46,915 nucleotides of DNA, taken from the NCBI GenBank assembly GCA_026705565.1, contig JAPPAJ010000050.1, forward strand, positions 1 through 46,915, written 5' to 3'. Position numbers and translations under genes: made by a program. The notes under the pieces are model-generated. The model had not been told where the DNA came from. It saw nothing but the letters and a program-made list of their open reading frames with translations, and searched no databases. How positions within the stretch are numbered: the first letter of the stretch is position 1; the number at the start of each line of letters is the position of its first letter. Positions 1 through 46,915 of the stretch are shown here, piece after piece. This stretch comes from Caldilineaceae bacterium (GTDB lineage Bacteria; Chloroflexota; Anaerolineae; Caldilineales; Caldilineaceae).

Positions 1-2
1 TG

Positions 3-2114
3 CAGGCCGAGTTGGTCCGCCATCCCGGCTTCGCACGCGACATGGCATCGCTTTGGCACCAGTTGCAGCTCAAGCAGGGACGGCTCCCCGGTCCCGCGCA
101 TCCAACCCCGGCCCTGCCCGCGGGCACCCGCAACCGGGATCGCGGCAACGGATCCGCCATGCCGCTCCTCCATGCCCTGCCGACCGGAATCCGGAATCTG
201 TGGACGGTCGGCGTTGGACCGGAGATCACCGACTCCCTCGTGGCATTTGTCACGCGGGAGCACCGGGAACAGGATCTGCCCGCACGCGGCCGCATCCTGG
301 CCGAACACATGGCGAACTACCTGCGGCTCTCGGGCCAACCCGACACCAGTGACGACCAGACTCCCCGCTACCACGACCGCCTCCTGCTCGACCTGCTGGA
401 GGACCATCTGGCCCTGGACACGGAACCGCCGCGCGTGCGCGGCACGCGCGACGGCACACCGTCCCCCGATCCCGAACCTGCCCCTGCCGCCAAGCAACCA
501 TTGAAGGACACCCTGACCCGCCACGCAGAACTGGAGTGTCCCGACCGGGTCTGGATCGGCACGCCCCTGGTGCCGATCAAGGTCCGTCTCCTGGCACCGG
601 ATCCCGATGATCCGGCCGCGCGCCTGGCCATGGAACTGCAGCCGGACCTGCCCATCCACATCTGGCTGACGGCGCCGGGCTTCGACGTGCTGGGATCCCA
701 GCTGTACACCCTCTGGCTGGAACCTGACGCACCGCGGCAGGAGATCACGTTCGAACTTCAACCCCGAACGGCCGGCGCGGCCCACCTGATGGTGCAGTTC
801 CTGCAGGAAGGGACTCCGCTCGGATCGATCATGGCAGGCATCGAAATCGAGGAACAGGTCACCACCACGGTCAAAAATCGCTTCGTGCGGGCCGACCACC
901 TTGCGGTTGGGGACAAGTCCGAATCTCCGGACCTGACCCTCTTCGTGCACTACGACATGATGCAGGCCCAGCCCCGGTTGCTCTTCAACCTGTACCGGGA
1001 CGGCCAACTGTCGGAAAGCTGGCCCCCCGCCGTCCTGCACGCGGACACCCGCAGCTACCACGCCGAGATCTACCAGCGGCTGTCGGACCTGACCGATGTG
1101 TTCGACATCCAGCGGGACAGTCCCGACACCATGGAGGCGGTGGACCGCCAGTTGCGCAGCTTGGGACAAAGCCTGTGGAACGACCTGATTCCCGAAGGCC
1201 TGCAGCAGTTGTACGCCCTGGAACGGGCGGAATGGCACGGCCGTTCCCTGCTCGTCGTGACCGACGAGCCCCACATCCCCTGGGAACTGATGTGGCCCTA
1301 CGGCTACCAGGGCGAAAGTTGGGAGGACGAACAGCCCTGGTGCATGTCCATGCGCATGACCCGCTGGCTTCACCAGGACGGTGAAGGCGCGGGCCTCCAC
1401 GGACCGCCATCCCAACTGGAGATCGAGCGATTTGCGTTCGCAGGTCCGAGCGACCTGTCCCTGGCGGCGATCGAAACGGAAGGCCGCCAGCTGCGGACCC
1501 TCATGCAAACAGCCGGCATTCGTGATGCCGGCCTGGACCTCGGTTCACTCGCCCGTATTCAGGCACTGCTCGAAAGCGGAGACTACGACTGGCTGCACCT
1601 GGCATCGCACGGGGAATTTTCGGCCGAGCGGCCGGATTCCGGGTCGGCCATCCTGCTGGAGGGCGGAGAAGCCCTGGCACCCGATGCGCTGATTGGGCCC
1701 CAGGTACAGGGACACATCTTCCGGCAACGGCCGTCGTTCGTGCTCAATGCCTGCCATGCCGGTCGCCAGGGCTGGGCCCTGACCCAGCTGGGCGGTTGGG
1801 TCAACAGACTGGTGGGTTCGGGCGCCGGTCTGTTTGTAGGTCCCTTGTGGACGGTTACGGACAGCTCCGCCCAACTCTTCGCCGTTCAGTTCTATGAACG
1901 GCTGCTGGCCGGCGACACGGTGGCCGAGGCCCTGCACGCGGCCCGCCGGCAAATCCGGGAGCTGGGAGACCCCACCTGGCTGGCCTACAGTGCCTATGCC
2001 CATCCGAACGCGCGGCTGGCGCGCACCGCGGGGCCCGGATCAGACCACGGCCAGGCTCCTTTCATGGACGAGACCGACCGCAGCCTCCCCAACGGCGGCA
2101 ATCTGGGCTCCTGA
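3..2114 (+). CDS. CHAT-domain (caspase-like) protein, 5' end outside window
   Basis: Cysteine peptidase-like protein of the CHAT (caspase HetF-associated with TPRs) family. The reading frame is open to the window edge; a TTG at 12 is only an internal candidate start, so the true N-terminus is probably upstream. About 700 residues are visible. The C-terminal third carries the family signature: a VTDEPHIPWELMWPY segment near residue 420, the His of LHLASHGEF (H533 counted from position 12) and the Cys of VLNACHAG (C581), spaced as in a caspase dyad. A final block (GAGLFVGPLWTVTDSSAQLF) follows. The middle part resembles the beta-rich region that often precedes CHAT domains. No partner gene is visible because the upstream side is cut. 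CHAT proteins act in bacterial proteolytic signalling or defence (family knowledge); the substrate is unknown. Its last 75 bases overlap the convergent aldolase gene. Confidence 0.85.
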   Translation, partial: QAELVRHPGFARDMASLWHQLQLKQGRLPGPAHPTPALPAGTRNRDRGNGSAMPLLHALPTGIRNLWTVGVGPEITDSLVAFVTREHREQDLPARGRILAEHMANYLRLSGQPDTSDDQTPRYHDRLLLDLLEDHLALDTEPPRVRGTRDGTPSPDPEPAPAAKQPLKDTLTRHAELECPDRVWIGTPLVPIKVRLLAPDPDDPAARLAMELQPDLPIHIWLTAPGFDVLGSQLYTLWLEPDAPRQEITFELQPRTAGAAHLMVQFLQEGTPLGSIMAGIEIEEQVTTTVKNRFVRADHLAVGDKSESPDLTLFVHYDMMQAQPRLLFNLYRDGQLSESWPPAVLHADTRSYHAEIYQRLSDLTDVFDIQRDSPDTMEAVDRQLRSLGQSLWNDLIPEGLQQLYALERAEWHGRSLLVVTDEPHIPWELMWPYGYQGESWEDEQPWCMSMRMTRWLHQDGEGAGLHGPPSQLEIERFAFAGPSDLSLAAIETEGRQLRTLMQTAGIRDAGLDLGSLARIQALLESGDYDWLHLASHGEFSAERPDSGSAILLEGGEALAPDALIGPQVQGHIFRQRPSFVLNACHAGRQGWALTQLGGWVNRLVGSGAGLFVGPLWTVTDSSAQLFAVQFYERLLAGDTVAEALHAARRQIRELGDPTWLAYSAYAHPNARLARTAGPGSDHGQAPFMDETDRSLPNGGNLGS

Positions 2115-2945
2115 AGCCGGAGACATCGGCGAACGCGGGAAGCCTCCGTCACGGTCCTGCAGTGCCATCACAGCCCTGACGGCGGCCGGCAGGTTGTCGC
2201 CCTCGATGGCGTTCCAAAGCGGCAACAGCCGGTGGTGCAATGCCAAGGCCAGCTCGTGGTCGCCGGCCCGAACCGCATCCCACAGGGCCACGCAGGTGGC
2301 CGGGGCGGCGGTGAGGATGGCGGCGATGGCACCTTGGGCTCCCAGGCAGAAGGACGGATACAGCAAGGCGTCGACCGCGGACAGGATGGTGTCTTCCGGA
2401 TCCGACAGCATCAGCAGATCCGCCAGCAACTTCATGTCGCCCGCGCTTTGCTTGACCCCCTGCACCGCGGGCACCTCGCGCATGATGCGCGTCAGAAGCT
2501 GCGGCGACAAGTAGATGTGCGGCACCACGTTGTAAATCAGGATCGGGATGTCCACCACCTCGGCCATCGAGGCGAAGTGGCGGAGGTGCATCTCGTCGGT
2601 CGGCTTGAACAGATAGTGCACCGGTGTGACTTGCAGGGCGGCCACGTCCAGATCCGCCAGCAGTCGCACGCGATTGCGGGCCTGCCGCGTGCTGTCCACA
2701 ATGACCCCGGCGATGACGGGCACGCGGCCTGCCGCGGCCTCGACGGCCGTCCCGACCGCCGTGCGCAGTTCCTCGTCGGTCAGGGTGTGGCCTTCCCCGG
2801 TGCTGCCACCCACGGCCAGTCCGTGGACCCCGGCGCCTTCGATCAGGTATTCCACGTCGGCGGCCAGTGCCGCCGCATCCAGCTCTTCCCGGTCATCGAA
2901 GGGGGTGACCATGGGCGGGATGATGCCAAACAGGCTTTCAATCAT
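2040..2945 (-). CDS. Dihydrodipicolinate synthase / N-acetylneuraminate lyase family aldolase
   Basis: A 301-aa class I pyruvate-dependent aldolase of the DapA/NanA superfamily, forming a Schiff base with pyruvate or another 2-oxo acid. Visible motifs are GGSTGEG (residues 46-52, carboxylate-binding loop), Tyr138 in IYNVVP and the Schiff-base Lys165 in VQGVKQSAGD. Length fits the family. It is the last gene of a minus-strand run (peptidase T, the 97-aa protein, this gene) with gaps of 42 and 51 bases, so probably co-transcribed. With a sugar-lactonase gene divergent nearby, a catabolic role in sugar acid or amino acid breakdown is more likely than lysine synthesis, but the exact substrate cannot be read. 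Its 3' end overlaps the convergent CHAT gene by 75 bases. Confidence 0.88.
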   Translation of the reverse strand: MIESLFGIIPPMVTPFDDREELDAAALAADVEYLIEGAGVHGLAVGGSTGEGHTLTDEELRTAVGTAVEAAAGRVPVIAGVIVDSTRQARNRVRLLADLDVAALQVTPVHYLFKPTDEMHLRHFASMAEVVDIPILIYNVVPHIYLSPQLLTRIMREVPAVQGVKQSAGDMKLLADLLMLSDPEDTILSAVDALLYPSFCLGAQGAIAAILTAAPATCVALWDAVRAGDHELALALHHRLLPLWNAIEGDNLPAAVRAVMALQDRDGGFPRSPMSPASGAQIAAVGEAAVGLVHERSLAVV

Positions 2946-2996
2946 GGTGGTGGTGTCCGATGGTTTAGAGGATTTGGGGGTTGGGGAAGGCCGTTA

Positions 2997-3290
2997 TCAG
3001 GCGTTCAGCAGGCCCGCGGCAATCTCGTCCCATTCGTCCGTCAGGGATGCCTCCGACGGTGATTTGCCGGCCCGGCCGTACCAGTACCGGGCATTGGGCA
3101 GATCCCCTTCCTCGCGGTGCAGCCAGGCATGCACCCAGGCGGATCCGTTGGCATCGTCCTGGTCCTGCAACAGGTCGTGGGAACGGTGCCACTCTCCCTT
3201 GCCGCCCCACCACAGTGCCTCCAAGGGCACTCCAAGCCCCTCCGGCGGGGCCGTCTGCTCAAGTGATGCGCGAAAACCCTGGGCGTCCAT
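2997..3290 (-). CDS. Conserved 97-aa hypothetical protein
   Basis: A small acidic, Trp-rich protein lying between peptidase T and the aldolase on the same strand. It looks like a conserved family I recall as unnamed small proteins with the pattern ALWWGGKGEWHRSHDL near residue 25 and EGDLPNARYWYGRAG near residue 62. The second motif resembles one half of a tetratricopeptide-type helical hairpin. There is no signal peptide or membrane segment. The start at 3290 is 42 bases downstream of the peptidase T stop. Function is unknown. The operon position suggests a helper for peptide or amino acid catabolism, but this is only an inference. Confidence 0.7.
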   Translation of the reverse strand: MDAQGFRASLEQTAPPEGLGVPLEALWWGGKGEWHRSHDLLQDQDDANGSAWVHAWLHREEGDLPNARYWYGRAGKSPSEASLTDEWDEIAAGLLNA

Positions 3291-3332
3291 GGCTGTGTCC
3301 TTCTGGTTGACGGAAAAGGCACCGCGCCTGGT

Positions 3333-4580
3333 TCAGGCCTCGGTCCACAGCTCCGCAATGCGAAGGCAGGTGCGAACCGCCAGTGCCATGTCCTGGATCG
3401 TAACCCACTCCAGGGGGCCGTGCACATCATGCATGCCGGTGAACAGGTTGGGGGTGGGCACCCCTTTTTCGGTGAGCCGGGAGCCGTCGGTGCCGCCCCG
3501 GATGGGCTCATCCACGGGTTCGAGGCCGGTGTCGCGCATGGCCTGCCGGGCGATCTCCACCGGGGTCATGTCCTCCTGCAGCCACTGCCCCATGTTGCGG
3601 TACTGTGCCTTGATGTCGCAGCGGATGCCGGCGCGCGGATGGGCCGCCTGCATGGCCTCGGCCAGCAGGGACAACACCTTCCCGTGTTCCGCCAGACGAT
3701 CGTTGTCGAAGTCGCGCAGGATGTAGCGAAGTTCGGCCTCGGCCGCGTTGCCCGCCATCTCGTACAGGTGGATGAAACCCTCCCTGTCCTTCGTGGTCTC
3801 CGGCGTCCGCGCATGTTCCGGCAGCGCGGCGTGGAACTTGGCGGCCAGCGTGCAGGCATTGACCAGATCGTGATAGGCCGTGCCGGGATGGACCGAAACG
3901 CCGCGGAACGTCACGACGGCCATGTTCGCCGAAAAGGTTTCGCTGGATATCTCACCGGTGTTGCCTCCATCCAGGGTGTAGGCCCAGCGCGCGTCCAGAT
4001 CCCCCGGCGTGAGGTGGTCCACGCCCCGGCCGATTTCCTCGTCCGGCGTAAAGCAGAGGCGGATGCGTCCGTGTTCCGTACCGGACTTCTCCAGCAGGCT
4101 GCGCGCCATGCTCATCACGATTGCAACACCGGCCTTGTCGTCGGCGCCCAGCAATGTGTCCCCGCTGGCGGTCACAACATCCTGGCCAATCTTGGCCTTG
4201 AGATCGGGGGAACGCTCCGATGACAGCACCAGAGCTTCGTCCTTGGGGAACGTGATGGGCGTGCCATCCCAGGAGCGGTGGACACGCGGTTCGACCCCCA
4301 GGCCGGGAAATGCTTCCGTCGTGTCCACATGGGCCATGAAGGCGATCGTCGGGGCCGCGCCACCACCCGCGGTTGCGGGGATGGTGGCCAGCACTGTGGC
4401 GTAGTCCGTCAACTGCACATCTTCGGCCCCGAGCTGTTCAAGTTCCACTTCCAACATGCGCAGCAGATCCAACTGCCGTTCGGTCGAGGGGACGGATGTC
4501 GAGTCGGCATCCGACTCCGTGTCCACCTGCACGTAGCGGAGGAAGCGCTCCTCCAGGTCCCGGTGCAAATCAAATGTCAT
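3333..4580 (-). CDS. pepT: Peptidase T (tripeptide aminopeptidase, M20B)
   Basis: A 415-aa cytoplasmic di-zinc exopeptidase that removes the N-terminal residue from tripeptides. Zinc-site residues are visible: His84 and Asp86 in FMAHVDTTEAFPG, Asp147 in LLGADDKAG (bridging), Glu181/Glu182 in CFTPDEEIGRG, Asp204 in YTLDGGNTG and the late His in TGMHDVHGP. GVSVHPGTA marks the dimerisation domain insert. Length matches PepT. The start is supported by GGAGG seven bases before the ATG. It is first in a three-gene minus-strand run and is divergent from the SMP-30 gene across 121 bases. It probably works downstream of a peptide importer. Confidence 0.93.
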   Translation of the reverse strand: MTFDLHRDLEERFLRYVQVDTESDADSTSVPSTERQLDLLRMLEVELEQLGAEDVQLTDYATVLATIPATAGGGAAPTIAFMAHVDTTEAFPGLGVEPRVHRSWDGTPITFPKDEALVLSSERSPDLKAKIGQDVVTASGDTLLGADDKAGVAIVMSMARSLLEKSGTEHGRIRLCFTPDEEIGRGVDHLTPGDLDARWAYTLDGGNTGEISSETFSANMAVVTFRGVSVHPGTAYHDLVNACTLAAKFHAALPEHARTPETTKDREGFIHLYEMAGNAAEAELRYILRDFDNDRLAEHGKVLSLLAEAMQAAHPRAGIRCDIKAQYRNMGQWLQEDMTPVEIARQAMRDTGLEPVDEPIRGGTDGSRLTEKGVPTPNLFTGMHDVHGPLEWVTIQDMALAVRTCLRIAELWTEA

Positions 4581-4701
4581 GAGGGTTCCTCCGATCGTGG
4601 CAGCAAGCTGGCCGGGATGCAGGTACGGCCTGCCCTAGAATAAGCCAATTGGCCGTCCTCGGAGAGGCGGCCGTTGCAGGCAATGCAAAGGACTGAACGG
4701 C

Positions 4702-5697
4702 ATGGACGACAAACAGCGGCAACTCGGTGAAGCGGCGGCGCAGCGCGACTGGGTCAATGGCATCACGCGTTACCCGGACCCCGCGGTGGAGGTTGTGGAC
4801 GACAGTTTCCGGAAATACATCAACGCCAATGCCGCCCTGGAGCGGCTGTGGACCGGTGCCAGGTGGACCGAGGGGCCGGTTTGGTTCGGCGACCGGAACA
4901 GCCTGCTGTTCAGCGACATTCCCAACAACCGCATCATGTGCTGGCATGCGCCATCGGGCCAGACCTCTGTCTATCGGGAGCCCTCCAACAACACCAACGG
5001 ACACACCCGGGATCGCGAGGGACGCTTGGTTTCCTGCGAGCACCGGACGCGCCGCGTCACGCGCACGGAGCATGACGGCTCCGTCACCGTGCTGGCCGAT
5101 TCCTACCAGGGAAAACGCCTCAACGCGCCCAACGACGTGGTGGTCAAGTCCGACGGCAGCGTGTGGTTCACGGATCCCGGCTACGGCATCCTGCACAACT
5201 ACGAAGGCGGAGTTGCGGAATCCGAGCTTCCGACCAACGTGTATCGCCTGGATCCCCTGTCGGGACGGCTTGAAGCGGTCGTTACCGACTTTGCCAAGCC
5301 GAACGGCCTCTGCTTCTCCCCCGATGAATCACTCCTCTACATCAGCGATACGGCCACCAGCCACGATCCGGATGGCAATGCCCACATCCGAGTGTTTGAG
5401 GTTGATGGTGACTCGGTACGCGGCGGCCGGGAGTTTGTGGACATGCGTCCGGCGGTGTCCGACGGGTTCCGGGCAGACATGGACGGCAACATCTGGACCA
5501 GTTCCGGCTGGGCCGGCCCGGGCCTGGACGGAGTGCAGGTGTTCAACCCGGCCGGAGACCTCATTGGCCGCATCCACCTGCCGGAAATCTGTGCCAACGT
5601 CTGCTTCGGCGGTCCCCACCGCAACCGGCTGTTCATGATGGGCAGCCAGTCGGTCTACCACCTGTGGACAGAAGCAATCGGGGCACAGCGTCCGTAG
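4702..5697 (+). CDS. SMP-30/gluconolactonase family lactonase
   Basis: A 331-aa six-bladed beta-propeller metal-dependent lactonase of the SMP-30/gluconolactonase/LRE group, which opens sugar or related lactones. Likely metal ligands by family pattern are Glu57 (TEGPVWFG), Asn144 (APNDVVV), Asn201 (KPNGLCFSPD) and Asp255 (VSDGFRADMDGNIW). The N-terminus has no signal peptide, so it is cytoplasmic. An AAGGA-like site lies upstream of the ATG. It ends in TAG, showing that TAG is an ordinary stop here. AT-rich DNA starts directly after the stop, and a degraded copy of this gene's 3' end lies about 14.3 kb away at 19915-20022. Confidence 0.9.
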   Translation: MDDKQRQLGEAAAQRDWVNGITRYPDPAVEVVDDSFRKYINANAALERLWTGARWTEGPVWFGDRNSLLFSDIPNNRIMCWHAPSGQTSVYREPSNNTNGHTRDREGRLVSCEHRTRRVTRTEHDGSVTVLADSYQGKRLNAPNDVVVKSDGSVWFTDPGYGILHNYEGGVAESELPTNVYRLDPLSGRLEAVVTDFAKPNGLCFSPDESLLYISDTATSHDPDGNAHIRVFEVDGDSVRGGREFVDMRPAVSDGFRADMDGNIWTSSGWAGPGLDGVQVFNPAGDLIGRIHLPEICANVCFGGPHRNRLFMMGSQSVYHLWTEAIGAQRP

Positions 5698-5890
5698 AAT
5701 AGTCAATATTCCATCGGCCCGCGGACGAAGCTCCCCATCTCTTATCAACAATAACCCAATCATGCCCTCACAATTCACGCTCAATTGAAAATCACATTTA
5801 TTTCCAAATTTCACTGCCCATCAAGGACCACAATACCAACGCACGTCCCACAGTCTCAGAAGTTCTGCAACAATTCAAGTTGACATCATC
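5698..5890. other. AT-rich intergenic junction
   Basis: The region between the lactonase stop and the DUF262 gene is much richer in A and T than the preceding 5.7 kb. It begins with a short inverted repeat (gaata/tattc around 5698-5712) directly after the stop codon. No gene is seen. It marks the left edge of the accessory region. Confidence 0.5.
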
Positions 5891-7492
5891 ATGAAACACA
5901 GCCAACCAACTGCCGCTTCAATTGTCAAGTCTGCCCACGATGGGGAGTTCGCTGTCCCAGAATTCCAACGCGGCTTCGTATGGACTGTTGGCAAAGTTCG
6001 AGAACTCGCCGACTCCCTGACACGCAATTTCCCTGTTGGCAGCATCCTGACATGGAAATCCAGCACTGCCATCCAGCGAGGTGACGCCGACACGACCAGC
6101 CAAAAATCTTGGATAATTGACGGCCAACAACGAACCACAGCGCTGTGTACCTTACTAGGCGACCGCCCAGCGTGGTGGGACAGCAACAACCGTACTTGGA
6201 CCGACCATTTGAACGCCTTTGATGTGCGTCTCGACATCGGAGAAAACGATTGGACATTCGTCACTCGCAAATCGCTTGCTGGTCGTTACATCCGAGTCAG
6301 AGACATATTGAACTCGGATGACTTGTATGCTCTAGCTAAAGAACTTGCTCACGGCGGCCATGCATTCACATCAAACATAAGCGTTCTTGCAAACCACTTA
6401 CAAGCAGTGGCTAAGATCAAGGATGCGATTCTACCTAATGTCGAGATCGACGATACTATTGAACTAACTGAAGTTGCCGAAATTTTTAAACGGTTAAATT
6501 CTACAGGAACACGAATCAAGCAGGCAGACATTTATCTGGGAGTGGTCGCATCTAGAAATCCTGGTTGGGTTAATAGAAACTTCCTTAAATTCATTAGAGA
6601 GCTTGACACACAGGGGTTTGATCTTGAACCATCATTTTTGTTTCGAACATTTACAGGAATTGGAGCTGGAAAGAGTAGATTTCGCAACATTGATCAAGGA
6701 TTTTGGGAGAATCTTGACGGCAGCCCAGCTTGGGAAAAAACACAAAGAGCGCTATTGTCAGTGTGCCAAGGACTCCGCCAATTTGGAATTATAAATTCCA
6801 GGCTAGCTTTGAGCTCTAACGCTATCGTTGCTGCAGCGGTGTATCGGGCTCAGTTTCCAGAAGGATCTTTTGGACCAATTTTATCATGGATGTTGAATTC
6901 TGTTAAAGAAGGGTTTTTTAGTGGTCCAACAGAAACAAAGATGGACCGAGTGATAAGTATTGTGCGCAATTCAGTCTCCAAGGATGATGCCTTGAACGGT
7001 TTGCACTCTCTTTTATTGAACAATTCACCAGTGTTTACTCCAGAAGAATTTGTCGAGACAGGCAGCCGTCGCAACTCCGTACAAAGACTGATGATATATC
7101 TCATTGCATTCAAAAATGATGCCCAAGATTGGAACACAGACGGGTACAAAATCAGGGCAGAAGCAGTAGGCAGCTATGCACCTGAGTGGCATCATATTTT
7201 TCCTCGCAAGTGGCTCAGTGACAATTTATCCATCGTCGATGACAATACCATTGACTCAGTTGCAAACATGGCAGTGATTAGTGGAGAAGCAAATCGGAAA
7301 ATCGCCACTAGGTCGCCCAAGGAATACGTCGCCGATCTCGACCTGGCGTCCCGGGGACTGTTAGATCAACAGGCGGTACCTGATCCTACATATGTTGAAC
7401 CGTCTCAATATGAAGATTGGCTCCGTAACAGGGCGAAATGGCTTGCGAAACAATCCAATGACTACTTAACAAAATTCCTCAGTAACGGTTGA
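5891..7492 (+). CDS. DUF262 + C-terminal HNH-type nuclease protein (GmrSD-like)
   Basis: A 533-aa protein with an N-terminal DUF262 domain and a C-terminal HNH-like domain. DUF262 carries the nucleotide-handling motif IIDGQQRTTAL (Asp77-Arg81). The C-terminal EWHHIFPRKWL (His434, His435), with later Asn459 and Asn468, fits the DUF1524/HNH pattern of GmrSD-type Type IV restriction enzymes and related defence proteins. Such proteins cut modified or foreign DNA (family knowledge); the target here is unknown. It is a single gene with no methyltransferase next to it. Base composition is clearly more AT-rich than its neighbours, which suggests recent transfer. No strong Shine-Dalgarno sequence precedes the ATG. 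Confidence 0.87.
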   Translation: MKHSQPTAASIVKSAHDGEFAVPEFQRGFVWTVGKVRELADSLTRNFPVGSILTWKSSTAIQRGDADTTSQKSWIIDGQQRTTALCTLLGDRPAWWDSNNRTWTDHLNAFDVRLDIGENDWTFVTRKSLAGRYIRVRDILNSDDLYALAKELAHGGHAFTSNISVLANHLQAVAKIKDAILPNVEIDDTIELTEVAEIFKRLNSTGTRIKQADIYLGVVASRNPGWVNRNFLKFIRELDTQGFDLEPSFLFRTFTGIGAGKSRFRNIDQGFWENLDGSPAWEKTQRALLSVCQGLRQFGIINSRLALSSNAIVAAAVYRAQFPEGSFGPILSWMLNSVKEGFFSGPTETKMDRVISIVRNSVSKDDALNGLHSLLLNNSPVFTPEEFVETGSRRNSVQRLMIYLIAFKNDAQDWNTDGYKIRAEAVGSYAPEWHHIFPRKWLSDNLSIVDDNTIDSVANMAVISGEANRKIATRSPKEYVADLDLASRGLLDQQAVPDPTYVEPSQYEDWLRNRAKWLAKQSNDYLTKFLSNG

Positions 7493-7502
7493 TTCTCTTC
7501 CG

Positions 7503-7862
7503 AGTGTGTGAATTCTTAGTATAGAGGTGAGTTGCGGGCTGCCGGGACGCCAGTCTTCCCAAGACCACTGCCCAAGTTGGAGTGCGATTGCCCTGCTAGG
7601 GTACCCCAGCATTGTGAACGGCAAGGTCCCAGTCGGCCGATTTCCCGATGAGCCTCACTCCTACTTTGACTACCGCGGCTCATATTCAAATCGCGTGCCT
7701 TTCGCCTGCTGTGCCCTCGTGGGCGGGGCCGGTAAGGTGCACTGCCGCGTCAAACAGAATCTGGCAACCCGCAGCGAGATCCTCAGGGGTTACACTCTCG
7801 ATTTCGTTGTGGCTGATGCCGTCCTTGCTGGGCACAAAGTTCAAGGCCATAGGTGCAACCTA
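7503..7862. repeat. Left copy of ~355-bp direct repeat (M20 3' end and downstream)
   Basis: This segment matches 17057-17412 in the same orientation across its whole length with scattered substitutions and a few indels (alignment by eye). It contains the last 58 codons of an M20 amidohydrolase (minus strand) plus about 180 bases beyond its stop. Similarity ends near 7862, where transposon-related sequence begins, and near 7503, eleven bases after the DUF262 stop. In both copies the minus strand of the non-M20 part can be read as a short fragment like LDLAVDNAGTP, reminiscent of short-chain dehydrogenases, but this is weak. Confidence 0.85.
7686..7861 (-). pseudogene. Truncated C-terminus of M20 amidohydrolase
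   Basis: Reading the minus strand gives 58 uninterrupted codons ending in GERHAI and a stop, including the metal-ligand segment KDGISHNEIES. They align without gaps with the C-terminus of the intact M20 enzyme at 17233-18498. The rest of the gene is missing; the break at about 7861 adjoins the decayed transposase region. The frame is preserved although the fragment has no start, which suggests fairly recent truncation or recombination with the intact copy. Confidence 0.8.
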
Positions 7863-7939
7863 TTAGTGCAACGAAACTTTGAGAGGCAGAATTCCGGTGT
7901 TTGGATTCCCTCAGTTCCCGCCTCCCCATATCCCTAGCC

Positions 7940-9292
7940 GCCGCCCCCGTGTCCCTGCCCGACGTCTCCCTGAACCGCGCCGACATCGCCTCGGTGCGCG
8001 GACGGCTGCGGGCCTACTAGGCGTGCTACGCGCCCTTCTTTGGTCGGCGTGAACTGCGAGGGCACACCCGCACCTACTTGCAGGGGCTGCTCAGCGACGA
8101 GCCGCGCAAGTCGGTCGAGCGCATGGTCCTGCGGCTGCGCGGGGCCGACGCCAATGCCGTGCGCACGCAGCAGCTGTTCCTGAGTCAGGCGCGCTGGGTC
8201 GACGCCCCCATCCTGGCGGTGCACCGGGAACTGGTGGCGGCCACGCTGGGCGAGGAGGGCGTGCTGACCATCGACGGCACCGACATCCTCAAGGACGGGC
8301 ACGAGTCGGTGGGAGTGGCGCGCTAGTACTGCGGCCAGCTGGACAAGAGCGCCAACTGCCAGGCGGCGGTTTTCGCGGCCTACCTGGGGCGCGGGACGGC
8401 AGCCCTAGTGGACCGGCGGCTGTATCTGTCCCGGAAGTGGATCTCGGGGGCCAGCCATGCGGTCCGGCGGCGGAGGACCGGGGTGCCAGCAGGCACGCCC
8501 TTCCGCACCAAGCCGCAGCTGGCCCTGGACATGCTGACCACCCTGGTGGCCGAGGGCTCACTGCCGCTGCGTTGGGTGACCTGCGACGAGGGCTTCAGCG
8601 TCAGCCCCGCCTTCCTCGACGGCGTGGCCGGCCTAGGGCTGGGCTACTTGGCCGAAGTGGCCCGCAACTCCCATGTCTGGCCCGCGCGCCTGCAGACGGG
8701 CGGGTCCCCCTCGCAGGAAGTGGGTACCGTGGCCGACTAACTTCCGCCTTCGGCTTGGCAGCCCTTTGTCCTGCGGGAGGGCTCCAAGGGCCCGCAGGCG
8801 GTCCTCTGCGCCGTCCGGCGCGTGGTGGCCCGACGCGGCCTCTTTCCCGGCCCCGACATCTGGTTGCTGCTGCGCCGTAACCCTGCCACCGACGAGCTCA
8901 AGTGCTATCTCTCCAATGGTCCCACGGACCTGGCCCCGGAGCAGCTGGTGTGGCTAGCCGGTCTGCACTAGCCCATTGACCCATTGAGCAGTGCTTCCGG
9001 GACGGCAAGCAGCTTTTGGGGCTGGGCGACTACGAGGACCGCAGCTGGCACCGCCATGCCACCCTCGTCATGCTGGCCTACTTCTTCGTGGTGCGGGAGA
9101 CGCTGCGGCTCAAAAAAGCACCCCGGCCTGACCGTGCCCCAGACCTGTCTGCTGGTGGATGCGGCCCTGCCCCGCACCGACTCCCCGACCGACCGCGCCT
9201 GCGACATCGTGCGGGCGCGCAACGCGGCCGCTCACCGTTCCCATGCCCAGCGCCGACGGCGGTACTGCGAGTACCTGTTCCGAATTCCTGGC
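7940..9292 (+). pseudogene. IS701-like DDE transposase, decayed
   Basis: Conceptual translation in one frame resembles IS701-family transposases: ACYAPFFGRRELR, TIDGTDILKDGHESVGVAR, WVTCDEGFSVSPAFLDGV and CFRDGKQLLGLGDYEDRSW hold the expected DDE-type segments. Lesions visible along the frame are TAG at 8018-8020, TAG at 8324-8326 (where the family usually has Gln), TAA at 8738-8740, TAG at 8969-8971, a tandem 8-bp duplication (cccattga at 8972-8979 and 8980-8987) that shifts the frame, and another shift in an A-run near 9110-9117. The insertion is long dead. Terminal inverted repeats were not identified. It lies between the truncated M20 fragment and the HigBA module. Confidence 0.85.
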
Positions 9293-9331
9293 TCTGCTTC
9301 TTCTGTCCTTCCGCACCTGTATCACGGAGTC

Positions 9332-10426
9332 CTAGCTTTCCAGCAGTTCTGCTTTTGCCTTTAAGTGGTTGAGCAAGGATTTGGAAATGAATCGCTCGTA
9401 TTGGAGCCGCCCAACGACGATTCCCGGTGCAACGCCGATATCGGCAGCGAAGCTTGACACGGAAGCTTCGACGAACTCTCCCGCCAATATGAAGTCCTGC
9501 CAGACATCCTGAGGAATCAGGAAATCGCCTGCCCACTCATTGGCTTGGCGCTCCTGCTCACAGCCATTCTTGAGAACTGCCTCGTCAAGGAAGATGCTGC
9601 TGCGATTCTTTACGCGATGGAGGATCAGGTGAGCCGCTTCGTGGAAGAAGGTGAACCAGATGTGATCGTTGGTCTTGTGCCGTCCACTCAATTGGATGAC
9701 TGCCTTGTGTGGCCCCACCCAGCGCGCAGCACCACTCAGATGGGTATGGGGCAACAACGGAACGACGACAAGGGCGACACCGGCTTCGCGGCAAAGACGC
9801 GCGGCCTCTTGAAGCGCGTCATTCAGCGGTACACGTGTCAAACCCCTGATGCGGGCCAATACGGAACGGAATCTTTGGTCATCAAAATGGTCACACTGCG
9901 TTTCCAGTGACTGGAGTTCCCCTAGGCGCAACCAAGTAGCGAATGCTGGCGCCTTGCTCTTGAAACTCGGGGAGTGCCGGTACGCGACATGGGCTTCAGC
10001 GTACCGACGATTCCAGGCTTCTACACTTGCCACACCAAAGAAGGTCAAGAGTTGTTCGACCTTGTCCGCGCTTGACCTCGGCGCGTCGATCATCCCGCGC
10101 GCAGCAAGCTTGGATACAGGGAATTGCCTGGCCCATTCCTCGGCGTCGGATGCTGCTCGAGCTTCCGCTTCGCGTGCCAGGAACAGGCGGTAGGATGCTT
10201 CGAGGTTCAACCAGATGTTCGCGTCCAAGCCGAGCACCTTTTCGAACTGCAGTGCCGTCTCCGGTTCGATGGGTGCCTTGCCATTGACGATCTCGCTGAT
10301 CAATTTTGCCGACCGGCCGCATCGGCGCGCGAGCTCCGCTTGGTTCATGCCCATGAACTCCATGTGTTCGGACACGATTTCGCCGGGAACGACCGTATAG
10401 TCTGGCTGGAAAGGGTAGAAGGCCAT
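9332..10426 (-). CDS. higA: HigA-type antitoxin with ImmA/IrrE-like metallopeptidase domain
   Basis: A 364-aa protein with an N-terminal XRE helix-turn-helix (about residues 15-75; MNQAELARRCGRSAKLISEIVNGK) fused to an ImmA/IrrE-type domain with the zinc-protease motif HEAAH at residues 262-266 and a downstream Glu in EQERQANEWAGDFLIP. It follows the HigB-like toxin gene by 19 bases on the same strand, the usual toxin-first order of higBA. The HTH should bind the operator near the toxin start, and the peptidase-like part may aid toxin or repressor turnover (inference). The start at 10426 was chosen over upstream codons because it begins the family-typical N-terminus and avoids overlap with the toxin. 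Confidence 0.88.
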   Translation of the reverse strand: MAFYPFQPDYTVVPGEIVSEHMEFMGMNQAELARRCGRSAKLISEIVNGKAPIEPETALQFEKVLGLDANIWLNLEASYRLFLAREAEARAASDAEEWARQFPVSKLAARGMIDAPRSSADKVEQLLTFFGVASVEAWNRRYAEAHVAYRHSPSFKSKAPAFATWLRLGELQSLETQCDHFDDQRFRSVLARIRGLTRVPLNDALQEAARLCREAGVALVVVPLLPHTHLSGAARWVGPHKAVIQLSGRHKTNDHIWFTFFHEAAHLILHRVKNRSSIFLDEAVLKNGCEQERQANEWAGDFLIPQDVWQDFILAGEFVEASVSSFAADIGVAPGIVVGRLQYERFISKSLLNHLKAKAELLES

Positions 10427-10445
10427 ATGCTGCTCTGCAGAAAGC

Positions 10446-10784
10446 TCACTGGTGGGTATCCAAAATGCCAATGACGGTGATGTCCGTGACGCGTGTCCTG
10501 TCGATACCGCCATCATGCGTGGTCGGGACAGGTTCATGGTTCGGAACAAATACAAGCCTGTAGGGATGAACCAGATCAACGCTGAACTGACCTGCACGAT
10601 CACCGAAGAGCTGGTGAAGCCTGAGCGGTCCCCTGGGCGGAATCTGCGACAGATTGTCAGCAGCCTCGAGTACCAAGAGGCGCCGTTGGATCAGCTTTGC
10701 CATCCGCGCACCGTATGTTGCCTCGAGCTTGCGCGTATCGTTCACGACTCGTTGGAGTTTCCTCTGCCTAAACGTGATAACCAT
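10446..10784 (-). CDS. higB: HigB/RelE-superfamily toxin
   Basis: A 112-aa basic protein of the plasmid-maintenance killer type: MVITFRQRKLQRVVND at the start, LRLHQLFGDRAGQFSVDL in the middle and PYRLVFVP near the end, as in RelE-fold mRNA interferases. HigB toxins cleave mRNA on the ribosome (family knowledge). The ATG at 10784 gives the normal family start. An upstream in-frame start at 10805 would add seven residues and lies inside the proposed operator. The gene appears intact and is paired with the large HigA-like antitoxin just downstream. Confidence 0.85.
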   Translation of the reverse strand: MVITFRQRKLQRVVNDTRKLEATYGARMAKLIQRRLLVLEAADNLSQIPPRGPLRLHQLFGDRAGQFSVDLVHPYRLVFVPNHEPVPTTHDGGIDRTRVTDITVIGILDTHQ

Positions 10785-10819
10785 GGAACATTCATTACCT
10801 ATCACGTAACATCATAACA
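10772..10819 (-). promoter_or_regulatory. HigBA promoter and candidate operator
   Basis: A perfect 8-bp inverted repeat (ACGTGATA at 10772-10779 and TATCACGT at 10800-10807) surrounds the higB start codon. Just upstream on the minus strand is an extended -10 element, TGTTATGAT (10811-10819), placing transcription start near 10804, inside the upstream arm. Binding of the XRE antitoxin here would block both initiation and ribosome access. Direct evidence is sequence symmetry only. Confidence 0.55.
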
Positions 10820-11069
10820 CATCATGGCTTTCCTTGAGGCCGTGGAAAGCCACGATGCAGTGGATCTGACACAGTACAATTTCGACCCGGGCTGCATACA
10901 AACCCTGCACTTGTTCCCGTAATCAGATCCTGCTGGAACTCAGCCAGGGAAGCAGGTATCGGCAGGCGTTAGCTCATGGCTTTTCACCAACTCCACAGAA
11001 TTCCCCAGCCGGTATTGGGCAGCAGCCAACGGTTGTGTGTAGCCCACTCCCACGCTCTCCACCGAAGAA
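10820..11069. other. Intergenic region, nothing recognised
   Basis: About 250 bases between the HigBA promoter and the 3' end of the Mrr-like gene. A short inverted repeat (gtggctttcc/ggaaagccac arms around 10826-10855) is present; otherwise no gene or RNA is recognised. Confidence 0.4.
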
Positions 11070-11870
11070 TCAACGCTGATCTCTCTGCTCTGTTCCTCCT
11101 GAGGCGAGGTTTTCATCAATCTCGAATAGATCAGGTGTAGTACGGCGAACGCCGATACCGTGCTCCATCAGAAGCATCACAAGCTGCTCGCCGTCCATAA
11201 GCGCGATGGGGGTCTTGTCAGCCTGCTGGGCCTCTTGGACCGCCCCTTTACTGAAATTGCTGGTAGTGACTATCAGGCCCTGCTCATGGGCACCCAGACT
11301 GCCGCGGACCTGCTGCACCACTGGTGACTGGACATTGCCCTGCCACCTCTTGACCTGGACTGCCATCCGGATGCGGATCACATCCCCTACCACCAGGGTT
11401 CCCCGTACATCAATGCCCCTGTCGCCCCCCAGCGCCGAAACCTCGACGCTTTCGAACCCCATCGCTGCCAGCACCTGAGCCATCAGTTCCTCAAATGCTT
11501 GTGGTGACAGGGCTAGGAGTTGCTTCCGCAAGGCCTGCCGTACCTGCTGGTTGTGCTGCTCGATCAGAGAGACCAAGCCCGGATCCTGCCTCTGGTTCAA
11601 ACTGAAATAACCCCGACCATGCTGGACAAAGCACTGCGGTTCCCCCCGCGCCTGTTGGCGCTTGATCGCTGTGACGATTTGGGCATGCATGGTGTTCTCA
11701 GGCGTTTTGCCTGCCGTGACCAGCCAACCTTGCCTACGCGCCTGCTCCGTGATGTCCACATAGTGCATTGGCTGATCACCGCTAAATTCTTCCAAGACCT
11801 TTTGGGCACAGTCCAAGAAGGTCAATCCGCCGTTGGATGGGATCATCGGCACGGATGTTTCGTCGGACAC
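11070..11870 (-). CDS. Mrr-like restriction endonuclease with N-terminal HARE-HTH domain
   Basis: A 266-aa protein. Residues 16-92 resemble the HARE-HTH (winged helix) domain often fused to restriction nucleases (AQKVLEEFSG, GKTPENTMHAQIVTAIK, GRGYFSL). Residues 118-230 form an Mrr-type PD-(D/E)xK nuclease domain: Glu128 in FEELMAQVLAAMGFE, Asp154 in GGDRGIDVRG and QVK at 172-174. Mrr proteins cut methylated or otherwise modified DNA (family knowledge). It sits in a run of accessory genes and looks intact. The next gene upstream on this strand is a broken methyltransferase, but that one resembles a small-molecule methyltransferase, so a restriction-modification pairing is unlikely. Confidence 0.87.
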   Translation of the reverse strand: MSDETSVPMIPSNGGLTFLDCAQKVLEEFSGDQPMHYVDITEQARRQGWLVTAGKTPENTMHAQIVTAIKRQQARGEPQCFVQHGRGYFSLNQRQDPGLVSLIEQHNQQVRQALRKQLLALSPQAFEELMAQVLAAMGFESVEVSALGGDRGIDVRGTLVVGDVIRIRMAVQVKRWQGNVQSPVVQQVRGSLGAHEQGLIVTTSNFSKGAVQEAQQADKTPIALMDGEQLVMLLMEHGIGVRRTTPDLFEIDENLASGGTEQRDQR

Positions 11871-11961
11871 TTGGGATACCCCCTTGGTATTCCGTAGGGC
11901 AAAGGTGTACAGGCCAGCCTAGCAAAAATGGAGAATAATTCCGTTCTGCTTAATGCCTTGG

Positions 11962-12759
11962 TTACGCCTCTTTGACTACCTTGAAGATACCTGCCTCCGT
12001 AGTTATGCGGAATGCACCTTCGCATTGAATTTTCCTATCGAAGTAGGCATGCAGTTCAACGGATTCCTCATCGGATAGGCACATATAGGACATTATATAT
12101 TCAACCAATGGTACTGCCTTGGATACGATCAAGGTGCCCTTCTTGCGTTCGACCTCGACTTCGGCGAACCACTGTGCCAACTCTTCGGCACCGTTGTCAA
12201 GGTTGAACTGAGCAATCGTTTGTTCACTGCTGTCCAACGTTCCGATCCCCAGCTTTCGCGGCACTTTTCTGAGTTCGGCCATGTGATTCAGCCCAACTGT
12301 AGTTGCGTACAGGCTTCCTTCCGGCTGCAGCACCCGACGAATCTCCGAGAGGGCCTTGGCCAAATCCGGAATGTGATACAGCATGTGGTTGGCAATCACA
12401 ACATCGAAGCTGTGCTTCTCATAGGGAATCGACTGGGCATCAACCACCTTGAAGGTGAACTGCAAATCGGTGTGGAGCAGAGTCTACTCCACTTCCCGCA
12501 CCATCCCCTGAGAAGCGTCGGACAGGGTCACACTCCAGCCATGAGGTATCCGGCCCAGATTCTCACGCCACAGCAATCCTGTGCCGCACCCGAGTTCAAG
12601 TACTCGCCCACTCTCCAGAATATCCAAATGGTCGAAGACCCAGTGGAACTAGGGATACTCGTCCGTGCTGAAACGAGCATGCAGACCCGCCCTGGCACTC
12701 AGGTTGGACGAGTTCCTGTATTGTCTTCGCAGGTATTCCTGATTCGGTAGGGCATCCAT
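11962..12759 (-). pseudogene. Class I SAM-dependent methyltransferase with two nonsense codons
   Basis: The full frame from the ATG at 12759 to TAA at 11962 encodes a 265-codon small-molecule methyltransferase: RVLELGCGTGLLWREN (SAM-binding motif I) in the first half, then SFDVVIANHMLYHI and RRVLQPEGSLYATTVG. It is interrupted by two in-frame TAG codons, at codon 37 (plus-strand 12649-12651, where relatives usually have Trp) and codon 92 (12484-12486, probably a former Gln). Both are explained by single C-to-T type changes. The part after codon 99 (from 12465) stays open and could be translated, but it lacks the SAM-binding loop. Most likely a dead gene. Confidence 0.82.
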
Positions 12760-13363
12760 GAAATGTCAGCTTAGCACGGTTGCACATCATGCTCGCACGT
12801 TGCCCTGCAGCAGTTCCCACCTTCCCGCTGAACCAAATCGGCCGTTATGATCGGCAAGGGCTGTTTCCGGCTTGACAGCGAAGGCGCATGACCGCGATGC
12901 CAAGCATGGACTTCAAATTGCGACTGGCCTATCCTGAGCCGGGCAAATGCCAACCTCGGCATGTTCGAGGTGTTCTCCAGCCGCGAATTGGGCGCTCTGC
13001 GATGAGCTCCAAGCCAAGAGCATAGTCAAAACATGGGGATGGCAGGTACTCTTTGCACCGAGGCGCATCATGCATGTGGCGAGGGATCTGATTCAGTCCA
13101 TGGCGTCCGCTAGGGTCGCGACTGCATTCCCGGCACCGCAGTTGACCTGCGACGATCTGCTCCGGCTTAAGCTCTCCTTGCCAGCCTATTCAAGCCGCTT
13201 TCTGCCCCTGCTCCCACGCCGCAAGCAGAGGGTGTCCTTCCTCGCCTACACCGGGAGCTACAGTCTAGGGAGTGGCGCAAGTCGAGGTCCTGCACGGACT
13301 GAACGGCGACATGAACTAAGCACTCCGTCCACTCCCACGACCGGTTTCTTGTTGCAGTGCTGG
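12760..13363. other. 604-bp region without a recognisable gene
   Basis: Open frames occur on both strands but none gives a protein I recognise or has a convincing start site. No tRNA, repeat or hairpin stands out. Probably decayed DNA of the accessory region. Confidence 0.5.
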
Positions 13364-13852
13364 TTACTCCTCAACATTGCGGCTCAATGCCCAGGAGTCG
13401 GCCCAACTCTCAGGAATTGGGAAACCGCAGGCATAGATGAAGTTGATTAGTTGGCCGTGATGGTGGGCCTCATGTTCTGCCAAGCGCAAGTATCCCAACA
13501 AAGGTGAAGTGTCATTGCCGAATACCTTAAGCCATTCAACTTGCTCGAAAGTTGAATATAGTTTCCCATCGGCTTTCATCATCGCCTCCCGAATCCTCTC
13601 CATGGGCACCGCTTCGTCTGGTTCAACAGACTGCAAACTACAGTCCCATCCCTTCATTCTTCCTTCCAGCAGTACCGGTGCCCAGCTTTCCTGCGTACCC
13701 AGCATACAGCGGAACTGATAGAACACGTCCTGGGATTCCTGAAATGGTAACCGGGCTTTCAAGTCGGCATCCGACAAAACATCCATCAGATCGTAGGTGC
13801 GACCTCGCAAGTCTTGCCAGTGCTGCTGAACACCCTCCAAGATAGTCTGCAT
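13364..13852 (-). CDS. DinB-like four-helix-bundle protein
   Basis: A 162-aa protein of the DinB/YfiT superfamily, which binds a divalent metal with three histidines and often catalyses thiol transfer or has unknown roles. Candidate ligands are the early His in EGVQQHWQDLRGRTYDLMD and the HEAHHHGQLINFIYACG cluster near residue 133. The start at 13852 is preceded by GGAAGGGGAG; an in-frame upstream start at 13882 is less likely. The gene looks intact and stands alone. An extended -10 element is visible upstream. Confidence 0.82.
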   Translation of the reverse strand: MQTILEGVQQHWQDLRGRTYDLMDVLSDADLKARLPFQESQDVFYQFRCMLGTQESWAPVLLEGRMKGWDCSLQSVEPDEAVPMERIREAMMKADGKLYSTFEQVEWLKVFGNDTSPLLGYLRLAEHEAHHHGQLINFIYACGFPIPESWADSWALSRNVEE

Positions 13853-13894
13853 GATTAAGCCAACTCCCCTTCCAAGAGACAAAATTTGGCATAA

Positions 13895-13903
13895 ATCATA
13901 CCA
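13895..13903 (-). promoter_or_regulatory. Extended -10 element for the DinB gene
   Basis: The minus strand reads TGGTATGAT here, about 42 bases upstream of the DinB start, fitting an extended -10 promoter (TGnTATAAT). No good -35 box is found 17 bases upstream, as is usual for this promoter type. Confidence 0.4.
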
Positions 13904-14193
13904 CTATTCAATCTGGTTCTGGCTTGTACAGAGATCCAGCGGCCCAGTTTCGGTCTCGTTGATATTGGTCTGGACCCGGAATTGGCCACTTCAGTGCATG
14001 CAAAAGCTCCGTTCGCCTGGGTCGGGCCATGGCGCTCGCCATCAGCTGCAAGGAAGTTGCGTGCTCCCGCCGCCATCGGGCTAGGGTAGGACAGGAGCGG
14101 GTTGTGACATCCACCACGTCAGCCTGCCAACCACCTGGGCGAACGGGTTGAACGGAACCACTTTGTACCAAGTACAGGCAAAGACCTCCTCGA
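13904..14193. other. Intergenic region, nothing recognised
   Basis: About 290 bases between the DinB promoter and the 3' end of the antitoxin gene. An open frame crosses it on the minus strand, but its translation resembles no family I know. Confidence 0.4.
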
Positions 14194-14511
14194 TTATCGA
14201 ACGGTGTGCACTTCAAGCTGAACGCCCTCGTGCTGCTGAATGCGACTGATGACCTCGAACAGATTGCGAGACTGGGGGTTGCCGGCCGGTCCGAACATAC
14301 GCATCAGACTCTTGGGGGACTTGTTCGTAAGGGTGCCAAGCTCCTCGAACCCCATGGTGGCATTGATGTAGTCGCGCAGCACGATCTTGCCCGCGTCGAC
14401 ATCCCCGGCCAGCAGACACTCGACGCCTTCCCTTAGCAACCCCTCTCTGAAAGCCGGATCGCGCTGGGCGCGGGCCTGTACAGTCTTCTTGAAATCACGG
14501 GTTAGCGGCAT
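14194..14511 (-). CDS. HTH antitoxin of a HigBA-like pair
   Basis: A 105-aa protein typical of antitoxins partnered with phage-derived (Gp49/HigB-type) toxins. The N-terminal part (RDFKKTVQARAQRDPAFREGLLREGVECLLAGD) is followed by a helix-turn-helix-like segment (LRDYINATMGFEELGTLTNKSPKSLMRMFG). It follows the toxin frame by three bases. The toxin gene is frameshifted, so this antitoxin is probably orphaned, though it may still repress its own promoter. Confidence 0.83.
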   Translation of the reverse strand: MPLTRDFKKTVQARAQRDPAFREGLLREGVECLLAGDVDAGKIVLRDYINATMGFEELGTLTNKSPKSLMRMFGPAGNPQSRNLFEVISRIQQHEGVQLEVHTVR

Positions 14512-14514
14512 GTT

Positions 14515-14843
14515 TCACATCTCTTGTTGCTTGCGTCGTCTGTACTCTTGCCAAAGCTCACGGGCCTGCTCAATGTCTCTCTGCTGGCGCGCCTTGGTTC
14601 CTCCTCCGAGCAGGACTATCAAGGTGTCCCCATCCCTGCCGAAATATCCCGGTAGCCCGGGCCAGCATGTATGCGGCGCTCCAACACTCCCCTGCCAACG
14701 CCTTTGGTGTTTGAAAGGTTCCCTGCCTCCATGCGGGCGAGGGCCGTCCGAACCCTGTTCGCTGCCCTGGCATCGAGACCGTCGAACCAACGACCGAAGG
14801 GACTGCGACCACGGCCATCGACGTATTCCCTGATCTCAACCAT
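14515..14843 (-). pseudogene. HigB/RelE-type (phage-derived Gp49-like) toxin, frameshifted
   Basis: The first frame starts with MVEIREYVDGRGRSPFGRWF at 14843 and runs to RRIHAGPGYR. The expected continuation, YFGRDGDTLIVLLGGGTK and ERAR-like helix up to RRRKQQEM, is in another frame. The shift lies near 14650 (minus strand, at the CGG-GATATTTC junction) and looks like loss of one base. Together the two parts give a normal ~108-aa toxin. The antitoxin downstream is intact. A sequencing error cannot be excluded from one sequence. Confidence 0.78.
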
Positions 14844-14851
14844 GCAGATAT

Positions 14852-14869
14852 GGTAACACTATAGTTACC
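14852..14869 (-). promoter_or_regulatory. Toxin-antitoxin promoter with palindromic operator around the -10 box
   Basis: On the minus strand a -10 box TATAGT is exactly enclosed by a perfect inverted repeat, GGTAAC and GTTACC (plus-strand 14852-14857 and 14864-14869). The toxin ATG lies eight bases past the palindrome, so the leader would be very short. This is the layout expected for autorepression by an HTH antitoxin. Confidence 0.6.
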
Positions 14870-15028
14870 GTATGGCCGTACATCGATTCACACGACGGTG
14901 AACGGAAACCATCGGTACGGTGTCCACACAAGCAGGATGACCACCCACCAGAGACGAGACCTTCGACCGTACACTTCATCTGTGCAGGACACCGAACACA
15001 GCACAAGGAGTCATCAGGAGAGTCTGTC

Positions 15029-15283
15029 ATGATCGCCAACGTTAGGGCCCGATACAGCAACGGTGTGCTTGTTCCCCTGGAGCCCCTCGATTTGGAAGAG
15101 GGGGAGGAAGTAGTGGTGTTAATCAAGCACGCGCCACTACTCGGCAACAGTCCAGAGTCCATGTTGGACATGTTCGAGAGGCTGAGGATGTCCGTTCCCC
15201 CGGATACATGGGACAACCTTCCCGCCGACTTGGCCAGGAACAAGAAGCACTACCTCTATGGATTTCCGAAAGATGCCGATTGA
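15029..15283 (+). CDS. DUF104/AF2212-like antitoxin, apparently without toxin
   Basis: An 84-aa protein with the classic start of DUF104 antitoxins: ANVRARYSNGVLVPLEPLDL followed by EEGEEVVVLI, an SpoVT/AbrB-like beta-rich fold. The remaining acidic/hydrophobic tail would wrap a PIN-domain toxin (family knowledge). AGGAGA seven bases before the ATG supports the start. No PIN-domain frame follows in the next 460 bases, so the toxin appears to be lost. Confidence 0.8.
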   Translation: MIANVRARYSNGVLVPLEPLDLEEGEEVVVLIKHAPLLGNSPESMLDMFERLRMSVPPDTWDNLPADLARNKKHYLYGFPKDAD

Positions 15284-15746
15284 TCCTTATGCTCCTCTTG
15301 GCCTCTGGCTACTGATCCATCCTTGCATCCGGGCGGCCAACTGTATGAACGGGCAGCAGCGGTTGCACCCGAATACCGTAGCCGCGGTCATGTGTAGAGC
15401 CAGAGGGCTATCCGGCTCACAGGCATTCTGATCAAGAGTTAGGCCGTTGTCGTACCCCCGGAACCAGAGCTTGGCAGCAGGATTCCAGACTCTTGTTCCA
15501 GTGTGACAGGGCGATCCGGGTCGTTTGACAACTGAACCTTGGCAGACACGAGGCAGATGGCGTTGTCACGCCTCAGCAACACCAGAATCCTGAACCAGCG
15601 ACTGTCCCGGACTGCTGTTCGCTGGGTGTCCGAGTTGCCGCAGTGGTGAAAGTCTGTGTGCCGGGAAGGGTTATGGCGGAAGGAAAACCAGACTTGGCCA
15701 CCATCCGCACATGGACATTTACCACCCGCGCAGAGGTGGCATACAG
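15284..15746. other. 463-bp region, possibly a small Cys/His-rich frame
   Basis: A minus-strand open frame (15439-15783, 114 codons) overlaps the end of the Uma2 gene. Its translation has a Cys/His cluster (CHLCAGGKCPCADGG, then HTDFHHCGN) that could bind metal, but I recognise no family and see no start signal. The PIN toxin expected after the DUF104 gene is absent. Confidence 0.3.
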
Positions 15747-16910
15747 TTAGTCGTCCAGTTCGTTCGGCAGCAGCGAACGCCATTCGCTCGGCATCCGCAA
15801 CCCGGCCTTAATGCGTTGGAGGTGGTCCGTTGGCGGGCCATGCTCTCGCCAAGCTGATTCGATAGTGTCCAGGTCTGCCGGTGTCAACTCATCCCCCAGG
15901 AATGCGCGCATCGTCGCGATAGCATGATCCGTCCGTGCGTATTCCAGGTCGGTCGCGCGATCGCGCCAGCGGCCCTGTCCCTCGTCCCACCACTGGAAGC
16001 GCGGCATTCCCGGAACCGATACCAACAGGCCGTCCGCCAACGGCACTTCCGGTTGCCACAGGCGAATATGCGTTCCGCACACGCGGCTGAAGATCCCCCG
16101 CGCATCCTCCCGTGATTGTTCTTCCCGGTACGTCCCGTCCGGCTGCAGCCGAAACAGGAGTAGTTTTGCAGGGGAGCCGGGTTCGTCCGCATCGGGATCG
16201 GGTGGATTTCCGGGATCGCACGCCAGGTATTCGGCAATGCCGAGTACTGCGTACAACTCCAGCTTGTCCTCTAAATCCCGGTGTACGGAGGTCGGCGACA
16301 CAATTTCGACCACTAGTTCCGGTACGGGATGGCCCTGCTCCAGCCGAATGGTGCGGCCCTCATTGCTCCGTTCCCGGCCTGCCGGCAATTCTAGAACCCG
16401 CGGCAACACCATTAGATCTGGCTTCACCTGGTTCTTGCCTTCTTCTTTGCCGGTAAACAGGCCCAGTATTTCACCGATCCGCGCAGGGAAGTGCAATTCC
16501 GCTTCGTGCTCAACACGGTTGCCGAGCATGTCGACGAGCGCATCGAGCATGACCATGAGGAAGGGCATGTGTCTGCGGTGTTCCGGACTCACAAAATCGT
16601 CCTCGTCGTATTCGCGGAGATGGACTCCCTCGCCACCGTAGTCGGGATCGGTGGTCCATTCATCCTCGTATTCATGGGCGATGTCGTACGTGTATCCGGG
16701 TTCGTAGTGGACTAGCCGTTCAAGACCGGTGCGCCAGGCTGCCGGATGATCCCGGCGCCACGCCGTACGCCGGGCTCGGGCCGCGCGTGCCGTAGCCGCG
16801 TCGGTGTCGCCGCGCCAAGGCGGCACGCGCCAGTCCCAAACCTCCGGCGTACGCTCGTCCGCATGCCCGTTGGGTACCGCCTGCGTTGCTTCCCGTATGG
16901 CTGTTGCCAT
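15747..16910 (-). CDS. Uma2-family PD-(D/E)xK putative endonuclease (DUF820)
   Basis: A 387-aa protein with a C-terminal Uma2/DUF820 domain: a conserved Asp in VKPDLMVLP, then VPELVVEIVSPTSVHRDLEDKLELYAVLGIAEYLACDP split across the core, matching the restriction-endonuclease-like fold. The N-terminal ~100 residues are rich in Arg, Trp and acidic residues and probably variable. Function of the family is uncertain; many copies per genome are common in Cyanobacteria and Chloroflexota. The start at 16910 is fixed by AGGAGGAAGAG directly upstream; an upstream start at 16982 is less likely. Confidence 0.85.
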   Translation of the reverse strand: MATAIREATQAVPNGHADERTPEVWDWRVPPWRGDTDAATARAARARRTAWRRDHPAAWRTGLERLVHYEPGYTYDIAHEYEDEWTTDPDYGGEGVHLREYDEDDFVSPEHRRHMPFLMVMLDALVDMLGNRVEHEAELHFPARIGEILGLFTGKEEGKNQVKPDLMVLPRVLELPAGRERSNEGRTIRLEQGHPVPELVVEIVSPTSVHRDLEDKLELYAVLGIAEYLACDPGNPPDPDADEPGSPAKLLLFRLQPDGTYREEQSREDARGIFSRVCGTHIRLWQPEVPLADGLLVSVPGMPRFQWWDEGQGRWRDRATDLEYARTDHAIATMRAFLGDELTPADLDTIESAWREHGPPTDHLQRIKAGLRMPSEWRSLLPNELDD

Positions 16911-17056
16911 CTCTTCCTCCTGACTGTACCAAGGACCGATTCTACCTCTGACCGGACGCCTTCCAGTCCAGAACAAGCGCATTCCATGTCAATGAGTCCG
17001 CGGAACAGTCCGAACCGGTTCCACTCGGGCTATCCGAGCATGGCTACGATGCTCCA
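16911..17056. other. Intergenic region
   Basis: About 150 bases upstream of the Uma2 gene. A short stem (ctcgg/ccgag near 17025-17040) is the only structure noticed. Confidence 0.35.
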
Positions 17057-17412
17057 ATAGTGTGAATTTCCAGTACGAAGGTGAGTTTTTGGTTGCCGGC
17101 ACACCGGTCTCCCCCAGACCATCACCCAAATTGGACTGCGACTGCCCTACTGGGGTCCCAGCATTGTCAACGGCAAGGTCCAGCCGGCCGATTTCCCCGA
17201 TGAACCGCACCTTTGACTGTCACGCCCTTTCTTCAAATCGCATGCCTTTCGCCTGTCGTGGTCTCGCGGGCGGGGCCGGCAAGGTGCACTGCCGCGTCAA
17301 ACAGAACCTGGCAACCCGCGGCGAGGTCCTCAGGGGTTGCACTCTCGATTTCGTTGTGGCTGATGCCATCCTTGCAGGGCACGAAGATCATGGCCGTAGG
17401 TGAAACCTGTGC
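17057..17412. repeat. Right copy of ~355-bp direct repeat
   Basis: Matches 7503-7862 in the same orientation. It covers the last ~60 codons of the intact M20 gene and ~175 bases beyond its stop. Together the two copies bracket about 9.2 kb of accessory DNA (7863-17056) that homologous recombination could remove. Confidence 0.85.
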
Positions 17413-18498
17413 CACATAGCAGGCATCGTGGCCTGCTCCGCTCACGAGATCCATGTGGGCAAAGGCATTGCCCGCGGCGGCATTGCGCACCGCCGCAATG
17501 CACTCCTCGTGAAACGGAGTGGCCGCAAAGTGCCAGATCTGCTCAAGTTGCAATTGGAGGCCAAGGTCTTCAGTGGCAATGGCGCAGTCTGCCTTGAGCC
17601 GGGCATCCATCAAGGTCAGATACTCTTCATCCGGATGCCGGAGATCCACCGTGAAGAAGACCCTTCCCGGAACCGTGTTGGGGGAACCGGGATGTACCTG
17701 CATCTTGCCCACCGTGGCGCGGGCGTCCGGATGTCCAAGGCCCATTCGATGCACGGCTTCCACCATCCGTGCCGCGCCGACCAAGGCATCATGCCGCATG
17801 CCCATCGGCGTAGGTCCGGCATGGGCCTCCATGCCGGTTACGGTGACCTCATACCAACGCTGGCCTTGTGCCCCTGTCACCACCCCAATCGTCTTCTGTT
17901 CCCTTTCCAGAATCGGGCCCTGTTCAATGTGGGGCTCCAGGTAGGCTGCGACCTCATGCCCTCGTACCGATCTGGCACCGGCATAGCCGATGCGCTCCAG
18001 TTCGTCTCCCAGCGTTTTGCCGTCCGCATCGGCGCGACTCAACACGAAGTCAAGATCAAAGGTGCCGGCGAAGGCCCCTGAAGCCAGCATCGGAGGTCCG
18101 AACCGGACCCCTTCCTCGTTGGTCCAGGACACAATCTCAATCGGGGCCTCCGTATGCAGGTTGCTGTCGTTCAATGTCCGAACGACCTCAAGCCCTGCCA
18201 GTACTCCGAAGGCACCATCGAATTTGCCCCCTGTGGGCTGGGAATCCAAGTGGCTCCCCAGCAGTACAGGGGGAAGTTCCGGGTTCAGTCCGGCCCTGCG
18301 CGCGAATATGCTGCCCAACCGGTCGACTGCCACCGAGCAACCAGCCGCCTTGCACCAGCGAACAAAGAGCTCCCGGCCCTGCCGGTCGAGATCAGTGAGG
18401 GCCAGGCGGCATACGCCCCCCTTGGGTGTGGCACCGATTGAGGACATGCGCATGAGGCTGTCCCAGAGTCGCTCACCGTTGATTCTGGGGCTGTTCAT
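17233..18498 (-). CDS. M20-family amidohydrolase (N-carbamoyl-L-amino acid hydrolase / allantoate amidohydrolase type)
   Basis: A 421-aa di-metal enzyme of the hydantoinase/carbamoylase M20 subfamily, which releases ammonia and CO2 or removes carbamoyl groups from N-carbamoyl amino acids or ureides. Ligands visible are His83 in GSHLDSQ, Asp94 in GGKFDGAFGVL, Glu128/Glu129 in WTNEEGVRF, a His in EPHIEQGPILE and the late His in DGISHNEIES. MEAHAGPTPM marks the dimerisation domain. Length is typical. The exact substrate cannot be decided. It looks intact and is oriented toward the accessory region; a truncated second copy of its 3' end lies at 7686-7861. Confidence 0.92.
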   Translation of the reverse strand: MNSPRINGERLWDSLMRMSSIGATPKGGVCRLALTDLDRQGRELFVRWCKAAGCSVAVDRLGSIFARRAGLNPELPPVLLGSHLDSQPTGGKFDGAFGVLAGLEVVRTLNDSNLHTEAPIEIVSWTNEEGVRFGPPMLASGAFAGTFDLDFVLSRADADGKTLGDELERIGYAGARSVRGHEVAAYLEPHIEQGPILEREQKTIGVVTGAQGQRWYEVTVTGMEAHAGPTPMGMRHDALVGAARMVEAVHRMGLGHPDARATVGKMQVHPGSPNTVPGRVFFTVDLRHPDEEYLTLMDARLKADCAIATEDLGLQLQLEQIWHFAATPFHEECIAAVRNAAAGNAFAHMDLVSGAGHDACYVAQVSPTAMIFVPCKDGISHNEIESATPEDLAAGCQVLFDAAVHLAGPARETTTGERHAI

Positions 18499-19107
18499 TC
18501 CGTTGTGGTCTCGCGTCTGTCTGAAGATCTTCTGATCCTACAGGGAAACCGAGTGTGCATCGCCGGAAAGTCCTTTTGGAGCAGGCAATCGCATTCTGTT
18601 TTGGATAGCGTCACTGGGTGGATAGGAAGAGATGCCGGAAGTCGAAAACGCGTCGTCGTACCGAGAGATCCTGCCAGCAAGCCCATTGAGCCAAGAACTG
18701 TCGGCTCAAGATCCATCCCGAGGGAATGCGGCACCTTGGGAGCATAACGGGTGACAGCATGCCGGTGCCGGCTTCATGTCGGCATCCCTTGAAAATGAAG
18801 CACTGTATCAAGTACGCCGCGGACACGCAGTTTCTTTGCCCTGCCAGGATCCGCAACCGGGTGAAGCCATGGTCGAATCGGCGAGATCTGTCACATATCG
18901 GGTAGGAACTCGATGTGTGATCCCGCTACACTAACGAGTTGGAGAGGTCTCGACAAGTCGATTTGGGAATGCTGGGAGCTGGATGGACAGGGTTTGTCCC
19001 TGACGATACGACTTGACAGGTGAAGGAGCGACATTCCTTGGTTGGCCCTTCAACTGACTTGGGAGCCTCACACGTTCGTCATCGTCTACGGCTCAAGGAT
19101 TGTAGCC
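18499..19107. other. 609-bp region without a recognisable gene
   Basis: No coding frame with a recognisable product on either strand. It contains a nested inverted repeat (atgccg/cggcat arms at 18759-18764 and 18780-18785, with an inner gccgg/ccggc). It presumably holds promoters for the divergent M20 and HEPN genes, but no clear -35/-10 pair was found. Confidence 0.5.
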
Positions 19108-19530
19108 ATGACCATCAACACGGACTTCCTCGTCCGATGCATCCATACCTTGGAGAAAGCCTTTACACAGCTTCAGGAATTCGAGGCTGACCATTCCTTC
19201 CACGACATCTTTCGAGCAGCCTCCGTCAAGGAATTCGAGCTCATCCTTGAGCAGTCCGGAAAATTGCTCAGGAAGCGACTGCGTCCCTTCTTTGCCAGTA
19301 ACAGACAAGTGGACCGTCTGACCTTCAAGGACGCGTTTCGACATGCCGTCAGGCACGACCTCATCTCAGCGGCAGCCTGCGAACGTTGGTTCGCCTACCG
19401 AGAACACAGGAACGACACTGCCCACGAATACGGTGAAAGGTTCGCTGAGGCCACCTTGGAACTCCTCCCTGACTTCATCTCCGACGCAAAGGAACTGGCG
19501 CGCATCATCGCGGAGGGTGGAGATGACTGA
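19108..19530 (+). CDS. HEPN-domain toxin (HI0074-like, nucleotidyltransferase substrate-binding type)
   Basis: A 140-aa all-helical protein. The HEPN RNase motif Rx4-6H is seen as RNDTAH in YREHRNDTAHEYGERF near residue 112. It overlaps the following nucleotidyltransferase gene by eight bases (atgactga), the usual HEPN/MNT arrangement. In such pairs HEPN is the RNase toxin and MNT the antitoxin that modifies it with nucleotides (family knowledge). The ATG at 19108 matches the family start; longer upstream frames are not needed. Confidence 0.85.
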   Translation: MTINTDFLVRCIHTLEKAFTQLQEFEADHSFHDIFRAASVKEFELILEQSGKLLRKRLRPFFASNRQVDRLTFKDAFRHAVRHDLISAAACERWFAYREHRNDTAHEYGERFAEATLELLPDFISDAKELARIIAEGGDD

Positions 19531-19846
19531 TCAACTGGACCTTCCGCGGCGCTATCGACATATGGTGGAGACCTTGTTGCGCGAGCATGTGCCCGATGCC
19601 GAGGTGTGGGCCTATGGCAGCCGCATCAATGGCGAGAACCACGAAGGCAGCGATCTGGATCTGGTGTTGCGCAGCCCAACCTTGGAACCCTTGGGCACTG
19701 CCTTCACGGACCTCGTCGAGGCGTTCCGCGAATCGAACATTCCTATCCTCGTCCAGGCCTCTGACTGGGCGATGCTTCCCGAGAGTTTCCGTAAAGAGAT
19801 CGCTCGGAGCTATGTTGTGTTGCAGAAAGGTTCACCCCAATCCTGA
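19523..19846 (+). CDS. MNT-type nucleotidyltransferase antitoxin
   Basis: A 107-aa minimal nucleotidyltransferase with the polymerase-beta motif split as WAYGSRINGENHEGSDLDLVL (GS followed ten residues later by DxD) near residues 29-49. It starts inside the end of the HEPN gene, so the two are translationally coupled. It probably transfers AMP to the HEPN toxin, blocking it. Both genes of this pair look intact. Confidence 0.87.
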   Translation: MTDQLDLPRRYRHMVETLLREHVPDAEVWAYGSRINGENHEGSDLDLVLRSPTLEPLGTAFTDLVEAFRESNIPILVQASDWAMLPESFRKEIARSYVVLQKGSPQS

Positions 19847-19914
19847 CCACCTCTACCGAGTGCACCAACGGAATCCTGGTCCGTTGGCATCGGACAGGAC
19901 TGGCAGTGAACCAA

Positions 19915-20022
19915 ACACATGCCAGGTAACGGCGCTGGAAGTCCGCAACACCGACTGTGGCAGCCGCCACCGCAATCGGCTGTTCATCATGGGCAATCTC
20001 ACCTGTAAACAAAGACGTCCGT
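19915..20022 (+). pseudogene. Degraded 3' end of an SMP-30/gluconolactonase gene
   Basis: The stretch around 19945-19990 matches the lactonase gene near 5605-5645: 26 of about 29 bases agree around ccaccgcaa(t)cggctgttc, encoding HRNRLF and MG as in the intact protein. Similarity continues weakly on both sides with indels, including the cacctgt and cgtccgt segments near the stop. It lies on the same strand as the intact gene, 14.3 kb downstream. Alignment is by eye. Confidence 0.55.
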
Positions 20023-20097
20023 GTCCGCCTCCCGAACGTTGTATTGCTGCTATGTTCATTTATTCAACTGTCAACATCCACGTGGGAAAAGATTGTC

Positions 20098-20400
20098 ATG
20101 GAGGCGCAGAAAGTAAGACTGACCTTGGATTTGGACCCTGCCTTCCAACATCGGCTGAAGGCAATTGCCGCGCTCAAGGGTGTCAGCCTGCAGGGGTACT
20201 GCCAAGCCGCCATCGACCGGGAGTTGACCAAGGACGAGGCCGGCACTGTCGAACGCCTCGCGTCTGACATGCCAGATCATGAGATGTTCGCCCAGCTCCG
20301 GGAGGAGATTTTCGGGGGCAAGCTCCTTCCAGGGAATTCCGCCAACCTAATTCGGGAAGCCCGGGAGATCAGGGACTCTGAAACCGAGGGTTGGGCGTGA
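20098..20400 (+). CDS. VapB-like antitoxin
   Basis: A 100-aa protein whose first 45 residues (KVRLTLDLDPAFQHRLKAIA, then ALKGVSLQGYCQAAIDREL) form a ribbon-helix-helix-like DNA-binding domain. The rest is an acidic tail suited to toxin binding. The ATG at 20098 was preferred to upstream starts because it begins the domain directly. Its stop overlaps the GTG start of a PIN-domain frame by four bases (gtga), the classic vapBC coupling. The toxin is broken, so this antitoxin is probably orphaned. Confidence 0.8.
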   Translation: MEAQKVRLTLDLDPAFQHRLKAIAALKGVSLQGYCQAAIDRELTKDEAGTVERLASDMPDHEMFAQLREEIFGGKLLPGNSANLIREAREIRDSETEGWA

Positions 20401-20829
20401 ACGGATTCGTTGTGGTCGATGCAAGCCTTGCGGTTAAATGGCTGGTCGAAGAGGGATGATTCCGACAAGGCCCACGCCATACTCCAATCATGGGATGCCC
20501 AGGACATAACCCGCATCGCCCCGCACCTTCTGCCCTTCGAGGTCGCCAATGTCCTTCACCGACGGGTGGTACGTGGGAACTTGAGAGTGGAGGACAGCAC
20601 GCCTGCTTGGATCTCGGCTTGAACTGCACCACCCGCCGGGCTTGCACGCGAGGGCACTGGAATTGGCTGCCCAGCTCAAGCAAGGGGACGGCCTCCGCTT
20701 CCCACTTCTTGGCTCTCGCGGAGGTAGTTTGACTGCGAGTTGTGGACCGGAGACCGAAGGTTCCATCGGGTTGCACAAACCGTTGGGAATATCCATTGGC
20801 TTGGCGCATGGACAGTACCGGAACCATAG
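20397..20829 (+). pseudogene. VapC-like PIN-domain toxin with several frameshifts
   Basis: Frame 1 from GTG at 20397 reads VNGFVVVDASLAVKWLVEEG and stops. An extra G in a GGG run (near 20452-20454) moves the next part, DSDKAHAILQSWDAQDITRI through LHRRVVRGNLRVEDS, to a second frame. Further shifts precede ARALELAAQLKQG, ASASHFLALAEVV and DCELWTGDRRFHRVAQTVGN, which ends at a TAG at 20827-20829. The reassembled protein has the PIN acidic residues (VVVDAS, FEVAN, WTGDRRF). At least three independent shifts show it is a dead gene rather than one sequencing error. Confidence 0.82.
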
Positions 20830-21203
20830 AGCAGGAAAAAAGGCACAAGCCCTGTTGCCTCTCCCAGAGAACTTCCCGGTCACGGTGTGCACAGGACCGT
20901 AACCGGATCGAGATTGTAACGACCCTCGTCAGCGAATCAATTGAAACCTGAACCAGGTGTCCCTCCCCGGCCCAGTTGCCTCAGTGCAGAACCCCCTTTG
21001 CAGTTACCAATCTTCCAGCCAAACCGCTCCCGTGCCAGACCGTCTGCATAGGGATGATGAAGTCAACCTGGAACCGGAATGCAAACGGTTGGCACCAGAT
21101 TCAGGCCAAGAACGCACAAACTCAACTCTCTGTGTCCCGTACCCTCCGGTTCCAACCACACCAAATCGAGTACGTCTCTTCCGATTGCCGAGGAGACCAA
21201 CTG
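20830..21203. other. 374-bp region without a recognisable gene
   Basis: Lies between the dead VapC and the 3' end of the dioxygenase gene. No convincing coding frame, hairpin or repeat was noticed. It forms the right edge of the accessory region. Confidence 0.45.
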
Positions 21204-22058
21204 TCACTCAGCCAGCAGATTGGGAACCCTCGGCATCGGGTTGTGAGGCATCACGATGGCGCGCCGCCGGGGCGTCAGGCGAGCCAGCAGTTCCGGGCTC
21301 ACCTGATAGGGATGCCGAAACATCCCCCAGGACGGTCCGTACCGGTAGACGGCAATCCGCCTGTTGCCAGGCGTGGTTCGGCGCGCCGAACCGTGACTCA
21401 GCGCATCCACGAACAACAGTACGTCCCCCGCCTCCATCTGCAGTTCGACGGCGCCCTCCACCTCGTCCACCGAGTTCGCCGAGTCGGCGGTGAGCTTGTG
21501 CTGTTCGAACTGGGGATGCTGGAAGTGGGCCTTGTGGCTGCCCGGTATGACCATGGTGGCGCCGTCGCCGGGGCCGATGTCGTTGAAGGCCATCAGGATG
21601 TTGATTTGGCCACAGTGAAACTCGCCTTGGTAGAACCGGAACTGGGTCCGCTTGGTGCCCGTGTGACCACCCGAGTGCAGGCCGATGGCTTCACCCGGTC
21701 CGCGCAGGTTGGCAAAGCACTCGTCGATGAACAGTTCGCCGTGGTTGTAGTCGAAGGAGTCGGCACCGCCCACGAAATGGCACACCTTCTCAATCCAGGC
21801 TGGATGGTCGATCAGCTTCTCGAAGGGTTCGCCGGCCTCGTAAATCTGCTGCAGGTTGAGCCCGTCCGTGGGACTGAACTGATGGGCGTGGACATACCCG
21901 TACCACTCGCCGATCTTCATCGGCGGAATCGAGTCGAGGCAGGCATTGATCTCCTTCAGATCCTCCTTGGAGATCGCGTTCTTGATGTGTAGGTACCCCC
22001 TCAGGTCGAACAGGTAAATTTCCAGTTCTGTCGGTGCGCCGGGTTTTTGCTCTGACAT
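21204..22058 (-). CDS. Phytanoyl-CoA dioxygenase (PhyH) family protein
   Basis: A 284-aa double-stranded beta-helix protein of the PhyH family (Fe(II)/2-oxoglutarate oxygenases). Family segments seen are LRGYLHIKNAISKEDL at the start, GDGATMVIPGSHKAHF in the core, and the distal His and 2-oxoglutarate-binding Arg in DALSHGSARRTTPGNRRIAVYRYG. The usual HxD metal triad is not obvious: the first motif reads GLHSGGHTG, with Gly where Asp is expected. It is last in a minus-strand cluster with a methyltransferase (78 bases upstream) and a Gfo/Idh oxidoreductase, suggesting oxidation of a small natural product, sugar or lipid. The substrate is unknown. Confidence 0.88.
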   Translation of the reverse strand: MSEQKPGAPTELEIYLFDLRGYLHIKNAISKEDLKEINACLDSIPPMKIGEWYGYVHAHQFSPTDGLNLQQIYEAGEPFEKLIDHPAWIEKVCHFVGGADSFDYNHGELFIDECFANLRGPGEAIGLHSGGHTGTKRTQFRFYQGEFHCGQINILMAFNDIGPGDGATMVIPGSHKAHFQHPQFEQHKLTADSANSVDEVEGAVELQMEAGDVLLFVDALSHGSARRTTPGNRRIAVYRYGPSWGMFRHPYQVSPELLARLTPRRRAIVMPHNPMPRVPNLLAE

Positions 22059-22136
22059 CTATGGTGCTCCTTGTGCGGCGGGTGAAAGTATTGGAACTTG
22101 TGTACTTGGCTGGACAAACTGGCCGGGCCGAAGATC

Positions 22137-22895
22137 CTATGCACGGGCCTCGGCCCAGTAGAACCCTTCATGCAGGCCGAAGGTGAGTTCCCCATCCACC
22201 GTGCGCGGCTGCAGCAGGCCTCGGGCCTCCGTGGTGGCCGCCATCAGCAACGACTTCAGGAATCCCTGCATGCGCTCATCGTGGCGGGAGGCCCAGGCCC
22301 CGAACTTCATGCGCTTGCCCAAAATCTCCCGATGCCGGAGTTCGAACCCGGCCGCGTTCAATGCCTTCTGCCACTGGCGGTCGCTGAGGCAGGCTGCATG
22401 GCTCGGATCCCGCAACTTCTCAAAAGCATTGACATAGTCGCCTCCGGACCCGTCCGGCACGAGATTGTCGATCACCACCAGTGAACCGCCCGGTCTGAGC
22501 ACGGCCCGCGACCGCTCCAGAAACGCGGGGATGCTGTCGAAGTGATGGGGCGCGATGCGGCAGGTCACCAGGTCGAACCGGCTGTCGTTGAAGGGCAGTT
22601 CCTCCGCCCGTGCCAGTTCAAAGTCCACGTTGGAGATGCTCCGCTCGGCTCCCAGCTGGCGCGCCTCCGCCAGCATCTCGGGAGTCAGATCCGTGGCGAG
22701 CACCCGCCTGACATGGGGGGCCAGGGCAAAGGCCGTATGGCCCGCGCCGGTAGCCACGTCCAAGGCTTCCCACTCCGGCCGAAGGGGCAGGACCTCGACC
22801 AGCCGGACCAGGCTGGCTCCCTTGGCATGGGTCTCGTGGGTGACATAGAAGGCGGCGTTGGCCCCGAACTGGGCCTGTACGGATGAATTGGACAA
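22137..22895 (-). CDS. Class I SAM-dependent methyltransferase (UbiE/MenG-like)
   Basis: About 252 aa. The SAM-binding loop is EALDVATGAGHTAFAL, followed by the acidic loop VLATDLTPEML, then ARAEELPFNDSRFDLVTCRIAPHHF and AVLRPGGSLVVIDN. The start is ambiguous: GTG at 22907 would add four residues. I prefer TTG at 22895, which has AGGTG nine bases upstream and gives a family-like N-terminus (SNSSVQAQFGANAAFYVTH). It lies between the Gfo/Idh and PhyH genes on the same strand and probably acts in the same pathway. The acceptor is unknown. Confidence 0.85.
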   Translation of the reverse strand: MSNSSVQAQFGANAAFYVTHETHAKGASLVRLVEVLPLRPEWEALDVATGAGHTAFALAPHVRRVLATDLTPEMLAEARQLGAERSISNVDFELARAEELPFNDSRFDLVTCRIAPHHFDSIPAFLERSRAVLRPGGSLVVIDNLVPDGSGGDYVNAFEKLRDPSHAACLSDRQWQKALNAAGFELRHREILGKRMKFGAWASRHDERMQGFLKSLLMAATTEARGLLQPRTVDGELTFGLHEGFYWAEARA

Positions 22896-22948
22896 GGGAA
22901 AGTGCACCTCGTTTTGTATGGGAAATCGGATGGCAACCAGGCTGTCCG

Positions 22949-24187
22949 CTACCTGTGCAGCGAACTCCAGAACCGTTCCGCCCGTTCCAGGTCGGCGCGG
23001 TCAATCTCGACTTCCCCGCGGATCGAGGACGGCAGGCGCTCGGTGTCCGGTACGTCGGGACCGGCCCGCAGGTGGTCGTTGCGGAATTGATTCCGCGCGT
23101 CCGGGTCCCGGAAGTCCGGCACGGCCACCGACTGCCCGTCGGCCAGGGCGCTGCGCCAGGCCAGCAAGCCCACGCTGCTCATGGCCACGCTGCGGTAGAC
23201 ATCGAGAAACGGCGGTCGTCCCGACCGCACGGCCTCCACGAAGTGATGGACCACCCAGAAGTCCGCCCCACTGTGGCCGAACCCTGCGGCAGTCGCGCCG
23301 TGGTCGGGCCATTCAGGCACGAAACTGCGTTCGGTCGGCTGGCCGGGTGGACAGTTCCACGGATCATGCCAGACCCGAACCTGGCCGGGTCCGAAGTAGC
23401 CGGGACCGCGCACATTCTCCATGGCGCCGCCGGTACCATGCAATCGATACCAGTTGCTGTGGCCGGGAATGCGGATGCCGAACAGCCGGAACACGGCATC
23501 GTTGTCCATGCGGCACAGAATCACCGAACCCGGATCGTTGATCCGCACCTCCTGCGGCCCCAGTTCGGGAGCCGGGATGGACAGCGCGTTGACCGCCACC
23601 GGCCAGGTGTCGGTAATCGCCATCAGCGGCCCCAGGGCATGGGTGCAGTAGTAGGTTGACGGCAGCCAGTTGCGCCAGTGGCCGCGTGCCGGAGCCAGGC
23701 GCAGCATCGTCTCCGGCGGCATCGGATGGTTGTATTCCGCCTCGGCGTAGAGGACGCGGCCGATTTCCCCCGATGCGTACAGTTCGGTCATGGCCTGGTT
23801 GAAGTCCGTATAGGCGGAGTTCTCCCCCATCATGTAGATGCGCCCGGTTTCCTCCACCGCCTCGCACAGCGCCACCCCCTCCGCCATGGTGGCGTTGGCC
23901 GTGATCTCGCTCAGGACATGGAAACCGGCCCTGAGGGCCCGGATGGCCAAGGGGGCGTGGGCGTCGAAGTAGGTGGCGATGACCACGGCGTCCATGTCCT
24001 GCGCCAGGAACTCGGCCTCGTCCGTCAGGCACAGAACCCCTTCGGGCAGGTCCAGGTTCGCCAGACGGCGTTCGCTTGCATCGCAGACTGCCACCAGTTC
24101 AAGACCCATGTCGAGGCGGGCGGCGCGGAGATAGGCGGCCCCGCGTCCGGCACCCACCACACCGATGCGAACCGCTTTCTTGGTCAT
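22949..24187 (-). CDS. Gfo/Idh/MocA family oxidoreductase
   Basis: A 412-aa NAD(P)-dependent sugar or inositol-type dehydrogenase relative. The N-terminal Rossmann fold shows IGVVGAGRGAAYLRAA and LVAVCDASERR; the C-terminal part is the usual alpha/beta substrate domain. The conserved EKP motif is replaced by SEITANATMAEG, so the lysine usually involved in cofactor and substrate binding is missing. This may signal a changed activity. The ATG at 24187 begins the typical KKAVRIGVVG strand; the longer frame to 24226 would overlap the next gene's end. It is upstream of the methyltransferase by about 50 bases. Confidence 0.88.
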   Translation of the reverse strand: MTKKAVRIGVVGAGRGAAYLRAARLDMGLELVAVCDASERRLANLDLPEGVLCLTDEAEFLAQDMDAVVIATYFDAHAPLAIRALRAGFHVLSEITANATMAEGVALCEAVEETGRIYMMGENSAYTDFNQAMTELYASGEIGRVLYAEAEYNHPMPPETMLRLAPARGHWRNWLPSTYYCTHALGPLMAITDTWPVAVNALSIPAPELGPQEVRINDPGSVILCRMDNDAVFRLFGIRIPGHSNWYRLHGTGGAMENVRGPGYFGPGQVRVWHDPWNCPPGQPTERSFVPEWPDHGATAAGFGHSGADFWVVHHFVEAVRSGRPPFLDVYRSVAMSSVGLLAWRSALADGQSVAVPDFRDPDARNQFRNDHLRAGPDVPDTERLPSSIRGEVEIDRADLERAERFWSSLHR

Positions 24188-24222
24188 GTGTCGTTTCCGC
24201 GCTGCTTGGCGCCCACTGCGAG

Positions 24223-25833
24223 TCAACCGTCCCTTGAAACATACTCGATAACGCGGAGCGCCTCGAACTCCCAGTCCGCTGCCACCCGATACCTAACCTC
24301 CAGGGCACGGGGCACCAGTCTCTCGGGATCGGTGTACCAATCGTGGGAATAGACAAGGAACAAGCGCTCCCGACCGATGAGTTGCTCATGCATGTACGGC
24401 AGGTGGGCACGGCTCATCTTGGGTTCCGCCACATCGCCGGAGAACACTGGTTCGGGCAGGGGAATCTGCTCGATTGCAGGCGCTCCCTCCACTGTGGCGT
24501 AGTGGTAGGCGAAAGGCAGTTGGGCCCAGTTGGCGTGGAACAGGACCGCTTCACCTTCCCCGGCCCGGGTGGCAACGAGAGTTGCCGCGGCCCGCCAACC
24601 TTCCCGTTCGCCGTCCCGATAGTAGCCGCCCAGGGCGGCCACCTGCCCCGCGCACAGGAGCAGGATCGCTGCAATTTGCAGTGGAGCCTTCAGCCTGTGC
24701 GATAGGCGTTGCCACGCGTTGCCCGGATCGGATCGGGCGCCGGCACCGGTCTTGAGTCCGCATATCCCCACAGCCGCGGTCATGAGCAGCGGCAGATGGA
24801 TCCAGTTCAGGGAGCGGATGTGCCAAATGGGCTTTACGATCTCCGCAGCCGCAGCCATCAGGGGCGGTGCCAGGAAGAGACTCAGCAACAGAAACCCGCG
24901 CACCGGAGACCGGCGCAGGTGCCAGACGCCGAGACCGGCCAAGCCGAGGAGAAAGCCAAATCCCGCAAGCTGTAGCATGGGCGCATCCAGCCAGCCGAAC
25001 CCTGTCAACCGAAGATAGGTCCAGGCCACGGTCTCCACAGTCAGGGGCTGAACCCAGAATTCCCAGACAATACGGACCGTCTGGGCCCAAAACGCCGGAG
25101 CCCAGGGCAGCCACATCAAGAACGCCAGACCAAGCGCGGTGACCCAGTTGAACGTGAACCCCCTGGCGTTGAGGGCAGGATATTGCGGGAACTTATGGCC
25201 GCGGCGCGCCATCCAGCGCCAAGCCAGTACCGGGAGCGTGAGAGCCACGGCGAGGAACGGACCACCGGTGTTGTGGGTATAGGACGCGCCGGCGAGGCAT
25301 ACGGCCAAGCCAATCCAGAACCCGCGCGCCGAGTCCATGGCCTCCCGTCGCAGCAGGTTCACCATGCAGACCAGGGCGCCGCACACCCAGAGCGTGAGCA
25401 GGGCGTACATGCGCGCCTCCTGCCCGATTTCCACCTGCATGGGCGTCAGGGCCAGCAGCAGGGCCGCCACAAACGCGGTGCGGCGGCGGCTGAGCTGCAT
25501 GACCACGATGTAGTAGACCGGTACGGTCAGGGTTCCCGCCAGCACAGACGGCATGCGCAGAGCCGTCAGGGATGTCCCCAGGAAAGTCGCCCAGATGTCC
25601 AGAACCTGGTAGTAGAAGGGCGGGTGCATGTCCCACCGCCTCAGGAACAGCCACAGGTCGGCCGGTGAATTGCGGGCGGTGGTCTCCAGGCTGATTGCTT
25701 CGTCCAGCCACAGGGAGTGGGCCTCCAGCAAGACCAGGCGGGTCAGCAGCGCGACCGCGGTCACAATCAGGAGCTGCAGCAGCACCTGGGTCACGTGCCT
25801 GACATAGTACCGACTGTAGGATGGGCCTTGCAT
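24223..25833 (-). CDS. GT39-like membrane glycosyltransferase (ArnT/PMT superfamily)
   Basis: A 536-aa polytopic membrane protein of the GT-C fold. After a first membrane helix (VLLQLLIVTAVALLTRLVLLE) comes the catalytic LWLDEAISLE loop (Asp44, Glu45), then WDMHPPFYYQVLDIW and the QEARMYALLTLW segment typical of lipid-phosphate-sugar-dependent glycosyltransferases. At least eight further hydrophobic segments are visible, followed by a soluble C-terminal part. It would transfer a sugar from a polyprenyl-phosphate donor on the outer face of the membrane. The start at 25833 is the ATG nearest the first helix; the frame extends upstream to 26127 but would then overlap the divergent dehydrogenase. 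Confidence 0.86.
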   Translation of the reverse strand: MQGPSYSRYYVRHVTQVLLQLLIVTAVALLTRLVLLEAHSLWLDEAISLETTARNSPADLWLFLRRWDMHPPFYYQVLDIWATFLGTSLTALRMPSVLAGTLTVPVYYIVVMQLSRRRTAFVAALLLALTPMQVEIGQEARMYALLTLWVCGALVCMVNLLRREAMDSARGFWIGLAVCLAGASYTHNTGGPFLAVALTLPVLAWRWMARRGHKFPQYPALNARGFTFNWVTALGLAFLMWLPWAPAFWAQTVRIVWEFWVQPLTVETVAWTYLRLTGFGWLDAPMLQLAGFGFLLGLAGLGVWHLRRSPVRGFLLLSLFLAPPLMAAAAEIVKPIWHIRSLNWIHLPLLMTAAVGICGLKTGAGARSDPGNAWQRLSHRLKAPLQIAAILLLCAGQVAALGGYYRDGEREGWRAAATLVATRAGEGEAVLFHANWAQLPFAYHYATVEGAPAIEQIPLPEPVFSGDVAEPKMSRAHLPYMHEQLIGRERLFLVYSHDWYTDPERLVPRALEVRYRVAADWEFEALRVIEYVSRDG

Positions 25834-25879
25834 GCGTTTCCCGGTGGGCGGCGCGTCGTGTGCGTGATTCGAGTACGCT

Positions 25880-25885
25880 TTATAC
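25880..25885 (+). promoter_or_regulatory. -10-like element between divergent genes
   Basis: TATACT lies between the divergent glycosyltransferase and dehydrogenase starts; the opposite strand reads TATAAA one base offset. The same TATACTG string occurs upstream of the ABC operon at 28193. No good -35 box is found. Confidence 0.3.
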
Positions 25886-25963
25886 TGCCCGGATTGTGCC
25901 CGCGGTGCACACTTGAACCGCGGTCCGTCCGCCGCCGGCCAACCAAACCGGGTCCGCCACTCC

Positions 25964-26950
25964 TTGAACACCAGAGTCCAGTTCACCGCGCCCGGCGTTG
26001 CCGAGCTCGTCCATACCGAACTGCCCGTCTGCGGACCGGACCGGCTGCTGGTGCGCGCCATCGCCTCGCTCATTAGCCCCGGCACCGAACGGGCCTTTCT
26101 GCTGGGCCTCGAAAACACCGCCCGCAACTATCCCATGGGAGCCGGCTACAGCATGGTGGCGGAAGTGGTCGAGGTCGGTGCCGAGGTCTCCGGCTGGGCG
26201 GAGGGGGACCGGCTGGCCGTGCCCATTGAACATCAGCGGATTGCGGCCGTGCATCCGCAGCATTGCACGCCCGTACCGGACGACCTCGCCAGCGAACAGG
26301 CCTGTTTCTTCTTCATGGCCGCCATTGCCCTCCAGGGAGTGCGCAAGGCTCGCATCGAGCTGGGCGAAGGCGTCGCCACGCTGGGCGCGGGCATCATCGG
26401 CCTCCTGGCCATGCAGTGGGCCAAGCTCAACGGCGCGGTGCCTGCCTTGACGTTGGATGTGGACGACACCCGACTTGAACTTGCCCGGGAGCTGGGCGCC
26501 GATGCGGCCCTCCAGATGCAGGGCGACTACCTGGACCGAATCGCAGCCCTCTGTGATGGCGGCAAACCACAGGTGGTGGTGGATGCTACCGGACACCCCG
26601 CCGCCGTGACGTCGGCCTTCGATGTCATCGGCCACCACGGCCGGTTGGTGCTGCTGGGCAGCACGCGGGGCAACACGCCGGACGTCAACTTCTACCGGGA
26701 CGTCCACAAGACCGGCCTAACCCTGATCGGCGCGCACAACTCGGTCCGGCCCGCCGCCGACAGTTCCCCCGGCTATTGGACAATAGCGGACGATCACCGC
26801 CTGGTTCTGCGCTGCCTGGCCGCCGGCAGGCTCCGGGTTGCCGGCTTGGCGACCCACCGTTTCGCCTGGGAGGACGCGCCGGCCGCCTACGCCGAACTGA
26901 CCACCTGGAACCCGGAGACCCTGGGCCTGATCCTCAACTGGGCGGACTGA
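25964..26950 (+). CDS. Zinc-independent MDR-type dehydrogenase (BchC-like)
   Basis: About 328 aa of the medium-chain dehydrogenase/reductase superfamily. The nucleotide-binding loop is [18 protein letters not shown]. The N-terminal catalytic segment reads [15 protein letters not shown], so the usual Cys zinc ligand is absent, as in the subfamily close to bacteriochlorophyllide a dehydrogenases and threonine-dehydrogenase-like proteins. Substrate unknown. The start is uncertain: TTG at 25964 begins the typical [10 protein letters not shown] strand, while another TTG at 25913 would add 17 residues; neither has a clear Shine-Dalgarno site. It precedes nrdB by 74 bases. Confidence 0.85.
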
Positions 26951-27024
26951 CGATCGTCCGGACCCGCTGTGCCCGTGCTTTCCCATCCCGTCAACCATTC
27001 CCTTCACCACACCCCGCCCCGCCG

Positions 27025-28149
27025 ATGACCCTCAACTGGAACACTCCGACACCCTCGATATCCGTCCCGACAACACCCCCGTCCGCCGACACGGCGGACG
27101 GCACCGGCCTGGGCCGCATCGAGCGCGGCGCCGGGCGCGTCATGGTCAGCGAAAAGGCCATGATCAACGCCCAGGCCGATGTCAACCAGCTGCTTCCCCT
27201 CAAGTACCAATGGGCTTGGGAAAAGTACCTGGCCGGCTGCAACAACCACTGGATGCCCACGGAAGTGGCGATGCAGGCGGACATTGCGCTCTGGAAGTCG
27301 CCCTCGGGCCTGACCGCCGACGAACGGCTCATGGTGAGCCGCAACCTCGGCTTCTTTGCCACCTCCGAGTCCCTCGTGGCCAACAATATCGTCCTGGCCA
27401 TCTACCGGCACCTGACAAACCCCGAGTGCCGGCAGTACCTGCTGCGGCAGGCGTTCGAGGAGGCCATCCACACCCATACGTTTCAGTACATCTGCGAGAG
27501 TCTGGGCCTCGACGAGGGCGAACTCTTCAACATGTACCGGGAGATCCCCTCCATCACGGACAAGGCGGCCTGGGCCCTGCAGTACACCCAGACCTTCGCC
27601 GACCCGGACTTCCGGACCGGCACGCCGACCGCCGACCAGTCGTTCCTGCGCGACCTGATCGCCTTCTACGTCATCTTCGAGGGCATGTGGTTCTACACCG
27701 GGTTCGCCCAAATCCTGTCGCTGGGCCGGCGCAACAAGATGATCGGCGTGGCCGAGATGTACCAGTACATCCTGCGGGACGAATCGGTGCACCTCAACTT
27801 CGGCATCGACGTCATCAACCAAATCAAGATCGAGAACCCCCATCTGTGGACCCCGGACTTCCAGCGCGAAGTCCGGCAGATGTTCCTTGAGGCCTGCGAG
27901 CTGGAGATCGGCTACAGCCGGGACACCATGCCCAACGGCTTCCTGGGCCTGAACGCGCAGCAGTGCGAAACCTACATGCACTTCATCGTGAACCGGCGCT
28001 GCCAGCAGCTGGGCATGGCCCCGCTGTTCCCGCAGCCGGCCAACCCCTTTCCCTGGATGTCCGAGATCATCGACCTGCAGAAGGAGAAGAACTTCTTCGA
28101 GACGCGGGTCACGGACTACAAGACCGGCGGTTCCCTGGACTGGGACTGA
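27025..28149 (+). CDS. nrdB: Ribonucleotide reductase class I beta subunit, class Ic type
   Basis: A 374-aa R2 protein that holds the metal cofactor generating the oxidant for ribonucleotide reduction. Metal ligands by alignment with Chlamydia R2: Glu115 ([12 protein letters not shown]), Glu146 and His149 ([17 protein letters not shown]), a Glu in [10 protein letters not shown], and Glu/His in [14 protein letters not shown]. The radical Tyr is replaced by Phe153 and the first ligand is Glu instead of Asp, the class Ic signature of a Mn/Fe cofactor. The sequence is strikingly close to the chlamydial protein throughout, including the C-terminal [10 protein letters not shown]. The ATG at 27025 was chosen because homology starts soon after. 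No nrdA is visible in the window. A strong hairpin overlaps its stop. Confidence 0.95.
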
Positions 28150-28179
28150 AACCCGCGCCGGCTCGGGCGCGGGTTTCAG
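28146..28179 (+). terminator. Hairpin at the nrdB stop, possible terminator
   Basis: A perfect 14-bp stem (28146-28159 and 28166-28179) with a six-base loop begins on the last base before the nrdB stop codon. It is very GC-rich but has no T-run after it, so it may be a Rho-assisted terminator or an mRNA 3'-end stabiliser. Confidence 0.6.
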
Positions 28180-28192
28180 CGGGTGCTGTGGG

Positions 28193-28198
28193 GTATAC
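28193..28198 (+). promoter_or_regulatory. -10-like element upstream of the ABC operon
   Basis: TATACT lies 102 bases before the binding-protein ATG, just after the nrdB hairpin. The -35 region is poor (GGGTTT at the 17-base spacing), so the assignment is tentative. Confidence 0.35.
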
Positions 28199-28299
28199 TG
28201 ACGGGCCGCGGGCCCTGTGCGCGGCGAGCATAGGCCGCGGTCTTGGCTGCTGTCAGCCGATCCAACGTTCCAATCCAATCCATCCAAGGAGATGTTTCC

Positions 28300-30315
28300 A
28301 TGACCCGGAAACAGACTAGGACTCACGCGTTTTCGCGCCGTGAGTTCATTCGCCTGTCGGCAGTAACCACAGCCGGCGCGGTGGCCGTCGCCTGCGGTAG
28401 CGGCGGCGAACCGGAAGCAGAGGAGCCCGCTCCGGCTGCCGAGGCCGCGCCGGCCGCGGATGAAGCCATGGACATGGGCACCTACAAGGAAGCGCCGATG
28501 CTGGCCGACATGGTCTCCTCCGGCACCCTGCCGCCCGTTGACGAGCGCCTGCCCAGCACGCCGGGCGTAATGCCCAACGCCGGCGGCTCCAACGGCAACT
28601 ATGGCGGCGTGATGCGCCGCGGCTTCAGGGGCGTGTCCGACCGGTGGGGGCCCACCAAGATGCAGGACCGCGGCCTTGGCTGGTATGACCAAGACCTGAA
28701 CGTCCAGCCGCGCCTGGCCGAATCCTGGGAGATCAACGAGGACGCCACTGCCTGGACCTTCAACCTGCGCGAAGGCGCCAAGTGGTCCGACGGCGCTCCG
28801 TTCACCTCGGCCGACTTGCTGTGGTGGTACGAAAACGACATGCTCAACACGGACATCAACCCCTCCGTCCACCCGCGCTGGCAGTCGGGCGGTGAGACGA
28901 TGGGCCTGAGCGCCGGGGACGACTACAGCGCGACCTACACGTTCAACGAACCCAAGCCGCTGTTCATCTACGAAACCCTGCGCACCACACGCCGCATCTA
29001 CCTGCCGGGGCACTACCTGTCGCAGTTCCACATGGAATTGACTGACGACCAGGACGGGTTGCAGGCCGCCACCGAGGAGGCCGGCTTCAACGCCTGGAAC
29101 GAGTACTACGAGGACCGCCGCTGGTGGTACCTCAACCCGGACCTGCCCTCCCTGGGCCCGTGGAAGGCCGCCAACGAGCTGTCCAACGAGCTCTTCGTCA
29201 TGGAGCGCAACCCGTACTTCCCGTTCGTGGATTCCGGCGGCCAGCAACTGCCCTACATCGATCACGTCAACCACCGCCTCTTCGAGACGCCCGACGTCTT
29301 CGAGCTGCGCATCATCAACGGCGAGATCGACTTCCAGGGCCGCCACGTCTCCCTCGACAGCTTCACCCTGTTCAAGGAAAACGAGGAGAGCGGGGACTAC
29401 TCCGTCTATCTGGGTTACGCCTCCGGCCACACGGCCATCCAGCTGAACCAGACCACCAAGAATCCGCGCCTGCGCGAATTGTTCCAGAACTCCGACGTCC
29501 GCAAGGCCCTGTCGGTGGCGGTCGACCGCGTCACGCTCAACGAGCTGGTCTTCGACGGTCTCCTGACCCCGCGTCAGTACAGCCCGCTTAACAGCTCGCC
29601 GCAGGCGAACATGGCCCAGGCCAGCGCCTACATCGAGTATGACCCGGACATGGCCAACCAGCTTCTCGACGCAGCCGGCTACAGCGAAAAGAACGATGCT
29701 GGTCAGCGCCTCTGGCCCGGCACGGACGAAGTCCTCAGCTTCATCGTCGAAGGCACGGCCTCACCCGGTACGCAGGGCGAAGATGCCATCCTGCAAATCG
29801 TCAAGTACTTTGCGGAAGTAGGCATCACCGCCACGTACCAGTACTTCGAACGCTCCCTCTATACGGAACACTTCCGGGCCAACGAGATTGAGGCGGCCTT
29901 CTGGGGTGGCGACCGCACGGTTCTGCCCATCGTGGCTCCCTGGATCTTCGAAGGCACGATGATTGACCGTCCGTGGGGCGTGGCCTGGGGCCTGTACCGC
30001 AACACCGACGGGGTTGATCCCAACTCCGAGGAGCCGCCGGCAGGCCACTGGATTTGGGACATCTGGGAAATCATGGACCAGATCAACGTCGAGCCATCCG
30101 ATGCCCGACGCAACGAGCTCTTCACGCAGGTCCTGGACATCTGGGCCGAGGAGCTGCCGATGATTGGCTATCTGGGCGAGGCTCCCAAGCTCGTGATCGT
30201 GAAGAACGGCTTCATGGGCTACCTGGAAGGCTTCCCGCTGGACGACACCACCGGTGACGAGCATCTGCTCCACACCGAAACCTACTACTGGGACAATCCG
30301 GCGGACCACTCCTAA
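28300..30315 (+). CDS. Oligopeptide-type ABC transporter substrate-binding lipoprotein (SBP family 5)
   Basis: A 671-aa extracytoplasmic solute receptor. The N-terminus has a Tat-like signal (FSRREFIRLS, residues 11-20) ending in a lipobox with Cys32 (VAVACGSGG), then an Ala/Pro/Glu-rich linker. The family-5 fold is shown by RLAESWEINEDATAWTFNLR, GAKWSDGAPFTSADLLWWYE and RKALSVAVDR. AAGGAG upstream fixes the ATG. Longer than most DppA/OppA proteins. Family-5 receptors bind peptides, but many in Chloroflexota probably bind sugars or other solutes. It starts a five-gene operon. Confidence 0.93.
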   Translation: MTRKQTRTHAFSRREFIRLSAVTTAGAVAVACGSGGEPEAEEPAPAAEAAPAADEAMDMGTYKEAPMLADMVSSGTLPPVDERLPSTPGVMPNAGGSNGNYGGVMRRGFRGVSDRWGPTKMQDRGLGWYDQDLNVQPRLAESWEINEDATAWTFNLREGAKWSDGAPFTSADLLWWYENDMLNTDINPSVHPRWQSGGETMGLSAGDDYSATYTFNEPKPLFIYETLRTTRRIYLPGHYLSQFHMELTDDQDGLQAATEEAGFNAWNEYYEDRRWWYLNPDLPSLGPWKAANELSNELFVMERNPYFPFVDSGGQQLPYIDHVNHRLFETPDVFELRIINGEIDFQGRHVSLDSFTLFKENEESGDYSVYLGYASGHTAIQLNQTTKNPRLRELFQNSDVRKALSVAVDRVTLNELVFDGLLTPRQYSPLNSSPQANMAQASAYIEYDPDMANQLLDAAGYSEKNDAGQRLWPGTDEVLSFIVEGTASPGTQGEDAILQIVKYFAEVGITATYQYFERSLYTEHFRANEIEAAFWGGDRTVLPIVAPWIFEGTMIDRPWGVAWGLYRNTDGVDPNSEEPPAGHWIWDIWEIMDQINVEPSDARRNELFTQVLDIWAEELPMIGYLGEAPKLVIVKNGFMGYLEGFPLDDTTGDEHLLHTETYYWDNPADHS

Positions 30316-30345
30316 GCCCCGCCCGCGACTGCATAGCCGGCCGAC

Positions 30346-30383
30346 GACGGTGGGGACCTGCACCACAGCGGGTCCCTGCCGTC
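30346..30383 (+). promoter_or_regulatory. Intercistronic hairpin after the binding-protein gene
   Basis: In RNA, 30346-30358 pairs with 30371-30383 over 13 consecutive base pairs, two of them G-U, with a 12-base loop. There is no T-run. A stem at this place typically protects the receptor part of the transcript and lowers expression of the downstream permeases (inference). Confidence 0.5.
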
Positions 30384-30442
30384 CGGCCATGATTTGTGGT
30401 TTCCGGCCGCCTGTGGACCGGAGTTGCTAAGCCCGATTCGAC

Positions 30443-31432
30443 ATGCTGCTGTACATCATCCGTCGGATTCTGTTCATGATTCCGACGCTGGCCGCCATCT
30501 CGATCCTCTCCTTTGCCATCATTCAGTTGCCACCCGGTGACTTCCTCACCTCCTATGCGGCCCAGTTGGCCCAGGAAGGGGATTTGGTGGACGAGGAAGA
30601 ACTGGAAGCCCTAGCCCAACGCTACGGCCTGGGTCAGCCGGTCTACGTCCAATACTGGAAGTGGATCAAGGGCATCGCGACCAAGGGGGATTGGGGACAG
30701 TCCATGGAATGGCAGAAGCCTGTGGCGGAGCTGATTTGGGAACGGCTGGCCCTCACGGTCGTCCTTTCCATGTCCGCGCTCCTGGTGAGCTGGTTCATAG
30801 CCATTCCGATCGGGGTCTATTCAGCCACCAACCAATACTCGATCCTCGACTACAGCATGACCGCGTTCAGTTTCATCGGACTGGGCGTCCCCGGATTCCT
30901 GCTGGCGTTGATCATCCTCTATCTCGCCCATTCGCAGCTGAACATGAATGTGGGCGGCCTCTTTTCCGAGGAGTACATGCTGGCTCCCTGGAGCTGGGCC
31001 AAGATAATGGACATGCTTGCCCACATCTGGGTGCCCATGTTCATCGTTGCCATCTCCAGCACAGCCGGCAACATCCGCATTACCCGCGCCAACCTGCTGG
31101 ACGAGCTCAACAAGCCCTACGTCGAGACGGCGCGGGCCAAGGGCGTCAAGGAGACCAAGCTCATCTGGAAGTATCCGGTGCGGGTGGCCATGAACCCCTT
31201 CTTCAGCACCGTGGGCTGGTCCCTGGCCTCGCTCATCTCCGGCACGACACTGGTAGCCATGGTCCTGAGCCTGCAGACCACCGGCCCCATGCTGCTGCGT
31301 TCGTTAACCGCCCAGGACATGTACCTGGCCGGCACCTTCCTGTTCATGCTGAGTACCCTGACCATCATCGGCACGCTTATTTCCGACGTGCTGCTGGCCA
31401 TCGTTGACCCGCGCATTCGACTCGAACAGTAG
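30443..31432 (+). CDS. ABC transporter permease, DppB/OppB type
   Basis: A 329-aa inner-membrane permease with six predicted helices. The N-terminus (YIIRRILFMIPTLAAISILSF) is diagnostic of the DppB family. The EAA loop that contacts the ATPase reads YVETARAKGVKETKLIW. It pairs with the following permease to form the channel. The gap from the binding protein is 127 bases and includes the hairpin; the stop is TAG. It contains the usual pattern of a short periplasmic insert after helix 1. Confidence 0.93.
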   Translation: MLLYIIRRILFMIPTLAAISILSFAIIQLPPGDFLTSYAAQLAQEGDLVDEEELEALAQRYGLGQPVYVQYWKWIKGIATKGDWGQSMEWQKPVAELIWERLALTVVLSMSALLVSWFIAIPIGVYSATNQYSILDYSMTAFSFIGLGVPGFLLALIILYLAHSQLNMNVGGLFSEEYMLAPWSWAKIMDMLAHIWVPMFIVAISSTAGNIRITRANLLDELNKPYVETARAKGVKETKLIWKYPVRVAMNPFFSTVGWSLASLISGTTLVAMVLSLQTTGPMLLRSLTAQDMYLAGTFLFMLSTLTIIGTLISDVLLAIVDPRIRLEQ

Positions 31433-31480
31433 ACCGGCGACGACCGGCTTCCTGCCAACTCCAGCCCCGCACCAAGTTCC

Positions 31481-32677
31481 GTGTCCCAACAAGAGATCGC
31501 CTGGATCGACCGCACACCGGATATTCCCGAGGGACCGCCGATCCTGGAGGAGTCCGTTGCCGAGGACGAAAAGCTGTTCGTGGCGTCCTACCTGCAATTG
31601 ATGTGGTGGCGCTTCATCAAGCACCGCATGGCCGTCATTGCGGGGGTTATATTCATCGTCCTCTATTTCATCGTGGCCTTGTGCGAGTGGGTGGCGCCCT
31701 ATCTGCCGGAAACCAGCTTCATCCAATATCAGCTGTCCACCCCCAGCCGCATTCGGTGGGTGCACGAAGGACGGTTGCAACGGCCGTTCGTCTACGGCAT
31801 CAAGACCGAAAGGGACTCGGAAACCCTGAAGAAGATCTACACCGAGGACAAGGAAGTCGTGTATCCGGTCCGCTTCTTCGTACGCACCGAGGAGTACGAG
31901 GCCTGGGGCCTGTGGAGCACCGACCGGCACCTGTTCGGCATTGACGCCCCCATCGAGGAACGATCGCTGGGCGTGGTGCAGGGGCAGGGCCTGTTCATCC
32001 TGGGCACGGATCGCATCGGCCGGGATCTGTTCAGCCGGATTGTCTACGGAGCCCGCGTCTCGCTGACCATCGGCCTGGTCAGTGTCATCATCTCCCTGGT
32101 GCTGGGCCTGATCCTGGGAGGCGTCTCAGGCTACTACGGCGGCACCTTGGACAACGCCATCCAGAGGCTGATCGAGTTCATCCGCTCCATCCCGGAAATC
32201 CCCCTGATCATGGCCCTGGCGGCCGCCCTGCCGATCGACATGGACATCATCATCCGCTACTTCATGGTGACCGTGCTGCTGGCCTTTGTCGGCTGGACGG
32301 GCCTGGCGCGGGTGGTGCGGGGCCGCTTTCTCTCCCTGCGCGAAGAGGACTTCGTGATGGCGGCCCGTTTCTCCGGGTCCAGCGAGATTCGCATCATTCT
32401 GCGCCACATGATGCCTTCCTTCATGAGCCACATCATCGCCTCGCTGACCCTGGCCGTGCCGGGCATGATCCTGTCCGAAACCGGACTGAGCTTCATCGGC
32501 CTCGGCCTGCGGGCCCCCGCCATCTCCTGGGGCGTGCTGCTCCAGGAAGCCCAGAACCTGCGCTCGGTCGCCTTGGCTCCCTGGCTCCTGCTGCCCGGCG
32601 CCGCCGTGGTGCTCTCCGTCCTGGCCTTCAATTTCCTGGGTGACGGCATCCGCGATGCCGCCGACCCGTACGCCTGA
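31481..32677 (+). CDS. ABC transporter permease, DppC/OppC type
   Basis: A 398-aa inner-membrane permease starting with GTG. The N-terminal part (LQLMWWRFIKHRMAVIAGVIF) is the OppC N-terminal domain, followed by a long extracytoplasmic insert of about 130 residues. Then come LGTDRIGRDLFSRIVYGARV and the EAA loop EEDFVMAARFSGSSEIRII. The insert makes it longer than the usual ~300 aa, a version common in Chloroflexota transporters. It lies 48 bases after the first permease and 22 bases before the ATPase. Confidence 0.92.
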   Translation: MSQQEIAWIDRTPDIPEGPPILEESVAEDEKLFVASYLQLMWWRFIKHRMAVIAGVIFIVLYFIVALCEWVAPYLPETSFIQYQLSTPSRIRWVHEGRLQRPFVYGIKTERDSETLKKIYTEDKEVVYPVRFFVRTEEYEAWGLWSTDRHLFGIDAPIEERSLGVVQGQGLFILGTDRIGRDLFSRIVYGARVSLTIGLVSVIISLVLGLILGGVSGYYGGTLDNAIQRLIEFIRSIPEIPLIMALAAALPIDMDIIIRYFMVTVLLAFVGWTGLARVVRGRFLSLREEDFVMAARFSGSSEIRIILRHMMPSFMSHIIASLTLAVPGMILSETGLSFIGLGLRAPAISWGVLLQEAQNLRSVALAPWLLLPGAAVVLSVLAFNFLGDGIRDAADPYA

Positions 32678-32699
32678 CCGACAGTTCGCACAACCGATC

Positions 32700-33764
32700 A
32701 TGGAACAGGCAAACAACGGCCACGCCCCGGCCCCGGTCGACACGGACGAGGTCCTGCTCGAGATCAAGGACCTCAAGACCCACTTCTTCCTGGACCAGGG
32801 TGTTGTGCACGCCTTGGAAGGTGTGGACTTCACCGTCAACCGCGGCCAGACCATCGGCCTGGTGGGCGAATCGGGCTGCGGCAAGTCGGTGACGGCCCGG
32901 TCCATCCTGTCGATTGTGCCACCGCCCGGCCGGGTCGTGCAGGGCGAGATCCTCTTCCACCGGGCCCCGACCGCGGACCGACCCGGCGAAACCGTGGACA
33001 TGGCCCAGCTCGATCCCAAGGGCTCGCTGGCCCGGTCCATCCGCGGCGGCGACATTTCCATGGTCTTCCAGGAGCCGATGACTTCATTGAGCCCGGTCCA
33101 CACGATCGGGGCCCAGATCATCGAGGCCATCTCTCTGCACCGGGACTGTTCGCAAGAGGAGGCCGCGGAGATCACGGTCGAGATGCTGCGGCGGGTCAAC
33201 CTGCCCCAGCCGGAGGGAGTCCTCAAGCGCTATCCCCACGAGCTTTCCGGCGGCATGCGGCAGCGCGTGATGATTGCCATGGCCCTGTCGTGCCAGCCCA
33301 GCCTGCTGATTGCCGACGAGCCGACCACTGCCCTGGATGTCACCACCCAGGCCCAAATCCTGACCCTGATGCAGGAGCTCCAGGAAGAGTTCGGAATGGC
33401 CATCATCTTCATCACCCACGACCTGGGCGTAATCGCCCAGATGGTGGACTACGTGGTGGTCATGTACCTGGGCGAAGTGGTCGAAATGGCCGACGTCAAC
33501 TCGATCTTCTACGACCCCAAGCATCCCTATACGCGGTCGCTGCTGCACTCCATTCCCAAGCTGGGCCGGAAGTCCGTGGAAGGCCTGACCAGCCGCCTGA
33601 CCGCCATTCACGGGGTCGTGCCCGATCCCTACTCCATCCCCAAGGGCTGCCCCTACCACCCGCGCTGCCACGATGCCGTGCGGGGGGTCTGCGACACGGA
33701 CAATCCGACCCTACACACGCTGCCGGGAGACCACAAGGTCCGCTGCGTCCTCTATGACGACTGA
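32700..33764 (+). CDS. ABC transporter ATP-binding protein, DppD/OppD type
   Basis: A 354-aa ATPase. Walker A is [18 protein letters not shown], the Q-loop is in [13 protein letters not shown], the signature is [18 protein letters not shown], Walker B is [14 protein letters not shown] and the H-loop is [10 protein letters not shown]. The C-terminal oligopeptide/dipeptide transporter motif with an iron-sulfur-type Cys pattern ([16 protein letters not shown]) is present. The ATG at 32700 follows the permease by 22 bases. The second ATPase (DppF type) usually found next is absent; the next gene overlaps this one by 11 bases. Confidence 0.93.
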
Positions 33765-36354
33765 TCCGGGCCGGGCGGCGGAACCGGCGACCAGGACCCT
33801 GCTGCCGGCCCTGGAGCCGGACGAGCGCGGCTTCATCCGGGAGTGGCTGTTCTGCGGTCCCCGCCTTCGGACACTGTCCGATTCCATTGCGCCCGGTCTG
33901 TCGGAAGCCGAATTCCGTCGGACAGCGGCTGACCGGATCCACAGCACGGATCCCGGCATCCAGGGGCCCTTCGTCGAGTTTGCCAGTCCCTTTCCGGACG
34001 ACAAGCCCCTGCGCTGGCAGGTGGTCCGGGTACGGGAGGACCGCTTCCTCTACGGCACGGTCTTTGCCCACACGCCGCACTCGGTCCACTGCTGGGCCAT
34101 CGCCCATGCGGAACTGAAGGAGGACTGGTCGGGAGAGATCCGGCTTACGTCGAACGGACCGGCGGACGTCTGGGTCAATGGCAGCCACACCTGGCAAGTG
34201 GACCACTTCTCCCTACAGGCACCGGTCACGGCGACCGGCCGTCTGGACCTGCCGGCCGGCCAAGTCGAACTTCTGGTGCGGTTTACCGCGATTGCACTGC
34301 GGGCCTCCCCCATGGTCATGGCCCTGCAGTTACCCGATCCGCCGGCGGCCGCCTGGTTTGTGCCGGTGGATTCCCGGTGGGCCGAGGAACACCGGGAGTT
34401 CTCCGAGGTCCTGGATGACGCCTACCTGAACCGAAGCGCCTTCGACCGCGCAGCCCCGGTAACGCTGCACTGGCCGGAAACCAAGCCACTGGAGCGTGAC
34501 CTTGTGGTCCGCCTGCAACGGACCGACGGGCGCATCTACTCCGAGCAGCAGACCCAGGGCCGCAAGCTGCCTTTCATGACCCTGGGCAACACCTACCAGT
34601 ACCCCCAGGACGAGTACGAGATTCTGGTGCTGCCCCCACTGATGGAGTACTACACGCACAACCGGCGGCACTTTCGCCGGTTCTCGGCCTGGCTCAACGG
34701 CAACGTGGCCTATTCGGATCGCCACTTCGGTACCTGGAGCCAACGCCGCGAGGAGGCGTTGCGGCATGCGGCGGCGGAAAAGGGCACCGTCTTCCACGAA
34801 ATGGCCCGCCTGGAGCTGGACCAGTGGGACAAGGTGGACTGGGAGCAGTTTCGCACGACCGCCGGCGAGATCGCCGGCCGGGCCGACTGCAGCGACTTCC
34901 ACCTGACCGGCATCCTGGGCTGCCTCCATCGCTGGGGGGACGCATCGGAATTCCCGGCGGATCTTCGCAACGAGCTGCGGGAGGTAATCCTGGGCTTCCG
35001 CTACTGGATGGACGAACCGGGGCAGGACGCCATGTGCTTCTGGACCGAGAACCACCAGATCCTGTTCCACACCTGCGAAGTCCTGGCCGGCCAGCTCTAT
35101 CCCCGCCACCGCTTCGGCAACAGCGGCCTGACCGGTGCCGAACACAGGGTCCTGGGCGAACAACGCGCCCTGGCCTGGCTGCGCAAACGGGCCGCCAGCG
35201 GCTTCCGCGAGTGGGACTCCAACACCTACTTTGAAGAGGATGTCCTGGCGCTTACGCACCTGGCCGATCTGGCGGAGGACGAAACGGTCCATGAAATGGC
35301 CGTGGTGGTGCTCGACAAGATGTTCTTCTGCATGGCAGTCAACTCGTACCGCGGGGTGTTCGGTTCCACCCACGGCCGCAGCTACGCCCCCTATCTCAAG
35401 GCCGCCTACCGCGAGCCCACATCGGGCCTGGGGCGCATGCTATGGGGCATGGGCATGCACAATGACCATGTGCTGGGCACCGTGTCGCTGGCCTGTGCCG
35501 TCAACTACCGCCTACCGCCCGTAATCGAAGCCATCGCCCGCGATCCGGCAGCGGAAATCTGGAGTCGGGAGCGGCATGCCGGGGAACTCGAGCCGGAACT
35601 GGATCGCGAGGCCGGTGCCTGGGAAGTCAACAAGGCCACCTTCCGCACCCCCGACTACATGCTGGCGGCCGCCCAGGACCACCGGCCCGGCGAACCGGGT
35701 GTGCAGGAGCACATCTGGCAGGCCACCCTGTCCCCGGAGGCCGTGGTCTTCGTCACGCATCCGCCGCTGACCAGCGAAGACGGCTCCCATCGTCCCAACT
35801 ACTGGCACGGCCATGTGCGACTGCCCAGGGTGGCACAGGACCGGGACGTTCTCTTCGCCCTGCACGATCTGGGCGAGGACGACTGGATGGGCTTCACGCA
35901 CGCCCATTTTCCGGCCCAAGCCTTCGACGCCTACTACATCCAGCGAAACTGGGCCTTCGGCATGAAGGGCAACGGCTATCTGGCACTGACGGCGTCGGCC
36001 CCGCTGCGCATGGCGCAAACCGGCCCGACGGCCCGGCAGGACCTGCGGGCGGCAGGCTCCCAGGTGGTCTGGACGCTGCAGATGGGCCGCCGCGAACAGG
36101 ACGGCGAGTTCAGGGACTTCCGCGCCCGCGTGCTGGAGCTGCCGCTGGAGGTAGAGGGGCTGGATGTCCGCTTCGAGAGCCTGCGCGGCGACCGCTATGA
36201 GTTTGGCTGGACCGGCCCGCTCCTGAAGAACGGTGAAGAGGTTCCGCTGTCAGGCTACCCCCACATCGACAATCCCTACACAGCCATCCCGCTCAACGCC
36301 GAGAGCATGGAGATCCAGTTTCAGGATCTCCTGCTGCGGCTACACATGACCTAG
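33754..36354 (+). CDS. Uncharacterised 866-aa protein, possible (alpha/alpha)-toroid glycan-active enzyme
   Basis: No named family was recognised with certainty. The N-terminal ~250 residues look beta-rich (a jelly-roll-like WAIAHAELKEDWSGEIRLTS region). Residues ~350-640 are helical with FWTENHQILFHTCEVLAG (Glu432, Asn433, His434) and FGSTHGRSYAPYLK (His540, Tyr544). The C-terminus is beta-rich again. This order and the Asn/His plus His/Tyr pattern resemble toroid-type polysaccharide lyases or glycosidases. No signal peptide, so it is cytoplasmic. It starts inside the ATPase gene (11-base overlap), so it is translationally coupled to the importer and probably acts on the imported compound. 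Confidence 0.75.
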   Translation: MTTDPGRAAEPATRTLLPALEPDERGFIREWLFCGPRLRTLSDSIAPGLSEAEFRRTAADRIHSTDPGIQGPFVEFASPFPDDKPLRWQVVRVREDRFLYGTVFAHTPHSVHCWAIAHAELKEDWSGEIRLTSNGPADVWVNGSHTWQVDHFSLQAPVTATGRLDLPAGQVELLVRFTAIALRASPMVMALQLPDPPAAAWFVPVDSRWAEEHREFSEVLDDAYLNRSAFDRAAPVTLHWPETKPLERDLVVRLQRTDGRIYSEQQTQGRKLPFMTLGNTYQYPQDEYEILVLPPLMEYYTHNRRHFRRFSAWLNGNVAYSDRHFGTWSQRREEALRHAAAEKGTVFHEMARLELDQWDKVDWEQFRTTAGEIAGRADCSDFHLTGILGCLHRWGDASEFPADLRNELREVILGFRYWMDEPGQDAMCFWTENHQILFHTCEVLAGQLYPRHRFGNSGLTGAEHRVLGEQRALAWLRKRAASGFREWDSNTYFEEDVLALTHLADLAEDETVHEMAVVVLDKMFFCMAVNSYRGVFGSTHGRSYAPYLKAAYREPTSGLGRMLWGMGMHNDHVLGTVSLACAVNYRLPPVIEAIARDPAAEIWSRERHAGELEPELDREAGAWEVNKATFRTPDYMLAAAQDHRPGEPGVQEHIWQATLSPEAVVFVTHPPLTSEDGSHRPNYWHGHVRLPRVAQDRDVLFALHDLGEDDWMGFTHAHFPAQAFDAYYIQRNWAFGMKGNGYLALTASAPLRMAQTGPTARQDLRAAGSQVVWTLQMGRREQDGEFRDFRARVLELPLEVEGLDVRFESLRGDRYEFGWTGPLLKNGEEVPLSGYPHIDNPYTAIPLNAESMEIQFQDLLLRLHMT

Positions 36355-36368
36355 GTGCCTTGAATATC

Positions 36369-36395
36369 GTCCGAATGTCGCTGGAGCATTCGGAC
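36369..36395. terminator. Hairpin between convergent genes
   Basis: A perfect 9-bp stem (gtccgaatg at 36369-36377, cattcggac at 36387-36395) with a nine-base loop lies in the 49-base gap between the toroid-like gene and the convergent XRE gene. It may end transcription from both sides, although there is no T-run. Confidence 0.5.
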
Positions 36396-36403
36396 TGGAT
36401 GGG

Positions 36404-36802
36404 TCAATTGGCCTGCTGCGGAACAAAACCAGACGCAATCCGTCGCTTCTGGCCGGTTGAGGGGATTTCAGACCCCTTGGCATTGATGCGGAGTCGGCCT
36501 TGTCGCTCCAATTGGCTCTGGTGAACGACAATGTCCACATCGTGGCCCAGTGCCGTCAGTAGACGCAGAAGCCGCTCCAAGGAGAACTCCCGGAAATTCC
36601 CTCTCAGCAGGCGCGACACATCGGGTTGAGACAGCCCAAGCAGTTTTGCCGCCTCGACCTGCTTGAGGCCGCGCTCCCGAATGATCATTTCGATGCGCGT
36701 AACCAGCTCGGCCTTGAGCAGGTGGGCATCGGCATCCGGAAGCCCTAAGTCGGCGAAAACGTTGCCACTACCCCGTTCGATCTTCACGTTGTTGGACTTC
36801 AT
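36404..36802 (-). CDS. XRE-family antitoxin of a HigBA-like pair
   Basis: A 132-aa protein with a helix-turn-helix at about residues 35-90: RGLKQVEAAKLLGLSQPDVSRLLRGNFREFSLERLLRLLTALG, typical of antitoxins paired with Gp49-like toxins. It follows the toxin on the same strand. Two starts are possible: ATG at 36802, and ATG at 36820, which would overlap the toxin's end; the first has GGAG upstream at suitable spacing. The C-terminal tail (about 40 residues, basic) is longer than usual. Confidence 0.85.
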   Translation of the reverse strand: MKSNNVKIERGSGNVFADLGLPDADAHLLKAELVTRIEMIIRERGLKQVEAAKLLGLSQPDVSRLLRGNFREFSLERLLRLLTALGHDVDIVVHQSQLERQGRLRINAKGSEIPSTGQKRRIASGFVPQQAN

Positions 36803-36806
36803 CGTT

Positions 36807-37175
36807 CTATTCTCCGCCATAGTTCTCACGGTAGTGTTGCTCCGCAACTCTGAGCCTACGCCTTATCAGGGCGATCTCCGGCTTAGGAGTTGCGATGCCC
36901 CGCCTAGCCTTCTTCTGGAACACGTGCAGCACATAAACGACGGCCTTGAACCGGACTGTGTACACCGCTCGGAAAGCATCCCCGTCGTGACGCGAAACCA
37001 CCTCAAGGACATTGCTGCCCAAACCCTTGAGTGACTTGACGTGACGGTGTCTGAGTCCAACTTGGGCTTGATAGAGAGCAAAGCCAACCACGTCCTGCAC
37101 ATCCTCCGGAAACGTCTTGAGATCCGCCTTGCTGGAACCAACCCATTCAACCGGCTTAGGTTTCTCCATGGCCAT
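36807..37175 (-). CDS. RelE/HigB-superfamily (phage-derived Gp49-like) toxin
   Basis: A 122-aa basic protein: VEWVGSSKADLKTFPEDVQDVVGFALYQAQ at the N-terminus, VKSLKGLGSNVLEVVSRHDGDAFRAVYTVRF in the middle and VYVLHVFQKKARRGIATPKPEI near the end, the classic HigB/Gp49 pattern of an mRNA interferase. It appears intact. It has two in-frame ATGs (37175 and 37169). A promoter upstream places transcription start at about the first ATG, so translation is probably leaderless. The antitoxin follows directly. Confidence 0.87.
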   Translation of the reverse strand: MAMEKPKPVEWVGSSKADLKTFPEDVQDVVGFALYQAQVGLRHRHVKSLKGLGSNVLEVVSRHDGDAFRAVYTVRFKAVVYVLHVFQKKARRGIATPKPEIALIRRRLRVAEQHYRENYGGE

Positions 37176-37180
37176 GCCAA

Positions 37181-37209
37181 ATTATAGTGATTTCGCCATA
37201 CAGGTACAA
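37181..37209 (-). promoter_or_regulatory. Promoter of the toxin-antitoxin pair, probably leaderless
   Basis: On the minus strand a consensus -10 box TATAAT (37181-37186) lies 17 bases after TTGTAC (37204-37209). Only five bases separate the -10 box from the toxin ATG at 37175, so the expected start of transcription is the A of that ATG. Confidence 0.62.
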
Positions 37210-37816
37210 GCCGTTTCTTGCATAACCACTTGTTTCGGTTTTGTTCGGCCGTGTTAGCAGAGCAGCGGTAGAACATCATGCATTGCCCAATGGGGCTGCA
37301 TCAGTCTTGTTGGTTACACCGCTTGGCGCGCTGGGGCCCGCGCGGCACTCAAGGTTGGAGCACCATAGCCATGGCTTGTTTTGCCAAGCTACTGGCGAAG
37401 GAAACCATTGGTCGTTCAGGAAGCAAAGCACCGTTGCTTGGCACTCCCGGGAGAGCAAGGCTATATATTAGAGTCGCGCCGGTACCAGCGAAGGTCAACT
37501 CCCCGCAGACGACAGGCTTCGGCAAGAATTGGGTGGTTGGCAAAACGATCCGTGCCACCCGACCGCGTCAACGTTCTGACGCTGCCACATGGCAATCGAC
37601 AATGGCCATACGGACAATCACCAGCCACACCAATCCGGGACGGCAACATCCCGCAGTGTGCCGTAGCAGATCAACCAGGTCGCACTGTTTCACACTGCTG
37701 GAACAGGCTACCGTCCCCATGCCAACCCAACGCCGGGACTGGGAGACTTCCGCCCCCCGGCCCGGCATCGGAAAAGTCTCGTCCCCTGAGAGTTCCCAGA
37801 GAGCCAACTGATCCCG
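37210..37816. other. 607-bp region with a gene remnant, otherwise nothing recognised
   Basis: Open frames on both strands show no recognisable product. It contains the degraded small-membrane-protein 3' end described separately (37555-37660). Confidence 0.5.
37555..37660 (-). pseudogene. Degraded 3' end of the small membrane protein gene
   Basis: Matches 40575-40665 in the same orientation: gacg(c/t)tgccacatggcaa is nearly identical, aatcaccagcca and ccggga(c/t)ggc are shared, and similarity continues past the stop (cccgaccgc). The minus strand reads GLVWLVIVRMAIV, then after a one-base shift MWQRQN, compared with GWLWLVILVVAIVAMWQRRN in the intact protein. Only the last third is recognisable. 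Confidence 0.6.
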
Positions 37817-39943
37817 TCAGAACCGGGACAACGACTCCGCCAACTGTTGGAACCGCGGTTTATCGACACCACTTAAGAGGTTCCGCAACACCCGATCTGC
37901 ATGACGCGATCCATCCGCGATGCGATGTGCCAACAGTGCCAACACGAACTGCATAGGCGTCAGCCCCAGTTGGGTCGCCGCCTGCTTCACCAAGTCCAGT
38001 TCCACCAGTTCGTTGATGGTCTCGCGCACCCATTCATCTTCCCTGTCCAACGTTCCTTGAACCAGATCGGAGGCATGCGTATCCCAGTGAATGCCGCGGG
38101 CCAACGCGCTGGAGAGCAGAAGGGACAGGGAAGATGACCACGGCTCGCTCTCCTTTGCCTCCGGATCAAGGAAGGTCCGCAACGAGAACCTGGAGCGTGC
38201 CTTCCGAGAATGGGCGGACGCGGAGAATTTGGCTGTCCCGGGGCTTTCAGCCGACGGCGAAAGGTGACCATGCGGAACTTGGCTCCCACCGTAGTGTAGC
38301 CGTCCCAGGCTCGCTGGAGCAGCAAAGGCAGTTGGGGGCGCGTGCAGGACCAGAGAGCGCGGAGTAGGAATGGATATCTTGACTGTGTCGGGCAACTGAT
38401 CTCCGTCCACCGCGGCATCCGTAACCAGTACCAAGCTGGTCACATGGGTGGTGAGGCCCTCCTTGACGGCCAGGTTCGCGGCCTCATCTTCCGGCAGTGC
38501 GGGCAACAGGAGGCCAGCAAACAAGGCACCCACCGCCCGGCTGATCCGATCCTCTGCCGCCGGTGCTTCCGCGGACGATACAATCCGGATGTCGACGCCG
38601 TTGCGGTTGGCCTCCAGAGAGACAAGACCGTCTTCCCCCGCGGCTTCTCGTTGCAATGCAACCCGATGAGGTTGGCGTAGACCCTGTGTCACCGTCCGCA
38701 ACGCGACACCGACGTCCACCCCTCGGACATAATGGAGAGCCCCACCGGTCATGGCTGCCAGATGGCCCACCTTGGCTTCCAGGGAAGCCTCCCCCACGAG
38801 CAGGACGGAGATGCGCCTGCCCTGACCGGCCAGGCCATGGACATCCAATGCGTAGCTCTGTCCATCGGTAACCAGAAGAATGTCCCGGGTCTCGGTATTG
38901 TGTATCACGGTATCAAGGGCTCCGCCTATTTCCGTGCCACCGCCTGGACCCTGTAGTTGCCGTACCAATCCGTGCCAGTCCCGGGACGCAACCGGCTGGC
39001 CGGTGCCGACCGGGGTACAGGACGTGTCGAATTCCCATAGCGCCAGACGATCATCCGAACGCAGGACCTCGCCCAAGTCCGCCAATCCCTGTTGCGCAGC
39101 GGCGTGGGTTGACGCATCCGACAATCCGGACCCTTCACACAGGCTTGCCATGGAACCGGATCGATCCAACAGCACGGCAACATCCAAGTTGGCCTGGCCT
39201 GAGGCCGCTGGTTGCAGGTTCATCGTCACGGACTGGTGAGCTGCAGTCCAGCCCGCCACAACCGCCTGTGGCCAGTCGCTCACCTCAAGGTCAATGGGAG
39301 CATCGGCCGGCACGGCACCCGCCCAACCGGATGTGTTGCCATCCGTTGTACCCAATCCGCGCACGTGCACGGATCCGGCATCGCTTGTGACAGACAGGGA
39401 TGTTGGCACGGCTTCGCCGCCATGGGTGGGCTCATCCACGGCCTCGCCGGAGAACGTGCCATACACGTCGCCAACCGTGAGCGGTATCCGGTAATGTCCG
39501 TTGCATCCGTCGGCATGCAGGATGTCGGTCCAACGGCTTGTCACTTCAATCTCGGCCCCTGGTGCCAGATTGGCGACCGACAGGCTGTGAACGCCTTTCA
39601 GAACTTCCGCATGCAGCACTGCCGTCCGGCCTTCATCGACTGCATCCTCGTATCGCTCCGCAGCCTTCACTTTGACCAGCGCCTGTCCCTTGTAGATCTG
39701 GTTGTCCAATCGCACTTCCAGATCATGGAAGACCGCACCGACCGGCACCGGGAACGACATTACGGCCTCAATGGGGCGTTCGCTGTCGTTGCGGTAGGTG
39801 CGTACCGTCTCCGCGGCCACCAGTGCACTGACAATCTCCACCCGGATGTCGATGGTCCGCAGAGGCATCGCCTGCTGCTCCCCGCCATGGTATGTCGCCA
39901 CAATTTGCTCAATCGGATTCAGTCGGGCTGGGGCTTTCTTCAT
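37817..39943 (-). CDS. VIT and von Willebrand factor A domain protein
   Basis: A 708-aa protein. Residues ~5-135 form a VIT (vault/inter-alpha-trypsin) domain: YRNDSERPIEAVMSFPVPVGAVFHDLEV, KVKAAERYEDAVDEG. Residues ~255-430 are a vWA domain with a complete MIDAS: DRSGSMASL (DxSxS), a Thr in GGGTEIGGAL and the Asp of LLVTDGQ. The C-terminal ~200 residues are less conserved and end in a helical part. No signal peptide or membrane anchor is visible, so it is probably cytoplasmic. It overlaps the upstream MerR gene by 35 bases, so the two form an operon. VIT/vWA proteins mediate metal-dependent protein contacts (family knowledge); the partner is unknown. Confidence 0.88.
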   Translation of the reverse strand: MKKAPARLNPIEQIVATYHGGEQQAMPLRTIDIRVEIVSALVAAETVRTYRNDSERPIEAVMSFPVPVGAVFHDLEVRLDNQIYKGQALVKVKAAERYEDAVDEGRTAVLHAEVLKGVHSLSVANLAPGAEIEVTSRWTDILHADGCNGHYRIPLTVGDVYGTFSGEAVDEPTHGGEAVPTSLSVTSDAGSVHVRGLGTTDGNTSGWAGAVPADAPIDLEVSDWPQAVVAGWTAAHQSVTMNLQPAASGQANLDVAVLLDRSGSMASLCEGSGLSDASTHAAAQQGLADLGEVLRSDDRLALWEFDTSCTPVGTGQPVASRDWHGLVRQLQGPGGGTEIGGALDTVIHNTETRDILLVTDGQSYALDVHGLAGQGRRISVLLVGEASLEAKVGHLAAMTGGALHYVRGVDVGVALRTVTQGLRQPHRVALQREAAGEDGLVSLEANRNGVDIRIVSSAEAPAAEDRISRAVGALFAGLLLPALPEDEAANLAVKEGLTTHVTSLVLVTDAAVDGDQLPDTVKISIPTPRSLVLHAPPTAFAAPASLGRLHYGGSQVPHGHLSPSAESPGTAKFSASAHSRKARSRFSLRTFLDPEAKESEPWSSSLSLLLSSALARGIHWDTHASDLVQGTLDREDEWVRETINELVELDLVKQAATQLGLTPMQFVLALLAHRIADGSRHADRVLRNLLSGVDKPRFQQLAESLSRF

Positions 39944-40295
39944 GTATCGCTCCTTGAGCCTTAACGTGTTGTAGCAGGCACTGTTGCAGGTGCCGAACCA
40001 GAACCTGCAGGTCGGTATCGTTGTCCGCCAGAAGACCGGGATCCACCAGCAGGGCCACCCCCGGCATGAGGGGAATGGGCACCCCGGCCTCCATCTCCAT
40101 CAGAATGCGGATGGAAGCTGGTGCAAAACCCATCTCCTTCAACTGCTGATAGCGCCGAACGGCCTGCACATGCCGGTCGTCGTACCGGGCATGGGCCCGC
40201 CCGCCTGTGGGCGGGGGCACGATGTTCTCGGATATCAGGTATCGCACCTGCCGGGCCGAGACCCCGGTCAACCGGCACAGATCCGGCAGCTTCAT
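39909..40295 (-). CDS. MerR-family regulator paired with VIT/vWA gene
   Basis: A 128-aa protein with a MerR winged helix at residues 1-70 (LPDLCRLTGVSARQVRYLISENIVPPPTGG, then RHVQAVRRYQQLKEMGFAPASIRILME). A short effector part (VPIPLMPGVALLVDPGLL) follows, with no Cys-rich metal site. AGGAGG seven bases before the ATG at 40295 fixes the start. Its end overlaps the start of the VIT/vWA gene by 35 bases, so the two proteins are likely functionally linked. A promoter with a symmetrical site between the -35 and -10 boxes lies directly upstream, as expected for self-regulation. Confidence 0.87.
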   Translation of the reverse strand: MKLPDLCRLTGVSARQVRYLISENIVPPPTGGRAHARYDDRHVQAVRRYQQLKEMGFAPASIRILMEMEAGVPIPLMPGVALLVDPGLLADNDTDLQVLVRHLQQCLLQHVKAQGAIHEESPSPTESD

Positions 40296-40301
40296 GTCCC
40301 A

Positions 40302-40343
40302 CCTCCTGATCATGATTGTGGATCAGGAGGTTTGTTTTGTCAA
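40302..40343 (-). promoter_or_regulatory. MerR-type promoter-operator including the Shine-Dalgarno sequence
   Basis: Minus strand: TTGACA (40338-40343), 17 bases, then CACAAT (40315-40320). A perfect 10-bp inverted repeat, cctcctgatc (40302-40311) and gatcaggagg (40321-40330), has a nine-base spacer. One arm fills part of the -35/-10 spacer; the other contains the AGGAGG ribosome-binding site of the MerR gene. Confidence 0.68.
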
Positions 40344-40588
40344 ACTATTTGTCGAAAGGGTGCTGTTGCCATACAGCTTGGCAATACCTTCCAAGCCGCG
40401 GCGCGACTCCTCTGGTCAACGGGTCAATGGCCGACCGACAACCGCGGCAGACACAGGCCACCAACCGGGCCTCCGTCCCCGCCTCTACCCGGTAGCCCCG
40501 ACGCATCAAGCTCCCAGCGATGGGGAAGGAAAAGGCCATCACTCCGCGCCCGGTTGGACCCGGAGCCGGACGGCTCCCGACCGCATCT

Positions 40589-40792
40589 TCAATTCCGACG
40601 TTGCCACATGGCAACAATTGCAACCACAAGAATCACCAGCCAGAGCCAGCCCGGGATGGCGGCAAACAGACCGAACACAGCGGAAATCACCCCGCCGAGG
40701 ATGCCCAGGAACGCGCCGAAGGCGACGAGGACCACGAAAGCAAGGAGCAGGGCCACGAAGCAGCCACTGCAGGAAAGGAGGGATTCGTCCAT
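40589..40792 (-). CDS. Small two-helix membrane protein
   Basis: A 67-aa protein with two hydrophobic segments: roughly residues 10-42 (CFVALLLAFVVLVAFGAFLG and following Gly/Val-rich stretch) and 46-62 (IPGWLWLVILVVAIVAMW), ending in QRRN. The start at 40792 has AGGAG just upstream. No function recognised. A degraded copy of its 3' end lies about 3 kb downstream, beyond the MerR-VIT/vWA unit, on the same strand. Confidence 0.6.
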   Translation of the reverse strand: MDESLLSCSGCFVALLLAFVVLVAFGAFLGILGGVISAVFGLFAAIPGWLWLVILVVAIVAMWQRRN

Positions 40793-41011
40793 GGGACTCC
40801 TAAAGGTACCTCGCGCGTGTGTCCATTCGGCCTGGGCTGGTTGATGGCATGGCCAGCCCCCGGCTTCCACAGACGGGAACCAACGATCAACCCTGCAATA
40901 TACTTACGCCGGACGTACGGGGCAGGTTGCGTGACACCTCTCCAGGACCATGGCCTGCCTTCGCCCTGTGATGTCCACCCTCCCGCCCCAACCTACCATT
41001 GATCAGTGCCC
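40793..41011. other. Divergent intergenic region
   Basis: About 220 bases between the small membrane protein and the TPP enzyme. No clear promoter boxes or repeats were identified. Confidence 0.4.
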
Positions 41012-42637
41012 ATGAACGTCTATCAAGCTGTCGTTGAAATCCTCAAGCGCGAGGGCACGGAGTTCCTCAGCTGCTTTCCCGCCAATCCGCTGATCGATTA
41101 CGCGGCGGCAGGCGACATACGCCCGATTCTGGCGCGCACCGAACGCACCGTCATCAACATCGCCGACGGCTTCTCCCGGATCCACAACGGCAATCGCATC
41201 GGCGTGTGCTGCATGCAGGCCGGACCGGGAATCGAGAACGCCTTCGCCGGTGTGGCACAGGCCTATGCCGACTCCGTGCCGGTCCTGATTCTGCCCGGGC
41301 AGGGCGGTACCGACCGGATCGATGTGCCGCCGGAGTTCGATGCCAGCCACAACTACCAGCACGTAACCAAGTGGGTGGCCCGCATCAACAAGCCGGAACG
41401 CGCCCCCGAAATGCTGCGCCGAGCCTATCAAATGCTCCGGTCCGGCACCCCCGGTCCCGTCATGCTGGAACTGCCGTCCGACGTGGGTTCCGCCGAGTTC
41501 GGCGACAGTGTGGACTACGAACCCGTGCGACCGGTGCGCTACGGCCCCGATCCGGCCGACGTGGACCGGGCGGCCGACCTGCTGCTGGCGGTGAAGCGAC
41601 CGGTCATTCAGGCGGGCCAGGGTGTTCTCTATGCCGAGGCCACTGCCGAATTGGTGGAACTGGCGGAACTACTCCAGGCCCCGGTCATGACCACCTTGCC
41701 GGGCAAGAGCAGCTTCCCCGAGGATCACCCGCTGTCGCTGGGCTGCGGCACCTACACCGGCCCGGCCCAGGTAAAGCACATGCTGGCACAGGCGGACTGC
41801 CTGTTCGGCATCGGCACCAGCTTCACGCGCATGTTCCTGAGCACCCCGATTCCACCCGGCAAGACGGTGATCCACGCCGCCCTGGACGAACGGGACCTGA
41901 ACAAGGACCTGGTTCTGGACCAGGCGCTGATGGGCGATGCCAAACTGGTCCTGCAGGCCCTGCTGGCGGCGCTCAAGGCCCGCGGCACCGCGACGGAGAA
42001 GGACGCGGCCGACGAAGTTGGGGAACTGCGCAGTGCGTGGGAAGAGGAATGGGAACCAAAGCTGACCTCCGACGAAACACCCATCAACCCCTACCGGGTC
42101 ATCCATGACCTGCAGCAGGCCGTGGATGTGTCCAACACGATCGTGACCGCCGACTCCGGCAACCCGCGCGACCAGATTTCCCCCTTCTACATGACCTGCA
42201 AGCCCAACACCTACATTGGCTGGGGCAAATCCACCCAGTTGGGGTATTCGCTGGGCCTGGCCATCGGTGCCAAGCTGGCCGCACCGGAGAAACTGGTGGT
42301 GAATTTTGTCGGCGATGCCGCCATGGGCATGTGCGGCATGGACATCGAGACCTCCGTACGCTCCAAGGTGCCGATCCTGACCCTGTTGGTCAACAACTCG
42401 GCCATGGGCGGCTACGAGAAGCACCTGCCGGTCGCAACCGAGAAGTACGGGACCAAGTTCCTGTCGGGGGAATACGCCGATCTGGCCGCGTCCCTGGGTG
42501 CCTGGTCCGTGAAGGTGACCGATCCAGCCGATATCATTCCCTCCATCAAGGAAGCGGCGGAGCAGACATCCGCAGGACGGACCGCCCTGGTGGAGTGCAT
42601 CACCTGTGAGGAACGTCAGTTCTCCTTGGTGCGCTGA
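41012..42637 (+). CDS. Thiamine pyrophosphate-requiring enzyme (acetolactate synthase-like)
   Basis: A ~541-aa TPP enzyme with the three-domain order of the acetolactate synthase/benzoylformate decarboxylase family. The catalytic Glu is in ILARTERTVINIADGFSR near residue 44. The PYR domain is followed by a central domain (VKRPVIQAGQGVLYAEA) and a PP domain whose TPP/Mg motif starts GDAAMGMCGMDIETSVR and ends with the NN of LTLLVNNSAMGG. Substrate cannot be inferred; no small ALS subunit is nearby. ATG at 41012 was taken as the start, with GTG at 41006 possible. No Shine-Dalgarno site is clear. Confidence 0.9.
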   Translation: MNVYQAVVEILKREGTEFLSCFPANPLIDYAAAGDIRPILARTERTVINIADGFSRIHNGNRIGVCCMQAGPGIENAFAGVAQAYADSVPVLILPGQGGTDRIDVPPEFDASHNYQHVTKWVARINKPERAPEMLRRAYQMLRSGTPGPVMLELPSDVGSAEFGDSVDYEPVRPVRYGPDPADVDRAADLLLAVKRPVIQAGQGVLYAEATAELVELAELLQAPVMTTLPGKSSFPEDHPLSLGCGTYTGPAQVKHMLAQADCLFGIGTSFTRMFLSTPIPPGKTVIHAALDERDLNKDLVLDQALMGDAKLVLQALLAALKARGTATEKDAADEVGELRSAWEEEWEPKLTSDETPINPYRVIHDLQQAVDVSNTIVTADSGNPRDQISPFYMTCKPNTYIGWGKSTQLGYSLGLAIGAKLAAPEKLVVNFVGDAAMGMCGMDIETSVRSKVPILTLLVNNSAMGGYEKHLPVATEKYGTKFLSGEYADLAASLGAWSVKVTDPADIIPSIKEAAEQTSAGRTALVECITCEERQFSLVR

Positions 42638-42792
42638 CTTGCCATGCCTCCCTCTTCGCACCGAAGGTGATTGGTCCGGCTTCCGCCGCAGGAAATTGAA
42701 TCGGAATCAAGCGATGTCCACATCCGGCGTGCCTGCTGTGCCTACCGGATGCAGACGGCATGGACACACCACAGATCTCCGAGGAGGTCACG

Positions 42793-44184
42793 ATGGCTGA
42801 AATCCAACGTGCGGCCGGAACCGGCCACCGCGCCGGCAAGGGCCTGCGAGTTCTGGCCGCTGCGGTGCTGGTGTGCCTGGCAGGGCTGGTCGCCCTGCCC
42901 GAACCGACCAAGGCTCATGAGCTGACCACCTGTCAGGATGAACAGTCCATCCTCGGGCATCTGACTACGCGTGCCCATGCCTGGACGTGCATCGAGGACC
43001 CGTGGCACGTCTTCGACCTGGCCAGCGACAGCTGGCCGCCGATGTCCCACCTCTCGAACATCCAAAAGGCTCAGTTGCAGGTCTATGCCACTAGTTTCAA
43101 GGCCGGTCGCTACGACGACTTCGTGGTCGGGGACAGTCCGGCGTGGCAGGGATCAGGCAACCTGGCCTGGCAGCGGGAATTTGCAGCTGTTGGCTTCCGC
43201 GCTGCGGACAAGGGCACTCTGTTTGCCGTGGCAATGTGGGTGGACCAGGCCATTGACTTCGACGCCTATACCGCTCAGGTGGCGGCACATTCCGATGCCT
43301 GGGAGGCGATCACACTGACCACCCAGAGCATTCCCTGGTTGGACGGAGGCACCACTCCCCAACAACAGGCCTGGCTTCTATCGGGAAGCCAAGCCCGGAG
43401 TCTGCTGGACCTCGATACGAGTTTCGCCAACAACCGCTATCTGGTTGTCGAACCCACACCGGCCCTGCGCGAGCTGGGAGGAATGCCCATTCTGGCGTTC
43501 TTCTCCAGCACCCCCATCGCAACGGAGGATCTTTCAGGCCTGTTGGACAGTCTGCATTTTGTCCACACCCTGCCGCCGGCAGATCCAGACCCCGACTTAG
43601 TCTTCCAGTCCGAGGCAACCACCGGTCTGTTGGCACTAATCCCATCACTGAACCAAGCCGGGCAATCCGTCATCGAAAGCCGCATCCAGGCCACGCAGGC
43701 CTCTGCCGTGGAATTCGCGCGGGAGATGCCCTTCACCGCCCTGCTGCCCTGGCAGCTGATGACCGCGGCCAGTGATCTGTACTGGGCGCCCTACGGCCTG
43801 CATAGCGGGCGCTTGATTCTCTGGGAGTACACCGGCGGTGCCCACGGCAACCTGACCGTGGGCAGCTGGACCTTCACCGATGCCGGCGAACCGGTCGCCT
43901 TGACCGACCTCCTGGCTATCCCCGAAGACGAGGCTCTGGCACTGATTGTGCAGGCCGCCAAGGACTATCGCACCGCGGCCCTTGACCCGGAACAGGATCA
44001 CGACATGGCCCTTCAGTGGGTGGAGGACGGCCTACAGAGTCTGGACGACATCTCCGGCTGGAATCCGGTCCGACGAAATGGTCGGCTTTGGCTGCTGATC
44101 ACACTGGAGCCCTACGTGATCGCCCCGTGGGTGGAGGGCATACAGACAATCTGGGTACAGGTACCGCTGCAAGATCCAAGATGA
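42793..44184 (+). CDS. Secreted protein with RsiV/PdaC-like DUF3298 domain
   Basis: A 463-aa protein. A signal peptide (GLRVLAAAVLVCLAGLVALP) ends near AKAHE. GAGGAGGT upstream fixes the ATG at 42793; an earlier in-frame ATG at 42760 is less likely. The middle ~250 residues are unrecognised. The C-terminal part (LILWEYTGGAHGNLTVGSWT, then GEPVALTDLLAIPEDEALALI) matches DUF3298, found in RsiV anti-sigma factors and PdaC deacetylases, where it binds lysozyme or cell-wall material. It would be exported or surface-located. It is followed by the CDP-alcohol transferase gene after 52 bases. Confidence 0.8.
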   Translation: MAEIQRAAGTGHRAGKGLRVLAAAVLVCLAGLVALPEPTKAHELTTCQDEQSILGHLTTRAHAWTCIEDPWHVFDLASDSWPPMSHLSNIQKAQLQVYATSFKAGRYDDFVVGDSPAWQGSGNLAWQREFAAVGFRAADKGTLFAVAMWVDQAIDFDAYTAQVAAHSDAWEAITLTTQSIPWLDGGTTPQQQAWLLSGSQARSLLDLDTSFANNRYLVVEPTPALRELGGMPILAFFSSTPIATEDLSGLLDSLHFVHTLPPADPDPDLVFQSEATTGLLALIPSLNQAGQSVIESRIQATQASAVEFAREMPFTALLPWQLMTAASDLYWAPYGLHSGRLILWEYTGGAHGNLTVGSWTFTDAGEPVALTDLLAIPEDEALALIVQAAKDYRTAALDPEQDHDMALQWVEDGLQSLDDISGWNPVRRNGRLWLLITLEPYVIAPWVEGIQTIWVQVPLQDPR

Positions 44185-44236
44185 GGGGCTCGGGGACGGC
44201 CGGCGCCACAGGCTGGTCGGCCGTCCCGCCTGCAGC

Positions 44237-45388
44237 ATGAATACATCGCGCCAGCAGGCCCTGGTCCTGTTTGTCGCCGGCCTCTCCGCGATCGCCGCCG
44301 GAACCGCCTATCTCGGGCCCATGGACGGCTCGGGCCTTTGGCTGCGTACCGTAGTGGCTGCAGGCGTCCTCACAGCCATCCTGGCGATTCTGTGGTTCAA
44401 CCTGGACGCCAACCATCCGGTTGGACAGCCCGATGCACCGTTTACGGGGCTGGGACCAGGGAACACCGTATCCGTTCTGCGCGGTCTGGTCCTGGCGTTG
44501 CTGGCGGGCCTGATCCCGCCGTTTGCCAACGGAGCATGGCCGCAGGCTCGGGCCGCGGCAGCGGTGCTCGTGGTCGTGTTCATGCTGCTGGATCTCATGG
44601 ATGGTTGGCTGGCCCGGCGCACCAACAGGGTGTCCCTGCTGGGCGAGCGGCTGGATATCGAGACGGACAGCGCGGGCCTGTTCGTGGTTTCCCTGCTCGG
44701 TGCCCTTTGGCACCTGCTGCCACCCTGGTACGTGGGGATGGCCCTGTTGAGGCCACTGTTCGTGGCGGGACAGGCACTGCGTGTGCGCAACAGCCTGACC
44801 AACCCTCCCTGGCCGGCCAGCGACAGCCGCCGCCGGGCCGCTGCCTGGCAAAGCATTTTGATGGTGGGATGTGTCTGGCCGGGCACCGACAGGCAGCTGA
44901 TCGAGCTGGGTGCCTGGATAGTAGCCCTGCTGGTCGCGGCCGGTTTTGGCCGCGACTGGCTTTGGATAACAGGCACTTGGACGGCCGACAGCCCCTTCAA
45001 CCAACGCTGGCAACGGGCTCGTTATGTGGTTCGCAGCTGGCTCCCGGTTTCGCTGCGCCCCGTGACGGTGCTGGGTGGCATGACCATGCTGGCCGATCCG
45101 GTGGTTCCCTTGGAAGGCCTGCCCGCGCAAGCCCTGGCGGCGGTGGCCGGAGTGTCCTTGCTGGCTGTCCTAACCGGTGTGGGCTTGCGGACAGGCAGCG
45201 CGGTGCTGGTGTGCGCTACGGGCCTCCTGAGCATATGGCTGCCCTTCAATGCCTCCATGGCCCTCGCGGTGGGAGGCGGCATGCTGCTCTTTGTGGAAGG
45301 CTGCCACCGATATGTGCTGCGCGTACCGTGGCTGAAGACCGATTCCCCTCCCGTCAACCCTCGTCCCCGCCGGACCGCCCGGCGATAG
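44237..45388 (+). CDS. CDP-alcohol phosphatidyltransferase
   Basis: A 383-aa polytopic membrane enzyme that moves an alcohol phosphate from a CDP-linked donor in phospholipid synthesis. The complete family motif DGx2ARx8Gx3Dx3D is present: Asp122, Gly123, Ala126, Arg127, Gly136, Asp140, Asp144. About eight hydrophobic segments are visible. It is longer than typical PgsA or PssA (about 200 aa), with an extra C-terminal membrane region of unknown role. The exact alcohol cannot be inferred. Confidence 0.9.
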   Translation: MNTSRQQALVLFVAGLSAIAAGTAYLGPMDGSGLWLRTVVAAGVLTAILAILWFNLDANHPVGQPDAPFTGLGPGNTVSVLRGLVLALLAGLIPPFANGAWPQARAAAAVLVVVFMLLDLMDGWLARRTNRVSLLGERLDIETDSAGLFVVSLLGALWHLLPPWYVGMALLRPLFVAGQALRVRNSLTNPPWPASDSRRRAAAWQSILMVGCVWPGTDRQLIELGAWIVALLVAAGFGRDWLWITGTWTADSPFNQRWQRARYVVRSWLPVSLRPVTVLGGMTMLADPVVPLEGLPAQALAAVAGVSLLAVLTGVGLRTGSAVLVCATGLLSIWLPFNASMALAVGGGMLLFVEGCHRYVLRVPWLKTDSPPVNPRPRRTARR

Positions 45389-45533
45389 AACCCGAGCCTG
45401 TTGAGCCGTCGGCAGACATCCGCCGGCATGCTGTCCCAGACTTGACCAAGGCAAGGGTACATCCGGAACCCAGCCCGGTGAACTGGCCATCCTTCACTGG
45501 CTGAACCGTCACGGGATCGATCCATCCGGTCCT

Positions 45534-46775
45534 TCAGTTCTGAACAAAGATCGTGTCCATTTCCTCAATGCGTTCGTCCGGCGTAAAGCGCCAGATGCCC
45601 ACGTAGCCCTGGAGAAGATCACCGTTTTCGTCCCAGTCCAATGAACTGGCCGCCCCTTCGTAGTTAATCGCTTGACCGGACGCGAGTCGTCGCAGACCGT
45701 CGCCGACGCCGGTGGGCGTGCCCGGAACGATGTATCCCGGCGGGCCGCCAATCTCCCGCAACCGGTCGCGAATCGCCGACCCTTCGACACTGCCGGCGGC
45801 CTGGGCGGCAAGGACAAGCGCCATGGTCGCGTCATAGGTTTCCTTGACATAGGCCAGGACGGGCAGGGCCCCATAGGCTTCGATGAAGGCGGCTTCCCAT
45901 TCCGGAGTCGCGTCATTGTCGGGAGCCGATGCCCCTGCAGTGCCATACATGCCGCCCAAGTGGGTGCCCCCAATCTCTTGCACCAGACGCACGCGCTTGG
46001 CTGCATCGCCAAAGACGAATTGGTCAAAGAGCCTCTCGTCCAGAGCCGTCCGGATGAGGGCCAAGGCTTGCTCCTCATGCGCAACTACCACCAGTGCCTG
46101 GGCACCGCTCCCGGCACTCTCCCGCAACGCCTCAAGATAAGTCGTCTGGTTTACTTCCAAGGCAACGGACCGCAACGTTCCATCCCACGCCCGGGCAAAG
46201 GCGGCAGCCAGTCCCTGCCCATAGGCATCATTAACATAAATGAACCCGACATTGTCGAACCCGCGCTCCCGGGTCAGCGAGGCCAGGACCGGCCCCTGGA
46301 TGGCGTCGGAGAGAGCCGTACGGAAGAAGAAATCGTTGTCGGGAACCGTCGAGAGTTGGGGCGAGGTGGCAGAGGGACTGATCACCGGAATGCCTGCCGG
46401 ACCGGCCACGGTCTCCGCGATCGGCAACGCGGCCGAACTGGCGTTCGGGCCAACGATGGCATGGACACCCTCAACCTCGATCAGGTACCGGGCGGCGGCT
46501 ACGGCGGTCTGCGGATCGGAGGTGGCATCCGCCGCAATCCCGGTCACCGGTTGTCCAAGCACACCGCCACCGGCGTTGACATGGCTGATCGCCAGGTTGA
46601 AGGCCCGTTCCCGATCCGCGGACGCTTCCGGCGAGCCCGTGTAATTGAGCAGCAATCCGAGCTTCAGGGCCGTGGGGGTGTCCGTCGGAGGGGGAACCAC
46701 AAACGTACAGGAACAGGCAACCAACAGCAGACTGGCCGTCACAACCAGCCGGACGAATCTTGTTCTGAGGATCAA
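45534..46775 (-). CDS. Branched-chain amino acid-type ABC transporter receptor (LivJ/Peripla_BP_6)
   Basis: A ~413-aa type I periplasmic-binding lipoprotein. The signal (RFVRLVVTASLLLVACSC) ends in a lipobox Cys. The fold is shown by LKLGLLLNYTGSPEASADRE, VHAIVGPNASSAALPIAE, PVISPSATSPQLS and NVGFIYVNDAYGQGLAAAF. Such receptors bind branched-chain or other amino acids, amides or urea. No permease or ATPase genes lie next to it in the window. The start is uncertain: TTG at 46775 has AGGAG nine bases upstream; a TTG at 46820 or GTG at 46799 would lengthen it. Confidence 0.9.
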   Translation of the reverse strand: MILRTRFVRLVVTASLLLVACSCTFVVPPPTDTPTALKLGLLLNYTGSPEASADRERAFNLAISHVNAGGGVLGQPVTGIAADATSDPQTAVAAARYLIEVEGVHAIVGPNASSAALPIAETVAGPAGIPVISPSATSPQLSTVPDNDFFFRTALSDAIQGPVLASLTRERGFDNVGFIYVNDAYGQGLAAAFARAWDGTLRSVALEVNQTTYLEALRESAGSGAQALVVVAHEEQALALIRTALDERLFDQFVFGDAAKRVRLVQEIGGTHLGGMYGTAGASAPDNDATPEWEAAFIEAYGALPVLAYVKETYDATMALVLAAQAAGSVEGSAIRDRLREIGGPPGYIVPGTPTGVGDGLRRLASGQAINYEGAASSLDWDENGDLLQGYVGIWRFTPDERIEEMDTIFVQN

Positions 46776-46820
46776 ACTCTTGTTTCTCCTAGGGTCCACG
46801 TAGGACTGGCAATCGGACAA

Positions 46821-46915
46821 GGCTCAAGGCAACCCGTCTGTAACACCTGCATTGTTGTAGTAGGTGGATTGAAATACGAACTTGGCTTGGAACGTACTCC
46901 AAGAGGCGCAGGTTG
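46821..46915. other. Window end, no gene recognised
   Basis: About 95 bases upstream of the LivJ-type gene. No gene, promoter pair or repeat was recognised. Confidence 0.35.

Follow-up and report, generated by a model that had tools for sequence, protein, structure and literature searches.

The stretch of Caldilineaceae DNA analysed here (46,915 nucleotides, hereafter the window; contig C365 of genome G000) contains two hotspots at which four genomes share the same border genes and differ in cargo. With moderate confidence, we propose that alternative alleles of these intervals were added in series, with homologous recombination in a border gene on one side and, on the other, a join that was illegitimate or assisted by a transposon. 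The process would have acted on two hotspots without a visible integrase, each between a convergent gene pair: an SMP-30 and an M20 gene, and an 893-aa open reading frame (ORF) and a small membrane protein gene. Whole alternative intervals, carrying defence or toxin-antitoxin cargo and the end of a border gene, would have been added serially without replacing each other; an incoming allele would recombine within one border gene, be joined illegitimately on the other side, and leave a seam in which a shortened border gene persists. With a 3′ end at each border, all seams would then be 3′ stubs, located downstream of the gene and on its strand. We compared the window with loci in three congeners (G001, G002 and G003), the only congeners sampled for this purpose; all genomes, which we presume to be sponge-derived, are draft assemblies assessed without reads. 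The features of the first hotspot are as follows.

4702..5697, + strand: SMP-30/gluconolactonase-like gene, left border (Pfam SGL, E 3e-50; 97-98% in three congeners)
5891..7492, + strand: GmrSD (DUF262-type) restriction gene (Pfam GmrSD_N, 1e-27; PADLOC HEC-05, 2.5e-29; 46% GC vs 62% for the window)
7506..7862, - strand: M20 3′ stub, ~57 codons plus ~173 bp of downstream flank, its 5′ side truncated at the transposon's left end
7859..9283, + strand: decayed DDE_5 transposon, presumably IS701-like (Pfam DDE_5, 3e-48; ends set by other copies)
9332..10603, - strand: HTH + ImmA/IrrE-type (M78) gene
11070..11870, - strand: HARE-HTH + Mrr restriction endonuclease (Pfam Mrr_cat, 3e-26; PADLOC)
13364..13882, - strand: DinB-like gene, under the Pfam cut-off (DNA matched in four of four genomes)
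15747..16982, - strand: Uma2-type putative endonuclease (Pfam Uma2, 4e-13; missing from the site in G002)
17233..18498, - strand: intact M20 peptidase gene, right border (Pfam Peptidase_M20, 5e-26)
19912..20092, no strand: 181-bp segment holding the SMP-30-like piece 19934-19995 (in G000 and G001; missing in G003, replaced in G002)

Homology between the window and its relatives ends at 5698 (G001), 5696 (G002) and 5697 (G003), at most two bases from the SMP-30 stop codon. The cargo behind SMP-30 differs among the three congeners, and the SMP-30-to-M20 interval spans approximately 11.5, 4.5, 10.5 and 8.7 kb in G000-G003, respectively. In G001, ~0.9 kb stands in place of 5698-13371, followed by the SMP-30 stop, while the G002 interval holds another GmrSD-like gene and a type IIG-like gene. 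The PIN-type genes of G002 and G003 are presumably VapBC, and of the HTH + ImmA/IrrE-type gene the G003 locus shows the 3′ part alone, in a different place. Turnover is incomplete at either border, since the M20-side flank and Uma2 are common to G000, G001 and G003, and G001 and G003 share the next 0.7 kb behind SMP-30. The GmrSD cargo appears to be foreign, judging by its 46% GC; a plasmid origin was considered and set aside, as a megablast search of 5698-17232 against a plasmid collection gave no match.

The left part of the interval, 5698-7862, reads as a complete alternative version of the whole: from the SMP-30 stop it runs through GmrSD to an M20 flank and an M20 end, with a gap of 13 bp between the GmrSD gene and the M20 stub. 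None of the three congeners carries this simple SMP-30/GmrSD/M20 allele, and the M20 stub is absent from the G001-G003 loci. In a search of 61 genomes, copies of the M20 gene at 93-95% identity turned up in the three congeners only.

The original prediction was that three unrelated genes share one layout, namely an intact gene, an insert and a displaced copy of the gene's own 3′ end. Self-alignment of the window (blastn, E<=1e-3) recovered all three claimed pairs. The M20 pair (7506-7861 vs 17060-17408; 82.6% over 357 columns, E 4e-98) comprises the final 176 bp of the gene and 173 bp downstream, with the copy on the same strand at a distance of 9,372 bp downstream, in agreement with the predicted ~9.4 kb; a genome search for a further copy of the M20 end returned only 7506-7861, the next best match having E 0.03. 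The membrane-gene pair (37558-37644 vs 40576-40660; 73%, E 8e-5, 45.5 bits) corresponds to approximately the last 72 bp of the gene at 40589-40870 (- strand), and its copy lies 2,945 bp downstream, also as predicted (~2.9 kb). Past the stop, the M20 copy runs on for 173 bp before ending and the membrane-gene copy for 13 bp. The SMP-30 pair (5608-5644 vs 19959-19995; 86.5% over 37 bp, E 8e-5, 45.5 bits) is 14.3 kb apart and extends loosely to 5580-5644/19934-19995 at 74%. A comparison of the window with 1.81 Mb of other same-genus DNA gave 83 matches of >=45 bits. The transposon accounts for 20 of these and ABC-transporter or Uma2 genes for 58 of the 63 that remain (sorted by eye); the 5 left over correspond to ~0.1 per 47 kb. 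The M20 and membrane-gene pairs are real and, because of this low chance rate, both 45.5-bit pairs are probably so on that measure too. The shared layout thus stands for M20 and the membrane gene, while SMP-30 offers a 37-bp match with no demonstrated insert edge.

The displaced M20 copy, and not the resident gene end, is the outlier. Coding identity between the stub and the G000 gene is 158/176, against 170/176 between the G000 and G001 genes, and flank identity is 129/173 against 153/171. Six split patterns group G000 with G001 and G003 with the stub, versus 2 and 1. The resident end is about as near to its orthologs as the remainder of the gene, and none of six pairs shows an identity step around codon 364; a drop in the last bin is seen in the three G002 pairs only, and the final codons of G002 differ. 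These comparisons show the resident end to be native and the stub to be old or foreign.

A transposase pseudogene that the original prediction did not mention adjoins the M20 stub. Its assignment to DDE_5 (3e-48) was made with in-frame stops read as X. The left end of the transposon is kept, at the M20 break, and the right end is lost at 9283; all nine right-end copies shown (transposon copy counts being lower bounds) continue with a similar motif, read by eye, unlike the window copy. A second M20 copy may therefore have been broken by this transposon and trimmed from the transposon's right end. A transposon right-end piece also lies ~40 bp behind SMP-30 in G003 (G3rc 3365-3540); the sequence behind it is not common to G003 and the window, because homology stops at 9283, and recombination between transposons was accordingly rejected as the right-hand join.

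The second hotspot comprises the following features.

33673..36354, + strand: 893-aa ORF without a Pfam match, left border
36404..37175, - strand: HTH_37/Gp49-like pair, which we take to be a HigAB-like toxin-antitoxin
37558..37644, - strand: membrane-gene 3′ stub, then the flank found behind the intact gene in G001
37817..39943, - strand: VIT + VWA domain gene (Pfam; missing at the site in G001, G002 and G003)
39909..40313, - strand: small regulator-like ORF, presumably MerR-like (by eye)
40589..40870, - strand: intact small membrane protein gene, right border

G001 lacks 37645-40576, including the VIT/VWA block, and has a single gene end there. Its positions 63611-63694 align to both membrane-gene copies, the gene part resembling the intact copy and the flank resembling that of the stub. 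Around the membrane gene, homology in the relatives breaks off no more than about 15 bp from the stop codon. Identity to G001 is 71-74% over the stub and its flank, lower than for the M20 flank (153/171), and no transposon was seen at this stub (37558..37644).

In G003, two displaced SMP-30 pieces show the same layout as the window genes. One of them, stub B (85.7%), is followed by ~32 bp that are present in G002 21 bp further behind SMP-30. Behind both stub B and the membrane-gene stub stands a flank that in another species adjoins the intact gene. The SMP-30-like piece of the window is a different case: it sits upstream of M20 in the variable segment 19912-20092, is paired with SMP-30 at the same place in G001, and lies away from the hotspot seam, where serial addition leaves it unexplained. 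The match is probably real; with the segment missing in G003 and replaced in G002, an insert spanning SMP-30 to its piece is not demonstrated. No listed family-level match had SMP-30 on the same contig as the PMT-like or PhyH genes that lie downstream (61 + 37 genomes), an arrangement that would mark an ancient empty site; because many family genomes are fragmented, the piece can be dated no deeper than the genus.

Serial addition is itself what we infer from these junctions, and similar stubs result from an ancient duplication of local sequence that has since decayed. The strongest competing explanation, although we consider it unlikely, is simple tandem duplication with an endpoint within a gene and with subsequent decay and unrelated insertions. 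Duplications in both directions occur in our sample (776, 568, 426 and 682 columns at L201, L205, L259 and L279), they yield same-strand 3′ pieces downstream or 5′ pieces upstream, and local pieces are far commoner than those between unlinked stretches (7 matches in 168 control pairs). However, both the G001 and the G003 genes are closer to the G000 gene than the M20 stub is; the stub has few states in common with G000, and it is nonetheless missing from the G001-G003 loci; the flank of the membrane-gene stub is of G001 type and differs from that of the intact gene, and stub B of G003 has a G002-type flank.

Fragment counts bear on the same question and are not decisive. The sample comprised 99 stretches (2,051,467 bases, 1,454 predicted genes), from which 104 multicopy genes, genes with >5 matches and matches inside predicted genes were dropped, with matches closer than 300 bp left out of the main tally. 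Forty stretches of G000 and G003 are non-random, since they were chosen from contigs named by earlier matches; those of G001 comprised contigs C1-C57 and C59-C61, taken consecutively, together with pieces of C58 and C69 chosen for M20 matches. The gene finder used here misses GmrSD, the >5-matches rule removed a tandem array (gene 10560-10775, G003 C30 stretch), and the window SMP-30 pair was not tallied, presumably owing to predicted ORF 19957-20400, in which its copy lies. Same-strand downstream 3′ fragments outnumbered same-strand upstream 5′ fragments by 12 to 4 (p=0.077, 2.05 Mb), and by 8 to 4 (p=0.39) outside the loci described here, where three of the 8 rows are weak: L210 (27 bp), L218 (with a further match on the opposite strand) and L263 (tallied a second time as the 5′ piece of an ORF that overlaps). 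At L262, ~245 bp of the 3′ end of a methionine-synthase-like gene (we assume the name MetH, as we do CobO) recur 5.6 kb downstream, on the far side of an ABC transporter. The transporter sequence also follows this gene in G000, G002 and G003, with parts of the stub in G002 and G003 and the G000 contig ending before it; because the arrangement is old, it was not counted as an independent recent insertion.

Integrative elements that enter gene 3′ ends leave an intact gene, an insert and a displaced same-strand 3′ end. The original prediction invoked such elements, which would restore the gene, displace its old end and later lose their enzyme, and we now regard this as improbable. The layout agrees with this model, the three congeners lose homology to the window at the end of SMP-30, and relatives with empty or smaller sites do exist, at 37645-40576 (G001, second hotspot) and as the ~0.9 kb in place of 5698-13371, so the DNA between intact end and displaced copy is variable. 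The model, however, needs the newcomer to supply the intact end and the displaced copy to be native, and the resident M20 end is native, with a repeat that extends 173 bp past the stop. The SMP-30 pieces begin at gene positions 653, 794 and 907 (blastn); these starts, which decay may have blurred, do not point to a common core. None of 19 Phage_integrase (PF00589) matches in the four genomes lies on C365, G001:C69, G002:C99, G002:C73, G003:C82 or G003:C10, and PF07508, which does not represent every serine recombinase, had no match in the four genomes. Integrase-type entry is not supported. Least probable, by a little, is a misassembly joining two strains' versions of the locus, which the resemblance of 5698-7862 to a complete second version and the 413 contigs of G000 would allow, but the window has no Ns, the transposon that the seam crosses is decayed and truncated, and stubs of this kind occur in G003 as well.

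The preferred reading, serial addition of alleles, has partial parallels in described systems, and no donor was found. Half of 1,841 hotspots have been described as without evidence of mobile elements, with double recombination at flanking core genes proposed (Oliveira et al. 2017, PMC5635113). As described there, fixed borders, fast cargo turnover including defence genes and the frequent lack of a recognisable mobile element resemble our loci, whereas recombination takes place at both borders and here alleles with broken border-gene ends appear to be serial. Merodiploids in transformation similarly involve partly repeated incoming DNA, incomplete IS copies at borders and duplications (Johnston et al. 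2013, PMC3784515), but these are ~100-900 kb duplications of recipient DNA, unlike the tiny, diverged copy in the window. Homology-facilitated illegitimate recombination (PMC3240628) likewise combines homology at one end of the incoming DNA with illegitimate joining at the other; it is an experimental process, and here it would be deduced from old junctions only. Narrow literature searches met no paper on border-gene stubs as seams, and we make no claim of absence from print.

At many hotspots no mobile element is visible. We tentatively suggest that serial addition of whole alleles, with no integrase involved, can enlarge defence islands located between convergent genes, with truncated 3′ ends as dated seams, a possibility that we hold less firmly than the local reading. 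If true, the order and source of past acquisitions would be readable from stubs, and these would provide a simple, countable trace that separates added from replaced alleles and could be scanned for in thousands of genomes. The loci also caution against taking such stubs for integrase scars.

Comparison of the window (one entire contig, C365, of the 4.55 Mb G000 assembly in 413 contigs) with itself yielded three repeat pairs at E<=1e-3, which recover the three displaced gene-end copies described in the original prediction. The M20 pair is strong; the membrane-gene and SMP-30 pairs are present and probably real, but weak. There are two hotspots, each lying between convergent genes; their border genes and the transposase are:

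4702-5697, + strand: SMP-30 gene, hotspot 1
7862-9340: DDE_5 transposase with stops, from translation
17233-18498, - strand: M20 gene, hotspot 1
33673-36354, + strand: 893-aa ORF, hotspot 2
40589-40870, - strand: membrane gene, hotspot 2

A CHAT-domain protein (12-2114) is located at the contig edge.

At hotspot 1, homology of the window to three congeners runs at 93-98% identity up to the SMP-30 stop codon (5698 with G001, 5696 with G002 and 5697 with G003), and the DNA behind it differs among the genomes, except for the next 0.7 kb common to G001 and G003. The G000 cargo comprises GmrSD, an M20 stub (a displaced, truncated copy of the gene's 3' end), a transposon, HTH-ImmA, Mrr, a DinB-like gene and Uma2. 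In G001, ~0.9 kb follows SMP-30 before window-shared sequence resumes at 13371. G002 carries two genes, one GmrSD-like but distinct from that of G000 and one type IIG-like, and lacks Uma2. G003 has the Mrr block and a 3' fragment of the ImmA gene at a different place. There (contig C82, L117 5958-6632) the HTH-ImmA gene was seen as its 3' part only, on the opposite side of the DinB-like gene relative to the window. The M20-side flank and Uma2 are common to G000, G001 and G003; only G002 departs, starting at the last M20 codons. Among 61 genomes searched, M20 copies at 93-95% identity were confined to the three congeners, the next copy being at 58%, and a separate search gave several proteobacterial copies at 60-67% among the matches listed.

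The M20 stub begins 13 bp past the GmrSD stop and comprises ~173 bp of the flank downstream of M20 and ~57 codons, with no frameshift and a single TAG at the cut edge. The coding part of the stub matches M20 of G000 at 158 of 176 sites (G001, 157; G003, 153), against 170 for the G000-G001 pair, and its flank matches that of G000 at 129/173 sites versus 153/171 between G000 and G001. Two-to-two site patterns grouped the stub with G003 six times, with G000 twice and with G001 once, and an unrooted tree likewise placed it, on a long branch, with G003 (77% bootstrap). The stub is thus no recent copy of G000's own gene, but old, foreign, or both. Along the intact M20, no pairwise comparison among the four genomes shows an identity step around codon 364, so the intact end is native; in the three comparisons involving G002, identity drops in the last bin.

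Copies or fragments related to the transposon occupy at least 16, 6, 22 and 28 places in G000, G001, G002 and G003, respectively (window copy counted; lower bounds, with 40 candidates scored per genome). Other copies open with a CTAG-type sequence aligned to 7859-7863, and M20 homology stops at this same spot (7861). All nine other right-end copies shown run beyond 9283 with a similar motif that, by eye, is missing from the window copy. In the simplest order, transposon insertion would first have interrupted a second copy of M20 at codon 364; the right end of the transposon and the remainder of that M20 copy would then have been lost through a deletion.

At hotspot 2, G001 has a single membrane-gene end, which up to the stop codon corresponds to the intact window copy (98.5% identity in an alignment of 526 columns starting at the stop); past the stop, G001 resembles the flank of the window stub at 71-74%. 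The VIT/VWA-MerR block (37645-40576) thus separates the membrane gene from a flank that elsewhere belongs to it. G002 and G003 have a common third flank with a PIN-type gene pair (named by eye). At the site of window 36807-37237, G001 keeps almost the whole antitoxin-like gene of an HTH_37/Gp49 pair, without most of the toxin-like partner.

Behind its intact SMP-30 gene, G003 carries two displaced pieces on the same strand:

Piece A, window-equivalent 5354-5491: 75% identity
Piece B, window-equivalent 5513-5694: 85.7% identity

Piece B is followed by ~32 bp with a match in G002, where the matching DNA is 21 bp more distant from SMP-30. The layout of intact gene and displaced piece has thus probably originated repeatedly here, and stubs can bear flanking DNA from an allele of a different species. 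The SMP-30 remnant originally predicted in the window is probably a true copy (19934-19995), but lies off the seams, where two interval versions adjoin, of both hotspots. It sits within a 181-bp segment common to G001, absent in G003 and replaced in G002; its presence in G001 indicates a greater age than that of the G000-specific cargo.

In 99 stretches (2.05 Mb) of the four genomes, a count was made of non-coding fragments lying >=300 bp from the neighbouring gene that they copy. Same-strand 3' fragments lay downstream in 12 cases and upstream in 3, and same-strand 5' fragments four times on either side; the others were internal (12) or full-length (2) on the same strand, or on the opposite strand (7). 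In a control within G001, where each gene set was compared with a stretch not linked to it, 168 pairs gave 7 matches. The 12 downstream 3' fragments against 4 upstream 5' fragments (p=0.077; 8 vs 4, p=0.39, after removing the four rows from the loci of the prediction itself) neither establish nor refute a general 3'-end preference. In G001, ~245 bp of the 3' end of a methionine-synthase-like gene (C37, L262, 11412-15173) recur at 5609-5851, 5.6 kb downstream past an ABC transporter, with the stub partly present in G002 and G003, and the 3' third of a cobalamin adenosyltransferase-like gene (C14, L199, 4049-4642) recurs 3.8 kb downstream at 53-254, close to the contig end; both genes were named by eye. 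In G003 (C30, L234, ~8670-10775), a tandem array of ~73-bp units, mostly 76-83% alike, overlaps a predicted ORF.

From its gene order, 5698-7862 reads as an entire alternative SMP-30/M20 interval whose sole cargo is GmrSD, and the remaining island as a second such interval; the membrane-gene case and G003 can be read as stacked intervals in the same way. Hotspot turnover via recombination at flanking core genes has been published (PMC5635113), and both IS-bordered duplications (PMC3784515) and one-sided joining (PMC3240628) are known experimentally. We infer that alleles may have been added in series, through one-sided homology and illegitimate or transposon-assisted joining; the main rival to this explanation is simple duplication followed by decay. 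Under such serial addition, every seam would hold a 3' end in the orientation of its gene and on the downstream side, and an integrase would be unnecessary.
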